This document shows positions 1 through 64,000 of a stretch of 64,000 nt of DNA, one piece after another. Each line of letters starts with the position of its first letter. Position 1 is the stretch's first letter. A program made the position numbers and the translations under genes. The stretch lies in contig NZ_FNJA01000002.1 of assembly GCF_900104385.1 (NCBI RefSeq), positions 1 to 64,000 on the forward strand, in the 5' to 3' direction. This DNA is from Rhodoferax sp. OV413 (lineage in GTDB: Bacteria > Pseudomonadota > Gammaproteobacteria > Burkholderiales > Burkholderiaceae_C). The notes below the pieces were generated by a model. The model saw only the letters and a list, made by a program, of their open reading frames with translations, did not search any database and was not told the origin of the DNA.

Positions 1-285
1 GAAATGGCTCGTCACAAGGAACTCAGCGCCAATACCGGCATTGCGGTGTACTTCTGTGATCCCCACAGCCCTTGGCAACGGGGTACCAACGAGAACACGA
101 ATGGGCTGGTGCGCCAGTATCTGCCCAAGGGTATGGATCTGTCTGAAGTGACCCAGGAGCAACTCGATGCGATTGCCGATGAGATCAACAACCGCCCCCG
201 TAAAACCTTGAATGCGCACTCGCCCATCGAGGCCTATCGCGATTTCTTGCTCAAACACCATCCACCGCACGCTACTATCCAATGA
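1..285 (+). CDS. IS30-family transposase, C-terminal part (5' end outside window)
   Basis: The reading frame is open from base 1 to a TGA at 283-285, so only about the last 94 residues are present. The peptide has the IS30-type end of the DDE integrase core: a [13 protein letters not shown] stretch (the Glu of GTNEN is the third catalytic acid), then [11 protein letters not shown] and a closing NNRPRKTL segment. The protein would cut and join the ends of its own insertion sequence. The missing N-terminal HTH region lies to the left of the window. Intact versus decayed status cannot be judged here, but the visible part has no frameshift or internal stop. Confidence 0.9.
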
Positions 286-313
286 CCCTTGTGTTGCACT
301 TGGACTTGAATCC
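1..313 (+). mobile_element. IS30-family insertion sequence, right end
   Basis: The element contains the transposase C-terminus and a short non-coding tail. The tail (about 290-313, TGTTGCACTTGGACTTGAAT and following) resembles the terminal inverted repeat typical of this IS group; its left partner is outside the window, so the exact boundary and target duplication cannot be set. The first plausible start of phhB lies only about 30-45 bases further on. Confidence 0.6.
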
Positions 314-358
314 GCCCAGATCCAGATTGCGCAAGAAGCTATGAATAAAAGAGCAAGC

Positions 359-670
359 ATGCACCCCCTCAGCCCCACCGAGATCACCCAGTTGCCCACC
401 ACCTTGCCGGCCTGGCAATTCAGCGATGCGCGCGGCGGCCTGGTCCGGCGCGAGTTCGTGTTCGCCGACTTCGCCCAGGCTTTCGGCTTCATGGCCCAGC
501 TGGCCCTGGTCGCGGAGAAACGCAACCACCACCCCGAATGGTCGAACGTCTACAACCGGGTCGCCATCACGCTGACCACCCACGACGTACCGGGCTTGTC
601 GAACCAGGACATCGCGTTGGCACAGCAGGCCGATGCCCTCTACACCGCCTTGAACACCCTCAACACCTAG
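359..670 (+). CDS. phhB: 4a-hydroxytetrahydrobiopterin dehydratase (pterin-4a-carbinolamine dehydratase)
   Basis: This 103-residue protein dehydrates 4a-hydroxytetrahydropterin, regenerating the pterin cofactor used by phenylalanine hydroxylase. The family signature [12 protein letters not shown] is at residues 57-68 and the conserved His in TTHD is at 75; the length is normal. Start: ATG 359 (MHPLS) is preferred, with a weak GAG upstream; an in-frame ATG at 341 would add six residues. The gene is followed after 10 bases by phhA, so the two are probably cotranscribed. The order phhB-phhA is the reverse of the usual Pseudomonas order. The IS30 end lies immediately upstream, so the native promoter has probably been displaced or replaced. 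Confidence 0.9.
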
Positions 671-680
671 GCAGAACAGC

Positions 681-1580
681 ATGCAAAACACCGCCCCCAC
701 TAGCAGCAAACACGGCCTCGCCGCCGGCGACGCCAGCCAACCCGAGCGCCCCGACTGGACCATAGACCAGGGCTGGGAGCGCTACAGCGCCGAAGAGCAC
801 GGCATCTGGAAAACCCTGTTCGAGCGCCAGAGCAAGCTGCTGCCCGGCCGCGCCTGTGATGCCTTCGTGCAGGGCATGGCCCAGCTGCCGATTGGTGCCG
901 ACCAGATCCCCGACTTCCGCCGGCTGTCCGACACCTTGATGCAGCGCACCGGCTGGCAGGTGGTGGCGGTGCCGGGCCTGGTGCCCGACGACGTGTTTTT
1001 TGAACATCTGGCGAACCGCCGCTTCCCGGCCGGCCAGTTCATCCGCCAGCGGCACCAGCTCGACTACCTGGAGGAGCCGGATGTGTTCCACGACGTGTTT
1101 GGCCACGTACCCATGCTGATGAACCCGGCGATTGCGGACTACATCCAAGCCTATGGCGTGGGCGGGCTGCGCGCGCAGAAGCTGGGCGTGTTGGACAAGC
1201 TGGCGCGGGTCTACTGGTACACGGTGGAGTTCGGCCTGGTGCAACAGAAAGACGGGCTGCGCATTTACGGCGCGGGCATCGCCTCGTCGGCCTCGGAGAG
1301 CGTGTTCGCGCTGGATGACCCGTCGCCGAATCGCCTGCGCTTCGACCTGGAACGGGTGATGCGCACCGAATACCGGATCGACGATTTCCAGGAAAGCTAT
1401 TTCGTCATCAGCGACCTGGACGAGCTGCTGGCGCTGGCGCAGATCGACTTTGCCGCCAGCTACGCCCGGGTGCAAGGCCAGCCGGATTACACGCCCGGCA
1501 CCGTGCTGCCCTGCGACCAGGTGTTCAGCCGCGGCACGGGCCGATACCACGACAGCAAACGCGTAGAAGCCGCGGCATAA
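681..1580 (+). CDS. phhA: Phenylalanine 4-monooxygenase
   Basis: The 299-residue protein is a bacterial, single-domain, Fe(II)- and tetrahydropterin-dependent hydroxylase converting phenylalanine to tyrosine. The iron ligands are visible: His137 and His142 in FHDVFGH, and Glu183 in WYTVEFGL. The substrate-side motifs RRFP (113-116) and QLDYLEEPDVFHD are conserved. It lacks the N-terminal ACT regulatory domain of animal enzymes, as is normal for bacteria. It sits 10 bases after phhB, its cofactor-recycling partner. A 6-bp hairpin without a T tract follows the stop (1592-1606). Confidence 0.97.
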   Translation: MQNTAPTSSKHGLAAGDASQPERPDWTIDQGWERYSAEEHGIWKTLFERQSKLLPGRACDAFVQGMAQLPIGADQIPDFRRLSDTLMQRTGWQVVAVPGLVPDDVFFEHLANRRFPAGQFIRQRHQLDYLEEPDVFHDVFGHVPMLMNPAIADYIQAYGVGGLRAQKLGVLDKLARVYWYTVEFGLVQQKDGLRIYGAGIASSASESVFALDDPSPNRLRFDLERVMRTEYRIDDFQESYFVISDLDELLALAQIDFAASYARVQGQPDYTPGTVLPCDQVFSRGTGRYHDSKRVEAAA

Positions 1581-1644
1581 GCGCCCAGTGCCAGCACGTG
1601 GTGCTGACCGGGCCGGATGGCAGCAACGGATTTGCGCGCAGAAT

Positions 1645-1700
1645 GCTACTTAAACCATAGCTTCTCGCGCTTATTCTGTCTGCGCTGGAAGCCATTTTTA
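1645..1700. repeat. Dispersed palindromic repeat, copy 1
   Basis: Contains the core CTCGCGCTTATTCTG...CTGCGCTGG followed by GCCATTTTT, matching the recurring element listed throughout this window. It lies between phhA and the small gene at 1722. Confidence 0.7.
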
Positions 1701-1721
1701 TCTAAAAACAATGGAATCCCC

Positions 1722-1886
1722 ATGGCCGACAAAGCTCCACCCCGCACCCCATCCACGCCGCGGTTCGGGCGTCTTCTGGTGGTCTGCGTGCTGGCGGTGC
1801 TGTTCTGCGGTTTGCTGGTCTGGCTGATGGGCGACCGGTTTGCGGAATGCTGCGACCTGTCGTGGCTGGACCGCTTGAGCCATTGA
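1722..1886 (+). CDS. Small single-pass membrane protein, 54 aa
   Basis: ATG 1722 begins a 54-residue product with a basic, Pro-rich N-terminus (about 1-18), one hydrophobic segment (about 19-39, RLLVVCVLAVLFCGLLVWLM) and a short tail with a Cys pair. A GGAA lies 7 bases before the ATG. An upstream in-frame ATG at 1617 would read through the dispersed repeat and is unlikely. The family is not recognised. It faces the convergent AAA+ gene with 20 bases between stops. Confidence 0.5.
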   Translation: MADKAPPRTPSTPRFGRLLVVCVLAVLFCGLLVWLMGDRFAECCDLSWLDRLSH

Positions 1887-1906
1887 CGCAGGCGAAGAGC
1901 CCGGGG

Positions 1907-4225
1907 TCAGGAGGGCATGAATCCGATGCCGCGGCTCTCGCGCACCTCGGGCTTGATGCGGTGCTCGGCCTCCAGCTGCTCCATGAACTCGTCGGCAGCC
2001 AGCGCGGCATCCAGTATCTCGGCCTGGCGCTTCACCGCGGCGAAGTCGCCGGGGCATAGCTGGTCGAGCCGGGCCAGCCGGGTTTTCAGCACGTCGGTCC
2101 AGCGGCTGGCATCGCCGCCCAGCGCTTCCACCAGGAACATGGTTTCGCGCTGCGTGCGCAGCAGCGGCTTGAACTGGATCTTGAAGGTAAAGCGGCGCAG
2201 CGCCGCCTGGTCGATGCGGTCCAGCAGATTGGTGGTGCAAACGAAGATGCCGCGGTAGCGCTCCATGCCTTGCAGCATCTCGTTGACCTCGGTGACCTCA
2301 TAAGTGCGTTGGGCGCCGCGCCGGTCTTGCAGAAAGCTGTCGGCCTCGTCCAGCAGCAGCACGGCTTTCTCGGCCTCGGCCTCCTTGAACATGGCGGCCA
2401 TCTTTTGCTCGGTCTCGCCCACGTATTTGCTCATCAGGTCGCTGGCCTGCTTGATGATCAGCGGCTTGGCCAGCGCCTGGGCAATGTGCTCGGCCAGCGC
2501 GGTTTTGCCGGTGCCGGGCGCGCCATAAAAGCACAGCGTGCCATGGCCACGCGCCTGCAGCGCCTGGACGATGCGCGGGATTTCAAACCGGCTCTCCACG
2601 TTCAGCATGTCCAGGCTGTAGGTGGTGGACGAGGGGCGCACCGCATGGTCGGCCGCGCCATTGCCCAAGGCCTTGTCGGCGTTCTTCAGTTGGCGGTCGA
2701 TCAGGCCTTCGAGCGTCGCGTCGGCGGCCGGCGCCACCAGGCCGGCAAAGCGCACCGCGGTGCGGATCTGCGCGGGGGTCAGGCCTTTGCGTTCGGTGAG
2801 CTTGGCCACGAAGGCATCGGACACGGCCAGGCCTTCCAGCGTCTTGCGCACCAGGCCTTCGCGGGCACCGGGCGGAGGCGACTTCAACTCCAGGTGGTAG
2901 GCGAAGCGGCGGCGGAACGCCGGGTCGATCTGCTCGATGCGGTTGGTCACCCACAGCGTGGGCACGCTGTTCGATTCGAGGATCTGGTTCACCCAGGCCT
3001 TGCCGCTGACCGAGGCGCTGCCGGGCGCTGTCACCTGTTCGGCGCGGGCCATCAGCTGCGCGGCCTCGGAGCTGATCGGCGGGAACACGTCTTCCACCTC
3101 GTCGAACAGCAGCGCGGCCTGCACGCTGCCCTTGAGAAACACCTGGGCGATCTGCAGCGAGCGGTAGCGGTCCCGGCCGCTGAGCGAATTGCCGTCGCGG
3201 TCGGCGTATTCCACCTCGAACAGATCCAGCCCGGCGGCCTGGGCTACGACACGGGCCAGCTCGGTCTTGCCAGTACCGGGGGGGCCGTAGAGCAACACGT
3301 TGACGCCCGGCTCCTTGCGCGCCACGGCGTTGCGCAGCAGGCTGACCAGCACCTGGGCATCGTCCAGCACATAGGTGAAGTCGGTCAACGCCAGCGCGCT
3401 CTTGGTGGCCGGGCGGGTGAACACGGCCATTAGCTCGCTCTGGTCGCGGTATTCGCGCATCAGCACCGGTGGCAGCTTTTCGCTGACCTTCATCAGGTCG
3501 GCCAGGTCGGTGATGTTGTGCTCGGAGATCAGGTTTTCGACCAGGCCGATGCGCTCCAGCCGGGAGCCGGCGCGCAAGGCTTCGCCGACCTCGGCCGGGC
3601 TGACGCCGGCGACTTCGGCAATCGCCGCATAGGCCTCGGGTGCGTTGTTCACCTTGACCTCGACCAGGATGGTGCGCAGGTCGCGCTGGTAGCGGGCCAG
3701 GGTGCCGTAGAGCAGCAGCGCACGCTCGGCCTTGTTCAGCTGCAGCAGGCCGGACAACGCGTCGATGTTCTTCTCGACCAGGGTGGATTGTTTTTTGAGC
3801 GCGTGGGTCAGCCATTCGCCCGTGACGGCCAAGGCAGATAGCAGGTCTTTGGGCTGGTCCTTGGCGTATTCGTCCAGGTAAAAGAACAGCGTGCCTTCTT
3901 CGTACGGGCCGCGCCAGATGCCGTGGCGTTCCAGAAACTCGGTGGTGCCCAGGGCCGTGTGGCCGCGCCAGAATTCGTTGTCCTTGCAGCGCCGGGACAG
4001 GAATTCACGCAGGCGCAGAAGCACCGGCTGCGGCCACACCAGGTGCCTGCCGGCCATGGCCAGCAGGCTGTTCAGGTCGCGCCGTACATTGAACTTGGGG
4101 CCTTGACGGGCCACCAGGGTCAGCACAAAGTGCGAACACATCAGATCCAGCACCGGCGCAGCCTTCAGCCCCGGCGATGGGATCAGCGGTGCGTGGGCGG
4201 AATCGGAAACCAAGCGCTTCACCAT
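1907..4225 (-). CDS. Tandem AAA+ ATPase, 772 aa
   Basis: A predicted cytoplasmic protein with about 290 residues of N-terminal helical region and two AAA+ modules. Module 1 has Walker A GPPGTGKT at about 314-321, Walker B LLFDEVED at about 372-379 and an Arg-rich FRRRF near 437. Module 2 has Walker A GAPGTGKT at about 568-575, Walker B VLLLDEAD at about 622-629 and an LRRF Arg finger near 676. Both modules look catalytically intact. The start is set at ATG 4225, preceded by AGGAG eight bases upstream; a longer ATG at 4285 has no such site. The substrate is unknown: it could be an unfoldase or remodelling factor. No protease or adaptor gene is adjacent. Confidence 0.85.
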   Translation of the reverse strand: MVKRLVSDSAHAPLIPSPGLKAAPVLDLMCSHFVLTLVARQGPKFNVRRDLNSLLAMAGRHLVWPQPVLLRLREFLSRRCKDNEFWRGHTALGTTEFLERHGIWRGPYEEGTLFFYLDEYAKDQPKDLLSALAVTGEWLTHALKKQSTLVEKNIDALSGLLQLNKAERALLLYGTLARYQRDLRTILVEVKVNNAPEAYAAIAEVAGVSPAEVGEALRAGSRLERIGLVENLISEHNITDLADLMKVSEKLPPVLMREYRDQSELMAVFTRPATKSALALTDFTYVLDDAQVLVSLLRNAVARKEPGVNVLLYGPPGTGKTELARVVAQAAGLDLFEVEYADRDGNSLSGRDRYRSLQIAQVFLKGSVQAALLFDEVEDVFPPISSEAAQLMARAEQVTAPGSASVSGKAWVNQILESNSVPTLWVTNRIEQIDPAFRRRFAYHLELKSPPPGAREGLVRKTLEGLAVSDAFVAKLTERKGLTPAQIRTAVRFAGLVAPAADATLEGLIDRQLKNADKALGNGAADHAVRPSSTTYSLDMLNVESRFEIPRIVQALQARGHGTLCFYGAPGTGKTALAEHIAQALAKPLIIKQASDLMSKYVGETEQKMAAMFKEAEAEKAVLLLDEADSFLQDRRGAQRTYEVTEVNEMLQGMERYRGIFVCTTNLLDRIDQAALRRFTFKIQFKPLLRTQRETMFLVEALGGDASRWTDVLKTRLARLDQLCPGDFAAVKRQAEILDAALAADEFMEQLEAEHRIKPEVRESRGIGFMPS

Positions 4226-4403
4226 GGAAAGGCTCCTAGCAACGAAATGCTTCGTTAGCGGACCATAACGCAGCGCATAGGGCATGGGAAGACTTTGCCA
4301 TTGAAATTTGCCAGAACGCGAACAACTGCCGTTTGCCGATTTAGCACTTCTAGCATTTGCAAGTCCGCTTAGAATTGCGCCGACCCCAGACTAAGGAATA
4401 TCT

Positions 4404-4556
4404 ATGAGCACTCCCCACGCCGATGACCATGGCACGCCAGACCGCGCACCTGCCGATGCTGTCGAATCCATCGTGCCGATGATCCCTATCGTGCTGCCTA
4501 TCGTGGGCGGTGTGCTGATTTTCCTGCTGGCCTTTATCGCCGTCTCCATGGCATAA
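4404..4556 (+). CDS. Small single-pass membrane protein, 50 aa
   Basis: ATG 4404 is preceded by AAGGA at good spacing and opens a 50-codon frame ending TAA 4554-4556. The N-terminal half is acidic and polar (MSTPHADDHGTPDRAPADA); the C-terminal half is one hydrophobic helix (PIVLPIVGGVLIFLLAFIAV). The clear ribosome binding site and the polar-then-hydrophobic layout argue for a real gene. It is divergent from the AAA+ gene. No family recognised. Confidence 0.6.
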   Translation: MSTPHADDHGTPDRAPADAVESIVPMIPIVLPIVGGVLIFLLAFIAVSMA

Positions 4557-4729
4557 GCCATGGCCTAAGGGCCGCCAGCGCTGACCCCGCATGGGTTGGT
4601 TGCTATAGTTTGTAGTGCGCCAGACCCCTTTGTAGGGCTGGCGCGGGGTGTTACGCAACGTAAGACCTGGTTTTCGTCTACCTCCCCCCTCGTGTGCGTT
4701 TTTGCAGCTACTGGTCCAGTTGCATTGGT

Positions 4730-4790
4730 TGCTATTGTTTTAATAGCTCTCTGCGCAATCGTTGTCTGCGCTCGTGGCCATTTTCATTGC
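4730..4790. repeat. Dispersed palindromic repeat, copy 2
   Basis: Shows the full layout TTGCTATT...TAATAGC, then CTGCGC...CTGCGCT, then GGCCATTTT. Confidence 0.7.
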
Positions 4791-4834
4791 CAATTTTGAG
4801 GTACTGCGGCGCCGTTCATTTTGCACATAAAGTC

Positions 4835-4860
4835 ATGCAACGTTTGCATAGATTTTGCAT
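4835..4860. promoter_or_regulatory. Candidate operator upstream of pckG (ATGCAA/TTGCAT)
   Basis: ATGCAA (4835-4840) and TTGCAT (4844-4849) form an inverted repeat with a 3-base spacer; a further TTGCAT occurs at 4855-4860. It lies about 180 bases before the pckG start. The binding protein is unknown, and function is inferred only from symmetry and position. Confidence 0.35.
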
Positions 4861-5036
4861 GTAATCGCTTCGTAACTGGCTGCGGGCTCCCTAAAATCGA
4901 GGTCCCAGCCGACCTGTGGTGCTTGTCACCGCCCGCCGACTGAGTAGCAAAGCCGTTTTCTGAAAAGGCCGCTCTCAGCACATACCGCGTGGAGCCCTCT
5001 TTTGAAAAGACGATTTTCAACTTAGGAGCTCCCCCC

Positions 5037-6899
5037 ATGAACGCACGCACCCTCGAGGGCCTGGCCCACGCCACCCCTGCCTACGTCAAACACACCCCGC
5101 TGGTCGCCTGGGTCGCGGACATGGCGGCGCTGACCCAGCCCGACGCCATTTACTGGTGCGACGGCAGCGAAGAAGAATACGCACGCCTGTGCCAACAGCT
5201 GGTGGATGCCGGCACCTTCAAGCGCCTGAACCCCGAGCTGCGCCCCAACTCCTTCCTGGCCTGCAGCGACCCCAGCGACGTGGCCCGCGTCGAAGACCGC
5301 ACCTACATCTGCTCGGCGCAAAAAGAAAACGCCGGCCCCACCAACAACTGGATGGAACCCGCGGAAATGCGCGCCACGCTGAACCCGTTGTTCGCCGGTT
5401 GCATGCGCGGCCGCACCATGTATGTGGTGCCGTTTAGCATGGGCCCGCTGGGCAGCCCGATCGCCCACATCGGCGTGGAACTGTCTGACAGCCCCTATGT
5501 CGCCGTCAACATGCGCACCATGACCCGCATGGGCCGGGCCGTGATCGACCTGCTGGGTACCGACGGTGCTTTCGTGCCCTGCGTGCACACCGTGGGCGCG
5601 CCGCTTGCAGAAGGCCAGGCCGACGTGAAATGGCCGTGCAACAAGACCAAGTACATCGTGCATTTCCCGGAAACCCGCGAAATCTGGTCGTATGGCTCGG
5701 GCTACGGTGGCAATGCGCTGCTGGGCAAGAAGTGCTTTGCGCTGCGCATCGCATCCAACATGGGCCGCGACCAGGGCTGGCTGGCTGAGCACATGCTGAT
5801 CCTGGGCGTGACCAACCCCGAAGGCAAGAAGTACCACGTGGCAGCCGCTTTCCCCAGCGCCTGTGGCAAGACCAATTTCTCCATGCTGGTGCCACCCGCC
5901 GGCTTCCACGGCTGGAAGGTCACCACCATCGGTGACGACATCGCCTGGATCAAGCCCGGCGCCGACGGCCGCCTGTACGCCATCAACCCCGAAGCCGGCT
6001 ACTTCGGCGTGGCCCCTGGCACCAACTACCACACCAATCCCAACTGCATGGCCAGCCTGGACAAGAACGTGATCTTCACCAACGTCGCGCTGACCGACGA
6101 CGGCGACGTGTGGTGGGAAGGCATGGAAAAAGACACCGGCAGCCTGCCCGCGCACCTGATCGACTGGCAAGGCAACGACTGGACGCCGGAAATCGCCAAA
6201 GCCACCGGCGCCAAGGCCGCGCACCCGAACTCGCGCTTCACCGTGGCCGCCACCAACAACCCCGCACTGGACGAAGCCTGGGACGATGCCGCCGGTGTGG
6301 CCATTGACGCCTTCATCTTCGGTGGCCGCCGCTCGACCACCGTGCCGCTGGTGACCGAAGCCCGCAACTGGACCGAAGGCGTCTACATGGCCGCCACCAT
6401 GGGTTCGGAAACCACCGCCGCCGCCGCCGGCCAGATGGGCGTGGTGCGCCGCGACCCGTTCGCCATGCTGCCCTTCATGGGCTACAACATGAGCGACTAC
6501 TTCCAGCACTGGCTGAACATGGGCGACAAGATTGCGGCATCGGGCGCCAAGCAACCTGCGATCTTCTGCACCAACTGGTTCCGCAAGGGCGCCGACGGCC
6601 AGTTCGTCTGGCCCGGTTACGGCGAAAACATGCGCGTGCTGAAGTGGATGATCGACCGCATCGAAGGCCAGGCCGCCGGCCAGGAAAACATCTTCGGCGT
6701 CAGCCCCACCTACGGCGAACTCAACTGGACCGGCCTGGACTTCACGCAAGCCCAGTTCGACACCGTGACCAGCATCGACAAAGCCGCCTGGCAACAGGAG
6801 CTGGTGCTGCACACCGAGCTGTTCACCCAGTTGGCCCACCACCTGCCGCAAGCCCTGGTCGACACCAAGGCCGCGATCGAAAAGCGTCTGAACGCCTAA
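5037..6899 (+). CDS. pckG: Phosphoenolpyruvate carboxykinase (GTP)
   Basis: The 620-residue cytoplasmic enzyme interconverts oxaloacetate plus GTP with phosphoenolpyruvate, CO2 and GDP, the entry step of gluconeogenesis. The P-loop (kinase-1) motif [10 protein letters not shown] includes Cys276, Lys278 and Thr279, followed by GDDIAWI (kinase-2) and the [10 protein letters not shown] segment. These are hallmarks of the GTP class rather than the ATP class. Start: ATG 5037, with TAGGAG ten bases upstream; an in-frame ATG at 4989 is not preceded by such a site. The gene is monocistronic: it has its own long leader and ends in a perfect-stem terminator. Confidence 0.97.
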
Positions 6900-6916
6900 G
6901 TTGAAGGCCTGAAACG

Positions 6917-6960
6917 ACACAGCCCCGGCTATCTTGCGATAGCCGGGGCTGTGTGCTTTT
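6917..6960. terminator. Strong rho-independent terminator after pckG
   Basis: A perfect 17-bp stem (6917-6933 with 6938-6954) closes on a TTGC loop and is followed by GCTTTT. Its A/T-flanked symmetry and the convergent gene at 6975-7523 suggest it works in both directions. Confidence 0.92.
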
Positions 6961-6974
6961 AAAAGCTTGCCGGT

Positions 6975-7523
6975 TTAGCGGAAAGCGCTCATGCGGTAGT
7001 TGGCAGCATTCAGCGCCTTGGCATCCATGGCGTCAAAAGTGCGCAGCATCGCAGCGGCAATGCGGTTCGACTGGGGTGCCTTTTCAGCGGTTGCGGCGAC
7101 TTCAGCCACTTCGCGGCGGCCCATGGCGACTTGCAGGTCGGCCATGATGCGCGGGTCGCTCAGGGCGGTAGCCCACAGGCGCTGGTCGGCACGGGCACGG
7201 GCCTGGCGCAGCGACCAGGCATCCAAGGCCGACACCACACGCACAGCCGTGCGGCGGGCGCTACCAGCAAACAAGGCAATGGCGGCGAAGCCGACAGCCC
7301 AGACAGCCACCCAAGCGGCCAGCAGATGGCCTTCAGCCCAGGTATCGACCAACTGGTCGGCTACGACCACCAGAGCCGACACCACAGCTGCCAGCAGCAT
7401 GGTCGACAAACCCTTGGTGGAGTCAAAATTCTTGTACAGACTGCGTGCTGCGCCGACGACCGATTCAGCGCGGGCTACACCCGGGTGTACGGTGGGGAAG
7501 CTAGGTTGAATAAAACTGGTCAT
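6975..7523 (-). CDS. Membrane protein of unknown function, 182 aa
   Basis: The product has a polar N-terminus (about 1-37), two closely spaced hydrophobic segments (about 40-60 and 68-88) and an Ala/Arg-rich soluble C-terminal half (about 95-182), so it is probably an inner-membrane hairpin with a cytoplasmic tail. The start ATG at 7523 has AAAGGA at proper spacing. It is convergent with pckG and shares the terminator between them. No catalytic motif is visible. Confidence 0.75.
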   Translation of the reverse strand: MTSFIQPSFPTVHPGVARAESVVGAARSLYKNFDSTKGLSTMLLAAVVSALVVVADQLVDTWAEGHLLAAWVAVWAVGFAAIALFAGSARRTAVRVVSALDAWSLRQARARADQRLWATALSDPRIMADLQVAMGRREVAEVAATAEKAPQSNRIAAAMLRTFDAMDAKALNAANYRMSAFR

Positions 7524-7595
7524 GGTAATTTCCTTTGTAACGAGCGTCCTGGACGGGATCGCCGTAGACGCAAACGAATATTAGGGTTAATACTA

Positions 7596-7724
7596 GTGCC
7601 GTTCTACTTTATCTTTGTGATGATCTTCATTCACAACAGTGATGTATCTCGGAAACTGGACCATGCCTATGGCGCGATGGTTGGTAAGCCCCAGCGCAAC
7701 TGGTTGCCTCAATTTATTCAGTAA
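7596..7724 (+). CDS. Possible small membrane peptide, 42 aa
   Basis: GTG 7596 opens a frame ending TAA 7722-7724. The first 15 residues are strongly hydrophobic (VPFYFIFVMIFIH), followed by a polar tail ending WLPQFIQ. An AGGG lies about 11 bases upstream. The frame has no recognised relative and uses a non-ATG start, so it is a weak call. Confidence 0.25.
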   Translation: MPFYFIFVMIFIHNSDVSRKLDHAYGAMVGKPQRNWLPQFIQ

Positions 7725-7746
7725 AAAATGGCATTTACGCATATTG

Positions 7747-7782
7747 CATCTGCACTAGCAGCTATATAAACAATAGCAATTT
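7747..7782. repeat. Dispersed palindromic repeat, partial copy
   Basis: Carries CTGCACTAGCAGCTAT then AATAGCAATTT, matching one half of the recurring element. Confidence 0.45.
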
Positions 7783-7933
7783 ATGCATACACTTTTGGTG
7801 TTCCAAGGCGGTTCACAACCTATGGAAGTTAGCCGTCCAAATGCCAGCAGATGCAAATTTAGAGAGCTGTCTCTGTGTTTGAATAAAACAACAGGTTTCC
7901 ATTGTTTCTTTGCCAAAGCTTGCGCGACCTGCC

Positions 7934-8899
7934 GTGAACCCACCCAACTTCCGCACCTTTGACCTGAACCTGCTGCGCGTATTTGACGAAGTCATGGCCG
8001 AGCGCAGCCTGACGCGGGCTGCGCACAACCTGTCGCTAACCCAGCCGGCGGTCAGCAACGCACTACGGCGCCTGCGCGAAAGCCTGGACGACGAGCTGGT
8101 GCGGCGCAATGGCCAAAGCATGGAACCCACGCCGCAGGCGCTGGCCCTGTGGCCCACGGTGCGCGAAGCCCTGCGCCAACTGCAGACGGCGCTGGCGCCC
8201 AGCACCTTCGAGCCGGCCGAAGCCGACGACAGCTTTGTGCTGGCCATGGCCGACGCCACCGCGGCCGAGCTGATGCCCGGCCTGGTGCGGCTGCTGGAAA
8301 CCGAGGCCCCGGGGGTGTCGCTGCATGTGCTGCCGCTGGCCTCGCGCGACCCACGCAAGCTGCTGGAGGACGAGAGCCTGGATCTGGCGGTGGGTTTCTT
8401 CCCGGCGGTGCTGGCCGATCTGGCCGCCCGCGCGCAGGTGGGTAAGGGCATTCCGTATGCGCACCAGCGCCTGTACGACGGCCACTATGTGTGTGCGATG
8501 CGCAGCGGCCATCCACTGGCCCAAGGCACGCTGAGCCTCGACCAGTTCTGCGCGGCGCGCCATCTGCTGGTCAGCTTTGCGGGCCGCTCATTCGGGTTTA
8601 TCGACGAGGCGCTGGCCTTGATCCAGCGCAAGCGCCGGGTGGTCTTGACCGTGAACCAGTTTTTTACCGCCGGCTATATCGCCTCGCAAACCGATCTGCT
8701 GACGGTGTTACCCCAGCATTTCGCCCGGGTAGCGGGTAGCGTCAATGGTCTGGTGCAGCAGGCGCTGCCGTTCGAGGTACCGGCCGTGCATGTGGATGCA
8801 CTCTGGCACCGGCGCATGGAATCCAGCCCCGCACACCAATGGTTGCGCCAAGCGGTGGCGCGGGTGGCCGACCAGGCCTACGCGCCGCAGGCGCTTTAG
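7934..8899 (+). CDS. LysR-family transcriptional regulator
   Basis: The N-terminal winged HTH (FDLNLLRVFDEVMAERSLTRAAHNLSLTQPAVSNALRRLRE) is clear, followed by a periplasmic-binding-protein-like effector domain; length is about 321 residues. No ATG lies at the expected place. GTG 7934 (MNPPNFRTF) gives the most family-like N-terminus; TTG 7910 would add eight residues. The HTH and effector region resemble the NodD/LinR-type branch, often linked to aromatic compounds. No target gene is adjacent, so the effector is unknown. A small minus-strand frame overlaps its last 4 bases. Confidence 0.9.
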   Translation: MNPPNFRTFDLNLLRVFDEVMAERSLTRAAHNLSLTQPAVSNALRRLRESLDDELVRRNGQSMEPTPQALALWPTVREALRQLQTALAPSTFEPAEADDSFVLAMADATAAELMPGLVRLLETEAPGVSLHVLPLASRDPRKLLEDESLDLAVGFFPAVLADLAARAQVGKGIPYAHQRLYDGHYVCAMRSGHPLAQGTLSLDQFCAARHLLVSFAGRSFGFIDEALALIQRKRRVVLTVNQFFTAGYIASQTDLLTVLPQHFARVAGSVNGLVQQALPFEVPAVHVDALWHRRMESSPAHQWLRQAVARVADQAYAPQAL

Positions 8900-9102
8900 C
8901 GCGCGCAGCTCAGCGAAGCCAGGGCCGCGGCACGCAGTTCGGCCGAGTGGTGGGGGTCGCGGCCGGCACGGGCGTAGGCGATTTCCATCAGGTCATGGGC
9001 AACGCTGGGGCTGTCCATGGCGGTTTGGGCCACGGAAGCAAAGCGCTGGGTAATGCGCGAAGTCGTGCGGAAAAGAAAGAACTGAACAAACAAGCTAAAC
9101 AT
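8896..9102 (-). CDS. Hypothetical small protein, 68 aa
   Basis: A 68-codon frame with a hydrophobic start (MFSLFVQFFLF) and an Ala-rich amphipathic C-terminal half (DLMEIAYARAGRDPHHSAELRAAALASL). It overlaps the stop of the LysR gene tail to tail by 4 bases. GGTGAT about 8 bases before the ATG could serve as a weak ribosome binding site. The composition resembles a real helical protein more than a shadow frame, but no family is recognised. The rest of the 8900-9255 gap holds a 6-bp hairpin (TCACCG/CGGTGA) near 9110-9127. Confidence 0.45.
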   Translation of the reverse strand: MFSLFVQFFLFRTTSRITQRFASVAQTAMDSPSVAHDLMEIAYARAGRDPHHSAELRAAALASLSCAR

Positions 9103-9255
9103 GGAAACATCACCGTATCAGCGGTGAAAAGTAGGGATGGGGTAAGAATAAGGGTTTTCCCTAGGATTTCAAGCCGTATTCCATGCAGGTATTGCATAAC
9201 CTGCTGCAGCCCTCGATCCAGCCGTCGGCCGCGCCAGCGTAGACTGGGCGCCGCC

Positions 9256-10095
9256 ATGAAGATCCAACTCCTTTCCGACCTGCACCTGGAAGTGCACCCG
9301 CAGTTTGTGCCCACCCCTGCCACCGGCGCCGACGTGCTGGTGCTGGCCGGCGACATCGGCTCCTACCAGGCCGGCTCGCAGCTGCTGGACCTGGAGGATG
9401 CCGATTTCGGCCTGGCCCGCTTTTCCCCGCTGCCGCAGTACGCGGGCTGGCCCACGCCCGTGCTGTTTGTGCCCGGCAACCACGAATACGACGGCCTGGA
9501 CTTCGACACCGCCCATATCCGGCTGCGCGCCACCTGCGAGCGGCTCGGCCTGCAGTGGCTGGAGCGCGAAAGCCTGGTGCTGCAAGGCGTGCGCTTCCTG
9601 GGCACCACTCTGTGGAGCGACTTTGATGCGCTCGGCCCTGACCATACCGACACCGAGGCCACCTTGGGGCAGCAGCTGAAAGCCCGCGACAAGGCCTTTC
9701 GCGCGGCCAACTACTATTTGAAAAAGAACAGCGCCACCCGCCAGGGCGAACCCATGCTGGCCGACGCCATTCGCGAACAGGCGCTGGTTTGCCAGCAATG
9801 GCTGCGCAGCGCGCTGGCCGCGCCGTTTGACGGGCCGACCGTAGTGGTGACTCACTTTGCGCCCAGCCTGCACAGCGCCGACCCGCGCTATGGCCGCACC
9901 CCGGGCACGGCCGGCTTCTGCAATGCGTTGGACGCGCTGCTGCCGCAAGCCCGGCTGTGGCTGCACGGCCATCTGCATGCGCCCAGCGACTACGTGCACC
10001 ACGGCTGCCGGGTGGTGGCGAATCCGCGCGGCTATGCGCGCAAGAACGAGCAGCACGCCTTTCTGCCCAGTTACTGCATAGAGCTATCGAATTAA
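9256..10095 (+). CDS. Calcineurin-like metallophosphoesterase
   Basis: The 279-residue protein has the full dinuclear-metal phosphoesterase set: Asp8-x-His10 (SDLHLE), Asp33 (AGDIG), Asn75-His76-Glu77 (GNHE), His200 (VVTHFAPS) and Gly238-His239-Leu-His241 (GHLH). It probably hydrolyses a phosphomono- or diester in the cytoplasm; the substrate cannot be told from sequence. ATG 9256 is the first Met and starts directly at the domain (MKIQLLSDLHLE). Its last codons (ELSN and TAA) fall inside a dispersed-repeat copy shared with the convergent TetR gene. Confidence 0.93.
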   Translation: MKIQLLSDLHLEVHPQFVPTPATGADVLVLAGDIGSYQAGSQLLDLEDADFGLARFSPLPQYAGWPTPVLFVPGNHEYDGLDFDTAHIRLRATCERLGLQWLERESLVLQGVRFLGTTLWSDFDALGPDHTDTEATLGQQLKARDKAFRAANYYLKKNSATRQGEPMLADAIREQALVCQQWLRSALAAPFDGPTVVVTHFAPSLHSADPRYGRTPGTAGFCNALDALLPQARLWLHGHLHAPSDYVHHGCRVVANPRGYARKNEQHAFLPSYCIELSN

Positions 10096-10135
10096 GAGCA
10101 GCTTGCGCTTATCCAATATGCGCTAGCGGCCATTT
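10081..10135. repeat. Dispersed palindromic repeat, copy 3 (shared gene ends)
   Basis: GAGCTATC...GCAGCTTGCGCTTATCC...TGCGCTAGCGGCCATTT. It encodes the last residues and stop of the metallophosphoesterase gene on the plus strand and the last codons plus TAG of the TetR gene on the minus strand. Confidence 0.75.
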
Positions 10136-10749
10136 AGACCCTCAAAGCAGGTGCCCAGCACCCAGTCGATGATCTGGCTGTCGCTGTGCTGGCCGCTGGC
10201 CTGCAGGAAGCCCAGCACCGGGTCGCAGGCGCGCGCATACAAGGTGTAGAGCACCGCAATCGCCGGGAACTGCGGGCTGATCTGGCCGGCCTTTTGCGCC
10301 GCCTGGATCCAGCCGCCCAACTGGTCGCTGACCTGCACCAGCGCTTCCAGATAGGCCTGGTTGCCCATCAGATTCGCCCGCAGGCTGGAGTTCTGGCTGG
10401 GCAGCGACGGCATTTCGCCGGCCAGCTGCACCTCCATGGCCCAGCGCACCATGGCTTTCAGCTTGGCCAGCGGCGTATCGGTAGGCGGCAGGGTCAGCAG
10501 GAACGCCTGGGTGCGGTGCAGCACACGCACCATGGCGGCGGCGGCCAGGTCTTCCTTGCTGGGGAAATGCTTGTACAGGCTGGCCTTGGCAATGCCCACG
10601 CCGGCCGCCACTTCGTCCACCGTCATCGCCTCGAAGCCCTTCTCGGCCAGCAGGCGGTTCACGGTTTGCACGATGGCCTCTTCCCGCGCCTGCAGCATCT
10701 GCTGCTTGAAAGAGACTTTGGGCGATTTGGGCGTGAGGGCGGGTTTCAT
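10123..10749 (-). CDS. TetR-family transcriptional regulator
   Basis: A 208-residue protein with an N-terminal HTH at about residues 24-68 (AIVQTVNRLLAEKGFEAMTV, then VGIAKASLYKHFPSKEDL) and an all-helical ligand-binding domain after it. It is expected to act as a dimeric repressor. It has no divergent target gene immediately upstream: the next gene upstream is the Ala/Ser-rich protein at 11091, divergent across 340 bases of AT-rich DNA, and could be a target. The TAG stop and last codons lie inside a dispersed repeat. Confidence 0.93.
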   Translation of the reverse strand: MKPALTPKSPKVSFKQQMLQAREEAIVQTVNRLLAEKGFEAMTVDEVAAGVGIAKASLYKHFPSKEDLAAAAMVRVLHRTQAFLLTLPPTDTPLAKLKAMVRWAMEVQLAGEMPSLPSQNSSLRANLMGNQAYLEALVQVSDQLGGWIQAAQKAGQISPQFPAIAVLYTLYARACDPVLGFLQASGQHSDSQIIDWVLGTCFEGLNGR

Positions 10750-11090
10750 GCCGCGATTTTAGCCCCACGCGTTCTTGGAACGATGTAGGTGGCTATTTCG
10801 CTACCGGGCGGTCACAAAACGCAGGCCAAGTCTTGGTGCACCTAGACCCTGCCCTCTAAATGCCATGGATATTATTTTATCCATTATGGACCATTAATTT
10901 TACAGTACCAAAATCGATAAAAACCCCATATATCGGTATTTATGTTTCGATATATATATCCTATGTACCAAACGGGTTGAGTTGTGTAAAGCAAGGTAAT
11001 CAAGCTGGTTTTCACACGGCTTATTAATCCTGTAACTCATAGTTACGTGGCAGAATTTATTTACCCATTCAACTACCAAAAGGGATATTC
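10750..11090. promoter_or_regulatory. AT-rich divergent leader before the FlgH-like cluster (341 bp)
   Basis: Base composition changes sharply: about 10860-11060 is far richer in A/T than its surroundings, with stacked TATATAT and ATCGATAAAAA tracts. GTAACT (11032-11037) and AGTTAC (11041-11046) form an inverted repeat with a 3-base spacer about 45 bases before the next ATG. The region probably holds the promoter of the 11091 operon; it could be a nucleoid-protein binding site. No sigma-28 promoter pattern was found. Confidence 0.45.
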
Positions 11091-11483
11091 ATGAAAGTCA
11101 ACAATTCGACTGCCGCCACCGGCAATACCGCATTGGCTGCTGCAACCACTGCCAAAAAATCGGCAGTGGGCGCATTTGAAAAAAATTCCAAAGATTTTGG
11201 TCCCATTGCCGCTTCGGCGATTGGATTGGGTAAGGCTGCAGTACAAAACAGCAGCACCCTCAGCAAAGTAGTCAATAGCGTTGAAAGCAGCGTCAAGGAA
11301 GCGGCGAATAACACCGTAGCCCTGGCCAATGAGAGCACCGAAGGGCTGAAGTCGGCTTACAACAAGGTGTCCAGCGGCGTCAGCTCGGCCGCCAGCGGCA
11401 TCGGCAGCGCGGCCAGCGCGATTGCCGGCTACGCCGATGCAGGGCTGTCGGCCGGTGTGCAAGCGGTGAGCGCCCTGGCCTGA
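11091..11483 (+). CDS. Ala/Ser-rich protein of unknown function, 130 aa
   Basis: The product is built almost only from Ala, Ser, Gly, Val, Asn, Lys and Thr and contains no Cys or Trp. It looks like a long amphipathic helical array (KVVNSVESSVKEAANNTVAL, then GVSSAASGIGSAASAIAG). No classical signal peptide is visible: the N-terminus MKVNNSTAATGNTALAAATT is polar. The composition recalls secreted or surface-exposed structural proteins. AAGGGA sits 8 bases before the ATG. It starts a same-strand trio with a lipoprotein and an FlgH-like protein, suggesting a cell-envelope role. The family is not recognised. Confidence 0.75.
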   Translation: MKVNNSTAATGNTALAAATTAKKSAVGAFEKNSKDFGPIAASAIGLGKAAVQNSSTLSKVVNSVESSVKEAANNTVALANESTEGLKSAYNKVSSGVSSAASGIGSAASAIAGYADAGLSAGVQAVSALA

Positions 11484-11511
11484 ATCCGGCCTGTTCACAG
11501 CGCATAAAGCC

Positions 11512-12063
11512 ATGGTTATTCTCCCGAAACTTTATCGCCTGCTGTGGATTGGCGCCTTGTGCGGAATACAAACGGCGTGCTCCATATTTACACCGGTTCC
11601 GTTGATGGAATTGGTCAAAGCCTCGGGTATTGCCGCCAGCACCGTGATTGCGGTCGGCCCCAGCAAAGCCACGGATACGGTCTACCATATCCACCCGACA
11701 TTCAATAAATTGTGTATCGAGCTGAATCCGCATTCGCAGGCGGTAGAAATACTGCCGGCCTTGCAATCAGAATTACGCTTACACCAGATTGAAAGCCGAA
11801 TCTACGAGGCGGGTACGGGGGGCAATAACTGTGAAATATGGCTGCATTATGTGGCCTATATTGAATGGGCGATTCCACCCTTCACCAATGAATATAAGAC
11901 CTACCTCACCACCGCCAACCTGACCTTGCGCAACGCGGACGGCAAGGTGTTATCGCGCAGCAGCTACTCCCTGGACCCGGTGTACGGCATGGGCAAGTGG
12001 TCGTCGATGCGCAGCAAGATCGCCCCCGCTGTGACGGCCATCGTCACCGGTTTTGAGAATTGA
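11512..12063 (+). CDS. Predicted outer-membrane lipoprotein, 183 aa
   Basis: A type II signal peptide (residues 1-22) ends in a lipobox with Cys23 (GIQTAC). The mature part has the pattern CIELN near residue 63, one further Cys in NNCEIW and a beta-rich C-terminal half (YKTYLTTANLTLRNADGKVL). This layout resembles the Sbal_3080-type lipoproteins, but that assignment is tentative. It starts 28 bases after the Ala/Ser-rich gene and ends 49 bases before the FlgH-like gene, so the three probably form one operon. It may act as a partner or pilotin for the ring protein; that is inference. Confidence 0.8.
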   Translation: MVILPKLYRLLWIGALCGIQTACSIFTPVPLMELVKASGIAASTVIAVGPSKATDTVYHIHPTFNKLCIELNPHSQAVEILPALQSELRLHQIESRIYEAGTGGNNCEIWLHYVAYIEWAIPPFTNEYKTYLTTANLTLRNADGKVLSRSSYSLDPVYGMGKWSSMRSKIAPAVTAIVTGFEN

Positions 12064-12112
12064 CTGGCGCCGCCGGTGCCCCCGCCACGCAGACAATCCG
12101 CAAAGGACTCCC

Positions 12113-12829
12113 ATGCAACACGCTCTCCAACACACCCTGGCCCGCTGCCTGGTCGCGCTTCTGCTACCCGTGGCAGCGCTCATTTCGGGCTGCGCCAGCT
12201 CGGACAGCATCATCCCGCCGCCGGTGCGCGCCAATCCGCTGCCGCAGCCCATGGATGTAGAACCGGCCGTGACCGGCGCGATCTTCCGCAAGCACATGAC
12301 CAGCGGCTCGCTGTTTTCCGACCGCCGCCGGCCGCACAAGATCGGTGACGCGCTAAAGATCGACATTGCCGAAAACCTCAGCGCCAGCAGCGAGCTGAGC
12401 ACCGACACCAGCCGGGCCACCACGCTGGCCTCCAAAGGCCCGGGCTCCAACTCGAATTCGCTGGGCGGCATCCTCAAGGGCATCATGAACATCGATGCCA
12501 GCGCCTCGGGCAGCGATACCTACAAGGGTTCGGGCAATACCGAGAGCAGCAACAAGTTCTCGGGCCGCCTGGCCGCCGCGGTGATCAATGTGCAGTCCAA
12601 CGGCTACCTGGTGGTGGCCGGCGAGCGCAGCATTGCGTTCAACAGCGGCATCAGCACCCTGCGCTTCTCGGGCGTGGTGAATCCGCTGGACATCACCAAC
12701 GGCAACGTGGTGGCCTCCAGCGATGTGGTCGATGCACGGCTGGAGCTGGTGGGCCGCGGCGATGTATCGGACGCCGCATCGCGTTCCTGGATCCAGAAGA
12801 TCCTGGCCAAAAGCTTGTCTTTTTGGTGA
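12113..12829 (+). CDS. FlgH-like flagellar L-ring protein (orphan)
   Basis: A 238-residue lipoprotein with a signal peptide and lipobox Cys27 (ALISGC). It keeps the FlgH landmarks: SLFSDRRRPHKIGDALKIDI near residues 64-83, the Gly/Ser-rich loop, a SNGYLVVAGER beta segment and a closing WIQKILAKSLSFW. FlgH forms the outer-membrane bushing of the flagellar rod. No other rod, ring or hook gene is nearby, so this copy is outside any flagellar operon. Start: ATG 12113 after AAAGGA; a longer frame from 12053 lacks a signal peptide. It may be a paralogue adapted to another envelope machine, or a relocated true flgH. Confidence 0.85.
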   Translation: MQHALQHTLARCLVALLLPVAALISGCASSDSIIPPPVRANPLPQPMDVEPAVTGAIFRKHMTSGSLFSDRRRPHKIGDALKIDIAENLSASSELSTDTSRATTLASKGPGSNSNSLGGILKGIMNIDASASGSDTYKGSGNTESSNKFSGRLAAAVINVQSNGYLVVAGERSIAFNSGISTLRFSGVVNPLDITNGNVVASSDVVDARLELVGRGDVSDAASRSWIQKILAKSLSFW

Positions 12830-12841
12830 TGTGCTGAGAGC

Positions 12842-13762
12842 CTAGACGATAGGTTCCAGCAGAGCGGCAGTCGCGGCCTCGGTCAAGGCCGCGCTCAAGG
12901 TGTCCAGCACCTCGGACTGCAGGTTCCAGCAGTGCCAGTAGAGCTGGATCGGCAGCGCCTGGCTGGGCGCCAGGTTCACCAGTTCACCTTGCGCGATCAG
13001 CCCGCGCACCAGCAGCTCGGGCAATACGCTGGCCCCCCAGCCGGCCCGCACCGCGCGCACCTGGCCTTCGGAGCTGGGCACAAACACCTGGCGCAAGGCC
13101 ACGCGCTTCAGGCCGAACACCTGGTTGACGAACTCGCGCTGCATATCGTCCTTGCGGTTGAAGGCGACGAACGGCACATTGCGGAAGTTGTGCGCGGTCA
13201 GCCCGTGCGGCAGGTGCTGGCGCGCGTAGTCGGCCTGGGCCACGGCCACGTAGCGCATCGCCCCCAGCGGTACCACCTTGCAGCCGCGCAAGGCCTGCTT
13301 CAGCGTCGTCACACAGCCCATCACCTGGCCTTCGCGCAGCCATTCCTGGGTGAAATCCTGGTCGTCGGTAATGATCTCCAGTGGCAGGCCCTGGGCCACC
13401 ACGGCCTGTAACGCACCCATCGCCCAGGTGGCGATGCTGTCGGCGTTGATGGCGATCGACACCCGTTCCTCGTCGCGCGCGCCGCCCATGGCGCTGGGCG
13501 CCAGCTCCTGCATGTCGCGCTCCAGGTCGGCGCGCAACAGGCGCAGCTGCTTGGTGTGCTTGATCAGCAGATGGCCGGCCGCCGTCGGCTTGAGCGGGCG
13601 GCTGCGCACCACCAGCACCGTGCCGGCCTGCGCCTCCAGCGAGCGCAGGCGCTGCGACACCGCCGACTGGGTGATGTTCAGCCGCTGGGCGGCCCGCTCG
13701 AAACCGCCCTCTTCTACGATGGCGGCCAGGCATTCGAGGGCGTCAGGATCAAGTGTGCTCAT
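12842..13762 (-). CDS. argP: LysR-family regulator, ArgP type
   Basis: The 306-residue protein matches the ArgP/IciA branch: N-terminus LDPDALECLAAIVEEGGFERAAQRLNITQSAVSQRLRSLE, effector-domain segments ITDDQDFTQEWLREG and FNRKDDMQREFV, and a normal length. ArgP controls amino-acid export and metabolism in response to lysine or arginine. Here it lies 9 bases downstream of dadA on the same strand, so the two are probably cotranscribed, unlike the usual placement next to a lysine/arginine exporter gene. It is convergent with the FlgH-like gene. Confidence 0.88.
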   Translation of the reverse strand: MSTLDPDALECLAAIVEEGGFERAAQRLNITQSAVSQRLRSLEAQAGTVLVVRSRPLKPTAAGHLLIKHTKQLRLLRADLERDMQELAPSAMGGARDEERVSIAINADSIATWAMGALQAVVAQGLPLEIITDDQDFTQEWLREGQVMGCVTTLKQALRGCKVVPLGAMRYVAVAQADYARQHLPHGLTAHNFRNVPFVAFNRKDDMQREFVNQVFGLKRVALRQVFVPSSEGQVRAVRAGWGASVLPELLVRGLIAQGELVNLAPSQALPIQLYWHCWNLQSEVLDTLSAALTEAATAALLEPIV

Positions 13763-13771
13763 GCGCGGAAT

Positions 13772-15055
13772 TTAACCGGTGTTGCGCAGCCCGCTAAAAC
13801 CGTTGCTATAACGCGCCAGCGTCAGGCCATCCATGCTGATCTCGGTGGGCCGGTTGGACAACAGATCGGCCATGACCCGGCCGGTGCCGGCGGCCATGGT
13901 CCAGCCCAGCGTGCCGTGGCCGGTGGAGATTTGCAGGTTCGGATACGGTGTGCCGCCGAGCACCGGTGTGCCGTCGGGCGTCATCGGGCGCAAACCAGTC
14001 CAGAACTCGGCTCTGGAGGTGTCTCCACCCTTGGGGAACAGGTCGGTTACCACGTGGTTCAGGGTGGCGCGGCGCTCTTCGCGCAGCTGCAGGTTGTAGC
14101 CGCCCAGCTCGGCCGTGCCGCCGACGCGGATGCGGTCGCCCAGGCGCGTCACGGCGACCTTGTGGGTTTCGTCCATGACTGTGGATTCGGGTGCGCAGGC
14201 CGCGTCGGTGATCGGCACGGTGATCGAATAGCCCTTGACCGGGTACACCGGCAGGTTGAAGCCCAGCGGCTTGAGCAGAATCGGCGAATAGCTGCCCAGC
14301 GCCACCAGGTAGCTGTCTGCCTGCAGCAGGCCGGCGCTGGTGTGCACGCCGGTGATCTTGGCGCCGTCGGCCGCAATCCGGTCGATCTGCACGCCGTAGC
14401 GGAACTGCACGCCCAGGGCCTCGGCCATCTTGGCCAGCGCATTGGTGAACTTGAAGCAGTCGCCGGTTTCGTCGCCCGGCAGGCGCAGCGCGCCGACGAA
14501 CTTTTCCTTCACTAGCTTCAGCGCCGGCTCGTATTGCAGGTAGGCCTCGCGGTCCAGCACCTGGAACGGCACGCCGTACTGCTGCAGGATCTCGATGTCC
14601 TTGGCCGTGCCGTCCAGCTGCTTCTGGGTGCGGAACAGCTGCAGCGTGCCCTGGCTGCGCTCGTCGTAGCTAATGCCGGTGTCGGCGCGCAGCTGTTTCA
14701 GGCAGTCGCGGCTGTACTCGGCCAGCCGCACCATGCGCGCCTTGTTGATCTGGTAGCGGGCCTCGGTGCAGTTGCGCAGCATCTGCGCACCCCAGCGCCA
14801 CATGGCCGGGTCGAGCAGCGGGCGGATCACCAGCGGGCTGTGGTGCATCAGCATCCACTGGATCGCCTTCAGCGGCACACCCGGGCCGGCCCAGGGCGAC
14901 GAGTAGCCGGGCGACACCTCGCCCGCATTGCCGTAGCTGGTCTCCAGCGCGGGGCCGGGTTGGCGGTCCACCACGGTTACCTGGTGGCCGGCTTTGGCCA
15001 GGTAGTACGCGGTACAGGTGCCAATCACCCCACTGCCCAGGATCAGAACTTTCAT
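13772..15055 (-). CDS. dadA: D-amino-acid dehydrogenase, small subunit type
   Basis: The 427-residue FAD-dependent enzyme oxidatively deaminates D-amino acids such as D-alanine to 2-oxo acids and passes electrons to the respiratory chain. The N-terminal Rossmann motif GSGVIG is at residues 7-12, the family segment [21 protein letters not shown] follows, and the C-terminal FAD motif [20 protein letters not shown] is present. ATG 15055 puts the FAD motif at its normal distance from the N-terminus. It is followed directly by argP. Its upstream 90 bases carry four TCTAAT/ATTAGA half-sites. Confidence 0.95.
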
Positions 15056-15102
15056 GCGGCGCTCGCTTTTGTGAAAAGTGGTAACAAGCCGCAATATAAG
15101 TT

Positions 15103-15155
15103 GGTCTAATTTTTTAAGCCATAGTCCATTAGAAGATCTAATTCTGAATTAGACC
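15103..15155. promoter_or_regulatory. Cluster of TCTAAT/ATTAGA half-sites upstream of dadA
   Basis: GGTCTAAT (15103-15110), ATTAGA (15128-15133), TCTAAT (15137-15142) and AATTAGACC (15147-15155) form two nested inverted pairs. They lie between dadA and the 3' end of the LysR gene, overlapping its stop codon. The arrangement fits an operator for dadA; the binding protein is unknown. Another TCTAAT lies at 16082-16087, just upstream of the LysR gene. Confidence 0.45.
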
Positions 15156-16078
15156 GGGTTTTCACCCATGTCGGCAAACAAGGCCAGCAGCCGCTGGCGC
15201 AGCCACACATTGCCGGGGTCGGTCTCGAAACGCCGGCTCCAGTACAGCGATACGGTGAAGTCGCGCACCGGCATATCGGGCTCGGCGATGGCATAGCCGC
15301 CAGCCGCCACAAAGCCACGCGCAATGTTCAGCGGCATCAGCACGGCCAGGTCGCTCTCGCGCACAATGGACGGCAGCGCCAGAAAATGCGCAGCCGTCAG
15401 CCGCACCTGGCCGTCGAGCTTGAGCAACTGCAGGATGCGCAGGGTTTGCGCATGCGAGCGCACGGCCACAAAGTCCAGCTGGCGCAAGTCCGCCAGCGCC
15501 AGGGTCTGGCCGGGCTGCTGTCGCGCCAGCAGCGGGTGGCCGGCGCGCAGCAGGATGCTGTAGCGGTCTTGCAGCACCTGGGCGCGCTGGGTGTTCTGGG
15601 TGTTGGCCACCGAGGGCAGGAAGCCGAGCGCGAAGTCGATGGCGCCGCTGTCCAGCGCCGGGGCGATCTGGTCGTGCGGCCAGGGGCTGGACTCCAGCCG
15701 CACACCCGGCGCGCGCTGGTGCAAGTCAGCCATCAGCGGCGGCAGAAAGCGCGCCTCGCCGATGTCGCTGAGGTGCAGGCGGAAGGTCTTGCCGGACGCC
15801 GCCGGGTCGAACTGGCTGGCCTCGCCCAGGGCCTGCTCCAGCGTGGCCAACGCTTGCTGCACCGCCACCGCCAGCCGCTCGGAACGCGGCGTGGGCGCGA
15901 CACCGCCGGGGGCCCGCACAAACAACGCATCGCCCAGCAGCAGGCGCAGCCGCGTCAGCCCCTGGCTGGCCGCCGGCTGGGTCAGGCCCAGGCGCTCGGC
16001 CGCGCGGCTGACGTTGCGCGTGCTGTAGATGGCGTCGAAGACCCGCAGCAGGTTCAGGTCGATGTCGTTGATATGCAT
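15149..16078 (-). CDS. LysR-family regulator of the mandelate cluster (putative)
   Basis: The 309-residue protein starts MHINDIDLNLLRVFDAIYST and has a typical HTH (NVSRAAERLGLTQPAASQGLTRLR) plus a LysR effector domain. It is transcribed divergently from the benzoylformate decarboxylase gene across 85 bases holding a perfect inverted repeat. That layout is standard for a LysR activator of the adjacent operon, so mandelate or benzoylformate is a likely inducer (inference). Its stop codon overlaps the half-site cluster before dadA. Confidence 0.9.
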   Translation of the reverse strand: MHINDIDLNLLRVFDAIYSTRNVSRAAERLGLTQPAASQGLTRLRLLLGDALFVRAPGGVAPTPRSERLAVAVQQALATLEQALGEASQFDPAASGKTFRLHLSDIGEARFLPPLMADLHQRAPGVRLESSPWPHDQIAPALDSGAIDFALGFLPSVANTQNTQRAQVLQDRYSILLRAGHPLLARQQPGQTLALADLRQLDFVAVRSHAQTLRILQLLKLDGQVRLTAAHFLALPSIVRESDLAVLMPLNIARGFVAAGGYAIAEPDMPVRDFTVSLYWSRRFETDPGNVWLRQRLLALFADMGENPV

Positions 16079-16099
16079 GAATCTAATACTTCTTAGTCA

Positions 16100-16122
16100 G
16101 ATCATTGTATGGACGAATGATC
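16100..16122. promoter_or_regulatory. LysR-type operator in the divergent promoter
   Basis: GATCATT (16100-16106) and AATGATC (16116-16122) are a perfect 7-bp inverted repeat with a 9-base spacer, giving the T-N11-A form expected for LysR proteins. The site lies midway between the LysR start and the benzoylformate decarboxylase start. Confidence 0.65.
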
Positions 16123-16163
16123 GCCTGCAACCGAAGATCCAGGCCATCCCAGGAGACCTCTGC

Positions 16164-17759
16164 ATGCACCCCACCCCACCCACCGTCACCGTGCGCGAAG
16201 CCGTGCTGGACCTGCTGCGCGCCTTTGGCATGACCACCATCTTCGGCAACCCCGGCTCCACCGAGCTGCCGCTGTTCCTGGATTTCCCCAGCGACTTCCG
16301 CTACATCCTGGGCCTGCAGGAATCGGTGGTGGTCGGCATGGCCGACGGCTACGCCCAGGCCACGCACAACGCCGCGTTTGTGAACCTGCACTCGGCCGCC
16401 GGCGTAGGCCACGCCATGGGGAATATCTTCACCGCGCACAAGAACCGCACGCCCATGGTCATTACCGCCGGCCAGCAGGCGCGCGCCATCCTGCCGTTCG
16501 ACCCGTTTCTGTTCTCCAACCAGGCTACCGAGCTGCCCAAGCCCTACGTCAAATGGAGCGTGGAACCAGCCCGCGCCGAAGACGTGCCGCTGGCCATCGC
16601 CCGCGCCTACTACATCGCCATGCAGCAGCCGCAAGGCCCGGTGCTGGTGTCCATCCCGGCCGACGACTGGCAGCGCCAGTGTGAACCGGTGCTGCCGCGC
16701 GTGGTCAGCCAGGCCATGCGCCCTGACCCGCAGGTGCTGGGCCAGATCGGCGATGTGCTGGACCAGGCCCAGCGCCCGGCCATCGTGGTCGGCGCCGCGG
16801 TGGACCGCGACCAGGCCTGGGACGCGGTGCTGCAGCTGGCCGAGCGCCACAACGCCGCCGTCTGGGTGGCGCCCATGTCGGGCCGCTGCAGCTTCCCCGA
16901 AGACCATCGCTTGTTCGCCGGTTTCCTGCCCGCGATGCGCGAAAAAATTGTCGCCCTGCTGGGCGGCCACGACCTGGTGTTCGCCCTCGGCGCCCCCGCC
17001 TTCACCTACCACGTGGAAGGCGCAGGCCCGCACCTACCGGCCGGCGCCACGCTGGTGCAGCTGATCGACGATCCACAAATCGCCGCCTGGGCGCCCACCG
17101 GCACCTCGGCCGTCGGCAGCATCCGCCTGGGTGTGCAGGATTTGCTGGCCCGGCCCGTGCCGACCAGCCTGGCCCAGCGCGCCCTGCCCTCGCCGCGCCA
17201 GCCGCGCCCGCGCGCCGAGCCCAGCCCGCAGATGAGCGTCGCCTATGTGCTGCAAACCCTGGCCGGGCTGCGCGCGCCCGAGTCCATCGTGGTCGAGGAA
17301 GCCCCGAGTGCCCGCTCCGTCATGCACGGCTATTTGCCCATCACCCAGAGCGGCACCTTCTACACCATGTGCAGCGGCGGACTCGGCCATAGCATGCCGG
17401 CCGCCGTGGGCGTGGCCCTGGCCCAGCCGGAGAAAAAAGTGATTGCACTGATGGGCGACGGCTCCAGCCTGTATTCGATCCAGGCACTGTGGAGCGCGGC
17501 CCAGCTCAAGCTGCCCATCACCTTCATCATCTTGAAGAACCGCCGCTACGCCGCGCTGCAGGAATTCGCGCCGACCTTCGGCTTTAAACCCGGCGAGACC
17601 CTGCAGGGCACGGACCTGCCGGAGATCGACTTCACCGCGCTGGCCCGCGGCCAGGGCTGCGATGCAGTGACGGTAAGCGACCCCGCGCAGCTGGCCGGCG
17701 TGCTGCGCGAGGCTTTGGCCTCACCCCGGCCCATACTGGTGGAAGTGGACGTGGCCTGA
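16164..17759 (+). CDS. mdlC: Benzoylformate decarboxylase
   Basis: The 531-residue thiamin-diphosphate enzyme converts benzoylformate to benzaldehyde and CO2. Visible residues: Ser32 in GNPGSTELP, catalytic Glu53 in LQESVVVGMADGYAQ, His76 in NLHSAAGVGHAMGN (equivalent to His70 of the Pseudomonas enzyme), the late active-site His in PAFTYHVEG, and the ThDP motif MGDGSSLYS...LKNRRY. These His residues separate benzoylformate decarboxylase from acetolactate synthase relatives. ATG 16164 follows AGGAGA at 8 bases. It is the first gene of a cluster with aldehyde and 2-hydroxyacid dehydrogenases. A related 2-oxo acid as substrate cannot be excluded. Confidence 0.92.
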   Translation: MHPTPPTVTVREAVLDLLRAFGMTTIFGNPGSTELPLFLDFPSDFRYILGLQESVVVGMADGYAQATHNAAFVNLHSAAGVGHAMGNIFTAHKNRTPMVITAGQQARAILPFDPFLFSNQATELPKPYVKWSVEPARAEDVPLAIARAYYIAMQQPQGPVLVSIPADDWQRQCEPVLPRVVSQAMRPDPQVLGQIGDVLDQAQRPAIVVGAAVDRDQAWDAVLQLAERHNAAVWVAPMSGRCSFPEDHRLFAGFLPAMREKIVALLGGHDLVFALGAPAFTYHVEGAGPHLPAGATLVQLIDDPQIAAWAPTGTSAVGSIRLGVQDLLARPVPTSLAQRALPSPRQPRPRAEPSPQMSVAYVLQTLAGLRAPESIVVEEAPSARSVMHGYLPITQSGTFYTMCSGGLGHSMPAAVGVALAQPEKKVIALMGDGSSLYSIQALWSAAQLKLPITFIILKNRRYAALQEFAPTFGFKPGETLQGTDLPEIDFTALARGQGCDAVTVSDPAQLAGVLREALASPRPILVEVDVA

Positions 17760-17763
17760 TCCA

Positions 17764-17830
17764 TTGATTTATAAGAAAAAGGCCTGTAGCGCAGGATCTA
17801 CCTGCGCAAGCAGCTACGGTATTCATAGCA
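17764..17830. repeat. Dispersed palindromic repeat, copy 4
   Basis: GGCCTGTAGCGCAGG...CCTGCGCAAGCAGCTA between mdlC and the aldehyde dehydrogenase gene. Confidence 0.65.
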
Positions 17831-17850
17831 AACAACCCTAGGAGACAACT

Positions 17851-19302
17851 ATGCCCAGCATTTCCTTACTCATCAACGGCGAGTCCCGCGGCGCCAGCAC
17901 CGGCGCAACCTTCGAGCGCCGCAACCCGCTGGACGGCAGCGTCGCCACCAGCGCGCCCGCCGCCTCGGTGCAGGACGCGATGGCCGCCGTCGAAGCGGCA
18001 GCAGCAGCCTTCCCCGCCTGGTCGGCTACCGGCCCAGGCCAACGCCGCGCGCTACTGACCAAGGCCGCTGCCGCACTCGAAGCCAAGGCCCCGGCCTTCA
18101 TCGCCGCCATGGCCGCCGAGACCGGCGCCTCCGCCATGTGGGCCGGCTTCAACGTGCACCTGGCCGCCGGTACCCTGCTGGAAGCCGCATCGCTGACCAC
18201 GCAGATCAGCGGCGAGGTGATTCCATCCGACGTGCCGGGCAGCCTGTCCATGGGCGTGCGCCAGGCCGCCGGCGTGGTGCTGGGCATGGCGCCGTGGAAC
18301 GCGCCGGTGATCCTGGGCGTGCGCGCCGTCGCCGTGCCGCTGGCCTGCGGCAACACCGTGGTGCTGAAGGGCTCGGAACTCTGCCCCGCCACCCACGGCC
18401 TGATCATCGAAGCCCTGCAAGAGGCCGGCCTGCCGCCGGGCGTGGTGAACTTCATCACCAACGCGCCGGCCGATGCGGCGGCGGTGGTCGAAGCCATGGT
18501 GGCCCACCCGGCGGTGCGCCGCGTCAACTTCACCGGCTCCACCCATGTGGGCAAGATCATTGCCGGCGTCTGCGCCAAGTACCTGAAGCCGGTGGTGCTG
18601 GAGCTGGGCGGCAAGGCCCCGCTGCTGGTGCTGGACGATGCCGATCTGGACGCGGCCGTCAACGCTGCGGCCTTCGGCGCCTTCGCCAATTCGGGCCAGA
18701 TCTGCATGTCGACCGAGCGCATCATCGTGGACGAAAAAATCGCCGATGCCTTCGTGGCCCAGCTCGCCACCAAGGCCGCCGGCCTGCCGCTAGGCGACCC
18801 GCGCAAAGGCCCAGTGGTACTCGGCTCGGTGGTCGACATGAGCACCGTGCAGCGCTGCAACGCGCTGATCGACGACGCGCTGGCCAAAGGTGCGAAGCTG
18901 CTGTGCGGCGGCAAGGCCGACAACACCTTGATGCCCGCGACGCTGCTCGACCATGTGACGCCGGCGATGAAGATCTACAGCGAGGAATCCTTTGGCCCGG
19001 TGAAAGCCATCGTCCGCGTCAGCGGCGTCGACGCCGCCGTGGCCTGCGCGAATGACAACGCCTACGGCCTGTCCAGCGCGGTGTTCGGTCGCGACATTGC
19101 GCGTGCGCTGCAGGTCGCCGGGCGCATCCAGTCCGGCATCTGCCACGTCAACGGCCCGACGGTGCACGACGAACCGCAGATGCCGTTCGGCGGCGTCAAG
19201 GGCAGCGGCATCGGCAGCTTTGGCGGCGCCGCCGGCATCGCGGCATTCACCGACCTGCGCTGGGTCACCGTGCAGACCACGCCGCGGCACTACCCGTTCT
19301 GA
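17851..19302 (+). CDS. NAD(P)-dependent aldehyde dehydrogenase (benzaldehyde type)
   Basis: The 483-residue protein has the aldehyde dehydrogenase fold with the general base Glu251 (LELGGKAP) and nucleophile Cys285 (SGQICMS). The cofactor segments APWNAPVILG and FTGSTHVGK are conserved. The sequence resembles the vanillin/salicylaldehyde/benzaldehyde dehydrogenase branch. In this cluster it would oxidise the benzaldehyde made by the decarboxylase to benzoate (mdlD role). AGGAGA precedes ATG 17851 by 7 bases. The gene is separated from mdlC by 91 bases that carry a dispersed repeat. Confidence 0.92.
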   Translation: MPSISLLINGESRGASTGATFERRNPLDGSVATSAPAASVQDAMAAVEAAAAAFPAWSATGPGQRRALLTKAAAALEAKAPAFIAAMAAETGASAMWAGFNVHLAAGTLLEAASLTTQISGEVIPSDVPGSLSMGVRQAAGVVLGMAPWNAPVILGVRAVAVPLACGNTVVLKGSELCPATHGLIIEALQEAGLPPGVVNFITNAPADAAAVVEAMVAHPAVRRVNFTGSTHVGKIIAGVCAKYLKPVVLELGGKAPLLVLDDADLDAAVNAAAFGAFANSGQICMSTERIIVDEKIADAFVAQLATKAAGLPLGDPRKGPVVLGSVVDMSTVQRCNALIDDALAKGAKLLCGGKADNTLMPATLLDHVTPAMKIYSEESFGPVKAIVRVSGVDAAVACANDNAYGLSSAVFGRDIARALQVAGRIQSGICHVNGPTVHDEPQMPFGGVKGSGIGSFGGAAGIAAFTDLRWVTVQTTPRHYPF

Positions 19303-19330
19303 GCCCAGCCTCCGACACAAAGAGACAGAC

Positions 19331-20314
19331 ATGAAAATGAAACGCTTTTCCGCCCTGGCGCTGTGCGCCACCCTGCTCGCCGCCGTCAACTTCCACGCCA
19401 CGGCGCAGCCTGCCGGCTACCCGGCGAAGCCCGTGCGCTGGGTGATCGCCACCGCCGCCGGCGGCGGCTCGGATGTGATGGCACGCATGATCGGCCTGCA
19501 AATGGCCTCGCAGATGGGCCAGTCGGTGGTCATTGACAACCGCCCCGGTGGCGCCTCGTTGATCGCGTCGGAAAACGTGGCGCGTTCGCCCGCCGACGGC
19601 TACACCGTGTACAGCGCCGACAACGGCACGCTGATCTTCAACACCGTGCTGTTCAAGAAGCTGCCCTACGACCCGCAGCGCGACTTCGCGCCCGTAGGCC
19701 TCACGGCGCGCTTCCCGCTGGTGCTGGCTACGCACCCCGCGTCGGGTTTCCAGACGGCCAAAGAAGCAGTGGAGGCGATCCGCAAAGCACCCGGCAAGTA
19801 CAGCTATGCGTCGTCCGGCATGGGTAGCCCGCACCACCTGGCGATGGAGATGCTGAAGGAGCGCGCCGGCCTGGACATCAACCACGCGCCCTACAAGGGC
19901 GGCGCACCGGCGATGCAGGACGTGGTCAGCGGCCAGTTGCCGTTCATCGTGATCGACCTCGCCACGGCCAACCCGATGATCAAGGCCGGCCGGCTCAAGG
20001 TGCTGGCCGCGTTCTCGCGTCAGCGCATGGCCAGCCTGCCCGACACACCGACGCTGATCGAGCTCGGCTATACCGACATCGAGGCCGCGGCCTGGCAGGG
20101 CATGGTGGTGGCCTCCGCCACACCGCCCGAGGTGGTGGAACGGCTGGGCAAGGAGCTGCGCCAGGCCATCGAGACACCGGCCGTCAAGACCAAGATGATC
20201 GAGCTGGGCGTGGAGCCCACGCCGTCCGACGCGGCCGCGATGCGCCAGCACTGGAACAAGGAAGCCCAGTACTGGCCCAAGCTGATCCGCGAGCGCCAGA
20301 TCACGCTGGACTGA
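19331..20314 (+). CDS. Bug/TctC-family periplasmic solute-binding protein
   Basis: A 327-residue exported protein with a signal peptide (about 1-25, ending HATAQ). The TctC/Bug motifs are present: PAKPVRWVIATAAGGGSDVMAR, VIDNRPGGAS, PADGYTVY and HAPYKGGAPAMQDVVSGQ. It is predicted to bind a carboxylate for a tripartite (TTT) carrier, but no TctA/TctB membrane genes are in the window. Its place between the aldehyde dehydrogenase and 2-hydroxyacid dehydrogenase genes suggests that it binds mandelate or a related aromatic acid. Confidence 0.92.
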   Translation: MKMKRFSALALCATLLAAVNFHATAQPAGYPAKPVRWVIATAAGGGSDVMARMIGLQMASQMGQSVVIDNRPGGASLIASENVARSPADGYTVYSADNGTLIFNTVLFKKLPYDPQRDFAPVGLTARFPLVLATHPASGFQTAKEAVEAIRKAPGKYSYASSGMGSPHHLAMEMLKERAGLDINHAPYKGGAPAMQDVVSGQLPFIVIDLATANPMIKAGRLKVLAAFSRQRMASLPDTPTLIELGYTDIEAAAWQGMVVASATPPEVVERLGKELRQAIETPAVKTKMIELGVEPTPSDAAAMRQHWNKEAQYWPKLIRERQITLD

Positions 20315-20345
20315 AGCCCTGCATGACCACCACGGCACCACCCCC

Positions 20346-21482
20346 ATGCAGTTGAACACGCACGACTACCGGCGCGCGGCGAAGCGCCAGCTGCCGCGCT
20401 TCGTCTTCGAATATATCGATGGCGGTGCGGAAGACGAAGGCTGCCTGCGGCGCAATGCCGACGACCTGGCGCAAGTGCAGCTGCTGCCCACCGTGCTGCG
20501 CGACACCAGTGCCATCGACACCTCGGTCCAGCTCTTCGGCCAGCGCTGGCAGGCGCCCTTCGCGGTGGCGCCCATCGGCCTGTGCGGCCTGGTGCGCCCC
20601 GGCGGTGACCAGATGATGGCGCAGGCCGCCGCAGCCGCGGGCGTGCCGCACATTTTGTCCACCGCATCGAATACGCGGCTGGAAGACCTGCACCCCGGCG
20701 GTGCCTCAGCGCTGCAGTGGCTCCAGCTCTACGTGATGTCGGAGCGCAGCATCGCCGAACAGATCGTGCGGCGCGCCAGGCAGGCCGGCTTTGGCGCCCT
20801 GGTGCTCACCGTGGACGTGCCCGTAAGCGGAACCCGCGAGCGCGATGCACGCAACCACTTCAAGCTGCCATTCAAACCCACCCCCGCCATTGCATGGGAC
20901 ATGCTGCGCCACCCAGCCTGGTTATGGCGGCTTGCGCATGGCGGAGCCCCCAGCTTTGTGAATATGTCGGAAGACAACACCCCCGGCTCGGCCCAGGTGC
21001 AGGCCGCGTTGCTGGCGCGCGAGATGGACCGTCGCCTCGACTGGGACAGCCTGCGCTGGCTACGCCGACTGTGGGACGGCCCGCTGCTGCTGAAAGGCCT
21101 GCTGCACCCGGCGGACGCCACCCGCGCGCTGGCCCACGGCGTGGATGCGGTCATCGTGTCCAACCACGGCGGCCGCCAGCTCGACCTGGCGCCTTCGGGC
21201 ATTGCCGCGCTGCCGCGCATCGTCGATGCGGTCGGCGGCCGCATGCCGGTCCTGGTCGACGGCGGTTTTCGGCGCGGCGGCGACGTAGCAAAAGCGCTGG
21301 CGCTGGGCGCGCAGGCCGTGCTGCTGGGCCGCCCGCCGGTCTATGGCCTGGCCTGCGATGGGCAGCAAGGCGTTGCCGCTGTGTTGGCGCTGCTGCGCCA
21401 GGAGCTGGAACGCACCATGGTCCTGCTGGGCGCGGCCCGCGTGGGCGACATCGACCGCCACCATGTGATGGACCCCCACTAA
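20346..21482 (+). CDS. mdlB: FMN-dependent 2-hydroxyacid dehydrogenase, (S)-mandelate dehydrogenase type
   Basis: The 378-residue protein belongs to the lactate oxidase / mandelate dehydrogenase / glycolate oxidase family. It has the N-terminal FEYIDGGAEDE motif, the FMN-binding APIGLCGLVRPGGD segment, Lys250 (LLLKGLL) and the catalytic His274 in SNHGGRQLD, followed by the phosphate-binding VDGGFRRGGDV. In this cluster the reaction is best read as (S)-mandelate to benzoylformate, the step before mdlC. L-lactate as substrate remains possible. It lies 31 bases after the Bug gene in a continuous operon. Confidence 0.85.
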   Translation: MQLNTHDYRRAAKRQLPRFVFEYIDGGAEDEGCLRRNADDLAQVQLLPTVLRDTSAIDTSVQLFGQRWQAPFAVAPIGLCGLVRPGGDQMMAQAAAAAGVPHILSTASNTRLEDLHPGGASALQWLQLYVMSERSIAEQIVRRARQAGFGALVLTVDVPVSGTRERDARNHFKLPFKPTPAIAWDMLRHPAWLWRLAHGGAPSFVNMSEDNTPGSAQVQAALLAREMDRRLDWDSLRWLRRLWDGPLLLKGLLHPADATRALAHGVDAVIVSNHGGRQLDLAPSGIAALPRIVDAVGGRMPVLVDGGFRRGGDVAKALALGAQAVLLGRPPVYGLACDGQQGVAAVLALLRQELERTMVLLGAARVGDIDRHHVMDPH

Positions 21483-21532
21483 CTTTCATGTACTTGGGGG
21501 CAGAGCACCCCGATCAAACGGAGACAAACAAG

Positions 21533-22534
21533 ATGACAAAATTTATAAAAAATTGGCCTCTGGCGCAGATTACACCAGCGCTAGCAGCTATCACTTTAGG
21601 AGTGGCCGCCTTGCTGCCACTGGCGGCGCTGGCCCAGGCCTGGCCGGCCAAGCCGATCAAGGTGGTCGTCAACTTCCCGCCCGGCGGCGCAGCCGACCAG
21701 ATTGCCCGCGCCATCAGCGTGCCGCTGCAGGAGGCGCTGGGCCAGCCGGTGGTGGTGGACAACCGCGCGGGCGCGGGCGGCAACATCGGCGGCGAGGCCG
21801 TGGCCAAGGCCACGCCCGACGGCTACACCCTGCTGCTGACATCGGGCGGCCTGGTGTCGATCAACCCGTCCATCTACCCGAAGATGAGTTTCAACCCGGC
21901 CAAGGACATCGTGCCGGTGGCCGCCGCCGCGCGGGTGCTGGTGTTCCTGGAGGTCAAGCCCAGCCTGCCGGTGAAGGACGTGAAGGAGTTCATCGCCTAC
22001 GCCAAGGCGAATCCCGGCAAGCTGACCTACGGCTCGCCCGGTAACGGCTCGTCGCCACACCTGGCGGGCGAGATGTTCAAGGACATGACGCAGAGCTTCT
22101 CGGTGCACGTGCCCTACCGCGGCGCAGCGCCCGCGATGCAGGATTTGCTGGGCGGCCAGGTGGACTTTATGTTCGACCCCGGCATCGGCCTGAACCAGGT
22201 GCGCGCGGGCAAGCTGAAACTGCTGGCCGTCGGCAGCCCGCACCGCTCACCGCTGTTCCCCGATGTGCCGACGCTGAACGAAGTTGGCCTGAAAGGCTTC
22301 GACGCCGACACCATCTTCGGCTTCTACGCCCCCGCCGGCCTGCCCGCGGAGATCCTGGCGCGGCTGAATACCGAGATCAACAAGATCCTGGCCACGCAGG
22401 CGGTGAAGGACCGGATTGCCGGGCTGGGTGGCGAGGTGGCGCCGATGACGCCCGCGGCCTTTGGGGCCAAGGCGCACGAGGACACGGCACGGTTTGGCAA
22501 GCTGATCAAGGATCGGCATATCCTGGGCGACTAA
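21533..22534 (+). CDS. Bug/TctC-family periplasmic solute-binding protein
   Basis: A 333-residue exported protein. The mature part carries WPAKPIKVVVNFPPGGAAD, VVDNRAGAGGN, TPDGYTLLLTSGG and HVPYRGAAPAMQDLLGGQ, typical Bug motifs. ATG 21533 follows GGAG. Its signal peptide is odd: codons 4-21 are made of a copy of the dispersed repeat (21541-21597), giving FIKNWPLAQITPALAAIT. It is the last gene of the mandelate operon and the second Bug protein in it. Part of its 3' end is duplicated at 25601-25747. Confidence 0.92.
   Translation: MTKFIKNWPLAQITPALAAITLGVAALLPLAALAQAWPAKPIKVVVNFPPGGAADQIARAISVPLQEALGQPVVVDNRAGAGGNIGGEAVAKATPDGYTLLLTSGGLVSINPSIYPKMSFNPAKDIVPVAAAARVLVFLEVKPSLPVKDVKEFIAYAKANPGKLTYGSPGNGSSPHLAGEMFKDMTQSFSVHVPYRGAAPAMQDLLGGQVDFMFDPGIGLNQVRAGKLKLLAVGSPHRSPLFPDVPTLNEVGLKGFDADTIFGFYAPAGLPAEILARLNTEINKILATQAVKDRIAGLGGEVAPMTPAAFGAKAHEDTARFGKLIKDRHILGD
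21541..21597. repeat. Dispersed palindromic repeat, copy 5, inside a signal-peptide coding region
   Basis: TTTATAAAAAATTGGCCT...CTGGCGCAGATTACACC...GCGCTAGCAGCTATCA matches the intergenic element, yet here it is translated as the N-terminus of the Bug protein starting at 21533. Confidence 0.7.
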
Positions 22535-22553
22535 GCACGCAGCCGCCCAGCGC

Positions 22554-25532
22554 TCAGGCGGCCTCGCCTTCGGGGCCCAGCACGACCAGCTGGAAGGTAT
22601 CGCGACCAGCGGCCTTGGCCGCATACAAGGCATGGTCGGCGGTGGACACCAGGCGGTGCGCGCTGTGGATCACCGTGGTTTTCGCCTGGTAGGCGATCCC
22701 CACGCTGGTGGTGACCTTGAGCTTCTGCGGCCCCAAGAACAGAGGTGACCGCACCTGTTCCACGATTTTTTGCGACACGCCACGGGACTCGGCTTCGCCA
22801 TCCAGGTGCTCCAGCACGATCACAAATTCGTCTCCGCCCAACCGGGCCACCATATCGGTGGCGCGCACGCCCGCCACCAGACGATCGGCAAACTCCTTGA
22901 GCACCTTGTCGCCCGCGCCATGGCCCAGCGTGTCGTTGATGGATTTGAAGAAATCCACATCCAGGAACATCAGGGCAATGGCAGCCCCGGTGCGGGCTGC
23001 GCGGGCCAGCACTTCGGGCATTCTCTCGTTGAACTGGCGGCGGTTGGGCAGACCGGTCAACACGTCGACGCGGGCCATATCCTGCAGCGCCTGTTCGATT
23101 TCCTTGAACGCAGTGACATCGTTGCTGAGCGTGAAGATGCCGTGGACGATGCCATCGGTCCACACGTCCGGGATATAGGACACCCGCAGATGGCGGCGCT
23201 GGCCCTGCATCATGGACTCCACATCAAACTCGACCCGCTCGCCCTGCAAGGCCCGGTGCAGGTAGTCGCGGCGCTGCGCGTACAGCACCGGGCCCACCAC
23301 TTCGGCTACCTGGCGGTTGATCGCCCAATCCAGGTTCACGCCCAGCCAGTCATGGAAGGTTTCGTTCAGGTAGCGGAAGCGCTCCTCGGTGTCGATGTAG
23401 GTAATGACAACCGGCAGATTGTCGGTAACCGCGCGCAGTTGGCGTTCGCTGGCCTGTAGACGCGCCCGCGCCTGGTGCTGCTCGGTACGGTCGCGCACCA
23501 TGCCGAACACGCCCTTCACCACACCCTGCGCATCCCGATCGGGTACGTAATGCACGAACATATGGGTGGGCGAGTTAGGTAGCGAGCTCCTGAGTTCAAA
23601 AGAAACGTCCTTGCCGGCCAAGGCCTGGTCCAGGTGGGGTTTGACCTGCTTGAAGGCGGTTGGGCCAAACACCTCGGTCACCGTCTTGCCTACGGTGCCG
23701 CCTTCGCCCAGAGAAAACCAAGCCTGGTATTTGTCGTTGGTGAAGGTGTAGCGGTAATCGGTGTCGATGTGCGAGATCAGAATCGGCAGGTTGTTGGCGA
23801 TCAGGCGCAGGCGTTGCTCGCTGTACTCCAGCGCTTGTTCGATCTTCTTGCGTTCCGAGATGTCGTAGTTGGTGCCCAGCACCCGCACGGCCTTGCCTTG
23901 CGCATCATCGATCACCATCGCCCTGGCATTGACGTGGCGTACTTCGCCATCGTCTTGCAGCACGCGAAAATCAAAGTCCATGGACGCGTGAGCGGCTATC
24001 GCCCAATCGAACGCGCGGGTGCAGGCGTCCAGATCGGCGGGGTGCAGTTTGCGCGACCAATCCTCCAAAGTGCCACCGAAAGTCGCGCGGTTACCTCCAA
24101 AAATGCTGAACATGGTGTCGCTCCACTCCAGCCGTCCGGTGGCAAGGTCGAGCTCCCATATTCCGATGCCATTCGCACTGGTTGCCAAGGACAGACGCTC
24201 CTGGTTCACGCGCAATGCGGCGGACAAGGCATTTTTTTCCGTCACATCCTGGATCACGGCCAATGAATGGGCCGGTTGCCCCTCGGAATTCCGCTGCAGC
24301 ACCGCGGACAGCAGAACATCGATGACGCTGCCGTCCTTGCGTACCATCTGGTAGGGGATGTCATCGCAGCGGCCGGACTGCAGAAAATGCGGGATGACCA
24401 CCGAGCGCGCGTACTCCCGTGACGCTGGCGTCAAAAAATCGGCGGATGAGACGCCCACCACCTCTTCCCGCGCATAGCCCAGGTTGGCCAGCCAAGCGTC
24501 GCTGACAAACAGGATGCGGCCTTGCGGATCTATGGAATGCAGCATGGCCGGGGTGGCTTCGTACAAAGCCCGGAAGTTGTTCTGGCTGGCCAGCAGCGCG
24601 CGTTCCGTGCGCTTGCGGTCGGTAATGTCGCGGCCCACCGAATGCAGCGCAATGACCTTGCCGTTCGCATCGCCCATCGCGCGGTTCGTCCAGGCGACCC
24701 AGCACTCGTTGCCCGCAACAGAGTACATGCGGTTTTCGCCGTGTGCGGTACCGGGTTCGCGGCACAGGGCCTTGAGATGGGAGGCAACGGCATCCCGGTC
24801 GTTGGCCTCCACATACTCCAGCAAGTTGTGCCCCTGCATGGATGCAGGGGTCAATCCAAAATGCTTGGCATAGGCCTGGTTGACGAAGGTCAGCTCCCCC
24901 GTGGGCAGAGCCAGCGAGACCAGGTCGCTTTGGTCTTCCACAATCGCGTGGTAGATGGCGGCCTGGGTGCTGGCTTCCTGCGCTTGCTGGACAGCCAAGG
25001 CATTGAGGCGGTCTCGCTCCAACGCGCCCTGGCGCATATCCAGCGCCTGTGCCGCCACCAACGCCAGATCGGTCAAGGCGGCGCGCTGGTAGTCGGTCAG
25101 CACGCGCGCCTGCCGGTCAATCACACACAGGGTCCCAATGCTTTCACCGCCGGGCATCACGATGGGCGCCCCGGCATAAAAACGGATGTGGGGTTGACCG
25201 GTCACCAGGGGGTTGGTGCTGAAGCGGGGGTCCTGCATCGCATCGGGCACCTCCATCAACTCGGGGCGCAGGATGGCATGGGCACAGAAAGCCACTTCAC
25301 GGGGCGTCTGCGTGGTCCCTTGCAGACCGATGTTGGACTTGAACCACTGCCGATCGGAATCCACCAAACTCAGCAGCGCAATCGGCATACCGCAGACCGA
25401 TGACGCCATGCGCGCGATGGCATCGAATATCGGCTCCGCTTCGGTATCCAGAACCTGTAGCGACCGCAGCCGGCGCAACCTCTCGTCTTCGTCCAGGGGG
25501 ATAGGCGCAGCGTAAGTCATCTGTTCGATCAT
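22554..25532 (-). CDS. GAF/multi-PAS diguanylate cyclase
   Basis: A 992-residue predicted cytoplasmic sensor. Order: N-terminal GAF domain (about 20-175, RLRSLQVLDTEAEPIFDAI onward), about five PAS/PAC units (about 195-320, 325-445, 450-575, 575-695, 700-820) and a C-terminal GGDEF domain (about 825-985). The active-site motif is intact (GGDEF at 899-903), and a product-inhibition I-site RxxD is present at 890-893, five residues upstream. It should make cyclic di-GMP in response to small-molecule or redox cues. No transmembrane helix and no EAL domain are seen. It is convergent with the Bug gene (gap 19 bases) and separates that gene from its duplicated 3' fragment. Confidence 0.93.
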   Translation of the reverse strand: MIEQMTYAAPIPLDEDERLRRLRSLQVLDTEAEPIFDAIARMASSVCGMPIALLSLVDSDRQWFKSNIGLQGTTQTPREVAFCAHAILRPELMEVPDAMQDPRFSTNPLVTGQPHIRFYAGAPIVMPGGESIGTLCVIDRQARVLTDYQRAALTDLALVAAQALDMRQGALERDRLNALAVQQAQEASTQAAIYHAIVEDQSDLVSLALPTGELTFVNQAYAKHFGLTPASMQGHNLLEYVEANDRDAVASHLKALCREPGTAHGENRMYSVAGNECWVAWTNRAMGDANGKVIALHSVGRDITDRKRTERALLASQNNFRALYEATPAMLHSIDPQGRILFVSDAWLANLGYAREEVVGVSSADFLTPASREYARSVVIPHFLQSGRCDDIPYQMVRKDGSVIDVLLSAVLQRNSEGQPAHSLAVIQDVTEKNALSAALRVNQERLSLATSANGIGIWELDLATGRLEWSDTMFSIFGGNRATFGGTLEDWSRKLHPADLDACTRAFDWAIAAHASMDFDFRVLQDDGEVRHVNARAMVIDDAQGKAVRVLGTNYDISERKKIEQALEYSEQRLRLIANNLPILISHIDTDYRYTFTNDKYQAWFSLGEGGTVGKTVTEVFGPTAFKQVKPHLDQALAGKDVSFELRSSLPNSPTHMFVHYVPDRDAQGVVKGVFGMVRDRTEQHQARARLQASERQLRAVTDNLPVVITYIDTEERFRYLNETFHDWLGVNLDWAINRQVAEVVGPVLYAQRRDYLHRALQGERVEFDVESMMQGQRRHLRVSYIPDVWTDGIVHGIFTLSNDVTAFKEIEQALQDMARVDVLTGLPNRRQFNERMPEVLARAARTGAAIALMFLDVDFFKSINDTLGHGAGDKVLKEFADRLVAGVRATDMVARLGGDEFVIVLEHLDGEAESRGVSQKIVEQVRSPLFLGPQKLKVTTSVGIAYQAKTTVIHSAHRLVSTADHALYAAKAAGRDTFQLVVLGPEGEAA

Positions 25533-25600
25533 GTTCTGAGAACTGAACCAAATGCGCCGAATCTTAGAGCACTGGGAACAGCCTCCCGTTTACTCAACGC

Positions 25601-25747
25601 GGCGAGATCAACAAGATTGTGGACACGCAAGCAGTGAAGGACCGGATCGCCGGGTTGGGTGGTGAAGTGGCGCCGATGGCGCCCGCGAGGTTTGGGGGGA
25701 ATGCGCATGGGGATGCGGCGTGGGTTGGGAAGTTGATCAAGGAATAG
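25601..25747 (+). pseudogene. 3' remnant of a Bug/TctC gene
   Basis: An open fragment of 48 codons ending TAG 25745-25747 reads GEINKIVDTQAVKDRIAGLG, then GEVAPMAPARFGG and ending GKLIKE. It is colinear with codons 280-330 of the Bug gene at 21533-22534 (TEINKILATQAVKDRIAGLG). It lacks a start codon, signal peptide and most of the binding domain. It lies upstream of the diguanylate cyclase gene, on the far side from the intact copy. Confidence 0.85.
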
Positions 25748-25907
25748 CGGAATTGGGGGATTGAGGTCAGGTTATCGCTACTTTTAATGAAGCAATCTAT
25801 CCAAATGAGGTCTACTTAAATATCGATCATTGCAGTTAAAGTCGTCGCGTCATATCGCAGCCCTTTGCGATATGCATCACTTTATGCCCCGAGGAGAACC
25901 ACATAGC

Positions 25908-26849
25908 ATGCAAGAAAGAATGGAGGAAGATCGAATCCGAACCCTCAATCGGGATGAGCATGTGAGGTTCTCAAGTCGTGAACGCGAGCTAAACGAATAT
26001 CGGGAGCTGCTGGAAATGCAGCAGCGGGAATTCGATTCCTACCGCAAGCGCGCTCAGGAAGAACAGCTCGCACGAGAGACAGAGTTCCAGAAGGAACAAC
26101 AAGACCGCGAGAAGATGTTCGCTCAACGTGAAAAACAACTCACGATGCGACACCGCGATTTCGAAGAACGTCTGATGCAACGCCAAGTGGAGGTTGAACA
26201 TCTGCGTGATCGTTTGCAAACCGAGGTAGCAGAGCGTGAGCTGAAGGTTCAGCAAACACTCGTCGAACTCGCGCTCGAAAAAGAGCGATACAACGAGGAA
26301 AGCAGGAGGAAGATCGAGCGCACATCGAAAGATTACGTTGCTGATGCACTTGAGACGCTAGATGTAAAAGAAGCTCAGTTCCACACAACGTCGAAGATAT
26401 GGAGTGGGGTCGGGGCTGCATCACTTGCATTAGCCATTGCTTTTTTCGCATATCTCACGTTGTCTACAGCAATTTCAATTCCCAGCCCAATAACTTGGGA
26501 GTTCTTAGCGTTCGCTGTCTTCAAAGGTTTAGTTGCGGTAGCTCTGCTTGCGGGTCTTTCCAAGTATGCATTTCTTCTCGGAAATTCATACATGCAAGAG
26601 GCGTTGAAGAATGCCGATCGCCGGCATGCAATCAACTTTGGCAAGTTTTACTTGGAATCGTACGGGGCGGCTGCCGAATGGTCTCAAGTTAAGGAGGCCT
26701 TCGAGCACTGGAACATCACAGGTACAAATGCATTCAAAAGAGCCGAAGAATCTGTGCCAGATATCGGTACGCTCGAAAAGGCTATCGCGCTGTTGGAGCG
26801 TGCTGGCAAAGCATTGCCAAAACTGAAAGGCGACGGCAGTGGCATCTAA
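25908..26849 (+). CDS. Coiled-coil protein with two membrane segments, unknown function
   Basis: About 313 residues. Residues 15-155 are an unbroken highly charged helix (Glu, Arg, Gln, Lys) with coiled-coil character. Two hydrophobic helices follow at about 166-186 and 198-216, then a 95-residue soluble tail containing NADRRHAINFGKFYLESYG. A GAGGAG lies 11 bases before ATG 25908; ATGs at 25872 and 25884 and a TTG at 25830 are in frame but lack such a site. Base composition and codon use are clearly more A/T-rich than in neighbours, and the next genes are unrelated, which points to horizontal acquisition. No family is recognised. Confidence 0.7.
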   Translation: MQERMEEDRIRTLNRDEHVRFSSRERELNEYRELLEMQQREFDSYRKRAQEEQLARETEFQKEQQDREKMFAQREKQLTMRHRDFEERLMQRQVEVEHLRDRLQTEVAERELKVQQTLVELALEKERYNEESRRKIERTSKDYVADALETLDVKEAQFHTTSKIWSGVGAASLALAIAFFAYLTLSTAISIPSPITWEFLAFAVFKGLVAVALLAGLSKYAFLLGNSYMQEALKNADRRHAINFGKFYLESYGAAAEWSQVKEAFEHWNITGTNAFKRAEESVPDIGTLEKAIALLERAGKALPKLKGDGSGI

Positions 26850-26864
26850 CCTCTGCAGAACCAG

Positions 26865-27158
26865 ATGAACATCACTCCCACCCCCCTCTCCGCCGCGCTC
26901 GCAGGCCTGTTCTCGGCCCTCCTACTGCCCGTCCTCTGGTCCCACTTCGGTGGTTCAGGCTCGGCGGACAGCATCGGCTTGGTCGTAGGTTTCCTGCTCG
27001 TCGTCGCGCTGCCCGCACACGCCTTTGTGCTGGGCTTTGGCCGCAGCCAGGTGACCAACCCCAGAACCCTGGACACGGCCTTGCTCAAGCGCATAGCTGC
27101 CTGGCTGGTGGCGGTGGCGGCAACCGTGGCGGTGGCAGAGTTCTTGAAGGCGCAGTGA
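26865..27158 (+). CDS. Small integral membrane protein, 97 aa
   Basis: Three hydrophobic segments (about 8-25, 35-57 and 74-93) fill most of the 97 residues, with short charged links. It begins 15 bases after the coiled-coil gene but has the ordinary high GC of the chromosome, so it is probably native. No family recognised. It is convergent with the LysR gene at 27178. Confidence 0.6.
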   Translation: MNITPTPLSAALAGLFSALLLPVLWSHFGGSGSADSIGLVVGFLLVVALPAHAFVLGFGRSQVTNPRTLDTALLKRIAAWLVAVAATVAVAEFLKAQ

Positions 27159-27177
27159 GTTCAGCCCGCCGCTAGCG

Positions 27178-28125
27178 TCAGGCGGTCTTCCCGCTAGGCA
27201 GGCTGTTCACCGACAGCCGGTGCGCGAGCTGCTGTTCGCGGAACGTCTGGGTAACGAAATCCACGAAGGCGCGGGTCTTGGCGGGCAGCAGTTTCTGGCT
27301 GGCGAAGTACAGCGAGATGGGGCCGACATCGCAATACCAATCGGGTAGCAGCCGCACCAGCGCACCGCTTTGCAGATGCGGCAGCGCGTGCGGTATAGAC
27401 ACCAGGCCGACGCCCAGGCCCAGCAGCGCCGCGGGGCAGATCGCGTCCGGCCCGTTGACCAGCAGCGCGGGCTTGTGGCCGATCACCATTTCGACGCCGG
27501 CGCTGTTGCGCATCACATGGGTACGCAAGCGGCCGCTCAGGGGCGAGCGCATCACGATGCTGGCCAGGTCGGCCAAGCCGGCCGGGTCGGTGGGCCGGGG
27601 CTTGCCTTGCAGAAAAGCCGGCGAGGCCACGGTAATGCAGTGCATGCGCGCCAGTTCGCGTGCCACCATGCCGGGCGGCAGGTCGAAGCCCCCGCCAAAG
27701 GCCACATCGAAACCGCCGGCGATCAGGTCCAGCGGGCGGTTGTCGAAAGACCAGTCGGGCGTCACCGCCGGGTAGCGGGCGAGGAAGGCCGGCATCAACG
27801 GCAGCAGGTAGTCCATGCCGAAGCCGGGCGCGGAGTTCAGCTTGAGCACCCCGGCCGGCTGGCCGGCGTTCACCGTGACGTCGGCAATCGCGCCCTGGAT
27901 GCTGTCCAGGCCGCCCTGCACCGACTGCAGGAAGCGCTCGCCGGCTTCGCTCAGCGTCAGGCCGCGCGTGCTGCGCTGGAACAGGCGCACGCCCAGGTTG
28001 CGCTCCAGCTGGGCGACGTTGCGGCTCACCGCCGCTGGCGTCAGCGCCAGCCGGCGCGCGGCCGACGAGAAGCTGCCAGTCTCGGCGCTGCGCACAAACG
28101 ACTCCAGATTGGCCAGGGTTTCCAT
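27178..28125 (-). CDS. LysR-family transcriptional regulator
   Basis: A 315-residue regulator with N-terminal HTH (LESFVRSAETGSFSSAARRL, TPAAVSRNVAQLERNLG) and the effector-domain features of the large DhcR/AaeR-like branch (DVAFGGGFDLPPGMVARELA). It is divergent from the Rossmann reductase at 28247 across 121 bases, so that gene is its most likely target. The intergenic region holds the palindrome CTAGCGCTAG near 28173. Confidence 0.93.
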   Translation of the reverse strand: METLANLESFVRSAETGSFSSAARRLALTPAAVSRNVAQLERNLGVRLFQRSTRGLTLSEAGERFLQSVQGGLDSIQGAIADVTVNAGQPAGVLKLNSAPGFGMDYLLPLMPAFLARYPAVTPDWSFDNRPLDLIAGGFDVAFGGGFDLPPGMVARELARMHCITVASPAFLQGKPRPTDPAGLADLASIVMRSPLSGRLRTHVMRNSAGVEMVIGHKPALLVNGPDAICPAALLGLGVGLVSIPHALPHLQSGALVRLLPDWYCDVGPISLYFASQKLLPAKTRAFVDFVTQTFREQQLAHRLSVNSLPSGKTA

Positions 28126-28246
28126 CGCTTACCTTCAACAAATGCTTGAAACTGATTCTGCCTGATTGCAACTAGCGCTAGAAGCCGCCCTTGCCTAAAG
28201 TTCGGTCCATCAACACAACGCAGTCTCTGCACCGAAAGGAAACACC

Positions 28247-28843
28247 ATGACCATCTCCATCATCGGCGCCGGCGCCATCGGCTCGGCCATCGCCCGTCAT
28301 CTGGCCCGCAACGGCATCGCGGCCAGCATCGCCAACAGCCGCGACCCGCAATCGCTCAAGGCGCTGACCGACGAACTGGGGCCGCACATCCAAGCCGTGA
28401 CCGTGCAAGAAGCCGCCCAGGCCGACCTGGTGTTCCTGGCGGTCAATTGGGACCGGGTGTCCGCCGCGCTGAAGGACCTGGGCCCGTGGAACGGCCGCAT
28501 CCTGGTGGATGCCAACAACGCTGTGCAAGTGCCCTCGTACCAGCCGGTCGACCTGGGCGGCCGCGCTTCCAGCGAAGCGGTAGCGCAGTGGGCGCCGGGT
28601 GCCCGTGTGGTCAAGGCCTTCAACCACCTGATCGCCGCCGCGCTGGGTGCAGACCCGAAAGTCGATGGCGGCCGCCGCGTGCTGTTTCTGTCCGGCCCCG
28701 ATGCCGATGCGAAGCAGACCGTCAGCGATCTGATCACGCGTCTGGGCTATGCACCCGTGGACCTGGGTGGTGTGGAACAAGGCCGGCTGGTGCAGTTCCC
28801 CGGCGGCCCGCTGGCGCTGCTGGATCTGGTAAAGCTGGGCTGA
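28247..28843 (+). CDS. NAD(P)-binding oxidoreductase, F420-dependent-NADP-reductase-like fold
   Basis: A 198-residue single-domain protein starting MTISIIGAGAIGSAIARHL, a complete dinucleotide-binding motif, and containing FNHL and the C-terminal VDLGGVEQGRLVQFPGGPLA typical of the NADP-oxidoreductase/F420 family. In bacteria without F420 these proteins are usually NADPH-dependent reductases of unknown substrate. GAAAGGAAACACC precedes the ATG. It is divergent from its probable LysR regulator and 51 bases before an oxygenase gene. Confidence 0.88.
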   Translation: MTISIIGAGAIGSAIARHLARNGIAASIANSRDPQSLKALTDELGPHIQAVTVQEAAQADLVFLAVNWDRVSAALKDLGPWNGRILVDANNAVQVPSYQPVDLGGRASSEAVAQWAPGARVVKAFNHLIAAALGADPKVDGGRRVLFLSGPDADAKQTVSDLITRLGYAPVDLGGVEQGRLVQFPGGPLALLDLVKLG

Positions 28844-28894
28844 TTGCCGGGCGCTTGCACAGGCTGGGGCGCCAGCCTGACTACACTGCCCCCG

Positions 28895-29635
28895 ATGCGC
28901 CAGCCCCCTCCTTCGCACCCCGCGCGAGACCTTCTTACGTCCTACTTCTGGAGCGGCGATGCCCTGCGCAGCCGCAGCGTGGGGGGTGTTGTGCTGTCCG
29001 GCAGGGTGGACGTACCCGCGCCCCCTGCCAGGCTGGTGGCAGATTGGGACAAGGATATAGCGGAGCGCCTGGGCCTGGAGCCCGGAGACGTGGAGGCCCT
29101 GCCTTTGCCGCGCGCGCGTACCCGCTGGCCGGACTACAAACTCTGTGTGCAGGCGGTGGCCGACTGGACGCGCGGGTTGGGTCTGCAAGAGGTGCTGGCA
29201 TCCTCAGACGTCGCTCTGATGGCCTGCCGCGGCGCGCGCTACCACCATGACGGCGCGCAATACGGCAGCGCAGCGTTTTGCAATCTGTTTTTGAGCGAAG
29301 ACCGGGGGTTGGACCTGCACTTTCCCGCTACCGGCCTGCGCATGCCTTTGGCCAGGGGGACGGTGGTGGTGTTCGATACCGGCCAGCCGCATGCCGTGAT
29401 TGAACGCCGCAGCGCCGGCTTCGATGCGGCCGACTTCCCACCTGACCGGGATTGCAGCCTGGTCTTTCTGACCTGGGAGCTGCCTATCGAGAATGCCGAC
29501 GTAGCACGCGCGCTGGGGGTCGCATTTGACATCGATCCTGCAACCGCGGCGCAACTGGATGAAGAACAGGTCTGGCGGAATGGCGCACCGGCCAGCGTGT
29601 GCCCGGATTCCGGCCGGTGGCGCCAGACGGGCTAA
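28895..29635 (+). CDS. 2-oxoglutarate/Fe(II)-dependent oxygenase-like protein
   Basis: About 246 residues. The double-stranded beta-helix core carries HHDG (RYHHDGAQYGSAAF, His-x-Asp pair) near 116-120 and a distal His in GQPHAVIERR near 168, the expected iron triad; an Arg follows for 2-oxoglutarate. ATG 28895 is taken as start; an in-frame TTG at 28844 directly abuts the previous gene. No ribosome binding site is obvious. The substrate is unknown. It is convergent with the Bug gene at 29658. Confidence 0.75.
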   Translation: MRQPPPSHPARDLLTSYFWSGDALRSRSVGGVVLSGRVDVPAPPARLVADWDKDIAERLGLEPGDVEALPLPRARTRWPDYKLCVQAVADWTRGLGLQEVLASSDVALMACRGARYHHDGAQYGSAAFCNLFLSEDRGLDLHFPATGLRMPLARGTVVVFDTGQPHAVIERRSAGFDAADFPPDRDCSLVFLTWELPIENADVARALGVAFDIDPATAAQLDEEQVWRNGAPASVCPDSGRWRQTG

Positions 29636-29657
29636 CGCCAGCCCGCGCGCCCCGGTT

Positions 29658-30620
29658 TTAATCGACGCTGACCTTGGCAGCGCTGACCAGCTTGGCGAAG
29701 CGCTCGGTGTCGTCCTTGATCTGGCGCGCCATCTGCTCGGAGCTGTTGCCCACGGGCTCGGCGCCGATATCGTCCATCTTCTTGCGGAAGTCGGGGCTGT
29801 GGATGATCTTCACCATCTCGGTGTTCAGGCGCAGCACCACGTCCTTGGGCGTGGCGGCCGGCACCAGCACGCCGAACCAGGTGCCCAGGTCAAACCCTTT
29901 CAAACCGGCTTCGTCCAGCGTGGGCACGTCGGGCAAGGCGCTGGAGCGCTTGGCGGTGGTCACAGCCAGCGCGCGCAGCTTGCCGCCCTTGATGTGCTGC
30001 AGCACCGGGGTGATGGTGTCGAAGGACATGGTGATCTGGCCGCCCAGCAGGTCGGTGGTCAGCGGGCCGCTGCCCTTGTAGGGCACGTGCAGCAGCTGCA
30101 CGCCGGCCATGCCTTCGACCTGCGCGCCGATCAGGTGCTGCACCGTGCCGTTGCCGTTCGAGCCGAAGGTCAGCTTGCCGGGCTCGGCCTTGGCCAGGGC
30201 CAGCAGCTCCTTCACCGATTTGGCCGGTAGCTGCGGGTTGACGGTCAGCACATTCGGCACCAGGGCGACGGTGGTGATGGGGGCGAAGTCTTTCTGGAAG
30301 TCGTAGGGCAGCTTTTTGTAGACGCTGGTGGCGATGGTGTGGTGCACCGCACCCATCAGCAGGATGTGGCCGTCCGCCTTGGACTTGGCCACGTAGTCGG
30401 CGCCCAGCGTGGCGCCGGCGCCGGGCTTGTTTTCCACGATCACCGGCTGGCCCAGGCTTTTGGACAGCTCCTGGCCCAGGGCGCGGGCCAGCACGTCGGT
30501 GGTGCCGCCGGCTGGGAAGGGCACGACCAGGCTGATCGGCCGACTAGGGTAGTTCTGGGCCAGGGCACTGAGGCTGTGCAAAGCAACGGCAGCGGCGATC
30601 CAACGGATTCTTGTAGGCAT
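29658..30620 (-). CDS. Bug/TctC-family periplasmic solute-binding protein
   Basis: A 320-residue exported protein: signal peptide 1-21 (SALAQ), then YPSRPISLVVPFPAGGTTD, VENKPGAGATLG and HVPYKGSGPLTTDLLGGQ. ATG 30620 is preceded by AGGAGA. It follows the tartrate/D-malate dehydrogenase gene by 26 bases on the same strand, so it probably binds a C4-dicarboxylate such as tartrate or malate. No TctA/TctB genes are nearby. Confidence 0.92.
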   Translation of the reverse strand: MPTRIRWIAAAVALHSLSALAQNYPSRPISLVVPFPAGGTTDVLARALGQELSKSLGQPVIVENKPGAGATLGADYVAKSKADGHILLMGAVHHTIATSVYKKLPYDFQKDFAPITTVALVPNVLTVNPQLPAKSVKELLALAKAEPGKLTFGSNGNGTVQHLIGAQVEGMAGVQLLHVPYKGSGPLTTDLLGGQITMSFDTITPVLQHIKGGKLRALAVTTAKRSSALPDVPTLDEAGLKGFDLGTWFGVLVPAATPKDVVLRLNTEMVKIIHSPDFRKKMDDIGAEPVGNSSEQMARQIKDDTERFAKLVSAAKVSVD

Positions 30621-30646
30621 TTTTGTCTCCTCGGGTGGATCGGCGG

Positions 30647-31714
30647 CTAGGCTTGCAAGAAGGCGCAGACGGCTTGCGTCACCTGGGCCGTGGTGGCCTG
30701 GCCACCCAGGTCGCGGGTGTGCAGCGCCGGGTCGGCGGTGACCTTCTCGATGGCGGCCATCAGACGCTTGGCAGCGGCCGGCTCGCCCAGGTGTTCGAGC
30801 AGCATCACGCAGCTCCAGAAGGTGCCGACCGGGTTCGCCAGGCCCTTGCCCATGATGTCGAAGGCCGAGCCGTGGATGGGCTCGAACATGCTGGGGTAGC
30901 GGCGCTCGGGGTCGATGTTGCCGGTGGGCGCAATGCCCAGGCTGCCGGCCAGCGCAGCGGCCAGGTCGCTGAGGATGTCGGCATGCAGATTGGTGGCGAC
31001 GATGGTGTCCAGCGTGGCCGGGCGGTTCACCATGCGGGCGGTAGCGGCGTCGACCAGTTCCTTGTCCCAGGTGACGTCGGGGAACTCGGCGGCGATCTGC
31101 ACCGCGATCTCGTCCCACATCACCATGGCGTGGCGTTGGGCGTTGCTCTTGGTGACCACGGTCAGCAGCTTGCGGGGCCGGCTCTGGGCCAGCTTGAAGG
31201 CGTAGCGCAGGATGCGTTCGACGCCGACGCGGGTCATGATGGACACATCGGTGGCGGCCTCAATCGGGTGGCCCTGGTGCACACGGCCGCCCACGCCCGA
31301 GTATTCGCCTTCGGAGTTCTCGCGCACGATGACCCAGTCCAGGTCTTTCGGGCCGCAGCGCTTGAGCGGGCCGTCGATGCCGGGCAGGATGCGCGTGGGC
31401 CGCACATTGGCGTACTGGTCGAAGCCCTGGCAGATCTTCAGGCGCAGGCCCCACAGGGTGATGTGGTCGGGGATGTGCGGGTCGCCGGCCGAGCCGAACA
31501 GGATCGCGTCCTTGTCGCGCAGCGCGTCCAGGCCGTCGGCGGGCATCATCACGCCGTACTGGCGGTAGTAGTCGCCGCCCCAGTCGAAGCTTTCGAACGC
31601 GAACTGGAAGCTGTTGCCGGCGGCGGCCAGGGCCTGCAGCACGGTCTGGCCGGCGGGCACGACTTCTTTGCCGATGCCGTCGCCGGGAATGCTGGCGATT
31701 TTGTAAGTCTTCAT
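30647..31714 (-). CDS. Tartrate dehydrogenase / D-malate dehydrogenase (decarboxylating)
   Basis: The 355-residue enzyme belongs to the isocitrate/isopropylmalate dehydrogenase superfamily: N-terminal IPGDGIGKEVVPAG, substrate loop VRPTRILPGI, RENSEGEYSGVGG, metal-binding Asp in NLHADILSDLAA and NAD segment EPIHGSAFDIMGKG. These match the tartrate dehydrogenase/DmlA branch, which oxidises D-malate or tartrate with NAD and Mn(II). Its partner is the Bug gene just downstream, and a LysR gene of the DmlR type is divergent across 103 bases. Exact substrate preference (malate, tartrate) cannot be fixed. Confidence 0.92.
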   Translation of the reverse strand: MKTYKIASIPGDGIGKEVVPAGQTVLQALAAAGNSFQFAFESFDWGGDYYRQYGVMMPADGLDALRDKDAILFGSAGDPHIPDHITLWGLRLKICQGFDQYANVRPTRILPGIDGPLKRCGPKDLDWVIVRENSEGEYSGVGGRVHQGHPIEAATDVSIMTRVGVERILRYAFKLAQSRPRKLLTVVTKSNAQRHAMVMWDEIAVQIAAEFPDVTWDKELVDAATARMVNRPATLDTIVATNLHADILSDLAAALAGSLGIAPTGNIDPERRYPSMFEPIHGSAFDIMGKGLANPVGTFWSCVMLLEHLGEPAAAKRLMAAIEKVTADPALHTRDLGGQATTAQVTQAVCAFLQA

Positions 31715-31817
31715 GGGGAGTCTCCTAAGGGGTTGCGGTGGTGCTGATTCTTCCGGCCCTACAGGGAAAAATTCACTGCTAAAGTGAAAGTATCTTTAAC
31801 TCTGGGTTAACGCTGCC

Positions 31818-32735
31818 ATGGCCAACGCCACCGACCTGCAGTTCTTCTCGACCCTGGCCGGCAAGGCCAGCCTGAGCGCGGCGGCGCGCGAAATGGGCAT
31901 CAGCACGGCGGCGGTCAGCAAGCACCTGGCGCAGATGGAGACGCGCCTGGGCGTGGCGCTGGTGACGCGCAGCACCCGGCGCATGGGCCTGACGCCCGAG
32001 GGGGAAACCTATCTGGGCCACGCGCGCCGCATCCTGGCCGACATGGACGACCTGGACCAGCTGATAGGCACGGCCCGCGTCGCACCCAAGGGCTTGCTGC
32101 GCGTCAACGCCACGCTGGGCTTTGGCCGGCGCCAGGTGGCGCCGGTGATCTCGCGCTTTGTGCGCGCCTATCCCGAGGTCGAGGTGCAGCTGCAGCTGTC
32201 GGTGCATCCGCCGCCACTGACCGACGACAGCTTCGACGTCTGCATACGCTTCGGCGCGCCGCCGGATGCGCGGGTGATTGCCCGGCGCCTGGCCGCCAAC
32301 CAGCGCGTGCTGTGCGCCGCCCCGGCCTACCTGGCCCAGCACGGCACGCCCAAGACGCCGCACGAGCTGGCCCGGCACAACTGCATAGGCATCCGCCAGG
32401 GCGACGAGGCCTACGGCGTGTGGCGCATCTTCAGCGGCCGCGGTAGCAAGCAGAAGACCGAGACCCTGAAGGCCCGCGGCAACCTCAGCACCAACGACGG
32501 CGAGATCGCGGTGCAATGGGCGCTGGACGGCCACGGCATCGTGCTGCGCGCCGTATGGGACGTGGCGCACCACCTGGACAGCGGCCGCCTGGTGCAGGTG
32601 CTGGCCCACTGCCAGACGCCCGAGGCCGACATCTACGCGGTGATCCCCAAGCAGCACCAGATGTCGGTGCGGGTGCGCAGCTTTGTGGACTTTCTTAGCG
32701 CGGCGCTTACGCAGGAAGTTGCGCGCAACCCCTAG
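31818..32735 (+). CDS. LysR-family regulator (DmlR/TtuA-like)
   Basis: A 305-residue regulator, HTH at about 1-60 (LQFFSTLAGKASLSAAAREM, then STAAVSKHLAQMETRLG) and effector domain with SFDVCIRFGAPPDARVIARRL. It is divergent from the tartrate/D-malate dehydrogenase operon, which fits an activator responding to the dicarboxylate. The 103-base interval holds TTAACTCTGGGTTAA near 31797-31811, an inverted pair beside its start. Confidence 0.92.
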   Translation: MANATDLQFFSTLAGKASLSAAAREMGISTAAVSKHLAQMETRLGVALVTRSTRRMGLTPEGETYLGHARRILADMDDLDQLIGTARVAPKGLLRVNATLGFGRRQVAPVISRFVRAYPEVEVQLQLSVHPPPLTDDSFDVCIRFGAPPDARVIARRLAANQRVLCAAPAYLAQHGTPKTPHELARHNCIGIRQGDEAYGVWRIFSGRGSKQKTETLKARGNLSTNDGEIAVQWALDGHGIVLRAVWDVAHHLDSGRLVQVLAHCQTPEADIYAVIPKQHQMSVRVRSFVDFLSAALTQEVARNP

Positions 32736-32744
32736 CCCGCGCCA

Positions 32745-33671
32745 TCAGAGCCCGTGCGCGGCCCGCAGGCATTCCTGCAGCACCCGCGTGGCCCGTGACG
32801 GCTCGGGCGTGCGGCGGGTGATGCCCAGAAACTGGCAGGCGTAATGGAACAGCGCGGGCTGCACCGCGCGCATCTGGCCTTTTTGCACAAAGCCCTCGGC
32901 ATAGTGGTCGGGCAGGAAACCCAGGTAGTGGCCGCTCAGGATCAGCGTGGCGATGGATTCCTGGTCGAAGCCCGTGGCCTTGCGTGGCAGGCGCTCGCGC
33001 TGGCTGATTTCCATGTTCGGCGAGTGCTGGCCCAGCCCGGCAAACGGGTAGCGGCGCAGATCGTCCCAGCCCATGGCCTGCATGTCCTGCCCGAACAGCA
33101 CATGCTGCGCGCCGCAATACAGCAGCATGGTTTCGCCAAACAGCGCGTCGTAGGCCAGGCTGTCGGCGTTGCGGTGGCCAGGGATGATGCCCAGCTGGAA
33201 CTGGCCGTCCAGCACCCCGCGCTCGATGGCGTGGATGGTGGCCACGTGCAGGCACAGGCGCACATCCGGCGCCTGCTGCGCAAACTGGGCAATCGCCGCA
33301 TGGATGCGGGCCTGCGGGTTGCTGGCGGTCTTGTCGAATACGGCCAGGTGCAGCTCGCCGCCCATGCGCTGGTGCAGCGCATCCACGCTGGCGCGGAAGG
33401 CGTCGGCCCCGGCCAGCAGGCGCAGGGTCTCGGTGTAGATCTGCTGGCCTTCGGGGGTCAAGGCAAAGCCGCTGCGGCCGCGGCGGCACAAGGTCAGGCC
33501 GAGCCGGGTTTCCAGGTCTTTGACGTGGCGGCTGACGGTGGAGGTGCCGATGTTCAACTCCAGCTCGGCGGCAGCCATGCCGCCGCACTCGACCACGCTT
33601 TTGAATACCCGCAGCAGGCGGATGTCCATATCGGTCAGCTGACCGAGCACAGCTTTGTTCTTTACTTGCAT
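32745..33671 (-). CDS. LysR-family transcriptional regulator
   Basis: The 308-residue protein begins with a short leader, then DIRLLRVFKSVVECGGMAAA and a normal HTH (NIGTSTVSRHVKDLETRLG) with a LysR effector domain. It is divergent from the omega-amino-acid transaminase gene across 90 bases and is its likely regulator. It is convergent with the LysR gene ending at 32735, 9 bases apart. Confidence 0.92.
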   Translation of the reverse strand: MQVKNKAVLGQLTDMDIRLLRVFKSVVECGGMAAAELELNIGTSTVSRHVKDLETRLGLTLCRRGRSGFALTPEGQQIYTETLRLLAGADAFRASVDALHQRMGGELHLAVFDKTASNPQARIHAAIAQFAQQAPDVRLCLHVATIHAIERGVLDGQFQLGIIPGHRNADSLAYDALFGETMLLYCGAQHVLFGQDMQAMGWDDLRRYPFAGLGQHSPNMEISQRERLPRKATGFDQESIATLILSGHYLGFLPDHYAEGFVQKGQMRAVQPALFHYACQFLGITRRTPEPSRATRVLQECLRAAHGL

Positions 33672-33761
33672 ATTCTGCTAACTACAGAGTGGTATTTAAC
33701 TCTTTATGAGAGTAACAGGGGCGGCAAGAATGCGGAATTCTTTTTCTACTTGGAGCGCGCC

Positions 33762-35114
33762 ATGGACATGACCGATAGCCAGCAACTCAGCCCCCGCCCC
33801 CGTACCGACGCCGCCTGGCTGGACGCGCACTGGATGCCTTACTCGGGCAACCGCAACTTCAAGGCCGACCCGCGCATCATCACCGGCGCCAAGGGCAGCT
33901 ACTACACCGATATCGACGGCCGCCAGATCCTGGACGGACTCTCCGGCCTGTGGTGTTGCGGCCTGGGCCATGGCCGCGCCGATATCACGGCAGCCGCCAC
34001 CCGCCAGCTGGCCACGCTGGACTATTCGCCGGCCTTCCAGTTTGCGCACCCGCTATCGTTCGAGCTGGCCAACAAGCTCAAAGAATTGACGCCCGACGGC
34101 CTGGACCACGTGTTCTTCACCGGCTCCGGCTCGGAAGCCGCCGACACCTCGCTGAAGATGGCGCGCGCCTACTGGCGCACCAAGGGCCAAGCCAGCAAGA
34201 CCCGCCTGATTGGCCGCGAAAAGGGCTACCACGGCGTGAACTTCGGCGGCATCTCGGTAGGCGGCATAGGCGCGAATCGCAAGATGTTTGGCGAAGCCCT
34301 GCAGGCCGACCATCTGCCGCACACCCAGCTGAAGAGCAACGCCTTCTCGCGCGGCATGCCGAAGACCGGCGCCGAGCTGGCCGACGGGCTGCTGGACCTG
34401 ATTGCGCTGCACGACGCGTCAAACATCGCCGCCGTCATCGTCGAACCCATGTCGGGCTCGGCCGGCGTGGTGGTGCCGCCGGTGGGCTACTTGCAACGCC
34501 TGCGCGAAATCTGCACCGCGCACAACATCCTGCTGATTTTTGACGAAGTGATCACCGGCTTTGGCCGCATGGGCGCGATGACCGGTGCCGAAGCCTTTGG
34601 CGTCACGCCCGACATCATGAACGTGGCCAAGCAGATCACCAACGGCGCCCAGCCCATGGGGGCGGTGCTGGTCAAGAAGGACATCTACGACACCTTCATG
34701 GCAGCCGGCGGCCCCGACTACATGCTGGAGTTTGCCCACGGCTACACCTACTCGGCCCACCCCGTGGCCTGCGCGGTCGGCCTGGCCACGCTGGACATCC
34801 TGGTGCAAGAAAACATGGTGCAGCGCGTGCAAGCCATTGCCCCGCATTTCGAGAACGCAGTGCACAGCCTGAAGGGCGCCAAGCATGTGACCGACATCCG
34901 CAACTACGGCCTGGCCGCCGGCATCACCATCGCCGCCGTGCCCGGCGAGCCGGCGCGCCGCCCGTATGAGATCGCCATGGCGATGTGGAAGAAGGGCTTT
35001 TACGTGCGCTACGGCGGCGACACCATCCAGATGGCACCGCCCTTCGTCATCACCCCGGCCGAGATCGACAGCATGGTGAACGCGCTGGGCGAGACGCTGA
35101 ACGCGCAAGCCTAG
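33762..35114 (+). CDS. Omega-amino acid--pyruvate aminotransferase
   Basis: A 450-residue class III PLP-dependent transaminase. The PLP lysine is Lys290 (NVAKQITNGAQPMGAV); the aspartate of IFDEVITGFGRMG and the phosphate-binding FTGSGSEAADTSLKMA are conserved. Closest in pattern to beta-alanine:pyruvate transaminases (BauA/AptA), which move the omega-amino group to pyruvate and give malonate semialdehyde plus alanine. ATG 33762 follows GGAG at 6 bases. Regulated probably by the divergent LysR protein. No semialdehyde dehydrogenase is adjacent. Confidence 0.92.
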   Translation: MDMTDSQQLSPRPRTDAAWLDAHWMPYSGNRNFKADPRIITGAKGSYYTDIDGRQILDGLSGLWCCGLGHGRADITAAATRQLATLDYSPAFQFAHPLSFELANKLKELTPDGLDHVFFTGSGSEAADTSLKMARAYWRTKGQASKTRLIGREKGYHGVNFGGISVGGIGANRKMFGEALQADHLPHTQLKSNAFSRGMPKTGAELADGLLDLIALHDASNIAAVIVEPMSGSAGVVVPPVGYLQRLREICTAHNILLIFDEVITGFGRMGAMTGAEAFGVTPDIMNVAKQITNGAQPMGAVLVKKDIYDTFMAAGGPDYMLEFAHGYTYSAHPVACAVGLATLDILVQENMVQRVQAIAPHFENAVHSLKGAKHVTDIRNYGLAAGITIAAVPGEPARRPYEIAMAMWKKGFYVRYGGDTIQMAPPFVITPAEIDSMVNALGETLNAQA

Positions 35115-35127
35115 CCCAATCAGCACC

Positions 35128-35185
35128 CGCCAGCAGCTATCGAAAACATAGCTGCTGGCGCTGGTGTTCTGTACGCTAGAAGCCT
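35128..35185. repeat. Dispersed palindromic repeat, copy 6 (with 13-bp hairpin)
   Basis: A 13-bp perfect stem (35128-35140 with 35148-35160; CGCCAGCAGCTAT arm) with a 7-base loop, followed by GGTGTTCTGTACGCTAG. It lies directly after the transaminase stop and could end transcription, although a T tract is missing. Confidence 0.7.
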
Positions 35186-35204
35186 AAGAGGCTAAGAATC
35201 GGGG

Positions 35205-36107
35205 TCAAGGGGTCACCACCAGCTCCTTCACCCGCTCCTGCCGCACCACATACAGCCCGCAGCCAATCACGATGGCGCCGCCCAGCAAGGTATTGCTGTC
35301 GGGGAAGCTGTTCCACAGCAGCGCGTCCAGCGCGATACCCCAGGCCAGCGAGGTGTACTCGAACGGCGCCACCACCGAAGCCTGGCCGTGGCGAAACGCG
35401 TGGGTGATCGCCAACTGACCAACAAATCCGCTGACCGCAATCACCCCTAACACCGGCGCGTGTGCGGCCTGCACTGGCACCCAATGCGGCCAGGCCAGCG
35501 CGCCCGCGCCAAAGGCCAGGCCGCTGGTGCCCCAGAACACCAGGCTGGCGGCCGAATCGGTGCGGCTGGCGATGCGCCCGGTCAGCGCCGACACGGCGTA
35601 GCACAGGGCCGACACCAAAATCGCCAGCGCACCCAGCGACAAGAACATGCCCTGGTCGGGCCGCAGCGCCACCACCACGCCGCACAGGCCGCCGCCCAGC
35701 GCCAGCCAGTGGCTGGGCCGCACCTTTTCCTTCAGCACCGGAATCGACAGCACGGTGATCAGCAGCGGAGCGATGAAGAAGATGGTGTAGGCCTCGGCCA
35801 GGCCCAGGGTCTGCAGCCCGTAGACAAACGAGCTCAGCATGGTCACGCCGATCACCATGCGCAACGCATGCAGCGGCCAGCGCACCCTGAACACATTGCC
35901 CAGCTCCTTGCGCCACAGCACGTACATCAGCACCAGCGGCAGCGCCACACCGCCTCGCATCGCCGCCACCTGCAGCGGGGGGTAGCTGGCGGTGAGCGAT
36001 TTCATGGCCGCATCCATCATCGAAAAAGCCCCCACGGCGATCACCATGGCGATGATGCCGCGCAGGTTTTCCGAAGCTGTCGGTCTGAGAGCGGTAGCAG
36101 CAGGCAC
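35205..36107 (-). CDS. EamA/DMT-family transporter
   Basis: A 300-residue inner-membrane protein with about ten hydrophobic helices in two EamA repeats (first repeat from LRGIIAMVIAVGAFSMMDAA, second from LGALAILVSALCYAVSALTG). It probably exports a small metabolite. Start: GTG 36107 with GGAGA 7 bases upstream; a longer frame from ATG 36365 has a non-hydrophobic, unlikely N-terminus and overlaps the divergent thioesterase gene. The substrate is unknown. Confidence 0.88.
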   Translation of the reverse strand: MPAATALRPTASENLRGIIAMVIAVGAFSMMDAAMKSLTASYPPLQVAAMRGGVALPLVLMYVLWRKELGNVFRVRWPLHALRMVIGVTMLSSFVYGLQTLGLAEAYTIFFIAPLLITVLSIPVLKEKVRPSHWLALGGGLCGVVVALRPDQGMFLSLGALAILVSALCYAVSALTGRIASRTDSAASLVFWGTSGLAFGAGALAWPHWVPVQAAHAPVLGVIAVSGFVGQLAITHAFRHGQASVVAPFEYTSLAWGIALDALLWNSFPDSNTLLGGAIVIGCGLYVVRQERVKELVVTP

Positions 36108-36225
36108 GTAGATGTCTCCGTAAGCAAGCCCGCACGGCGATGGGGCTCTTGGTTTATGCTGGCAGTTTTGCGTACTACGCAAGCGCCACTGCATTGAAAG
36201 TGGCGCCAACACAGGGCACACGGGT

Positions 36226-36642
36226 ATGTCTATCTGGAAGAAACCGATCTCGGTCGAAGCACTCAGCACCATGGCACTGGGCACGGCGATAGCCCACCTG
36301 GGGATCGAATTTCTGGAAGTAGGCGACGACTTTATCAGCGCCCGCGTTCCCGTGGATACACGCACCTGTCAACCCTACGGACTGCTGCACGGCGGCGTCA
36401 GCGTGGTGCTGGCCGAGACCCTGGGTTCCTGCGGCGCGATGTACGCCTCGCCCGAAGGCCACAAGGCCGTGGGCCTGGACATTAACGCCAACCACCTGCG
36501 CGGCGTGACCAGCGGCTGGGTCACCGGCACGGCCCGGCCGGTGCACATAGGGCGCACTACCCAGGTCTGGCAAATCGACCTGGTGGACGACGCCGGCAAG
36601 ATGGTCTGCGCATCCCGCATCACCATGGCGATTCTGAGCTAA
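36226..36642 (+). CDS. PaaI/YdiI-family hotdog thioesterase
   Basis: A 138-residue hotdog-fold acyl-CoA thioesterase. The signature is QPYGLLHGGVSVVLAETLGS, where HGG and the Glu of AET form the catalytic site, followed by VGLDINANHLRGV. The length is normal. It likely hydrolyses aromatic or 2-oxoacyl-CoA thioesters; 1,4-dihydroxy-2-naphthoyl-CoA is the substrate of some relatives. It is divergent from the EamA gene and stands alone. Confidence 0.9.
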   Translation: MSIWKKPISVEALSTMALGTAIAHLGIEFLEVGDDFISARVPVDTRTCQPYGLLHGGVSVVLAETLGSCGAMYASPEGHKAVGLDINANHLRGVTSGWVTGTARPVHIGRTTQVWQIDLVDDAGKMVCASRITMAILS

Positions 36643-36671
36643 GCCCGGCGTGCCGCTTCGTTCGTTTTAGT

Positions 36672-36730
36672 GTTTTAGGCCGCTGGCGCTTATTCCATCT
36701 GCGCTAGCCGCTATTGAAAATATAGCTACT
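36672..36730. repeat. Dispersed palindromic repeat, copy 7
   Basis: GGCCGCTGGCGCTTATTCC...CTGCGCTAGCCGCTATT, then TATAGCTACT. It sits between convergent gene ends and supplies the TAG stop of the adenosyltransferase gene (36726-36728). Confidence 0.8.
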
Positions 36731-37289
36731 CGCTGCTGCGCGCCAAACGCTCGCTTTTCCAGTACACGTCGTCCCCACCGTCCATCCGGTTCAGCACCCG
36801 GGCCAACACGAACAGCAAATCGCTCAAGCGGTTCAGGTACTGCCGGGGCGTGTCCTTCAGGCTTTCCAGCTGCTCCAGCGCGACCACGGTACGCTCGGCT
36901 CGGCGCGCTACGGTGCGGCAGACGTGGGCTTGCGAGGCGGCGCGGCTGCCGGCGGGCAGGATGAATTCGGCCAGCCGCGGCAGCGCAGCGTTGTGCTCGG
37001 CCAGCGCCTGGTCCAAAGCCAATACCGCCTCGGGTTTCAGCAACTCGAAGCCGGGAATCGACAGCTCGCCGCCCAAGTTGAACAGCTGGTGCTGCACCTC
37101 CACCAGCAGCGTGCGCACGCCCTCGGGCAGCGGCTCGCACAGCAGCAGGCCGATGTGGCTGTTCAACTCGTCCACGTCGCCCATGGCCTGCACGCGCAGG
37201 CTGTCCTTGCGGACCCGGGTGTTGTCGCCCAGGCCGGTGGTGCCGTCGTCGCCGGTGCGGGTGGCAATTTGCGTCAGGCGATTGGCCAT
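36726..37289 (-). CDS. Cob(I)yrinic acid a,c-diamide adenosyltransferase, PduO type
   Basis: The 187-residue enzyme transfers adenosyl from ATP to cob(I)alamin, making coenzyme B12. It has the N-terminal TRTGDDGTTGLGD nucleotide-binding segment, the middle VQHQLFNLGGELS and the RTVARRAERTVVALE helix, followed by LNRLSDLLFVLARVLN. ATG 37289 has a perfect AGGAGG 5 bases upstream. It is divergent from the FAD oxidase at 37356. Its last codon and stop come from the dispersed repeat. Confidence 0.94.
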   Translation of the reverse strand: MANRLTQIATRTGDDGTTGLGDNTRVRKDSLRVQAMGDVDELNSHIGLLLCEPLPEGVRTLLVEVQHQLFNLGGELSIPGFELLKPEAVLALDQALAEHNAALPRLAEFILPAGSRAASQAHVCRTVARRAERTVVALEQLESLKDTPRQYLNRLSDLLFVLARVLNRMDGGDDVYWKSERLARSSE

Positions 37290-37355
37290 GGCGGCCTCCT
37301 TGTGTGAATAGAGCGAGAATTGTGCGGTATCCACGCCCTCTACCGGAGTCTGCCC

Positions 37356-38780
37356 ATGAACGCCCCCACCGCCCCCCAGCACCTGCTGCCAACCATCGCC
37401 ATCCGCACCATGCCCGCTGCCCTGGTCGAGGCGCTGCAGGCCCGCTTTGGCGCGCAGTTCTCGGTAGCGATGGCGGTGCGCGAGCACCATGGCCGCGATG
37501 AATCCTCGTTCTCGGTGCCACCGCCGGCCGCCGTGGTGTTTGCCGAGAGCACGGCCGACGTGGCCGACGCGCTGAAGCTGGCCAGCGAATACGCGGTGCC
37601 GGTGATTCCCTTCGGCGTCGGCTCCTCACTGGAAGGCCATTTGCTGGCGGTGCAAGGCGGCATCAGCCTGGACGTGAGCCGCATGAACGCCATCCTCAGC
37701 GTGAATGCCGACGACCTGACGGTCACCGTGCAGCCCGGCGTGACACGCAAACAGCTGAACGAAGCTATCAAGGACACCGGCCTGTTCTTCCCCATCGACC
37801 CCGGCGCCGACGCGTCGATTGGCGGCATGTGCGCGACCCGCGCCAGCGGCACCAACGCCGTGCGCTACGGCACCATGCGCGAGAACGTGCTGGCGCTGGA
37901 AGTCGTGACCGCCAGCGGCGAAGTCATCCACACCGGCACCCGGGCCAAGAAGTCCAGCGCCGGCTACGACCTGACACGGCTGATGGTCGGCAGCGAAGGC
38001 ACCTTGGGCGTGATCACCGCCGCCACCGTCAAGGTCTATCCGCTGCCCGAGGCCATCTCGGCCGCCATCTGCTCGTTCCCCAGCATCGAGGCCGCGGTGC
38101 GCTCCACCATCCAGGTGATCCAGCTGGGCGTGCCGATTGCGCGCGTCGAGCTGATCGACGCGAACACCGTGCGCATGGTCAACAGCTACGCCAAGCTGGG
38201 CCTGCGCGAGGAACCGCTGCTGCTGATGGAGTTCCACGGCTCGCCCACCGGCGTGAAGGAACAGGCCGAGCTGGTGCAGGAAATCGCCACCGACCACGGC
38301 GGCCAGGCCTTTGAATGGGCCAGCACCCCCGAGGAGCGCACGCGCTTGTGGACGGCCCGGCACAACGCCTATTTCGCCGCCGTGCAGTCGCGCCCGGGCT
38401 GCAAGGTGATCTCCACCGACACCTGCGTGCCGATCTCGCGCCTGGCGGATTGCCTGCTCGATTCGGTCACCGAGGCCGACGCCTCCGGCATCCCCTACTT
38501 CCTGGTCGGCCATGTGGGCGACGGCAACTTCCACTTCGGCTACCTGATCGACCCCGATAACGCTGAAGAACGCGAGAAGGCCGAACAGCTGAACCACGCC
38601 CTGGTCAGCCGCGCGCTGGCGCTGGAAGGCACTTGCACCGGCGAACACGGCGTAGGCCTGCACAAGATGGACTTTCTGGTCGCCGAGACCGGCGCCGGCG
38701 CGGTGGCCATAATGCGCGCCATCAAGCAGGCGCTGGACCCGCAGAACATCCTGAACCCGGGCAAGATTTTCAAGATTTAA
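37356..38780 (+). CDS. FAD-linked 2-hydroxyacid oxidoreductase (D-lactate dehydrogenase / GlcD type)
   Basis: The 474-residue protein has the PCMH-type FAD domain (VIPFGVGSSLEGHLLAVQGG; IDPGADASIGGMCATRASGT) and the C-terminal substrate cap with GHVGDGNFHFGYLI and CTGEHGVGLHKMDFL, ending NPGKIFKI. It oxidises D-lactate or a similar (R)-2-hydroxyacid and passes electrons onward. It carries no Fe-S region, so it is the single-subunit form rather than a complete GlcDEF. ATG 37356 is chosen over a TTG-like upstream frame. A dispersed repeat follows the stop. Confidence 0.92.
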   Translation: MNAPTAPQHLLPTIAIRTMPAALVEALQARFGAQFSVAMAVREHHGRDESSFSVPPPAAVVFAESTADVADALKLASEYAVPVIPFGVGSSLEGHLLAVQGGISLDVSRMNAILSVNADDLTVTVQPGVTRKQLNEAIKDTGLFFPIDPGADASIGGMCATRASGTNAVRYGTMRENVLALEVVTASGEVIHTGTRAKKSSAGYDLTRLMVGSEGTLGVITAATVKVYPLPEAISAAICSFPSIEAAVRSTIQVIQLGVPIARVELIDANTVRMVNSYAKLGLREEPLLLMEFHGSPTGVKEQAELVQEIATDHGGQAFEWASTPEERTRLWTARHNAYFAAVQSRPGCKVISTDTCVPISRLADCLLDSVTEADASGIPYFLVGHVGDGNFHFGYLIDPDNAEEREKAEQLNHALVSRALALEGTCTGEHGVGLHKMDFLVAETGAGAVAIMRAIKQALDPQNILNPGKIFKI

Positions 38781-38787
38781 ACGTTTG

Positions 38788-38840
38788 AGGGCTCTGGCGC
38801 ATATTCCACCTGCGCGGGTTGCTCTCAAATTAGGAGCAAA
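38788..38840. repeat. Dispersed palindromic repeat, copy 8
   Basis: GGGCTCTGGCGCATATTCC...CTGCGCGGGTTGCTCT between convergent genes. Confidence 0.75.
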
Positions 38841-38846
38841 TTCAAC

Positions 38847-39743
38847 CTAGGGCAGACTGGCACTGCACAGGCCTTGCCCGGGCGCCAGCGCCCATTTCTC
38901 CAGCCAGATCCCCAGCTGCTGCGCACCGGCGTCGCCGGCCGCAACGTGGCGGGTGCACAGCGGCGCGCTGCGGCCGGCCGCGCGTTCGGCAAAGCGCAGG
39001 TAGGCGGCGGCCGGCACCTGGGCATCGGCGTCGCCCCAGAGCTGCAGGATGGGCCATTCCAGGTCGATCAAGGGCCGGGCGGTATGCCAGCGCCACAGGT
39101 CGCGCCAGTAGCGCAGGCTGCGGCCCTGGACCTCGCTGCTGTCGGGCGCATCTGAACGCTGGGCCTCATCCAACGCCTGCCAGGCCGCCAGCTGGCCGCT
39201 GCGCTGGGCTTGCAGCACACCGGCTTCCAGCGGGTCCAGCCCCGAGCCTTGCAGCAACACCAGGCCGGCCAGGCGCTGCACCTCGGCGGCCAGGCCGGGC
39301 AGCAGGTTGATGCCTTCGGCCACCCCCACCAGCAGCTGCGGTACGGGGGCGCTGCCGGCCTGGGCCAGCGCGTCGGCACGCAGGGCCGCGCGGGCGCTCT
39401 CCTGCCAGCGCGACAGGCTGTCACGCTGGGTGAAGCCGGGCGTGCAGCTGCCAGGTCCGGCCTGCGGGTCGACACCGGGCTTGTGCAGCACCAGCAGTTG
39501 GGCATGCGGCAGACTGGCCAGGCTACGCGCCAGCGGCGGCGCCAGGCCCATGCAGCCGTCGCCGGCGAGCACGATCACCCGGTAGCGCAATGGTTGCGAG
39601 GGCTCGCGCTGCAGTACCGGCACCGGATTGGCCGGCGACAGGCCGGGTAGCGTGGAAGATGAAAAAAGGGGCTGCGCCTGCGCGCAGCCCCCGATACAGG
39701 CCAGCACCGCCAGCGCGGTGCGTGAGGCTTGCAACCAGCCCAT
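38847..39743 (-). CDS. Secreted alpha/beta-hydrolase-like protein, 298 aa
   Basis: A signal peptide (about 1-23, ending CAQAQ) precedes a domain with RYRVIVLAGDGCMGLAPPLA, LLVGVAEGINLLPG, LVLLQGSG and a late LQLWGDADAQVP, the order seen in alpha/beta-hydrolase folds. The usual GxSxG nucleophile elbow is replaced by VGVAEG, so it may be non-catalytic. It begins 11 bases after the CsgG-like gene on the same strand, so the two are probably cotranscribed. Start ATG 39743 has no good ribosome binding site, suggesting coupling to the upstream gene. Confidence 0.7.
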   Translation of the reverse strand: MGWLQASRTALAVLACIGGCAQAQPLFSSSTLPGLSPANPVPVLQREPSQPLRYRVIVLAGDGCMGLAPPLARSLASLPHAQLLVLHKPGVDPQAGPGSCTPGFTQRDSLSRWQESARAALRADALAQAGSAPVPQLLVGVAEGINLLPGLAAEVQRLAGLVLLQGSGLDPLEAGVLQAQRSGQLAAWQALDEAQRSDAPDSSEVQGRSLRYWRDLWRWHTARPLIDLEWPILQLWGDADAQVPAAAYLRFAERAAGRSAPLCTRHVAAGDAGAQQLGIWLEKWALAPGQGLCSASLP

Positions 39744-39754
39744 GGACGTGGGAG

Positions 39755-40798
39755 TTACTTCGCCAGTTCCTGGATGGTCGCAGCGTCCAGACGGCCGGTC
39801 TGGCTGATGCGGCGGTCCTTCTGGAAGGCGTTCAGCGCGGCCACGGTCTTGCGGCCCATGGAGCCGTCGGCCACACCGGCGTCGTAGCCGAGCTTGTTCA
39901 GGCGTTCTTGTGCCGACTTGAGCGACATGCTGGCTGCAGCAGCACCGGGTGCCGAGGTCTGCGAAGGTGCGGCACCGCCGTCCACGCCCAGCTTGCCGCC
40001 GCCGCCCAGACCCTGGCCTTGTACGGTTTGGGCGCGATAGTTGCGCACGGCGCGGACCATGCCGTTGTAGGCGTCCATGAAGGCCGCAGCAATCACCTTG
40101 CCCTGGGGCGTGCTGTTGTAGGCGCCCGCGGCACCGCCGCCCGAGCCGCCAAACAAGGCGCCCATGCCACCCCAATCGGTCTTGGAGGCGCTGCCTTCGG
40201 AGGCCGCGACCTGCACGCTGGAGCGGTTGTCGATCATGGTCAGCATGACGCTGGCTTCGCGCGTGGCGGTAGAGCCGGCCACTGCACCCAGCACCCGGCC
40301 GGCATTGCCGAACAGGCCGCCGATGGAGGCTGCTGCGCCGCCGGTGTTCTGGTTGAAGATGACTTCGGGCGACAGGCCGTAGTCGGACGACACCACTTGG
40401 CCCTTGCCGAAGTTGCTGCCCTGGCGCATTTCGCCAGAGTTCATCAGCGCGCGCTCGCGGCTCATGGCGTTCATGCCGGCAGCGCTACGCTCCACCACGA
40501 TGAAGCAGTTGGACTGCTGGATCATCAGGCGCAGCAGGTTGGCGGTAGGCGGCAAACGGTATTCGTTGCGCAGGATGGTGTACCAGCCGGCTTGTTCGTT
40601 TTCGATCAGCGACACCGTGCCCAGGGCCGACGGGCATTTTTCGAGCTGCGAATTTTCATTCGCGCTGGTGGCTCCACCCGCGCTGCCGGTGGCTACGGTC
40701 TTGGCTTCGGAGCTGCCCATTTTCATGTCGGTGGTTTCGCAACCAGCCAGGAGGGCGACTACGCAAGCCGCTACGAGTGAAGTTTTTAGGATGTGCAT
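39755..40798 (-). CDS. CsgG-like lipoprotein with C-terminal peptidoglycan-binding domain
   Basis: The 347-residue protein has a type II signal peptide and lipobox Cys20 (LLAGC). Residues about 55-255 resemble CsgG/HfaB (LLRLMIQQSNCFIVVERSAA, SRERALMNSGEM, ASVMLTMIDNRSS), and residues about 285-347 form a PG_binding_1 domain (AQERLNKLGYDAGVADGSMG, RKTVAALNAFQKDRR). CsgG proteins form outer-membrane pores or act in surface attachment. Coupling to a peptidoglycan-binding module suggests anchoring between outer membrane and wall. No curli subunit gene is adjacent. Start ATG 40798; a longer frame lacks a signal peptide. Confidence 0.85.
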   Translation of the reverse strand: MHILKTSLVAACVVALLAGCETTDMKMGSSEAKTVATGSAGGATSANENSQLEKCPSALGTVSLIENEQAGWYTILRNEYRLPPTANLLRLMIQQSNCFIVVERSAAGMNAMSRERALMNSGEMRQGSNFGKGQVVSSDYGLSPEVIFNQNTGGAAASIGGLFGNAGRVLGAVAGSTATREASVMLTMIDNRSSVQVAASEGSASKTDWGGMGALFGGSGGGAAGAYNSTPQGKVIAAAFMDAYNGMVRAVRNYRAQTVQGQGLGGGGKLGVDGGAAPSQTSAPGAAAASMSLKSAQERLNKLGYDAGVADGSMGRKTVAALNAFQKDRRISQTGRLDAATIQELAK

Positions 40799-40880
40799 GG
40801 TAATTTTTGAAACCAAATGAGTGCAAGAGTTTACAAAAATATAAACCGAATACAACGCATCCGCGGCAGAAATCTACTGC

Positions 40881-41624
40881 TTATGGAGTAAGCGGCATGC
40901 GGTACAGCCACACCGGTCGGCCGTCCGGGGCCTCCAGCCGGCCGGTGGCCAGCACACCCGGCACCTCGAACTCCAGACTCACCAGCCAGCTGCCCGGCGC
41001 CATCTGCGCCCGGGCTTTGGCCAGCGCGCGCGGCATGCTTTCGGGCCGCTGGAACAGGTAGACCAGCGCATAGGGGCTCCAGTCCGCGCGCCAGATGTCG
41101 CCCTGGCATACCCGAGCCCAGGGGCAACGCAGCGCGCAGGCAGCACGCAGGGGCCAGCTCCATTCGAGTCCGTGCAGCTCGGCCTGCGGGTAGGCCTGGC
41201 GCAGCGCCTGCAGGCCATGGCCCAGCCCACAGCCTGCGTCCAGCACCCGCGCGCCCTGCGCCAGGGGCACGACGGCGGCCAGGCCCTGCAAGGCCTGGGC
41301 GGGGGTCGGGAACAGGGGCGCATCACGCCAGGCGTTCAAGGGGTAGACCAGTAAGAACAAGGCCAGCGGCAGCAGCCAGGCCCAGGCCGGCAGCGCCAGC
41401 GTGCCAGACAAGGCCAGCGACAGCGGAAAGCCCGCGGCGATCAGCCCGCGCCGCCACCAGGTCGCGCCCCACAGGCTGCAGGCCGCGCCGCAGGCGGTCG
41501 CCAGCAGCAAGGCCGCAATGCCCGGCAGGCCGAGCTGCAACAGCAGCACAAACACCGCCCAGGCGCCGCCCCAGGCCAGCAGCGCCGGTAGCGGCCACGG
41601 CAGAGGCCATGGCATGCGCGGCAT
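40881..41624 (-). CDS. Membrane-anchored SAM-dependent methyltransferase
   Basis: Residues 1-95 hold about four hydrophobic helices; residues about 115-247 form a class I methyltransferase with the SAM motif VLDAGCGLGHGLQALR and a second-strand acidic residue in ELHGLEWSW. It stops short of the normal length for ribosomal or DNA methyltransferases and has no target-recognition region, so the substrate is unknown. It starts 4 bases after the parB stop on the same strand, at the end of the par operon. Confidence 0.85.
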   Translation of the reverse strand: MPRMPWPLPWPLPALLAWGGAWAVFVLLLQLGLPGIAALLLATACGAACSLWGATWWRRGLIAAGFPLSLALSGTLALPAWAWLLPLALFLLVYPLNAWRDAPLFPTPAQALQGLAAVVPLAQGARVLDAGCGLGHGLQALRQAYPQAELHGLEWSWPLRAACALRCPWARVCQGDIWRADWSPYALVYLFQRPESMPRALAKARAQMAPGSWLVSLEFEVPGVLATGRLEAPDGRPVWLYRMPLTP

Positions 41625-41628
41625 GGGC

Positions 41629-42549
41629 TTAGCGGGCGGCGCCGCGGCTGAGTTTGTCGATCAGGCCGTTGAGCTCGTCGAGCGAGCCGAACTGCACCGT
41701 CAGCTCGCCCATTTCCTCGATCTTGCCGTGGCGCTTGACGCGCTTCTTGATGCTGATTTCTACGTCCGCCATCAGCAGGTCGGAGAGCTCTTCTTCGACC
41801 CGTTTCAGGTCGCGCGACTTCTCTTTTTGCAGCTTGGGCGAAGGGGTCAGCGAGAACTCGGCGCTGAGCTTCTTGACCAGGCCCTCGGCCTCACGCACCG
41901 ACATCTTCTTGGCGGCGATCTGGCTGGCGGCTGTGATCTGCGAAGCCTTGTCCAGCGCCAGCAGGGCCCGCGCATGGCCCATGTCCAGGTCGCCGGCCAT
42001 CAGCATGGTTTGCACCGGTTCGGCCAGGTTCAGCAGGCGCAGCAGGTTGCTGGCGGCGCTGCGCGAGCGGCCCACGGCCTGGGCGGCCAGCTCGTGGGTC
42101 AGGCCGAATTCCTTTACCAGGCGCTGCAGGCCCTGGGCTTCTTCCAGCGGGTTCAGGTCTTCGCGCTGGATGTTTTCGATCAGCGCCATGGCGGCGGCGG
42201 ACTCGTCCGGCACATCGCGCACCAGCACCGGCACCCGGTCCAGACCGGCCAGGCGGGCCGCACGGAAACGCCGTTCGCCGGCGATGATTTCGTACTTGCC
42301 GGCGTTGTCGCCGCTGGTCAGGCGCCGCACCAGGATTGGCTGCATGATGCCCTGGACCTTGATGCTCTCGGCCAGCTCGTACAGCGCGCCCTCATCCATG
42401 CGGGTGCGCGGCTGGTATTGGCCGGCCACCAGCTCGGTCAGCAGCAGCTCGGTGGGCAGGCCAGGCTCTTGCGGTACAGGGTCTTGTACCTTGGGGCCGA
42501 GCAAGGCGTCCAGGCCCATGCCCAGGCCTTTGCGTTTAGGGGTTGCCAT
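41629..42549 (-). CDS. parB: Chromosome partitioning protein ParB
   Basis: The 306-residue protein binds parS sites and spreads along DNA to load the partition complex. Landmarks: N-terminal ParA-contact box (GLGMGLDALLG), the CTP/ParBc motifs YQPRTRMDEGALYELAESIK and GERRFRAARLAG, the HTH (LTHELAAQAVGRSRSAASNLLRLL) and a C-terminal dimerisation region. Four parS-like sites are visible in this window, three of them in rsmG and mnmG upstream. It follows the small hydrolase gene by 13 bases; parA is the next gene upstream of that. Confidence 0.97.
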   Translation of the reverse strand: MATPKRKGLGMGLDALLGPKVQDPVPQEPGLPTELLLTELVAGQYQPRTRMDEGALYELAESIKVQGIMQPILVRRLTSGDNAGKYEIIAGERRFRAARLAGLDRVPVLVRDVPDESAAAMALIENIQREDLNPLEEAQGLQRLVKEFGLTHELAAQAVGRSRSAASNLLRLLNLAEPVQTMLMAGDLDMGHARALLALDKASQITAASQIAAKKMSVREAEGLVKKLSAEFSLTPSPKLQKEKSRDLKRVEEELSDLLMADVEISIKKRVKRHGKIEEMGELTVQFGSLDELNGLIDKLSRGAAR

Positions 42550-42562
42550 ATCTATGTGCTTT

Positions 42563-43096
42563 CTATTTTTGATTCAGTAACAGCGCCCTGCCCTGCGGCC
42601 AGTCGCCGAGGCCGGATTCGGCATTGATGTGGCCGCGCTCGCCGATGTTGTGCAAGGCCGCACCCCAGTGGTTGGCCAGCTTCGCAGCTGCCTCGAAGCT
42701 GCAATACGGGTCGTCGGTGGACGCCACCAGGGCTGCCGAGAACGGCAGGGCCTGCAGCACCGGCTGGGCCCAGCGGTGCAGCTGGGGCGGGTAGTCGGGC
42801 TGGGCCGTGTCGGGCGGTGCCACCAGCAAGGCGCCCTGCACTTTGCCGAGGCTGCCCGACACCGCGGCCCAGGCCGCCACCAGGTGGCAGCCCAGGCTGT
42901 GCGCCGCCAGCAGAACCGAGCCATCCTGCTGTTGCACCACCTCTTCGAGGCGGGTGATCCAGTCGCCCCGCAGCGGCTGCATCCAGTCGTGCTGCTCAAC
43001 CCGCAGGTCGCCAAACTGGGTTTCCCACAAAGTTTGCCAATGGCTGGGGCCGGAGTTTTGCCAGCCGGGGAGCAACAATACGCGTACAGATGTCAT
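42563..43096 (-). CDS. RBBP9/YdeN-type serine hydrolase, 177 aa
   Basis: A small alpha/beta hydrolase with N-terminal LLLPGWQNSGPSHWQTLWE, nucleophile elbow AAHSLGCHL (Ser in HSLG), a later Asp in VASTDDPYCSF and a His in GERGHINAESG. This matches the RBBP9/YdeN serine-hydrolase family. It lies between parA and parB, a position often held by this family in Burkholderiales. Its substrate is unknown. Confidence 0.9.
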   Translation of the reverse strand: MTSVRVLLLPGWQNSGPSHWQTLWETQFGDLRVEQHDWMQPLRGDWITRLEEVVQQQDGSVLLAAHSLGCHLVAAWAAVSGSLGKVQGALLVAPPDTAQPDYPPQLHRWAQPVLQALPFSAALVASTDDPYCSFEAAAKLANHWGAALHNIGERGHINAESGLGDWPQGRALLLNQK

Positions 43097-43150
43097 TTGC
43101 TATTGATTTAGTAGCTACTTGCGCAGGTAGTACATGCGCCAACGGCCTAT
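43097..43150. repeat. Dispersed palindromic repeat, copy 9
   Basis: TTGCTATTGATTTAGTAGCTAC, TTGCGCAGG...CATGCGCC, then GGCCTATTT, between parA and the small hydrolase gene. Confidence 0.75.
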
Positions 43151-43153
43151 TTG

Positions 43154-43924
43154 TTACATGGATTTGATGCGCAAGACCATTTCTTCGGCGAAATCAACGT
43201 AGGCCACGCTGCCCTTGGCGGAAGGGTCGAACACCACGCCCGGCAGGCCGTAGCTGGGCGCTTCGGCCAGGCGCACATTGCGCGGGATCACAGTGTTGAA
43301 CACCTTGTCGGCAAAGTGCGCCTTCAGCTGGTCGCTGACCTGCTGCTGCAAGGTGATGCGCGGGTCGAACATCACGCGCAGCAGGCCGATGATCTGCAGG
43401 TCCTTGTTCAGGTTGGCATGCACCTGCTTGATGGTGTTGACCAGATCGGTCAGGCCTTCGAGCGCAAAGTATTCGCACTGCATGGGCACGATCACACCGT
43501 TGGCGGCGCACAGGCCGTTCAGGGTCAGCATCGACAGGCTGGGCGGGCAGTCGATCAGCACAAAGTCGTAGTCCTGCGCCACGGCCTCGATGGCGGCACG
43601 CAGACGCTTTTCGCGCCGCTCCATCGCCACCAGCTCCACCTCGGCACCGCTGAGTTCGCGGCTGGAGCCGAGCACGTCGTAGCCGCATTTTTCCGACTTG
43701 ACCCGCGCCTCGGCGATGCTGGCCGACTCCAGCAGCACGTCGTACACCGTCAGCTCCAGGGTCCGCTTGTCCACACCCGAACCCATGGTGGCATTGCCTT
43801 GCGGGTCCAGGTCAATCATCAGCACCCGCTGCCCGACCTTGGCCAGGCCCGCCGCCAGATTCACCGTGGTGGTGGTCTTGCCGACACCGCCCTTTTGGTT
43901 CGCTACACAGAATACTTTGGCCAT
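43154..43924 (-). CDS. parA: Chromosome partitioning ATPase ParA
   Basis: The 256-residue protein has the deviant Walker A KGGVGKTTTTVNLA at about residues 11-24, MIDLDPQGNATMGSG (A' motif) and LIDCPPSLSMLTLNGL (Walker B). It is a ParA/Soj ATPase that moves ParB-bound origin regions. Start ATG 43924 is chosen; an in-frame GTG at 43939 would add five residues. It is transcribed toward the small hydrolase and parB genes, with a dispersed repeat between. Confidence 0.97.
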   Translation of the reverse strand: MAKVFCVANQKGGVGKTTTTVNLAAGLAKVGQRVLMIDLDPQGNATMGSGVDKRTLELTVYDVLLESASIAEARVKSEKCGYDVLGSSRELSGAEVELVAMERREKRLRAAIEAVAQDYDFVLIDCPPSLSMLTLNGLCAANGVIVPMQCEYFALEGLTDLVNTIKQVHANLNKDLQIIGLLRVMFDPRITLQQQVSDQLKAHFADKVFNTVIPRNVRLAEAPSYGLPGVVFDPSAKGSVAYVDFAEEMVLRIKSM

Positions 43925-43942
43925 GGATGCTTTCGACACAGA

Positions 43943-44557
43943 TTATTTAGACAGAGCCAGCTTGACGCCAAAGCCAATCAGAAACACACCCGCCAGCTTG
44001 TTCAGCGCACGGGACACGACCGGGTTCGCACGCATGCGCTCGGCCAGAAAATGGGTCAACAGCGTGGCGATCAGGCCATACACAAATGTCAGCGCGGCAA
44101 TCGTCAAGGCCATCACCGCAAAGGTCAGCAGGCCCCGGTGCTGCACAGGGTCGACGAACAGCGGGAAGAAAGCCATGTAGAAGACGATGGCCTTGGGGTT
44201 CAGCAGGGTGATCATCAAGGCCTGGCGCAGGAAGTGGGACGGCTTGATGTTCAGAATCGGCGCGTCGCCGGCCTTGGCCAGCAGCATCTTGAAACCCAGA
44301 TAGGCCAGGTAGGCCGCACCCACCCACTGCACCGCCGCGAAGGCCACCGGGTAGCTGGCCAGCAAGGCCGCCACGCCAGCCACCGCGGTCCACATCAGCA
44401 CCTGGTCACCGAGGATCACGCCCAGCGTCGCGGCCAGGCCGCCGCGGATTCCGCCCTTACTGGTGGAGGTGATCAAGGCCAGATTACCGGGCCCGGGGAT
44501 CATCAAGAAAACGATGATGGCAGCGACAAATGCGCCGTAATTTGCAATGCCAAACAT
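43943..44557 (-). CDS. LysE/RhtB-family amino-acid exporter
   Basis: A 204-residue inner-membrane protein with about six helices and the LysE landmark IPGPGNLALITSTSKGGIRGG, followed by LLNPKAIVFYMAFFPLFVD. It is predicted to export an amino acid or analogue; the substrate is unknown. It is 18 bases upstream of the parA frame on the same strand and downstream of rsmG. Confidence 0.93.
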   Translation of the reverse strand: MFGIANYGAFVAAIIVFLMIPGPGNLALITSTSKGGIRGGLAATLGVILGDQVLMWTAVAGVAALLASYPVAFAAVQWVGAAYLAYLGFKMLLAKAGDAPILNIKPSHFLRQALMITLLNPKAIVFYMAFFPLFVDPVQHRGLLTFAVMALTIAALTFVYGLIATLLTHFLAERMRANPVVSRALNKLAGVFLIGFGVKLALSK

Positions 44558-44587
44558 GGAAAACTCCTCGCGTGTGAGGAGCCGAGT

Positions 44588-45244
44588 TTACGCGACGGCG
44601 TTTTTAATCTTCATCCAGATGATGCAGCGTTCGGCATCCAGGCCGGGCACAGTTAACTGTTCCACGTGAAACACTGCCACTGTGGTGGGCAAAACTGCCA
44701 GTTCGGCGTCCGGGTGCTTGCCCTTCATGGCCAGCCAGACACCCTGCTCTGCCAGGCTGGACACCGACCAGGTCGTGAAGTCCAGCAGCGAAGCGAAAGC
44801 CCGTGAGCTCACCACCTCGAACTTTTCCTTCAGGTTTTCCACCCGCGCATGCACACCGCGCAGATTGCGCAGCTTCAGCTCCAGCGCCACCTGCTGCACA
44901 AACGCGGCTTTCTTGCCCACCGTGTCGACGCAGCTCACATGCAGGTCTGGGCAGCAGATGGCGAACACCACGCCGGGCAGGCCGCCGCCCGAGCCCACGT
45001 CCAGCAAGCGGGCACCCGGCGCCAAAGTCGCCAGATGCTTTTGCAACGGCGGCACCGCGGCCAGGCTGTCGATCAGATGGTGGGTCAGCGCTTCGTCCGG
45101 GTCGCGCACTGCCGTTAGGTTGTAGACCTTGTTCCACTTCAGGATCAGGTCCAGATAACGCAGCAGGGTTTGCAGTTGCTCGGCCGACAAGGCAAGGCCG
45201 AGTTGTTCGGCAGCCTGGGTCAGGGTTTGCAGACGGTCGCTCAC
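44588..45244 (-). CDS. rsmG: 16S rRNA (guanine-527-N7)-methyltransferase RsmG
   Basis: The 218-residue methyltransferase modifies 16S rRNA at G527. It has the SAM motif [18 protein letters not shown] (about 78-95) and the family sequences [20 protein letters not shown] and [10 protein letters not shown]. Its start overlaps the mnmG stop by 4 bases (ATGA), so the pair is translationally coupled. A parS-like 16-mer lies inside the reading frame at 44658-44673. Confidence 0.97.
44658..44673. promoter_or_regulatory. parS site within rsmG
   Basis: TGTTCCACGTGAAACA differs from the parS consensus TGTTTCACGTGAAACA at one position. It is about 2.1-3 kb from the parB gene. Confidence 0.88.
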
Positions 45245-47214
45245 AGAACAGCCTCTTCTACCGTCGGACGGTCTTTCCAGCCCATTTTCTTCAAGTGCAC
45301 CAGCAGCAGCGAGATCGCCGCCGGCGTCACGCCGGTCATGCGCGAAGCCAGGCCCAGGGTTTCCGGGCGGTGTTTATGCAAGGTCTGGCGTACCTCGAAA
45401 CTCAGCGCGGTGACGGCCAGGTAGTCCAGGTCGGCCGGAATCTTCAGATGCTCGTAGTGCGCAGCGCGGTCGATCTCGGACTTCTGGCGCTCAATGTAGC
45501 CCGAGTATTTGGCGTTGATGTCCACCTGCTCCAGCACCGCGGCAACGAAATCGGTCTCGGCTGTTTCACGTGGAACAGCGGCAGAAAATTCTTCTACCGC
45601 AAACTTGCCATCGGCCAAGGTCATCAGCTGGCCATAGCTCACGTCGGGCCGGCGCAGCAATTCGGCCAGGCTGTATTCGTGTTCGATGGCCTTGCCCAAG
45701 ACGCGTTCGGATTCGGCCGCCGCCAGGTTCTTCGGGCTGACCCAGAGGCCACGCAGGCGCTCTGTTTCACGTGAAACAGCATCGCGCTTGCGGTTGAACG
45801 ACTCCCAGCGCGCATCGTCCACCAGGCCCATGTTGCGGCCGGCTTCCGTGAGGCGCATGTCGGCGTTGTCCTCGCGCAGCTGCAGGCGGAACTCGGCGCG
45901 GCTGGTGAACATGCGGTAGGGCTCGGTCACGCCCTTGGTGATCAGGTCGTCGACAAGTACGCCCAGGTAAGCCTGGTCGCGGCCCGGCAGCCAGGATGCT
46001 TCGCCCCGACATTGCAGCGCAGCGTTGATGCCGGCGAACAGGCCTTGTGCCGCAGCTTCTTCGTAGCCAGTGGTGCCGTTGATCTGACCGGCGAAAAACA
46101 GGCCGCCAATAGCCCGGGTTTCAAAGCTGCTTTTCAGTGCGCGCGGGTCGAAGTAGTCGTATTCAATCGCGTAGCCGGGGCGCAGGATGTGGGCGTTTTC
46201 CAGCCCGACCATGGAGCGCACCAGGTCGTACTGCACGTCGAACGGCAAGCTGGTGGAGATGCCGTTGGGGTAGACCTCGTGGGTGGTCAGGCCTTCAGGC
46301 TCCAGGAAAATCTGGTGACTCTCTTTGTCTGCAAAGCGGTTGATCTTGTCTTCCACACTCGGGCAGTAGCGCGGGCCTACGCCCTCGATCTTGCCGGTGA
46401 ACATCGGGCTGCGGTCGAAGCCGGAGCGGATGATCTCGTGGGTGCGCGCATTCGTATGCGTAATCCAGCACGGCATTTGCGCCGGGTGCATGGAGCGCTT
46501 GCCCATGAAGCTGAACACCGGAATCTGGTCGCCGACGCCGCCCGGCATGCCGTCGCCGGGCTGTTCGGCCAGTTTGCTGTAATCAATGCTACGGCCGTCG
46601 ATACGCGGTGGCGTGCCGGTTTTCAGGCGGGCTTGCGGCAGCTTCAGTTCCTTGAGCCGTGCGCTCAGGCTGACCGCCGGCGGATCACCGGCGCGGCCGG
46701 CGGCGTAGTTGTTCAGGCCGACGTGGATCTTGCCGTCCAGGAAGGTGCCGGCCGTCAGCACCACGGTGCGGCTGCGGAACTGGATGCCGACCTGGGTGAC
46801 GGCGCCGACCACGCGATCGCCTTCTATCATCAGGTCGTCCACCGCCTGCTGGAACAACCACAGGTTGGGCTGGTTCTCCAGCATGCGGCGGATCGCGGCT
46901 TTGTACAACACCCGGTCGGCCTGGGCACGGGTGGCACGCACGGCCGGGCCCTTGCTGGAATTGAGAATGCGGAACTGGATGCCGCCCTCGTCGGTGGCCA
47001 AGGCCATCGCGCCGCCGAGTGCGTCCACCTCTTTCACCAGATGGCCCTTGCCGATGCCGCCAATCGACGGGTTGCAGCTCATCTGGCCCAGGGTCTCGAT
47101 GTTGTGCGTCAGCAGCAGAGTTTTGCTGCCCATGCGCGCAGCGGCCAGCGCGGCCTCGGTGCCGGCATGGCCACCGCCAACCACGATCACATCAAATTCC
47201 TGGGGGTACAACAT
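45241..47214 (-). CDS. mnmG: tRNA uridine 5-carboxymethylaminomethyl modification enzyme MnmG
   Basis: The 657-residue FAD protein works with MnmE to modify the wobble uridine of several tRNAs. The FAD motif [19 protein letters not shown] is at residues 11-29; [25 protein letters not shown] and the C-terminal [14 protein letters not shown] are typical. Start: ATG 47214 with AGGAA five bases upstream, chosen over 47220 and 47250. It heads the mnmG-rsmG pair. Two parS sites lie inside it, so the coding sequence doubles as the centromere region. Confidence 0.97.
45562..45577. promoter_or_regulatory. parS site within mnmG (one mismatch)
   Basis: TGTTTCACGTGGAACA, one base from the perfect parS palindrome, about 0.2 kb from the next site. 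Confidence 0.88.
45763..45778. promoter_or_regulatory. parS site within mnmG (perfect)
   Basis: TGTTTCACGTGAAACA, the exact 16-bp parS palindrome recognised by chromosomal ParB proteins. Confidence 0.96.
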
Positions 47215-47381
47215 ACACATTCCTATCGGTTCAAGCGCCCAGTTCTCCATGCACGGGCGCGTCGGCGCAGAGTGCCCCGGATGGGGCGGCGTACAGACTA
47301 GAAGCTGGGGGGTTGTATATTTTAGTGGGCCGGGCCGTTTCTGGCCCCCGGCGTCCGATTCCCCATTCCCCTTCCGGTCCC

Positions 47382-47939
47382 ATGCACATCCTCGCCCTGT
47401 CCGGCAGCCTGCGCGCTGCCTCCATCAACAGCGCCCTGCTGCGCGCCGCCGCCCGCCTGGCTGAACCGGATGTGCAGGTTCACGTCAGCCATTGTGTGGG
47501 CCAACTGCCGCTGTTCAACCCCGATCTGGACCCGGCCCAGCAGCCTACCGTCTGCGCCCTGTACGCCGAGGTGCAAGCCGCCGATGCGCTGCTGCTCGCC
47601 AGCCCGGAATACGCCCACGGCATCAGCGGCGCGATGAAGAATGCGCTGGACTGGCTGGTCAGCTTCGAACCCTTTGTGGCCAAGCCGGTGGCCGTGCTAA
47701 ATGCCTCGCCACGCGCCCACCTGGCCGATGCCGCGCTGCGCGAGATACTGAAAACCATGTCGGCCGAGATTGTCGAAGCGGCGTCCATCAGCATTCCTTT
47801 ACTGGGCGCGCAGCTCAGCGAAGACGGCATGCTGGCCGATCCAGCCGTTTCGCAGGCCATCCGGGGCGCCCTGGATGCCCTGCAGCAAGCCGTCCCATCC
47901 CACCCTTCCCTGCAAGATCCCGCATTCCCGCTGGACTGA
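47382..47939 (+). CDS. NADPH-dependent FMN reductase-like flavoprotein
   Basis: A 185-residue flavodoxin-fold protein with the FMN phosphate loop [20 protein letters not shown] and the [20 protein letters not shown] motif of the NADPH:FMN/quinone reductase family. It probably reduces FMN or quinones in the cytoplasm. It is divergent from mnmG across about 170 bases and ends 20 bases before a membrane-protein gene. Confidence 0.92.
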
Positions 47940-47959
47940 TACCACTTCCCTCTTCTACC

Positions 47960-48718
47960 GTGCTCACTCTCAAACTATTGCTGGTTCCTACATTTCTGCT
48001 GCTGGTCACGCTGGCCGGTAAACGCTGGGGGCCGGCGATTGCCGGCTGGCTGGCCGGGCTACCGGTGGTCGCCGGCCCCATCCTGTTCTTCCTGGCCATA
48101 GAACATGGCATCCCGTTCACCGCCCGCGCGGCCACCGCGGCGCTGTCGGCGGTACTGGCATCGGTGGCCTTCAGCCTGGCCTATGCGCATGCGGCGCAAC
48201 GCCTGCCCTGGCAAGCGTCCATGGCCCTGGGTTTAGTGGGTTGGACCGCAACCGCGCTGTGCCTGTCGGCCTATCCGTTGACGCAGGCCATGGCCCTGCT
48301 GGCGGCATTGCTCGCCCTGCTGACGGCACCGCGCTGCTTTCCGCGCAGCACAGCCCCCGTACGCGCCCGTCCGCTCGGTGCGGTGGAACTGGGCCTGCGC
48401 ATGCTGGCCGGTGCTTTTTTGACCGTGGCCGTCACGCTGAGCGCCGCCTACGTAGGCCCGGGCTGGAGCGGTTTGCTGGCGGTGTTTCCGGTCCTGGGTA
48501 CGGTCCTGGCGGTGTTTTCGCACCGCAGCCAGGGGCCGGCCTTTACCGCCACCTTGCTGAAGGCGATGGTCACGGGGCAGTATGCGGCCGTGGCGTTCTG
48601 CTTTACGCTGTCTGTCGCCTTGCCGCGCCTGCCCATGGCGTGGGCATTCGGCACCGCGGTGATGGCCGCCATCACAGTGCAGATCTCCTCCAAACGCGCG
48701 CTTATGCGCCAACCCTGA
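47960..48718 (+). CDS. Multi-spanning inner-membrane protein, 252 aa
   Basis: About eight hydrophobic helices fill the protein; charged loops include CFPRSTAPVRARPLG near the middle. No ATP-binding or transporter signature is visible. The best start is GTG 47960 (MLTLKLLLVPTFLLLVTLAG), giving a hydrophobic N-terminus. It follows the FMN reductase and precedes the DUF2164 gene (gap 11 bases), so these may be an operon. Family not firmly recognised. Confidence 0.65.
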   Translation: MLTLKLLLVPTFLLLVTLAGKRWGPAIAGWLAGLPVVAGPILFFLAIEHGIPFTARAATAALSAVLASVAFSLAYAHAAQRLPWQASMALGLVGWTATALCLSAYPLTQAMALLAALLALLTAPRCFPRSTAPVRARPLGAVELGLRMLAGAFLTVAVTLSAAYVGPGWSGLLAVFPVLGTVLAVFSHRSQGPAFTATLLKAMVTGQYAAVAFCFTLSVALPRLPMAWAFGTAVMAAITVQISSKRALMRQP

Positions 48719-48729
48719 CCTACCACCCC

Positions 48730-49008
48730 ATGACTATCGAAATCCCCAAAGACGCGCGCAAAGAAGCCATTGCCTCCATCGAGCGCTACTTCCAGGAAAA
48801 CATGGAAGAGAAAATCGGCAACATCGCGGCTGGCGCTTTGCTCGGCTTCTTCCTCGAAGAAATCGGCCCGCTGGTCTACAACCAGGGCGTGGCCGATGTG
48901 CAGGAGCGGCTGCAGGCACGCATCATGGAAGTCGACATCGAAGTCCATGAAGACCCGTTCACCTACTGGCGCAAGTACGAACGGGCGGGCAAAGGCCGGG
49001 CCAAATAA
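48730..49008 (+). CDS. DUF2164-family protein
   Basis: A 92-residue acidic helical protein (IEIPKDARKEAIASIERYFQ, then GNIAAGALLGFFLEEIGPLV, then EDPFTYWRKYE) matching the DUF2164 pattern. The function of this family is unknown; it is typically a stand-alone small cytoplasmic protein. ATG 48730 starts 11 bases after the membrane-protein stop. Confidence 0.8.
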   Translation: MTIEIPKDARKEAIASIERYFQENMEEKIGNIAAGALLGFFLEEIGPLVYNQGVADVQERLQARIMEVDIEVHEDPFTYWRKYERAGKGRAK

Positions 49009-49029
49009 TCCCCGCAGACTTCAAGGTAA

Positions 49030-49086
49030 TTTGCTATTTATTTAATAGCTGTCTGCGCAGCTTCTATCTGCGCTAGCGCCTTGTTT
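49030..49086. repeat. Dispersed palindromic repeat, copy 10 (full form)
   Basis: TTGCTATTTATTTAATAGC, TGTCTGCGC...CTGCGCTAGC, CCTTGTTTTG. This copy shows both the AT inverted pair and the GC core. Confidence 0.85.
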
Positions 49087-49190
49087 TGTATAAATTTTTC
49101 ACCCCTTTCCACGGTCGGCTCGCCGCGCCAGCGACAATCCGGCCGATACCGCTGCATGGTGCGGCGGCCCTCTAGTAAAGACCCAGCTCC

Positions 49191-50126
49191 ATGGCCTCTA
49201 GCCTGCTCGCCCTGATCGACGACATCGCCTCCATCCTGGACGACGTGACCCTGCTCACCAAGGTGGCGGCCAAGAAGACCAGCGGCGTGCTGGGCGACGA
49301 CCTGGCGCTGAACGCCCAGCAGGTCAGCGGCGTGAAGGCCGAGCGCGAGCTGCCGGTGGTCTGGGCGGTGTGCAAGGGCTCGCTGCGCAACAAGCTGATC
49401 CTGGTGCCGGCCGCATTGGCCATCAGCGCCTACGCACCCTGGGCGGTGACGCCGCTGTTGATGGTCGGCGGCGCCTTTCTGTGCTTCGAGGGCTTCGAGA
49501 AACTGGCGCACAAATACCTGCACAGCCCGGACCAGGACGCCGCGGAGCACGCGGCCCGGGTAGCAGCCGTGGCCAACCCGGCAGTAGACCTGGTGGCGCT
49601 GGAAAAAGACAAGATCAAAGGCGCGGTGCGCACCGACTTCATCCTGTCGGCCGAGATCATTGCCATCACCCTGGGCACGGTACAGGACAGCGGCTTCAGC
49701 ACCCAACTCACCGTGCTCAGCAGCATCGCGCTGATCATGACGGTCGGCGTCTACGGCCTGGTGGCGGGCATCGTCAAGCTGGACGACGCCGGCCTGTACC
49801 TGAGCCAGCAGGCCAGCGCCTTCCAGCGCAGCCTGGGCCGCGGCATTCTGGTGTTTGCGCCGTGGATGATGAAGACCTTGTCCGTCGTCGGCACGGCTGC
49901 CATGTTCCTGGTCGGCGGCGGCATCCTGACGCACGGCTGGCCGGCCCTGCATCATCTGGTGGAAGCGCTCACGCAAAAGGCCGCGGACGTGGCCGGCATC
50001 GGCCCGCTGCTGCACACCCTGGCGCCGCTGCTGCTGGACGGCATCACCGGCGTGCTGGCGGGCGCCGCGGTGCTGGCCGTGGTGAGCTTGGTCAAGCGGG
50101 TGCTGCCCGCCAAGGCGGCTGCCTGA
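49191..50126 (+). CDS. DUF808 (YedI-like) membrane protein
   Basis: A 311-residue protein whose N-terminus [20 protein letters not shown], followed by [20 protein letters not shown], is the DUF808 signature, with about four hydrophobic helices (about 75-95, 155-185, 220-250, 280-300). The function of the family is unknown. The gap before it (49009-49190) holds repeat copy 10; a further repeat follows its stop. Confidence 0.9.
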
Positions 50127-50130
50127 GCAC

Positions 50131-50185
50131 TATGCATTTCATAGCGGCTGGCGCTGGTTCTATCTGCGTCAGCGGCCTTTTTCTT
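50131..50185. repeat. Dispersed palindromic repeat, copy 11
   Basis: ATTTCATAGCGGCTGGCGCTGG...ATCTGCGTCAGCGGCC then TTTTTC, directly after the DUF808 stop. Confidence 0.78.
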
Positions 50186-50267
50186 CTGAATTAAACCGGG
50201 TTTTGTCACACAACTGTCACCGTACTGCAAGAGACTTGTCGCTTTGCTCACAGGCACTTGCTGCATC

Positions 50268-51272
50268 ATGGACATCAGCTACGGCTCCGACAAGAACGGC
50301 CTTTTGTGCGGCTACCGGTTTGAAAACGGCGCGCCCGGCCAGCCCGTCGACCTGGCCGAAGCCACCGCCTGGCTGCGCAACGGCCAGGCCAAGGCCGCGG
50401 GAGATTTTGTCTGGCTGCACTTCAACCTCAGCGACGCGGCGGCCGAGGCCTGCATCCGCAAGCACCTGGACGTGGTGCCCGAGTTCTTCGAAGCCCTGCA
50501 CGAAGGCTCACGCTCCACCCGCATCGAGGACGCGCACGACACGCTGATCGCGGTGGTCAACGACGTGGCCTACGAGTTCGCCTTCGACCCGGCCGAGATC
50601 GCCAGCCTGTGGCTCAACGTCGGCCCGCACATGGCCATCAGCGCGCGCTCGCACCCGCTGCGCTCCATCGACCGGATGCGCGCCGCGGTAAAGACCGGCA
50701 AGCCCCTGCCCTCTTCCGTGGCCTTTTTGAACACCTTGCTGCAAGAACAAGGCGACGTGCTGGTGCGCATCGTGCGCGACGCCACGGTGCAGGTGGACGT
50801 GATCGAAGACAAGTTCCTGGTCGGCCGGCTGCAGAACCGGCGCGCCGACCTGGGCAAGCTGCGCCGCGTGCTGGTGCGGCTGCAGCGCCTGCTGGCGCCC
50901 GAGCCGGGGGCGCTGTTCCGCCTGCTGCGGCTGCCGCCACCCTGGATCAGCGAACACGACCTGGAAGAGCTGCGCCAGGCCACGGAAGAGTTCTCGCTGA
51001 CCATCCGCGACATGTCGGAGCTGAAGGAGCGCATCAAGCTGCTGCAGGAAGAAATCGCCGCCCAGGTCAGCGAGCAGACCAACCGCAGCGTCTTCACCCT
51101 GACCATGGTGACCGTGCTGGCCCTGCCGATCAACATCGTCGCCGGTTTGCTGGGCATGAACGTGGGCGGCATCCCGCTGGCCGAGTACCCGCATGGCTTC
51201 ATGGCCATCGTCTCGATGGTGGCGGTATTTACCGCACTGGCCGCCTGGTACCTGTACCGGCGCAAAGACTGA
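50268..51272 (+). CDS. zntB: CorA-family zinc transporter, ZntB-like
   Basis: A 334-residue CorA-fold protein: a large cytoplasmic alpha/beta plus coiled-coil domain, then two C-terminal helices. The family GMN motif is at residues 296-298 (LLGMNVGGIP), immediately before the second helix pair, and the charged tail ends YLYRRKD. The spacing and the soluble-domain motifs (LHFNLSDAAAEACIRKHLDV; LWLNVGPHMAISARSHPLRS) fit ZntB rather than the magnesium transporter CorA. ATG 50268 is the first plausible Met; TTG 50244 is not preferred. Substrate (Zn) is by family analogy. Confidence 0.88.
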   Translation: MDISYGSDKNGLLCGYRFENGAPGQPVDLAEATAWLRNGQAKAAGDFVWLHFNLSDAAAEACIRKHLDVVPEFFEALHEGSRSTRIEDAHDTLIAVVNDVAYEFAFDPAEIASLWLNVGPHMAISARSHPLRSIDRMRAAVKTGKPLPSSVAFLNTLLQEQGDVLVRIVRDATVQVDVIEDKFLVGRLQNRRADLGKLRRVLVRLQRLLAPEPGALFRLLRLPPPWISEHDLEELRQATEEFSLTIRDMSELKERIKLLQEEIAAQVSEQTNRSVFTLTMVTVLALPINIVAGLLGMNVGGIPLAEYPHGFMAIVSMVAVFTALAAWYLYRRKD

Positions 51273-51274
51273 AA

Positions 51275-51325
51275 CTCTATTTTTGATAGCGGCTGGCGCT
51301 TATGCCACCTGCGCTGGCTAGGTAT
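51275..51325. repeat. Dispersed palindromic repeat, copy 12
   Basis: TTTTTGATAGCGGCTGGCGC...CACCTGCGCTGGCTAGG. Its terminal CTA (51318-51320) is the stop codon of the FliD-like gene on the minus strand. Confidence 0.8.
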
Positions 51326-52085
51326 TTGACACCAGGTTTTTGCGGTAGACGGCCAGGCCGAAATCGTAGGCACCGTTGCTGTTGCTGTTGCTGTTGCCGT
51401 TGCTGGTCTGGCTGCTGGTGCTGCCCAGCCCCAGCGACGCCAGCATCGCCTGCTGGGTTTTCAGGATGCTCGACTGCTGGGTCAGCGACGACAGCGCCAA
51501 CCCCAGCGAGCCCTCGGCCCCCAGCGCCTGGGTGGTCACCGCATACACCTGCTGGCCCAGCGTGGCTAGGCTGGCCAGCGCGGCGGTCGGGTCGGCCTTG
51601 TAGCTGGTGTCGAAGGTATTCCGGTCCAGCGCCAGCTTGCCGTCCAGGCCCAGGCTGAAACCCAGGTTCTTCAGCGCATCGGTCATGGGCACATTGGTGC
51701 TCAGCGCGGCCACCAAGTCCTTTCCGGCGCGGCTGGCGTTCTGGGTGGCGGCCGTGGCCTTGGCAGCTACGACCGCGCTGTTGAAGGCCGAGGCCACATT
51801 GCGCACCGCGGTCTGCAACGCCGCAGCCGTGGAGCTGCCGGCCGTGGCCGCACCGTCCAGCGCGCGCGCCGCCACCTGGGTGTCGTACAGCGCGGATTTG
51901 AGCTTGCCAAACGAAGATAGCTGCGCGGTGGTGGTGTCGACCTGCGCCTGGATGCGCTTTTCAGCGCGCTGAAAGCCCGGCTGCGCCGACAGGCCGGCAT
52001 TGGCCGCACTACTCGACGTAACGCGGCTGCGGCTGCCCAGGTACAGGGCCACCGATTGGGCTTTGACGAAGTCGTTGATGTTCAT
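51318..52085 (-). CDS. FliD-like protein (hook-associated protein 2 C-terminal region), orphan
   Basis: A 255-residue protein with no signal peptide. The segment RIQAQVDTTTAQLSSFGKLK near residues 40-60 and GLDGKLALDRNTFDTSYKAD near 145-165, with Ala/Ser/Gln-rich helices between, resemble the body of the flagellar cap protein FliD, but the protein is about half FliD length and lacks the coiled-coil cap end. A Ser/Asn run (SNGNSNSNSNG) near the C-terminus is coded by a GTTGCT-type tandem repeat (51375-51404). No other filament gene is adjacent. Secretion would need a flagellar-type or other export route. Confidence 0.6.
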   Translation of the reverse strand: MNINDFVKAQSVALYLGSRSRVTSSSAANAGLSAQPGFQRAEKRIQAQVDTTTAQLSSFGKLKSALYDTQVAARALDGAATAGSSTAAALQTAVRNVASAFNSAVVAAKATAATQNASRAGKDLVAALSTNVPMTDALKNLGFSLGLDGKLALDRNTFDTSYKADPTAALASLATLGQQVYAVTTQALGAEGSLGLALSSLTQQSSILKTQQAMLASLGLGSTSSQTSNGNSNSNSNGAYDFGLAVYRKNLVSNT

Positions 52086-52173
52086 GATGTTGCCGCAAGG
52101 CGGCACTTCGGTGAAACCAAGTCCAGTCTAGTCCTAAAGCCCCGCCGTGGATAGACGGCAAATCGGGTGGCAG

Positions 52174-52189
52174 GTTTCACGTGAAACCA
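52174..52189. promoter_or_regulatory. parS-like palindrome (GG/CC flanks)
   Basis: GGTTTCACGTGAAACC is a perfect palindrome sharing the central TTTCACGTGAAA with parS but with G/C at the ends. It is intergenic, between the FliD-like and NlpC/P60 genes, about 6.4 kb from the nearest parS. Confidence 0.75.
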
Positions 52190-52201
52190 CCCGCCACCGC
52201 C

Positions 52202-52687
52202 TCAGGGACGGCGAAAGGCCATTTTCTGCGTCGCCCAGTAGCCGGAATCCAGCGGATTCAAGCGCACCTCGCCGCCACTCGACGGCGCATGCACAAACCG
52301 GCCCTCGCCCACGTAGATGCCCGCATGGGTGCCACGGCCGAATACCACCAGGTCGCCAGAGCGCAGCTCCTCACGCGGCACGGCCTGGCCGGCGCTCTGC
52401 AACTGGGCCACGGTGCGCGGCAGCTTCAAGCCGGCGCGGTTTTGGTACACGTAGCCGATCAGGCCGCTGCAGTCAAAACCCGCATCCGGCGTATTACCGC
52501 CATAGCGGTACGGCGTGCCGACCAGGCTCAGCGCGTAGATGGTGATGTCGGTCGCCTGTTCGGGCGACAGGCGTGACGGCACGGTACTGATCGCAGACGG
52601 TTCGGGCGCTCTGGGCGCAGTGGAACAACCGCCCAGCAGCAAAGCGGCAGCGGCCGAGAAAACACAAAAGCTTTTTTGGATATGCAT
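52202..52687 (-). CDS. NlpC/P60-family lipoprotein (peptidoglycan endopeptidase)
   Basis: The 161-residue lipoprotein has a signal peptide with lipobox Cys21 (LLGGC) and an NlpC/P60 domain with catalytic Cys73 (GFDCSGLIGYVYQ), His121 (GTHAGIYVG) and His133 (FVHAPSSG), the usual Cys-His-His triad. It should cleave cell-wall peptide cross-links near the outer membrane. ATG 52687 is the start; a longer frame from 52783 would not begin with a signal peptide. It is followed by a small membrane-protein gene on the same strand. Confidence 0.93.
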   Translation of the reverse strand: MHIQKSFCVFSAAAALLLGGCSTAPRAPEPSAISTVPSRLSPEQATDITIYALSLVGTPYRYGGNTPDAGFDCSGLIGYVYQNRAGLKLPRTVAQLQSAGQAVPREELRSGDLVVFGRGTHAGIYVGEGRFVHAPSSGGEVRLNPLDSGYWATQKMAFRRP

Positions 52688-52731
52688 ACCGGCCTGACTG
52701 TAATGGCCGGTAGGAACCCCCACGCTGCGGA

Positions 52732-52977
52732 TCAGTTCCACTTCCAGACCACCCAGGCCGTCAGTGCTGCGCCCACCAGCCACAGCAACCAGGTTTGCGC
52801 CACGGCGTAGGGGTAGAGCATCAAGCCCAGGCCCGCAAATGTCAGGTCGCGCCGGGAGGCCTTACGACCCTGCCGGAACGCAGCAAAACCCACCAGACCA
52901 AAAATGATGGCACCCAGGATGTAGGCCGGGCTGGGCAAGGTCAGGCCCATGGATTGCAGCGCATTCAGATCGTTCAT
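52732..52977 (-). CDS. Small membrane protein, 81 aa
   Basis: Two hydrophobic segments (about 14-32 and 49-75, YPYAVAQTWLLWLVGAALTA) joined by a basic loop (RQGRKASRRD). Start ATG 52977 gives MNDLNALQSM; a longer frame to 53037 is possible. Function unknown. It lies upstream of the NlpC/P60 gene, transcribed in the same direction, and 23 bases after the stop of the Gfo/Idh/MocA gene. Confidence 0.65.
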   Translation of the reverse strand: MNDLNALQSMGLTLPSPAYILGAIIFGLVGFAAFRQGRKASRRDLTFAGLGLMLYPYAVAQTWLLWLVGAALTAWVVWKWN

Positions 52978-52999
52978 GCGGCATGGTAAACCGCTGGTG

Positions 53000-54052
53000 T
53001 TAAGCCTGGATCTGCACCGGCGCCCCGCTGCGCGCACTGGCGTACAGCGCGTCCAGTATCTCCATCACCACCAGACCTTGCTCTCCACCGGCGGGGTGTG
53101 GTTGGCCAGTCAGAATCGCCTCGGCATAGTCGAACATGGCCGACGGGGCCAGCTTGGTCGGCGGGCACAGGTGCATATCCACCGGCGCGCCATTCACTTC
53201 GGTAAACACATGGGCGTCGAAGGTGTAGCCGCCATTGAGGTTCTTTTGCAGCAAACCGGCCTGGGTGCCGAGCAGCCGGGTCTCCATCAGCTCCTCCTCC
53301 TGGATATTCGCGGCCCAGGAGGCCTCCAGCACCAGCGTGGCGCCGTTTTCGAAGCGGATGAAGCCAGCAGCCAGGTCTTCCACGTCAAAGGTCTTGCCGG
53401 CCTTCTCCGCCAAGGGGCTGGCGATGGCGTTGTAGCTGCTGCCCATCACCCAGGTCGGTTGCGGGTAGCCCATCAGCCACAGCGCCAGGTCCAGGCGGTG
53501 CACGCCCAGGTCGATCAGCGGCCCGCCGCCGGCCAGCGCCTTGGTGCCAAACCAGCCGCCAAAACCCGGCATACCGCGGCGGCGGTGCCAGACGCTGCGG
53601 CCGAAATAGAAGTCGCCAAACAGGCCCGCATCGACCTGGGTTTTCAAGGCCCGGGATGCGGCGCTGAAGCGGTACGAGAAGTTGATCATCAGCCGCTTGC
53701 CCGCATCCTTGGCGGCTTCCAGCATCTCGCGGCCTTCGTCCGCGTCCATAGCCATGGGCTTTTCGCACAGCACATGGCAGCCGGCAGCCAGGGCCGCCAG
53801 GGTCAGCTGTTTGTGGAATTTGTTCGGAGTGCAAACGCTGACCACATCCAGTTGCTCCGCAGCCAGCATGGCCTCGGCGCTGGCGTAGCGGCCGGCAACC
53901 GCAAACTCATCGCCCACCAGCTCCAGGCGCGCCGCGTCGGGATCGGCCAGGGCCACCACTTCCACCTGCGGATGCTCTTGCCAGCCCTGGATGTGGGCCC
54001 GGCCCATGCCCAGGCCGATCACGCCTACGCGCAGTTTTTTCGCTTCGCTCAT
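53000..54052 (-). CDS. Gfo/Idh/MocA-family oxidoreductase
   Basis: A 350-residue NAD(P)-dependent dehydrogenase: Rossmann motif [18 protein letters not shown] at the start, the family signature [16 protein letters not shown] and the sugar-binding [29 protein letters not shown]. Such enzymes oxidise sugars, inositols or similar polyols. Its ATG overlaps the stop of the ThuA-like gene by 4 bases, so the two are translationally coupled. The pairing with ThuA points to a carbohydrate substrate, possibly trehalose-like. Confidence 0.92.
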
Positions 54053-54852
54053 ACCAGGTCCGCCTGGGTTTGGGTAATGCCGACATTGGCAAAACCGGGC
54101 TTGAGGCTGATCGGTTCCAAGGGCGCGGCGTTCGGGCACACGTCGACGATTTGCACCCGCGGTGCGGCCCACTGCACAGCATTGGCAATCACCCGCTGCA
54201 CATTCTTGTCGTGGTAGGTCGGGTAGGCCTCGTGGCCGGGGCGGAAGTAGAAGATGCGGCCATGGCCGCGCTCCCAGCAGCAGCCAGAGCGGAACACCTC
54301 GCCGCCCTCGAACCAGGAGATGAACACAGTGCTGTCGGGCTGCGGAATGTCGAAGCGCTCGCCGTACATTTCTTCGTTCGGCAGCTCGAAATATTCGCCC
54401 AGGCCAGCGGCGATGGGGTGCGAAGGCTCGACCACCCAGAGACGCTCTTTCTCGTGCGCTTCGCGCCATTTGAGCGAGCAATTGGTGCCCATCATGCGGC
54501 GGAAAATTTTGGAGAAATGGCCGGAGTGCAGCACGATCAGGCCCATGCCTTCGAGCACGCGCTTCTGCACGCGGTCGACGATCGCGTCATCCACCAGGTT
54601 GTGCACCTTGTGGCCCCACCAGACCAGCACGTCGCAGTTGGCCAGGCGCTCTTCGCTCAGGCCGTGCTCCAGCTCGTCCAGCGTGGCGGTGCCCACGTCC
54701 AGCGGCAAGGCGCCGGGGTTCAGGCCCGGCGTGGTTTGCAAGGCCTGGGCGATGGTGGTGTGCAAGCCCTCGGGGTAGATGGCTGCGACCATGGCGTTTT
54801 CGCGTTCATGGCGGTATTCGTTCCAGACAATGACAGAAATCCGGGTTTTCAC
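54049..54852 (-). CDS. ThuA-like protein (trehalose-utilisation family)
   Basis: A 267-residue protein of the ThuA / class I glutamine-amidotransferase-like fold: [40 protein letters not shown] and [17 protein letters not shown]. In rhizobia ThuA acts with ThuB in trehalose use. It starts at GTG 54852 with AAGGAGA 7 bases upstream and is coupled to the oxidoreductase gene. No sugar ABC transporter is adjacent. Confidence 0.87.
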
Positions 54853-54974
54853 TGAGAGTCTCCTTGGGGGTCGGATATAGGCTTGCTAGCCCTGATGGAT
54901 CGAAACTTTAAGCCGCAGACCGCGGTGTACCAAGCGCAATATCTGCCAAAAATCCGCAATCAATAGCAAAAAAC

Positions 54975-55922
54975 ATGGATGTCCGATTACAAGCTAGCTC
55001 CTGCCTGCAAGCCACCCCCTCGGCACCTGCCGGCGGCCCGAATGCCATGGCCATGCGTGGGCATCTGGCGGACTTTTTGCAACGCGCTATGGCCGGCAGC
55101 CTGGTCGTGCACCTGCCCAGCGGGGCGCCGGTAGCGCGTGGCGAAGGCCACTTCCACGTCGGCCCCGAGCTGTTTCTGCAGACCAGCGGTTGGACCGACT
55201 TCCGCTTCCCGCACGGCACGCAAACCCTGGGTCCGGGCGAGGCCTTGCTGATGCCGCCCCAGCTGCTGCACTGTGAAAGCGTGCGCGCCGCGCCAGGGCA
55301 AAACTTTGCCAACCTGGTGGTCTATGCCGAAGCCCATGCGCTGACCTGCCACCTGGCCTATGAACAAAACGTTGGCCAGCCCGGCATACAGCACCTGGAA
55401 ATGCGCCAACACCCGCAGGCCCGGCATATCCACGACTGGCTGGCCGATGCGGCCCGGCTCGGCCAGAGCGACGCACCGGCCTGGGCCACCACCCAGATCA
55501 CGCAGGTGCGCGCCCTGCTGGCCGCCGCCACCGCCGGCGTGTTGCAAGCCCTGGCCGCTACCGACCCGCAGGCCGCGCCCGAATCCGGCTGGGTGACCAA
55601 GCTGCGGGTGCTGGTGCAGAACCAGCTCGGCGACCAGGACCTGAGCGTGCGCGGCCTGGCCAGCCAATGCGGCTGCACCGCCGACTACCTGTCGCACCTG
55701 TTCCGCCAGCAAACCCAGGAAGCGCTGGTGGCCTACATCAACCGCATGCGCATGGCCCGCGCCGCCCGGCTGTTGACCGAGAGCGCGCTGGCAGTCAAAG
55801 AAGTCGCCTGGGCCTGCGGCTTTGCCAACGCCAGCTATTTCATCCACACCTTCCGCGCCCAGCATGGGCAAACACCCAAGGCCTACCGCGAAGCCCGGGC
55901 TGTGGTGAAATCTGTGCCATGA
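54975..55922 (+). CDS. AraC-family transcriptional regulator
   Basis: A 315-residue regulator: N-terminal cupin-like sensor domain (about 30-120) and C-terminal double HTH (about 205-305, LSVRGLASQCGCTADYLSHL; VKEVAWACGFANASYFIHTF). It is divergent from the ThuA-Gfo operon across about 120 bases, so it probably controls that operon and perhaps its own downstream FMN reductase gene, whose ATG overlaps its stop by 4 bases. Confidence 0.93.
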   Translation: MDVRLQASSCLQATPSAPAGGPNAMAMRGHLADFLQRAMAGSLVVHLPSGAPVARGEGHFHVGPELFLQTSGWTDFRFPHGTQTLGPGEALLMPPQLLHCESVRAAPGQNFANLVVYAEAHALTCHLAYEQNVGQPGIQHLEMRQHPQARHIHDWLADAARLGQSDAPAWATTQITQVRALLAAATAGVLQALAATDPQAAPESGWVTKLRVLVQNQLGDQDLSVRGLASQCGCTADYLSHLFRQQTQEALVAYINRMRMARAARLLTESALAVKEVAWACGFANASYFIHTFRAQHGQTPKAYREARAVVKSVP

Positions 55923-56497
55923 AAACCCTCATCTTCGCGGGTAGCACCCGCCAACAGTCGTACAACCGCCAACTGGCCCACGCCGCGGCACAGCTGGCGA
56001 CCGCCGCCGGGGCCCGGGTCAGCCATATCGAACTGGCCGACTTCGACATCCCCATGTACAACGCCGACCTGGAAGCCAAGGGCACGCCGCCCGATGTGCT
56101 GCGCCTGAAACAGCTGATGTTCGAGCACCCAGCCTGGATCATCTGCGCGCCCGAGTACAACGGCAGCTATACCGCGCTGCTGAAGAACACCATCGACTGG
56201 GCCTCCAGCCCGGTGAAATCCGACCCGGTATGGAAGGACGGCTTTCGCCCGTTCAGCGGCAAGGTGGTCGGCCTGCTGAGTGCCTCGCCCGGCGGCCTGG
56301 GCGGCCTGCGCTCGCTCAGCCATCTCACGCCCTTGATGATGAACCTGCAATGCTGGGTGGCGCCCAAGCAATTCGCCCTGGCCCGCGCCTTCGAAGCCTT
56401 TGCCGAAGATGGCAGCCTGAAACAGGACGCGCACCGCGCCGGCGTGCAGGCCGTGGTTGACCAGGTGCTCTGGGCGGCGCAGAAACTACATGCCTGA
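55919..56497 (+). CDS. NADPH-dependent FMN reductase-like flavoprotein
   Basis: The 192-residue flavodoxin-fold protein begins MKTLIFAGSTRQQSYNRQLA and has the CAPEYNGSYTALLKNTIDWA motif, like the enzyme at 47382. It overlaps the AraC gene by 4 bases (ATGA) and is translationally coupled to it. A repeat copy follows its stop. Confidence 0.9.
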   Translation: MKTLIFAGSTRQQSYNRQLAHAAAQLATAAGARVSHIELADFDIPMYNADLEAKGTPPDVLRLKQLMFEHPAWIICAPEYNGSYTALLKNTIDWASSPVKSDPVWKDGFRPFSGKVVGLLSASPGGLGGLRSLSHLTPLMMNLQCWVAPKQFALARAFEAFAEDGSLKQDAHRAGVQAVVDQVLWAAQKLHA

Positions 56498-56499
56498 TG

Positions 56500-56552
56500 G
56501 GCCGCTGGCGCTTATTCCACCAGCGCCGGCAGCTCTTAAATAAATAGCAAAA
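56500..56552. repeat. Dispersed palindromic repeat, copy 13
   Basis: GGCCGCTGGCGCTTATTCC...CCAGCGCCGGCAGCTC then AAATAGCAAAATT, directly before the YkgJ-type gene. Confidence 0.75.
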
Positions 56553-56554
56553 TT

Positions 56555-56836
56555 ATGGAATGCCGTTCCGGCTGCGGCGCCTGCTGCATCGCGCCCAGCA
56601 TCAGTTCACCCATCCCCGGCATGCCGGTGGTGAATGGCGTCAGCAAACCCGCGGGTGTGCGCTGCGTGCAGCTGGATGCGGCCAACCTGTGCCGCATTTT
56701 TGGCCAGCCCGAACGCCCAGCGGTCTGCGGCCAGCTGCAGCCGGCTCTGGACATGTGCGGCAGCCATAACGAGCACGCGATGCACTACCTGACCCAGCTG
56801 GAAATCGCTACGAGACCTAGCACAGCGCCGGCTTAG
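56555..56836 (+). CDS. YkgJ-type cysteine-cluster protein, 93 aa
   Basis: The N-terminus MECRSGCGACCIAPSISSP is a Cys cluster (CxxxCxxCC), with more Cys at C37, C46, C58 and C68. This is the YkgJ (Fe-S or zinc cluster) pattern. The function of the family is unknown. It starts immediately after a dispersed repeat, and 59 bases separate it from the old yellow enzyme gene. Confidence 0.85.
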   Translation: MECRSGCGACCIAPSISSPIPGMPVVNGVSKPAGVRCVQLDAANLCRIFGQPERPAVCGQLQPALDMCGSHNEHAMHYLTQLEIATRPSTAPA

Positions 56837-56895
56837 GCGCATCTAACAAGGCTTTTTATTTGGGTTTACCCTGCATTTTTTGACAGGAAACCCGC

Positions 56896-57999
56896 ATGAC
56901 TTCTTTGTTTGACCCGGTACAAGCCGGCAGCCTGCAACTGGCTAACCGCATCGTGATGGCCCCGCTGACGCGCAACCGCTCGCCCAACGCCATCCCTACC
57001 CCCTTGGTGGCCGAGTACTACGCGCAGCGCGCCAGCGCCGGCCTGCTGATCACCGAAGCCACCGCCATCAGCCCGCAAGGCCAAGGCTATGCCGACGTGC
57101 CCGGCCTGTACGGCACCGAGCAGCTAGACGGCTGGAAGCGCGTCACCAGTGCAGTGCACGCAGCCGGCGGCAAGATCGTGGTGCAGATGTGGCATGTGGG
57201 CCGCATCTCGCATGTAGACCTGCAGCCCGACGGCCAGGCACCGGTCGCGCCCTCGGCCATCACCGCCAAAAGCAAAACTTATCTGATCAAGGACGGCCAA
57301 GGCCAGTTCGCCGAAACCTCGTACCCGCGGGCCCTGCTGGCCGAGGAGCTGCCCGGCATCGTGGAAAGCTACCGCCACGCGGCCCGCAACGCCATCGAGG
57401 CCGGTTTTGACGGCGTGGAAGTACACGCGGCCAACGGCTATCTGCTCGACCAGTTCCTCAAGCTTGGCGCCAACCACCGCACCGACGACTTTGGCGGCAG
57501 CATAGAAAACCGCGCCCGTCTGCTGCTGGAAGTGATGCGCGCCGTGGCCGGCGAGATCGGCGGCGGCCGCACCGCCCTGCGCATCTCGCCCGTAACCCCG
57601 GCCAACGACATCCACGACCCCGATCCGCAGCCGCTGTTCGAGTACGTGGTGCGCTCCCTGGCGCCGCTGGGCCTGGCCTATGTGCATGTGGTGGAAGGAG
57701 CAACCGGCGGCCCGCGGGTGCTGGAAGACCGGCCGTTTGACTACCCTGCCCTGAAAGCCGCCTACCGCGACGCGGGCGGCCAGGCAGCCTGGATGGTCAA
57801 CAACGGCCTGACCAAGGCCCTGGCCGAGCAGGCCGTGCGCCATGGCGACGATCTGGTGGCCTTTGGCAAGCCTTTCATCAGTAACCCGGACCTGGTGCGC
57901 CGTCTGCGCGAAGACGCGCCCCTGAACCCGCCTGACCAAGCCACCTTCTATGGCGGCGGTGCCAAAGGCTATACCGACTACCCGGCCCTGGCCGCATAA
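56896..57999 (+). CDS. Alkene reductase, old yellow enzyme family (NemA-like)
   Basis: The 367-residue FMN enzyme reduces activated C=C bonds of enals, enones or nitroesters with NADPH. Landmarks: N-terminal FDPVQAGSLQLANRIVMAPL, TRNRSPNAIPTPLVAEYYAQ, His177/Asn180/Tyr182 in VHAANGYLLDQFL, and C-terminal FGKPFISNPDLVRRLR. Length and motifs are normal for the NemA branch. It forms a run with the YkgJ-type gene upstream. A 400-base gap with DnaA-box-like sites follows. Confidence 0.95.
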   Translation: MTSLFDPVQAGSLQLANRIVMAPLTRNRSPNAIPTPLVAEYYAQRASAGLLITEATAISPQGQGYADVPGLYGTEQLDGWKRVTSAVHAAGGKIVVQMWHVGRISHVDLQPDGQAPVAPSAITAKSKTYLIKDGQGQFAETSYPRALLAEELPGIVESYRHAARNAIEAGFDGVEVHAANGYLLDQFLKLGANHRTDDFGGSIENRARLLLEVMRAVAGEIGGGRTALRISPVTPANDIHDPDPQPLFEYVVRSLAPLGLAYVHVVEGATGGPRVLEDRPFDYPALKAAYRDAGGQAAWMVNNGLTKALAEQAVRHGDDLVAFGKPFISNPDLVRRLREDAPLNPPDQATFYGGGAKGYTDYPALAA

Positions 58000-58403
58000 C
58001 CGGGCTGGACCAACCCCGATGGCACTTTACGCAAAATTTGCAATAAAGCAGCCAAATCGGGGTTTTGCGCAGTCATAAGCTGCGCTGACAGCTATTAAAA
58101 GTATAGCAATAAGCCACTGAACCGGAGTTTTACACATCCCTTTCTGGTTGGCGGACTTTTTGCATTGGCTATTCTTCTAATGTAGTTATTAATACATAGT
58201 AGTAGTAGTAAGCATCGCGCCCGTCTGTGGGTAAGCCCGTTTTATGCTTTGCAATCAAGGGCTTACATTGTGTTGTGGCCTGTGTGTGACCTTGACTTTC
58301 TGGTGTCACGCAAATATGAACAACTTTGCGGCGCGTGCATCTCCTGTGGATAACTACCCGGTTGTTCCGAAACTATCCACAGCTTTTTAAACATAGGACA
58401 GAT
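58000..58403. other. Intergenic region with four DnaA-box-like 9-mers (404 bp)
   Basis: This gap holds a long-loop hairpin just after the OYE stop (58012-58020 with 58056-58064, ending in TTTT), a partial dispersed repeat (58070-58110), an AT-rich stretch with TTATTAATAC and four TAG repeats (about 58170-58215), and 9-mers matching the DnaA box: TTTTACACA (58128-58136), TTACCCACA on the minus strand (58226-58234), TTATCCACA on the minus strand (58345-58353) and CTATCCACA (58373-58381). No gene is seen in it. Confidence 0.5.
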
Positions 58404-59054
58404 ATGGCTACGGCTCTCAAGATTGATTTTGTTTCGGACGTTTCCTGCCCCTGGTGCGTGGTCGGCCTGAAGTCGCTGGAACAAGCCCTGGCGCGGGTCG
58501 CCGACGACAGCATCCAGGCTGAGCTGCATTTCCAACCCTTCGAGCTGAACCCGCAGATGGCCGCCGAAGGCGAGGACACCACCGAGCACCTGGCGCGCAA
58601 ATACGGCTCCACCCCCGAACAGGCGGCACGCAACCGCGAAGCCATCCGCCAGCGCGGCGCAGAAGTGGGTTTCACCTTCAATATGGACAAGCGAGACCGC
58701 ATCTACAACACCTTCGATGCGCACCGCCTGCTGCACTGGGCGGAACTCGAAGGCCAGCAGCATGCGCTGAAGCAGGCCTTGTTCGACGCCTACTTCACCC
58801 AGGGCCAGAACCCGAGCTCCCACACCTTGCTGGTGCAGGTTGCCCAACAAGTGGGCCTGGACCCGGCACGCGCGCAGGCGATCCTGGAATCCGGCGAATT
58901 TGCCGACGAGGTGCGCGAGCGCGAGCAGTTCTACACCAGCCACGGCATCCATTCGGTGCCGGCGGTCATCATCAACGACCGGCATCTGATCTCCGGCGGC
59001 CAGCCGCCCGAGGTGTTCGAGCAAGCTTTAAGGCAAATAGCTGCCGCCGAATAG
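58404..59054 (+). CDS. DsbA-family oxidoreductase, FrnE-like
   Basis: A 216-residue thioredoxin-fold protein with the active site Cys15-Pro-Trp-Cys18 (SDVSCPWCVVG) and a helical insertion typical of the FrnE/2-hydroxychromene-isomerase branch (FNMDKRDRIYNTFDAHRLLH). It lacks a signal peptide, so it acts in the cytoplasm as a disulphide oxidoreductase or isomerase. ATG 58404 follows AGGACA. It ends in a stem-loop terminator. Confidence 0.93.
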   Translation: MATALKIDFVSDVSCPWCVVGLKSLEQALARVADDSIQAELHFQPFELNPQMAAEGEDTTEHLARKYGSTPEQAARNREAIRQRGAEVGFTFNMDKRDRIYNTFDAHRLLHWAELEGQQHALKQALFDAYFTQGQNPSSHTLLVQVAQQVGLDPARAQAILESGEFADEVREREQFYTSHGIHSVPAVIINDRHLISGGQPPEVFEQALRQIAAAE

Positions 59055-59075
59055 GCGGAATCGACCCGGCGCACC

Positions 59076-59106
59076 AAGCCAGCGCTGGCAAATGCGCTGG
59101 CTTTTT
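59076..59106 (+). terminator. Rho-independent terminator after the FrnE-like gene
   Basis: AAGCCAGCG (59076-59084) pairs with CGCTGGCTT (59095-59103); a 10-base loop and a TTTTT tail complete it. Confidence 0.82.
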
Positions 59107-59190
59107 ACTTTGTGCACATTGACGGTGCATTTTTGTACGCAATCTACGGTTTGCATTGGATGCAGAGCTGGCACGGCCTATGCATAGGCC

Positions 59191-60261
59191 ATGGCCATGC
59201 AAGCCACCATCCCCACCTCTTCGCCCTCGGCCATCGAAATCGTCGCGCTGACCAAGCGCTATGGATCGGGTAAGCCGGCAGTCGACAGCATCAACCTGCG
59301 TATCGCCAGTGGCAGCTACTGCTGTCTGCTGGGGCCGTCGGGTTGCGGCAAGAGCACCACCTTGCGCATGGTGGCGGGGCATGAATCGGTGAGCAGCGGC
59401 GACATCCTGCTGGAAAACCGCAACATCACCGACCTGCCGGCGGCCGAGCGCGGCACGGCCATGATGTTCCAGAGCTTTGCGCTGTTCCCGCACCTGTCTG
59501 CACTCGACAACGTGGCCTTCAGCCTGAAGATGAAGGGCATGGACAAGGCCGAGCGCCACGCCAAGGCCAAGGATTTGCTGGAGCGCGTGGCCATGGGCCA
59601 TTTGGCCGACCGCACGCCGGGCGAGCTGTCCGGCGGCCAGCAGCAGCGCGTAGCTTTGGCCCGGGCTTTGATTACCCAGCCCAAGGTGCTGTTGCTGGAC
59701 GAACCTTTGTCGGCGCTAGACCCCTTCCTGCGCATCCAGATGCGCGCCGAGCTGCGCCGCTGGCAGAAAGAGCTGGGCCTGACCTTTATCCACGTGACCC
59801 ATTCGCAGGAAGAGGCCATGGCCCTGGCCGACACCATGGTGGTGATGAACCACGGCCTGATCGAACAGGTCGGCAGCCCGCACGAAATCTACAACCGCCC
59901 CGCCAGCGAATTCGTGGCGCGCTTCATGGGCGGCCACAACGTGCTGGATACCGCGGCCGGCAAGATTGGTGTGCGCACGGACCACATGCAGATCATCCCC
60001 GCCGAGGCCGCCCTGCCCGATGGCGCGCACAACATCCGTGCGGTGGTCAGCGATGTGGAATACCAGGGCACCTACGTGCTGCTGGGCCTGCAAAAACCCG
60101 GTGTGGCGCAAACCGCCAGCAGCACCGCCGAATTTTCCGTCATGGTGTCCGAGGCGCAGTTTGCGGCCCGGCCCTACCAGGTGTCTGAGGCCGTGCAGCT
60201 GGCCTGGGCCGCCGAAGCGGCACATCCGCTCGGTCCGGTTTCCGTTCCCGTCGCTGCTTAA
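59191..60261 (+). CDS. Polyamine-type ABC transporter ATP-binding protein
   Basis: A 356-residue PotA-type ATPase: Walker A GPSGCGKST at 48-56, Q loop FQSFALFPHL, signature LSGGQQQRVALARAL at 146-160, Walker B VLLLDEPLSALDP near 166-178 and an H-loop HVTHSQEEAMALAD. The C-terminal TOBE region starts at about residue 270. It energises an importer whose binding protein and two permeases follow on the same strand, in the order ATPase, binding protein, permease, permease. ATGs at 59191 and 59197 are both possible starts. Confidence 0.95.
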   Translation: MAMQATIPTSSPSAIEIVALTKRYGSGKPAVDSINLRIASGSYCCLLGPSGCGKSTTLRMVAGHESVSSGDILLENRNITDLPAAERGTAMMFQSFALFPHLSALDNVAFSLKMKGMDKAERHAKAKDLLERVAMGHLADRTPGELSGGQQQRVALARALITQPKVLLLDEPLSALDPFLRIQMRAELRRWQKELGLTFIHVTHSQEEAMALADTMVVMNHGLIEQVGSPHEIYNRPASEFVARFMGGHNVLDTAAGKIGVRTDHMQIIPAEAALPDGAHNIRAVVSDVEYQGTYVLLGLQKPGVAQTASSTAEFSVMVSEAQFAARPYQVSEAVQLAWAAEAAHPLGPVSVPVAA

Positions 60262-60300
60262 AAAATTTTCCCCTACCGCAACCCCCTAGGAGTTTTCACC

Positions 60301-61584
60301 ATGTCTGACGCACTTCCTGAATCCACCAACGCCTTGCAGGCGACGATGCAGCGCCGCTCGCTGCTCAAAGGCACGGCCGGCATTCTGGCCACCGGCATCT
60401 TCCCGGCAGTGCACTCGGCCGAACCCATCGTGTTGCGCTACCTGGGCACTGCGGTGAACCAGGACAAAGCGATTGCCGAAAAATTCAAGGCCGATACCGG
60501 CATCACCATCCAGTACGTGGCCGTGACCACCGACGACGTGACCAAGCGCGCCGTCACCGCACCGAACAGCTTCGACCTGATCGACACCGAATACTTCTCG
60601 CTGAAGAAGATCGTGCCCACCGGCAACCTGAAGGGCATCGACGTCAAGCGCATCAAGAACGCCGACAAGATCACCACCTTGTTCACCACTGGCATGGTCA
60701 ACGGCAAGCCCGTGGGCGACCAGGGCACGGCGCCCAAGAAAGTGATCTTCCTGGAAGGCGAAAAGTCGAAGAAATTCTCGGCCACGCCGACCCAGTTCAT
60801 GTCCCTGATCCCCACCGTGTACAACGCCGACACGCTGGGCATCCGCCCCGACCTGATCAAGCGCCCGATCAGCTCCTGGGCCGAGCTGCTGAACCCCGAA
60901 TTCAAGGGCAAGGCCGCGATCCTGAACATTCCGTCCATCGGAATCATGGACGCGGCCATGGTGGTCGAAGCCATGGGCATCTACAAGTACCCCGACAAGG
61001 GCAATATGACCAAGAAGGAAATTGATCTGACCATCAAGACCCTGATTGAAGCCAAGAAGCAAGGCCAGTTCCGCGCGCTGTGGAAGGACTTCAACGAGTC
61101 GGTCAATCTGATGGCCTCCGGCGAAGTGGTGATCCAGTCGATGTGGTCGCCCGCCGTCACCGCCGTGCGCACCAAGGGCATTGCCTGCAACTTCCAGCCG
61201 CTGAAAGAAGGCTACCGCGCCTGGGCTGCCGGCTTCGGCCTGCCCGCCACCCTGAAGGGCAAGACCCTGGACGGCGCCTACGAGTTCATCAACTGGTTCC
61301 TCGACGGCTGGGCCGGCGCCTACCTGAACCGCCAAGGCTATTACAGCGCCGTGCTGGAAACCGCCAAGGCCAAGATGGAGCCCTACGAATGGGCGTACTG
61401 GATGGAAGGCAAGTCCGCCACCCAGGACATCAAGAGCCCGAACGGCGACCTGCTGGCCAAGGTCGGCCAGATCCGCGACGGCGGCAGCTACGAGTCCCGC
61501 ATGGGCGGCATCGCCTGCTGGAACGCGCTGATGGACGAGAACAACTACATGGTCCAGAAGTGGAATGAATTCGTCGCAGCATAA
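60301..61584 (+). CDS. Polyamine-type ABC transporter substrate-binding protein (Tat-exported)
   Basis: A 427-residue class F-type binding protein. The N-terminus carries a twin-arginine signal, Arg18-Arg19 (QRRSLLKGTAG), followed by a hydrophobic stretch and cleavage near HSAEP. The mature protein has ITIQYVAVTTDDVTKRAVTA and the repeated GKPVGDQGTAPKK, WMEGKSATQDIKSP segments of the spermidine/putrescine group. Tat export suggests folding before export. The gene is followed by repeats and a strong hairpin (61588-61757) before the permease genes. Confidence 0.92.
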   Translation: MSDALPESTNALQATMQRRSLLKGTAGILATGIFPAVHSAEPIVLRYLGTAVNQDKAIAEKFKADTGITIQYVAVTTDDVTKRAVTAPNSFDLIDTEYFSLKKIVPTGNLKGIDVKRIKNADKITTLFTTGMVNGKPVGDQGTAPKKVIFLEGEKSKKFSATPTQFMSLIPTVYNADTLGIRPDLIKRPISSWAELLNPEFKGKAAILNIPSIGIMDAAMVVEAMGIYKYPDKGNMTKKEIDLTIKTLIEAKKQGQFRALWKDFNESVNLMASGEVVIQSMWSPAVTAVRTKGIACNFQPLKEGYRAWAAGFGLPATLKGKTLDGAYEFINWFLDGWAGAYLNRQGYYSAVLETAKAKMEPYEWAYWMEGKSATQDIKSPNGDLLAKVGQIRDGGSYESRMGGIACWNALMDENNYMVQKWNEFVAA

Positions 61585-61587
61585 ATA

Positions 61588-61700
61588 GGCTCACCCCCAG
61601 GCTTGCCCACTGCGTGTGGCAGCGCCAACCCCCTTGCAGGGGGCGATACCAGCGGCACGGCAAAGCCGGTTCCGCGGTATCCCACGAGGGGGCGTTGCTG
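61588..61700. repeat. Second dispersed-type repeat with nested hairpins
   Basis: A GC-rich block after the binding-protein stop: CCCCC (61629-61633) pairs with GGGGG (61639-61643), and GATACC (61645-61650) pairs with GGTATC (61676-61681) around GGC/GCC. From memory such blocks recur in Comamonadaceae genomes, but only one copy is in this window. Confidence 0.45.
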
Positions 61701-61717
61701 CGCTCGCCTCGTTTGGG

Positions 61718-61757
61718 GGCATTCCTTTCACTTCCCTGGTGATGTGAAAGGAATGCC
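61718..61757. other. 14-bp perfect intercistronic hairpin
   Basis: GGCATTCCTTTCAC (61718-61731) and GTGAAAGGAATGCC (61744-61757) enclose a 12-base loop. It separates the binding-protein gene from the permease genes; there is no T tract after it. Confidence 0.85.
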
Positions 61758-61773
61758 GGAAATTTAAATGAAA

Positions 61774-61826
61774 TCGGGTTCTAGCGCATATTTCACCTGC
61801 GCTGGCAGCTACGATTTTGATAGTAA
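61774..61826. repeat. Dispersed palindromic repeat, copy 15
   Basis: GGGTTCTAGCGCATATTTCACC...TGCGCTGGCAGCTACG, then GATTTTGATAG, directly before the permease gene. Confidence 0.75.
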
Positions 61827-61841
61827 CGTGGACACATACCC

Positions 61842-62753
61842 ATGAGCACACCTAGCGCCCCACTCCCTTCGCCGACGCCCGCGCCGGGCCGCAGCCTGTC
61901 TGCCTGGTGGCAGGCTACGCCGTTGACGGCGGTGTTTGCGGTGTTCTTTCTGGTGCCGCTGGCGCTGATCATCATGGTCAGCTTCTGGGACTTCAACGAG
62001 TACGAGCTGCTGCCCGGCTTCACCTTCAAGAACTACATCTCCATCTTCGACGGCTGCGGCAATACCGTCGAGATGTGCACCACGCTGAAGACCTATTTGT
62101 CGACCTTCAAGTTCTGCCTGATGGTCTGGCTGATTACCCTGGTGCTGGGCTTTGCGGTGTCGTACTTTCTGGCCTTCCACATCCGCTCGTCGGGCATGCA
62201 GACGCTGCTGTTTGTGCTGTGCACGATTCCGTTCTGGACCTCGAACGTGATCCGCATGATCTCCTGGGTGCCGCTGCTGGGCCGCAATGGGCTGGTGAAC
62301 CAGGGGCTGGTGGGCGCGGGCATCGTGGACCAGCCGATAGAGTGGCTGCTGTTCTCCGACTTCTCGGTGACCCTGGCCTTTGTGCACCTCTACACCATGT
62401 TCATGATCGTGCCCATCTTCAACTCGATGATGCGCATAGACCGCAGCCTGCTGGAAGCCGCCAACGACAGTGGCGCCACCGGCTGGCAAACCCTGTGGAA
62501 CGTGGTGGTGCCGCTGTGCCGCACTGGCATCATCATCGGCTCGATCTTCGTCATCACCATCGTGATGGGCGACTTCGTCACCGTCGGCGTGATGGGCGGC
62601 CAGCAGATCGCGTCCATCGGCAAGATCATTCAGGTGCAGACCTCGTACCTGCAGTTCCCACTGGCCGCCGCCAACGCGGTGATCCTGCTGGCCATCGTCT
62701 TGATGATCATCTGGGCGCTAACCCGCTTGGTCGACATCCGCAAGGAGCTCTAA
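61842..62753 (+). CDS. ABC transporter permease (PotB type)
   Basis: A 303-residue inner-membrane permease with about six helices and the EAA loop LLEAANDSGATGWQTLWNVVV (about 204-224), the site that contacts the ATPase. It is the first permease of the polyamine-type importer. It is followed at 62756 by the second permease, 2 bases after its stop. Confidence 0.94.
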   Translation: MSTPSAPLPSPTPAPGRSLSAWWQATPLTAVFAVFFLVPLALIIMVSFWDFNEYELLPGFTFKNYISIFDGCGNTVEMCTTLKTYLSTFKFCLMVWLITLVLGFAVSYFLAFHIRSSGMQTLLFVLCTIPFWTSNVIRMISWVPLLGRNGLVNQGLVGAGIVDQPIEWLLFSDFSVTLAFVHLYTMFMIVPIFNSMMRIDRSLLEAANDSGATGWQTLWNVVVPLCRTGIIIGSIFVITIVMGDFVTVGVMGGQQIASIGKIIQVQTSYLQFPLAAANAVILLAIVLMIIWALTRLVDIRKEL

Positions 62754-62755
62754 AA

Positions 62756-63634
62756 ATGTCTGAAAAACGCGCTCCCGGCTTCCTGCCCCTGGCCATCGTC
62801 TTCGCCCTGTTCGTGCTGTTCATGTACGGGCCGATGCTCGTCATCTTCATCCTCAGCTTCCAAGGCCCAGAAGGCGGCCTGACCTTTCCGCTGCGCGGGG
62901 TCTCGTTGCACTGGTTCTACAAGCTCGCCGAAGGCCTGGGCGTGGTGGACATTGGCGCGGCACTGCGCCGATCGCTGGCCCTGGGCCTGGCGGTGATGGC
63001 CTGCACCGTGGTGTTCTCGGTGCTCGCTGGCCTGGCCTTCCGCAAGAAGCTGGCGGGCGGCAATACGCTGTTTTTCATCGTCATCGCCAGCCTGATCATG
63101 CCGTCCATCATCGTCTCGCTGGGCATAGGACTGGAGTTCCGTTTGCTCGATGGCGGCATCAAATGGGCGCTTGAATTCCTGGGCATGCAAGACACCTTGG
63201 ACGGCTACGGCACCGCGCTCGGTCTGTTCACCTCGGCCCTGGGAGCGCACCTGACCTGGACCCTGCCCTTCGGCCTGCTGATCATGTTTGCCATCTTCAA
63301 CCGCTTCAACCCGGCCTATGAAGAAGCCGCGCGCGACCTGGGTGCCACGCCCTGGCAGAGCTTCCGGCATGTGGTGTTGCCGTTGATCGCGCCCTCGGTG
63401 GTCGGCATCGGCATGTTCGGCTTCACGCTCAGCTGGGACGAAATCGCCCGCACCTCGCAGGCGATTGGCGACGTCAACACCTTGCCGCTAGAGCTGCAAG
63501 GCCTGACCACCACCGTCACCACGCCGTCGATCTACGCGGTCGGCACGGTGACCACCGTGGTGTCCTTCATCGTGATGGGCATTACCTTGCTACTCGTAAA
63601 ATTCTTGGGACGCAAACAAAAAGGCCGTTCATAG
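62756..63634 (+). CDS. ABC transporter permease (PotC type)
   Basis: A 292-residue permease with about six helices and the EAA loop YEEAARDLGATPWQSFRHVV (about 184-203). It starts 2 bases after the first permease and ends at the base where the GntR gene begins (TAGTG overlap by one base), so the operon continues into the regulator. Confidence 0.94.
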   Translation: MSEKRAPGFLPLAIVFALFVLFMYGPMLVIFILSFQGPEGGLTFPLRGVSLHWFYKLAEGLGVVDIGAALRRSLALGLAVMACTVVFSVLAGLAFRKKLAGGNTLFFIVIASLIMPSIIVSLGIGLEFRLLDGGIKWALEFLGMQDTLDGYGTALGLFTSALGAHLTWTLPFGLLIMFAIFNRFNPAYEEAARDLGATPWQSFRHVVLPLIAPSVVGIGMFGFTLSWDEIARTSQAIGDVNTLPLELQGLTTTVTTPSIYAVGTVTTVVSFIVMGITLLLVKFLGRKQKGRS

Positions 63635-64000
63635 TGTCCACCGCTCCCGTTCCCGCGCTCAGCGATACCGAGATTTACGAGCGCATCGTCTCCGCCATCC
63701 TGGACCACCGGCTGCAGCCCGGCACCAAGCTGGTCGAAGACAAGCTGGGCGCGGCCTTTGGCGTATCGCGCACCCGCATCCGGCCGGTGCTGGTGCGCCT
63801 GGCGAATGAGCAAATCGTGACCATGACGCCGAACCGCGGCGCCTGGGTGGCCCAGCCCACCGCGCAGGAAGCCCGTGAAGTCTTTGAAGCCCGCCGCCTG
63901 GTCGAACCACCGCTGTTGGAGCGTTTCATGGCCGTGGCCACGGCAGAAGACATCGCCGCCCTGGCCCGCTTTATTACCGAAGAAGAAGGCGCGCGGGCCA
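63634..64000 (+). CDS. GntR-family regulator (FadR/FCD type), 5' part
   Basis: GTG 63634 overlaps the permease stop by one base. The visible 122 residues are a GntR winged HTH (YERIVSAILDHRLQPGTKLV; GVSRTRIRPVLVRLANEQIV) and the start of an FCD domain (EVFEARRLVEPPLLERFMAV). The frame is still open at the window end. It probably regulates the importer operon it ends. Confidence 0.9.
   Translation, partial: MSTAPVPALSDTEIYERIVSAILDHRLQPGTKLVEDKLGAAFGVSRTRIRPVLVRLANEQIVTMTPNRGAWVAQPTAQEAREVFEARRLVEPPLLERFMAVATAEDIAALARFITEEEGARA

Follow-up and report, generated by a model that had tools for sequence, protein, structure and literature searches.

A palindromic gene-end element with an inherited frame and a lineage-specific core in Rhodoferax sp. 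OV413 and related genomes

The 64,000-nucleotide stretch of Rhodoferax sp. OV413 analysed here (the window) holds 16 copies of a palindromic repeat, most of them at gene ends. The repeat is best explained as a family-wide element of two parts, an outer frame that is inherited and a core that is kept uniform in trans; we give this reading a probability of about 0.5. Sites and frame are inherited, and lineage dialects are confined to the core, including the coding copies in two genes. That the element ends transcription, that a trans-acting factor acts on it and how its core word would spread are what we infer from these patterns. Because the concerted change is confined to a 27-bp core in normally inherited frames, and in purK and tilS, the history of a site can be separated from that of its core within one short element.

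The repeat family and its position at gene ends

The 16 window copies (Table 1) align in register over 67 columns with gaps only at the ends, and lie eight in each orientation. Their consensus is TTGCTATT-N5-AATAGC-TGCT-N-GCGC-N11-GCGCYAG-N-GGCC-TATTT, and inverted repeats are present in the aligned copies. The element is about 65 bp long, with a GC content of 33-52% in the window copies. A model built from these 16 copies and run with speed filters off scored them at 48.5-70.1 bits, values that are circular because the model was built from those very copies; the next match, at 23.9 bits, overlaps one of the copies on the opposite strand. Independent evidence comes from a search of the organism's own genome (G000), which scored at least 150 matches, all with E <= 6.3e-15 and at least 141 of them outside the window. 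The density in a 464-kb sample of this genome is about 1.5 per 10 kb, which extrapolates to about 800 copies genome-wide. In-gene matches below 35 bits, for example at L038:14929 and L047:11911 (where the surrounding genes are presumably trmE and dsbB), look like chance; such matches remain in the copy counts, and only stronger in-gene matches are used as evidence.

An earlier note on this DNA had described a single palindromic family of about 16 copies, and both the alignment and the own-genome matches agree. Of the two words by which it had been described, the first matches the window 15 times against 6.9 expected, a count reached in none of 100 shuffles; the second, CTGCGCTAGC with one mismatch allowed, matches 20 times against 11.3 expected, and one of 100 shuffles reaches 20. 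Taken alone, the second word is poor support for a repeat, and the first is better.

Of 200 genomes sampled from the family, 73 carry the element, and a sample drawn from the order added a single weak match beyond the family. G001 has a single match, and G008 has none. Rfam gave no window match at gathering thresholds. Literature searches, covering few subscription journals, returned no recognised description of this element, and by their titles and the starts of their abstracts none of the papers containing any of six element words concerns a bacterial repeat; one repeat of the family, BRE (PMC3110155), was met in the search.

Table 1. Copies of the element in the window, with the position of the core and the neighbouring genes.
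Copy	Position	Strand	Core	Score (bits)	Context
1	1641..1703	+	1663-1689	57.1	61 nt after gene 681-1580
2	4727..4789	+	4749-4775	61.7	
3	7719..7781	-	7733-7759	58.6	sole window copy in a divergent gap
4	10079..10141	+	10101-10127	60.2	contains the stops of convergent metallophosphoesterase and TetR genes (Pfam)
5	17771..17833	-	17785-17811	64.7	12 nt after TPP-enzyme gene
6	21545..21607	-	21559-21585	63.1	
7	35132..35194	+	~35154-35180, right arm degenerate	49.5	between convergent aminotransferase and EamA genes
8	36668..36730	-	36682-36708	63.7	stop of cobalamin adenosyltransferase gene; copies adjoin orthologous gene in G002, G003, G005, G011, reversed in G007
9	38779..38841	-	38793-38819	59.2	FAD-oxidase gene end; present in G002, G003, G005, G006, G007
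10	43095..43157	+	43117-43143	66.8	ParA-like gene stop; present in G002, G003, G005, G007
11	49029..49091	+	49051-49077	70.1	after DUF2164 gene (Pfam)
12	50125..50187	+	50147-50173	66.7	after DUF808 gene (Pfam)
13	51270..51332	+	51292-51318	48.5	after CorA gene; stop of gene 51318-52085
14	56490..56552	-	56504-56530	67.5	FMN-reductase gene stop; same -7 nt offset in G003, G005, G007
15	58049..58111	-	58063-58089	56.7	50 nt after Oxidored_FMN gene
16	61766..61828	-	61780-61806	65.2	orthologous copies in G003, G007

The element occupies 76 of 134 convergent gaps, 140 of 667 tandem gaps and 18 of 229 divergent gaps (Fisher p 1.6e-24 for convergent and 2.9e-6 for tandem, each against divergent). 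Copies in tandem gaps occur in both orientations, at a median distance of 5 or 16 nt from the 3' end. In the window, 13 of the 16 copies have the 3' end of a called gene within 75 nt, which confirms the location at 3' ends given in the earlier note. The further proposal that the repeat supplies gene ends holds for five of the 16 copies, because the six called stops that fall inside copies are found in five of them: one has the stops at 10095 and 10123, and the other four have those at 36726, 43154, 51318 and 56497. The first two of these are indeed both stops of a convergent pair in a single copy, as had been stated. The adenosyltransferase stop at 36726 and the stop at 51318 had also been placed correctly within copies; the name 'FliD-like' given to the gene at 51318-52085 does not stand, as this gene has no Pfam match at E <= 0.001.

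Inherited frames and lineage dialects of the core

In five related genomes of the genus, 61 of 69 orthologous sites hold the element in the same orientation and at a similar offset, and 8 do not. The element stands at mostly old sites and is unlikely to be a recent MITE. It had been proposed that a mobile MITE-like unit settles at stop codons, which would account for the many dispersed copies, the stops inside some of them and the 8 sites that are not shared. Against this, the sites are mostly common to the genus, many with identical or near-identical offset and orientation, frames and cores are inherited separately, and two genes that were compared keep their stop whether or not the repeat is there. 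The FAD-oxidase gene of G000 has the repeat and ends at aligned residue 474, as do its repeat-free counterparts in G008-G011; the TetR gene likewise ends at residue 208 both in G000, where it has the repeat, and in G004, where the repeat is missing. Orthologues with the same stops but no repeat had been named in advance as evidence against the proposal, and part of that evidence is thus at hand, although the C-terminus of cobA does vary. Insertion at stop codons is highly improbable as an explanation; it is largely refuted for recent time, and an ancient spread is possible.

The core is an inner 27-bp GC palindrome, about GCTNGCGC-N11-GCGCYAGN, and the outer frame consists of the AT hairpin GCTATT-N5-AATAGC, the GGCC and the T tract. 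In 35 pairs of G000 with G003 or G007, where many sites are counted once with each, the frame (flanks, AT hairpin, GGCC and tail) gave orthology z values of 4.2-8.5 and a lineage divergence (JS) of 0.006-0.015. The corresponding values for the core were z 1.8 and JS 0.068 in the left arm, 0.7 and 0.158 in the loop, and 0.8 and 0.038 in the right arm. The frame is inherited by descent, almost without lineage signal. The core shows no clear orthology between the two sublineages, yet it marks the lineage. Differences per site in 41 G003-G007 pairs are 0.264 in the core, 0.308 in the flank, 0.229 in the tail and 0.130 in the AT hairpin; on these figures, a higher rate of change in the core than in the flanks, as 17 pairs had suggested, was no longer upheld.

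Dialect models were trained on copies elsewhere than the tested sites, and assigned 78 of 80 copies at orthologous sites to their own lineage (40 of 42 in A and 38 of 38 in B). In a leave-one-out test with 125 copies per side, the core was right in 235 of 250 cases, against 136 for the AT hairpin and 142 each for the tail and the flanks. When six genomes were to be told apart, the correct one was named in 174 of 218 cases from the core, in 68 from the AT hairpin and in 78 from the tail. The contrast between A and B may be one shift on one branch, because only two genomes represent B. Coding copies are a minority, and those lying in frame in purK and tilS match the lineage dialect in 11 of 11 A/B copies. 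They alter the protein, TilS having LAQAESAQ in G000 and LALIPSAQ in G003 and G007. A previous dialect test on 10 hand-picked sites, with 37 of 38 right, is superseded by the larger test.

Probable transcript ending and the uniformity of the core

The frame would be an old, vertically inherited 3'-end structure, most likely ending transcription both ways. Both RNA strands outfold shuffled sequences (z -2.5 and -2.8), and bidirectional transcript ending by the element is plausible. The T tracts are moderate (4.2-4.3 T per 10 nt), with AAA in place of the TTT tract in 18 of 175 copies. A crude terminator score is strong in 26-30% of element ends against 20-29% of element-free convergent ends, and is thus no better at element ends. 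At the FAD-oxidase gene, two of five repeat-free relatives (G009 and G010) have ordinary intrinsic terminators, as judged by eye.

One RNA shape favoured by transcription or 3' processing might be all that keeps the copies alike. This fits the 3'-end location and the stable fold of both strands, as well as some stem covariation (pair 33-53, z 4.1 on shuffling within genomes), but covariation is weak at most pairs and in the 16 window copies does not exceed that in shuffles. G-U versus A-C wobbles are independent of gene direction, and stem pair 34-52 shows the A-C combination in 62 of 279 copies. Since selection for shape also leaves the dialects of the loop and of coding sequence unexplained, an RNA hairpin or terminator is quite improbable as the only function. 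A different pairing, of AATAGC with GGCCTATT, was tried and showed no clear covariation.

In the two-part reading that we prefer, the core would be held to its lineage-specific form by a process acting on its DNA anywhere, reading frames included. The likeliest process would be recognition of the current word by a putative sequence-specific factor acting in trans, which would either favour this word or spread it, by analogy with uptake receptors acting on DNA uptake sequences; that no factor was found is counted against it. Identical 11-nt loops form 75 pairs in G003 against 3.5 expected, and for the eight loop-flank positions within one loop class there are 76 pairs against 29 expected. Such shared loop haplotypes point to copying of the core rather than to a binder that selects each site separately. 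G005 shows little of this excess, as do G007 and G000 within a loop class, and it is not specific to the core, because the AT part and the tail likewise show an excess of near-identical pairs. An undescribed trans-acting DNA system might use the core as its recognition word and, whenever its specificity changes, rewrite fixed sites by the hundred, overriding protein sequence in housekeeping genes; we consider this unlikely. Such a system might be an uptake or recombination address, a third and unrelated kind of DNA uptake sequence.

Copying could also be passive, with the arms of different copies annealing at stalled forks or breaks and the loop copied by ectopic conversion without any recogniser; the dialects would then be ordinary drift of a homogenised family. 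In keeping with this, homogenisation is confined to the part flanked by GC arms, copies have loop haplotypes in common, loop centres are found in both orientations, and the core differences at the 41 sites shared by G003 and G007 are overdispersed (variance 10.9 against a binomial 5.2). A 27-bp tract with differing flanks is, however, short for homologous conversion, hundreds of sites would need to be reached, coding ones included, and the arms within one copy are sometimes non-complementary. The weak haplotype excess in G005, and its presence in the AT part and tail, also tell against passive conversion, which we regard as doubtful.

A RAYT (Y1 transposase) might spread and refresh the element in the manner of REP/REPIN repeats. 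One Y1_Tnp match occurs in each of G000, G002, G003, G005 and G007, with a weak one in G004; a degenerate element lies at the 3' end of the Y1 gene in G007, G000 and, weakly, G003; and Y1 is present in 63 of 72 element-bearing and 88 of 127 other family genomes (p 0.0035, kinship ignored). Yet Y1 gave no match at E <= 0.001 in 5 of the 47 genomes with 10 or more element matches, and the Y1-free G099 and G190, both genomes of one genus, show a coherent dialect in the best 15 copies of each. In four of five loci read, moreover, the Y1 gene is flanked on either side by inverted GGGGTCAG-type repeats of its own, for which 464 kb of the organism's sequence gave two partial matches at most. The element itself was not found on both sides of the Y1 gene within about 1.5 kb either way, only as the degenerate 3' copies. 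A Y1 transposase is not required for the element, and its spread by a RAYT is already weakened to the point of being very improbable.

Relation to known repeats

Repeats of the BIME type at 3' ends in E. coli are bidirectional terminators or gyrase sites. They share with the element a palindromic form, a 3'-end location and either orientation, and as far as we are aware differ from it in sequence. Rickettsia palindromic elements are in-frame palindromes inside protein genes; unlike these, the element has only a minority of its copies in coding sequence, and in the two genes tested the core of such copies keeps to the lineage dialect. As a short extragenic palindrome of high copy number it qualifies as a REP/REPIN sequence, and the relevant part of PMC8049555 likewise describes short, mainly extragenic, persistent multi-copy palindromes for REP/REPIN-RAYT systems. 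It differs in not needing a RAYT, in its mostly fixed ancestral sites and in the separate evolution of frame and core. It makes the genome-wide rewriting of short DNA words in bacteria, with no RAYT involved, open to testing. BRE, which occurs in Bordetella and further betaproteobacteria, among them Comamonadaceae, is according to PMC3110155 also a dispersed, mostly intergenic repeat with some in-gene copies; at about 90 bp and 69% GC, it is set apart by description from our shorter and less GC-rich element.

The DUS and USS words of Neisseriaceae and Pasteurellaceae are about 9-12 nt long and run to thousands of copies, and PMC3630211 and PMC1852404 give several points of likeness: the copies are many and scattered, inverted pairs serve as terminators at gene ends, some copies lie within genes, and the word is lineage-specific. 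Dialects of a lineage over conserved sites, as found here, are characteristic of DNA uptake sequences. The element differs from DUS and USS in being a 27-bp palindrome within an inherited frame, at the lower density given above and mostly at 3' ends. It could lead to the discovery of a system for uptake, recombination or DNA binding in a large environmental family, in which it also points to probable transcription ends. ComEC does not discriminate for uptake, because 195 of 200 family genomes have it.

Orientation with respect to the replication strand was considered and set aside: all 8 of 8 classifiable loops of the window are purine-centred on one strand, and other blocks of G000, G003 and G007 are mostly mixed. 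No dispersed uptake word or half-word stood out in a k-mer scan of 464 kb. The element's own words lie largely in elements in that sequence, with 15 of 15 occurrences for TCTAGCGCA and 15 of 22 for AGCAGCTAT.

Copies of the element and inheritance of its sites

The earlier note described a family of 16 repeats, all of which could be aligned in register, with scores far above the next match in the window. Each is a palindrome of about 65 bp with an outer frame (an AT hairpin, GCTATT-N5-AATAGC, then GGCC and a T tract or tail) and an inner 27-bp GC core. The covariance model proposed there was built from the 16 copies, and a scan of the source genome (G000) gave at least 150 scored matches, all with E ≤ 6.3e-15 and at least 141 beyond the window. 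A 464-kb sample of G000 contains 68 non-overlapping copies (E ≤ 1e-4), a mean density of 1.47 per 10 kb, which extrapolates to roughly 800 copies genome-wide. Sixteen of the 68 lie in the 64-kb window (eight in each orientation) and 52 in the remaining 400 kb, and the window is therefore copy-rich. Alignments were automatic, and some weak matches counted as copies may be chance. Counts by alignment column were restricted to copies of the full 63 nt whose flanks were complete, which were 175 of 189 after deduplication and, in a later set, 61 of 68 for G000 and 114 of 127 for G003.

Matches at E ≤ 1e-6 occur in 73 of 200 sampled genomes of the family, G000 included, and in 51 of 126 genera. An order-wide draw gave 6 of 250 genomes with matches, five in the family (again including G000) and one weak one outside it, and at E ≤ 0.001 one of eight relatives outside the family had a single weak match. 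As the training copies all came from a single genome, distant core wordings (dialects) are under-detected. Homologues of one window protein in named genomes are nearest in Polaromonas, Variovorax, Acidovorax and similar genera, which makes Comamonadaceae the probable family; the model found few and weaker matches in 80 such loci, 24 at E ≤ 0.01. G001, placed in the same genus and 73% complete, has a striking near-absence, with one match only, and the covariance-model search found none in the relative G008, which is also striking.

Sites in G000 were compared with syntenic stretches, a site being shared if the relative orientation was the same and the offset to the gene within 60 nt. In G002, G003, G005, G006 and G007, the element was found at 61 orthologous sites, many with the same or almost the same offset, and was not found at 8, so that the MITE-like unit suggested earlier is not recently mobile. 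The cobA copy in G007 is reversed. In G001, G004, G008-G011 and G121 the element is present at 4 orthologous sites and was not found at 19. The idea that insertion changes stop codons fails at the FAD-oxidase (G008-G011) and TetR (G004) genes, whose stops are the same without the element, although cobA ends do vary. By eye, two of five relatives without the element at the FAD-oxidase end (G009, G010) have ordinary-looking intrinsic terminators, and at the ParA-like gene end in G004 and G009 the AT hairpin is recognisable and the core apparently degenerate.

Different histories of core and frame

The consensus core is about GCGCAGgT..aAt.TGCGC in group A (G000, G002, G005, G006) and about aCGCT.AT..aATaAGCGC in group B (two genomes, G003 and G007). 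It differs again in G121, G122, G185 and G210 (9-14 copies each), and is also distinct in G099 and G190 (best 15 copies each). G+C content spans 0.632-0.644 across the samples from groups A and B, and composition is therefore no explanation. At orthologous sites, models trained on copies elsewhere placed all 38 B copies and 40 of the 42 A copies in the correct lineage; both errors are in G002, one of them the copy L169:5156. Leave-one-out assignment was correct for 235 of 250 copies using the core, compared to 136 with the AT hairpin, 142 with the tail and 142 with the flanks; shuffled labels gave about half.

Likeness between orthologous copies was measured on 35 G000-group B pairs against shuffled pairs, many sites entering twice, with G003 and with G007. 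It was in excess for the flanks (z 7.8 and 8.5), AT hairpin (5.0-6.4), GGCC (4.2) and tail (5.7-6.4), while these pairs gave no clear excess for the core (left arm 1.8, loop 0.7, right arm 0.8). In the closer pair G003 and G007, part of the orthology signal persists in the core (z about 4 over 17 sites). Over 41 sites shared by this pair, differences per base are lowest in the AT hairpin (0.130), followed by the tail (0.229), the core (0.264) and the flanks (0.308). On these sequence comparisons, it is concluded that the frame is inherited and the core is homogenised within each lineage.

Among copies having called neighbours, 49 of 295 lie inside called genes. The stronger such matches in G000 are in purK, tilS, hrpA-like, EamA, flavoprotein and HlyD-like genes and two genes without identification. 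Cross-genome comparison covers purK and tilS, where the element is common to readable genomes of the genus, including G004, except G001, which has a stretch of similar length with no recognisable element; no tilS match was obtained from G006. The core is in the lineage dialect in 11 of 11 A and B copies, giving LAQAESAQ (G000) or LALIPSAQ (G003, G007) in TilS and LAQVESAL or LPLMEQAV, respectively, in PurK. The core change overrides protein sequence, which points to a process acting on DNA.

Unusual copies are listed in the table; the B-type core in G002 is possibly from transfer.

Position and function at gene ends

Genes were called automatically by our own method (dicodon scores and dynamic programming). 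In gaps of at least 40 nt from 14 genomes, with some stretches picked around strong matches and so biased for presence, convergent gaps contain the element in 76 of 134 cases and divergent ones in 18 of 229, in agreement with the 3'-end location noted earlier. It is also in 140 of 667 tandem gaps, adjoining the upstream 3' end in either orientation (medians of 5 nt from that end and 59 nt from the next start in the sense direction, 16 and 71 nt antisense). The stop of an opposite-strand gene often comes immediately past the conserved tail; of 37 stops of this kind in G000, 11 fall within six positions.

For 61 G000 copies, each RNA strand folds more stably than mononucleotide-shuffled sequence (mean z -2.5 and -2.8), with 4.2-4.3 T among the ten bases that follow the stem. 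G-U and A-C wobbles showed no dependence on gene direction, which would follow if both directions were important or the DNA itself were read. Strong values of our terminator score are more frequent at element ends than within operons or coding sequence, but no more frequent there than at element-free convergent ends. A bidirectional 3'-end function is likely, with termination itself putative. The T tract after GGCC (alignment positions 63-65) is replaced en bloc by AAA in 18 of 175 own and related copies and, in a larger set, in 14 of 74 convergent copies, which is odd for a terminator.

Candidate mechanisms of core homogenisation

Two explanations remain close. A putative trans-acting factor may favour the current core word, by analogy with the uptake receptors of Neisseriaceae, whose uptake words form dialects, occur as inverted pairs at terminators and also lie within genes (PMC3630211; PMC1852404). 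ComEC is present in 195 of 200 family genomes and therefore does not discriminate. Alternatively, copies may overwrite one another's cores: loop haplotypes are shared beyond independence of positions (75 identical pairs in G003, 3.5 expected), also within one loop class (76 against 29). However, this excess is weak in G005, as it also is in G007 and G000 when only the loop class is considered, and some excess exists for the AT part and the tail too.

A RAYT was dismissed as a requirement, the Y1 match being absent in 5 of 47 well-populated genomes, two of which belong to a single genus and have a coherent dialect. A Y1_Tnp gene has inverted GGGGTCAG-type repeats on both sides in four of five loci, and in all five is followed by the same ORF (MTTAAEIQYL...), which is probably glutamate synthase. 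The stretch of the window without called genes is perhaps the remnant of a duplicated gene.

Positions of individual features
Location	Genome	Feature
L169:5156	G002 (group A)	Core clearly B type; gene neighbourhood as in G003 and G007
L048:3819-3894 and L048:8499-8574		4.7 kb apart; AT hairpin exchanged for identical long perfect hairpin GCTCCTGTTTTTGA...TCAAAAACAGGAGC
G190:C1:561388-561450	G190	Element match within ComEC match, 34.5 bits
G099:C5:4151-4206	G099 (genus of G190)	Element match within ComEC match, 26.3 bits
L187-L191, about 1200-2200	G007, G003, G002, G005, G000	Single Y1_Tnp (RAYT-like) gene
Window 22372-22512 and 25603-25743	G000	Direct repeat, 141 nt, 82% identity, spaced 3.2 kb
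Window, about 25533-26864	G000	Stretch free of called genes, containing the second repeat unit
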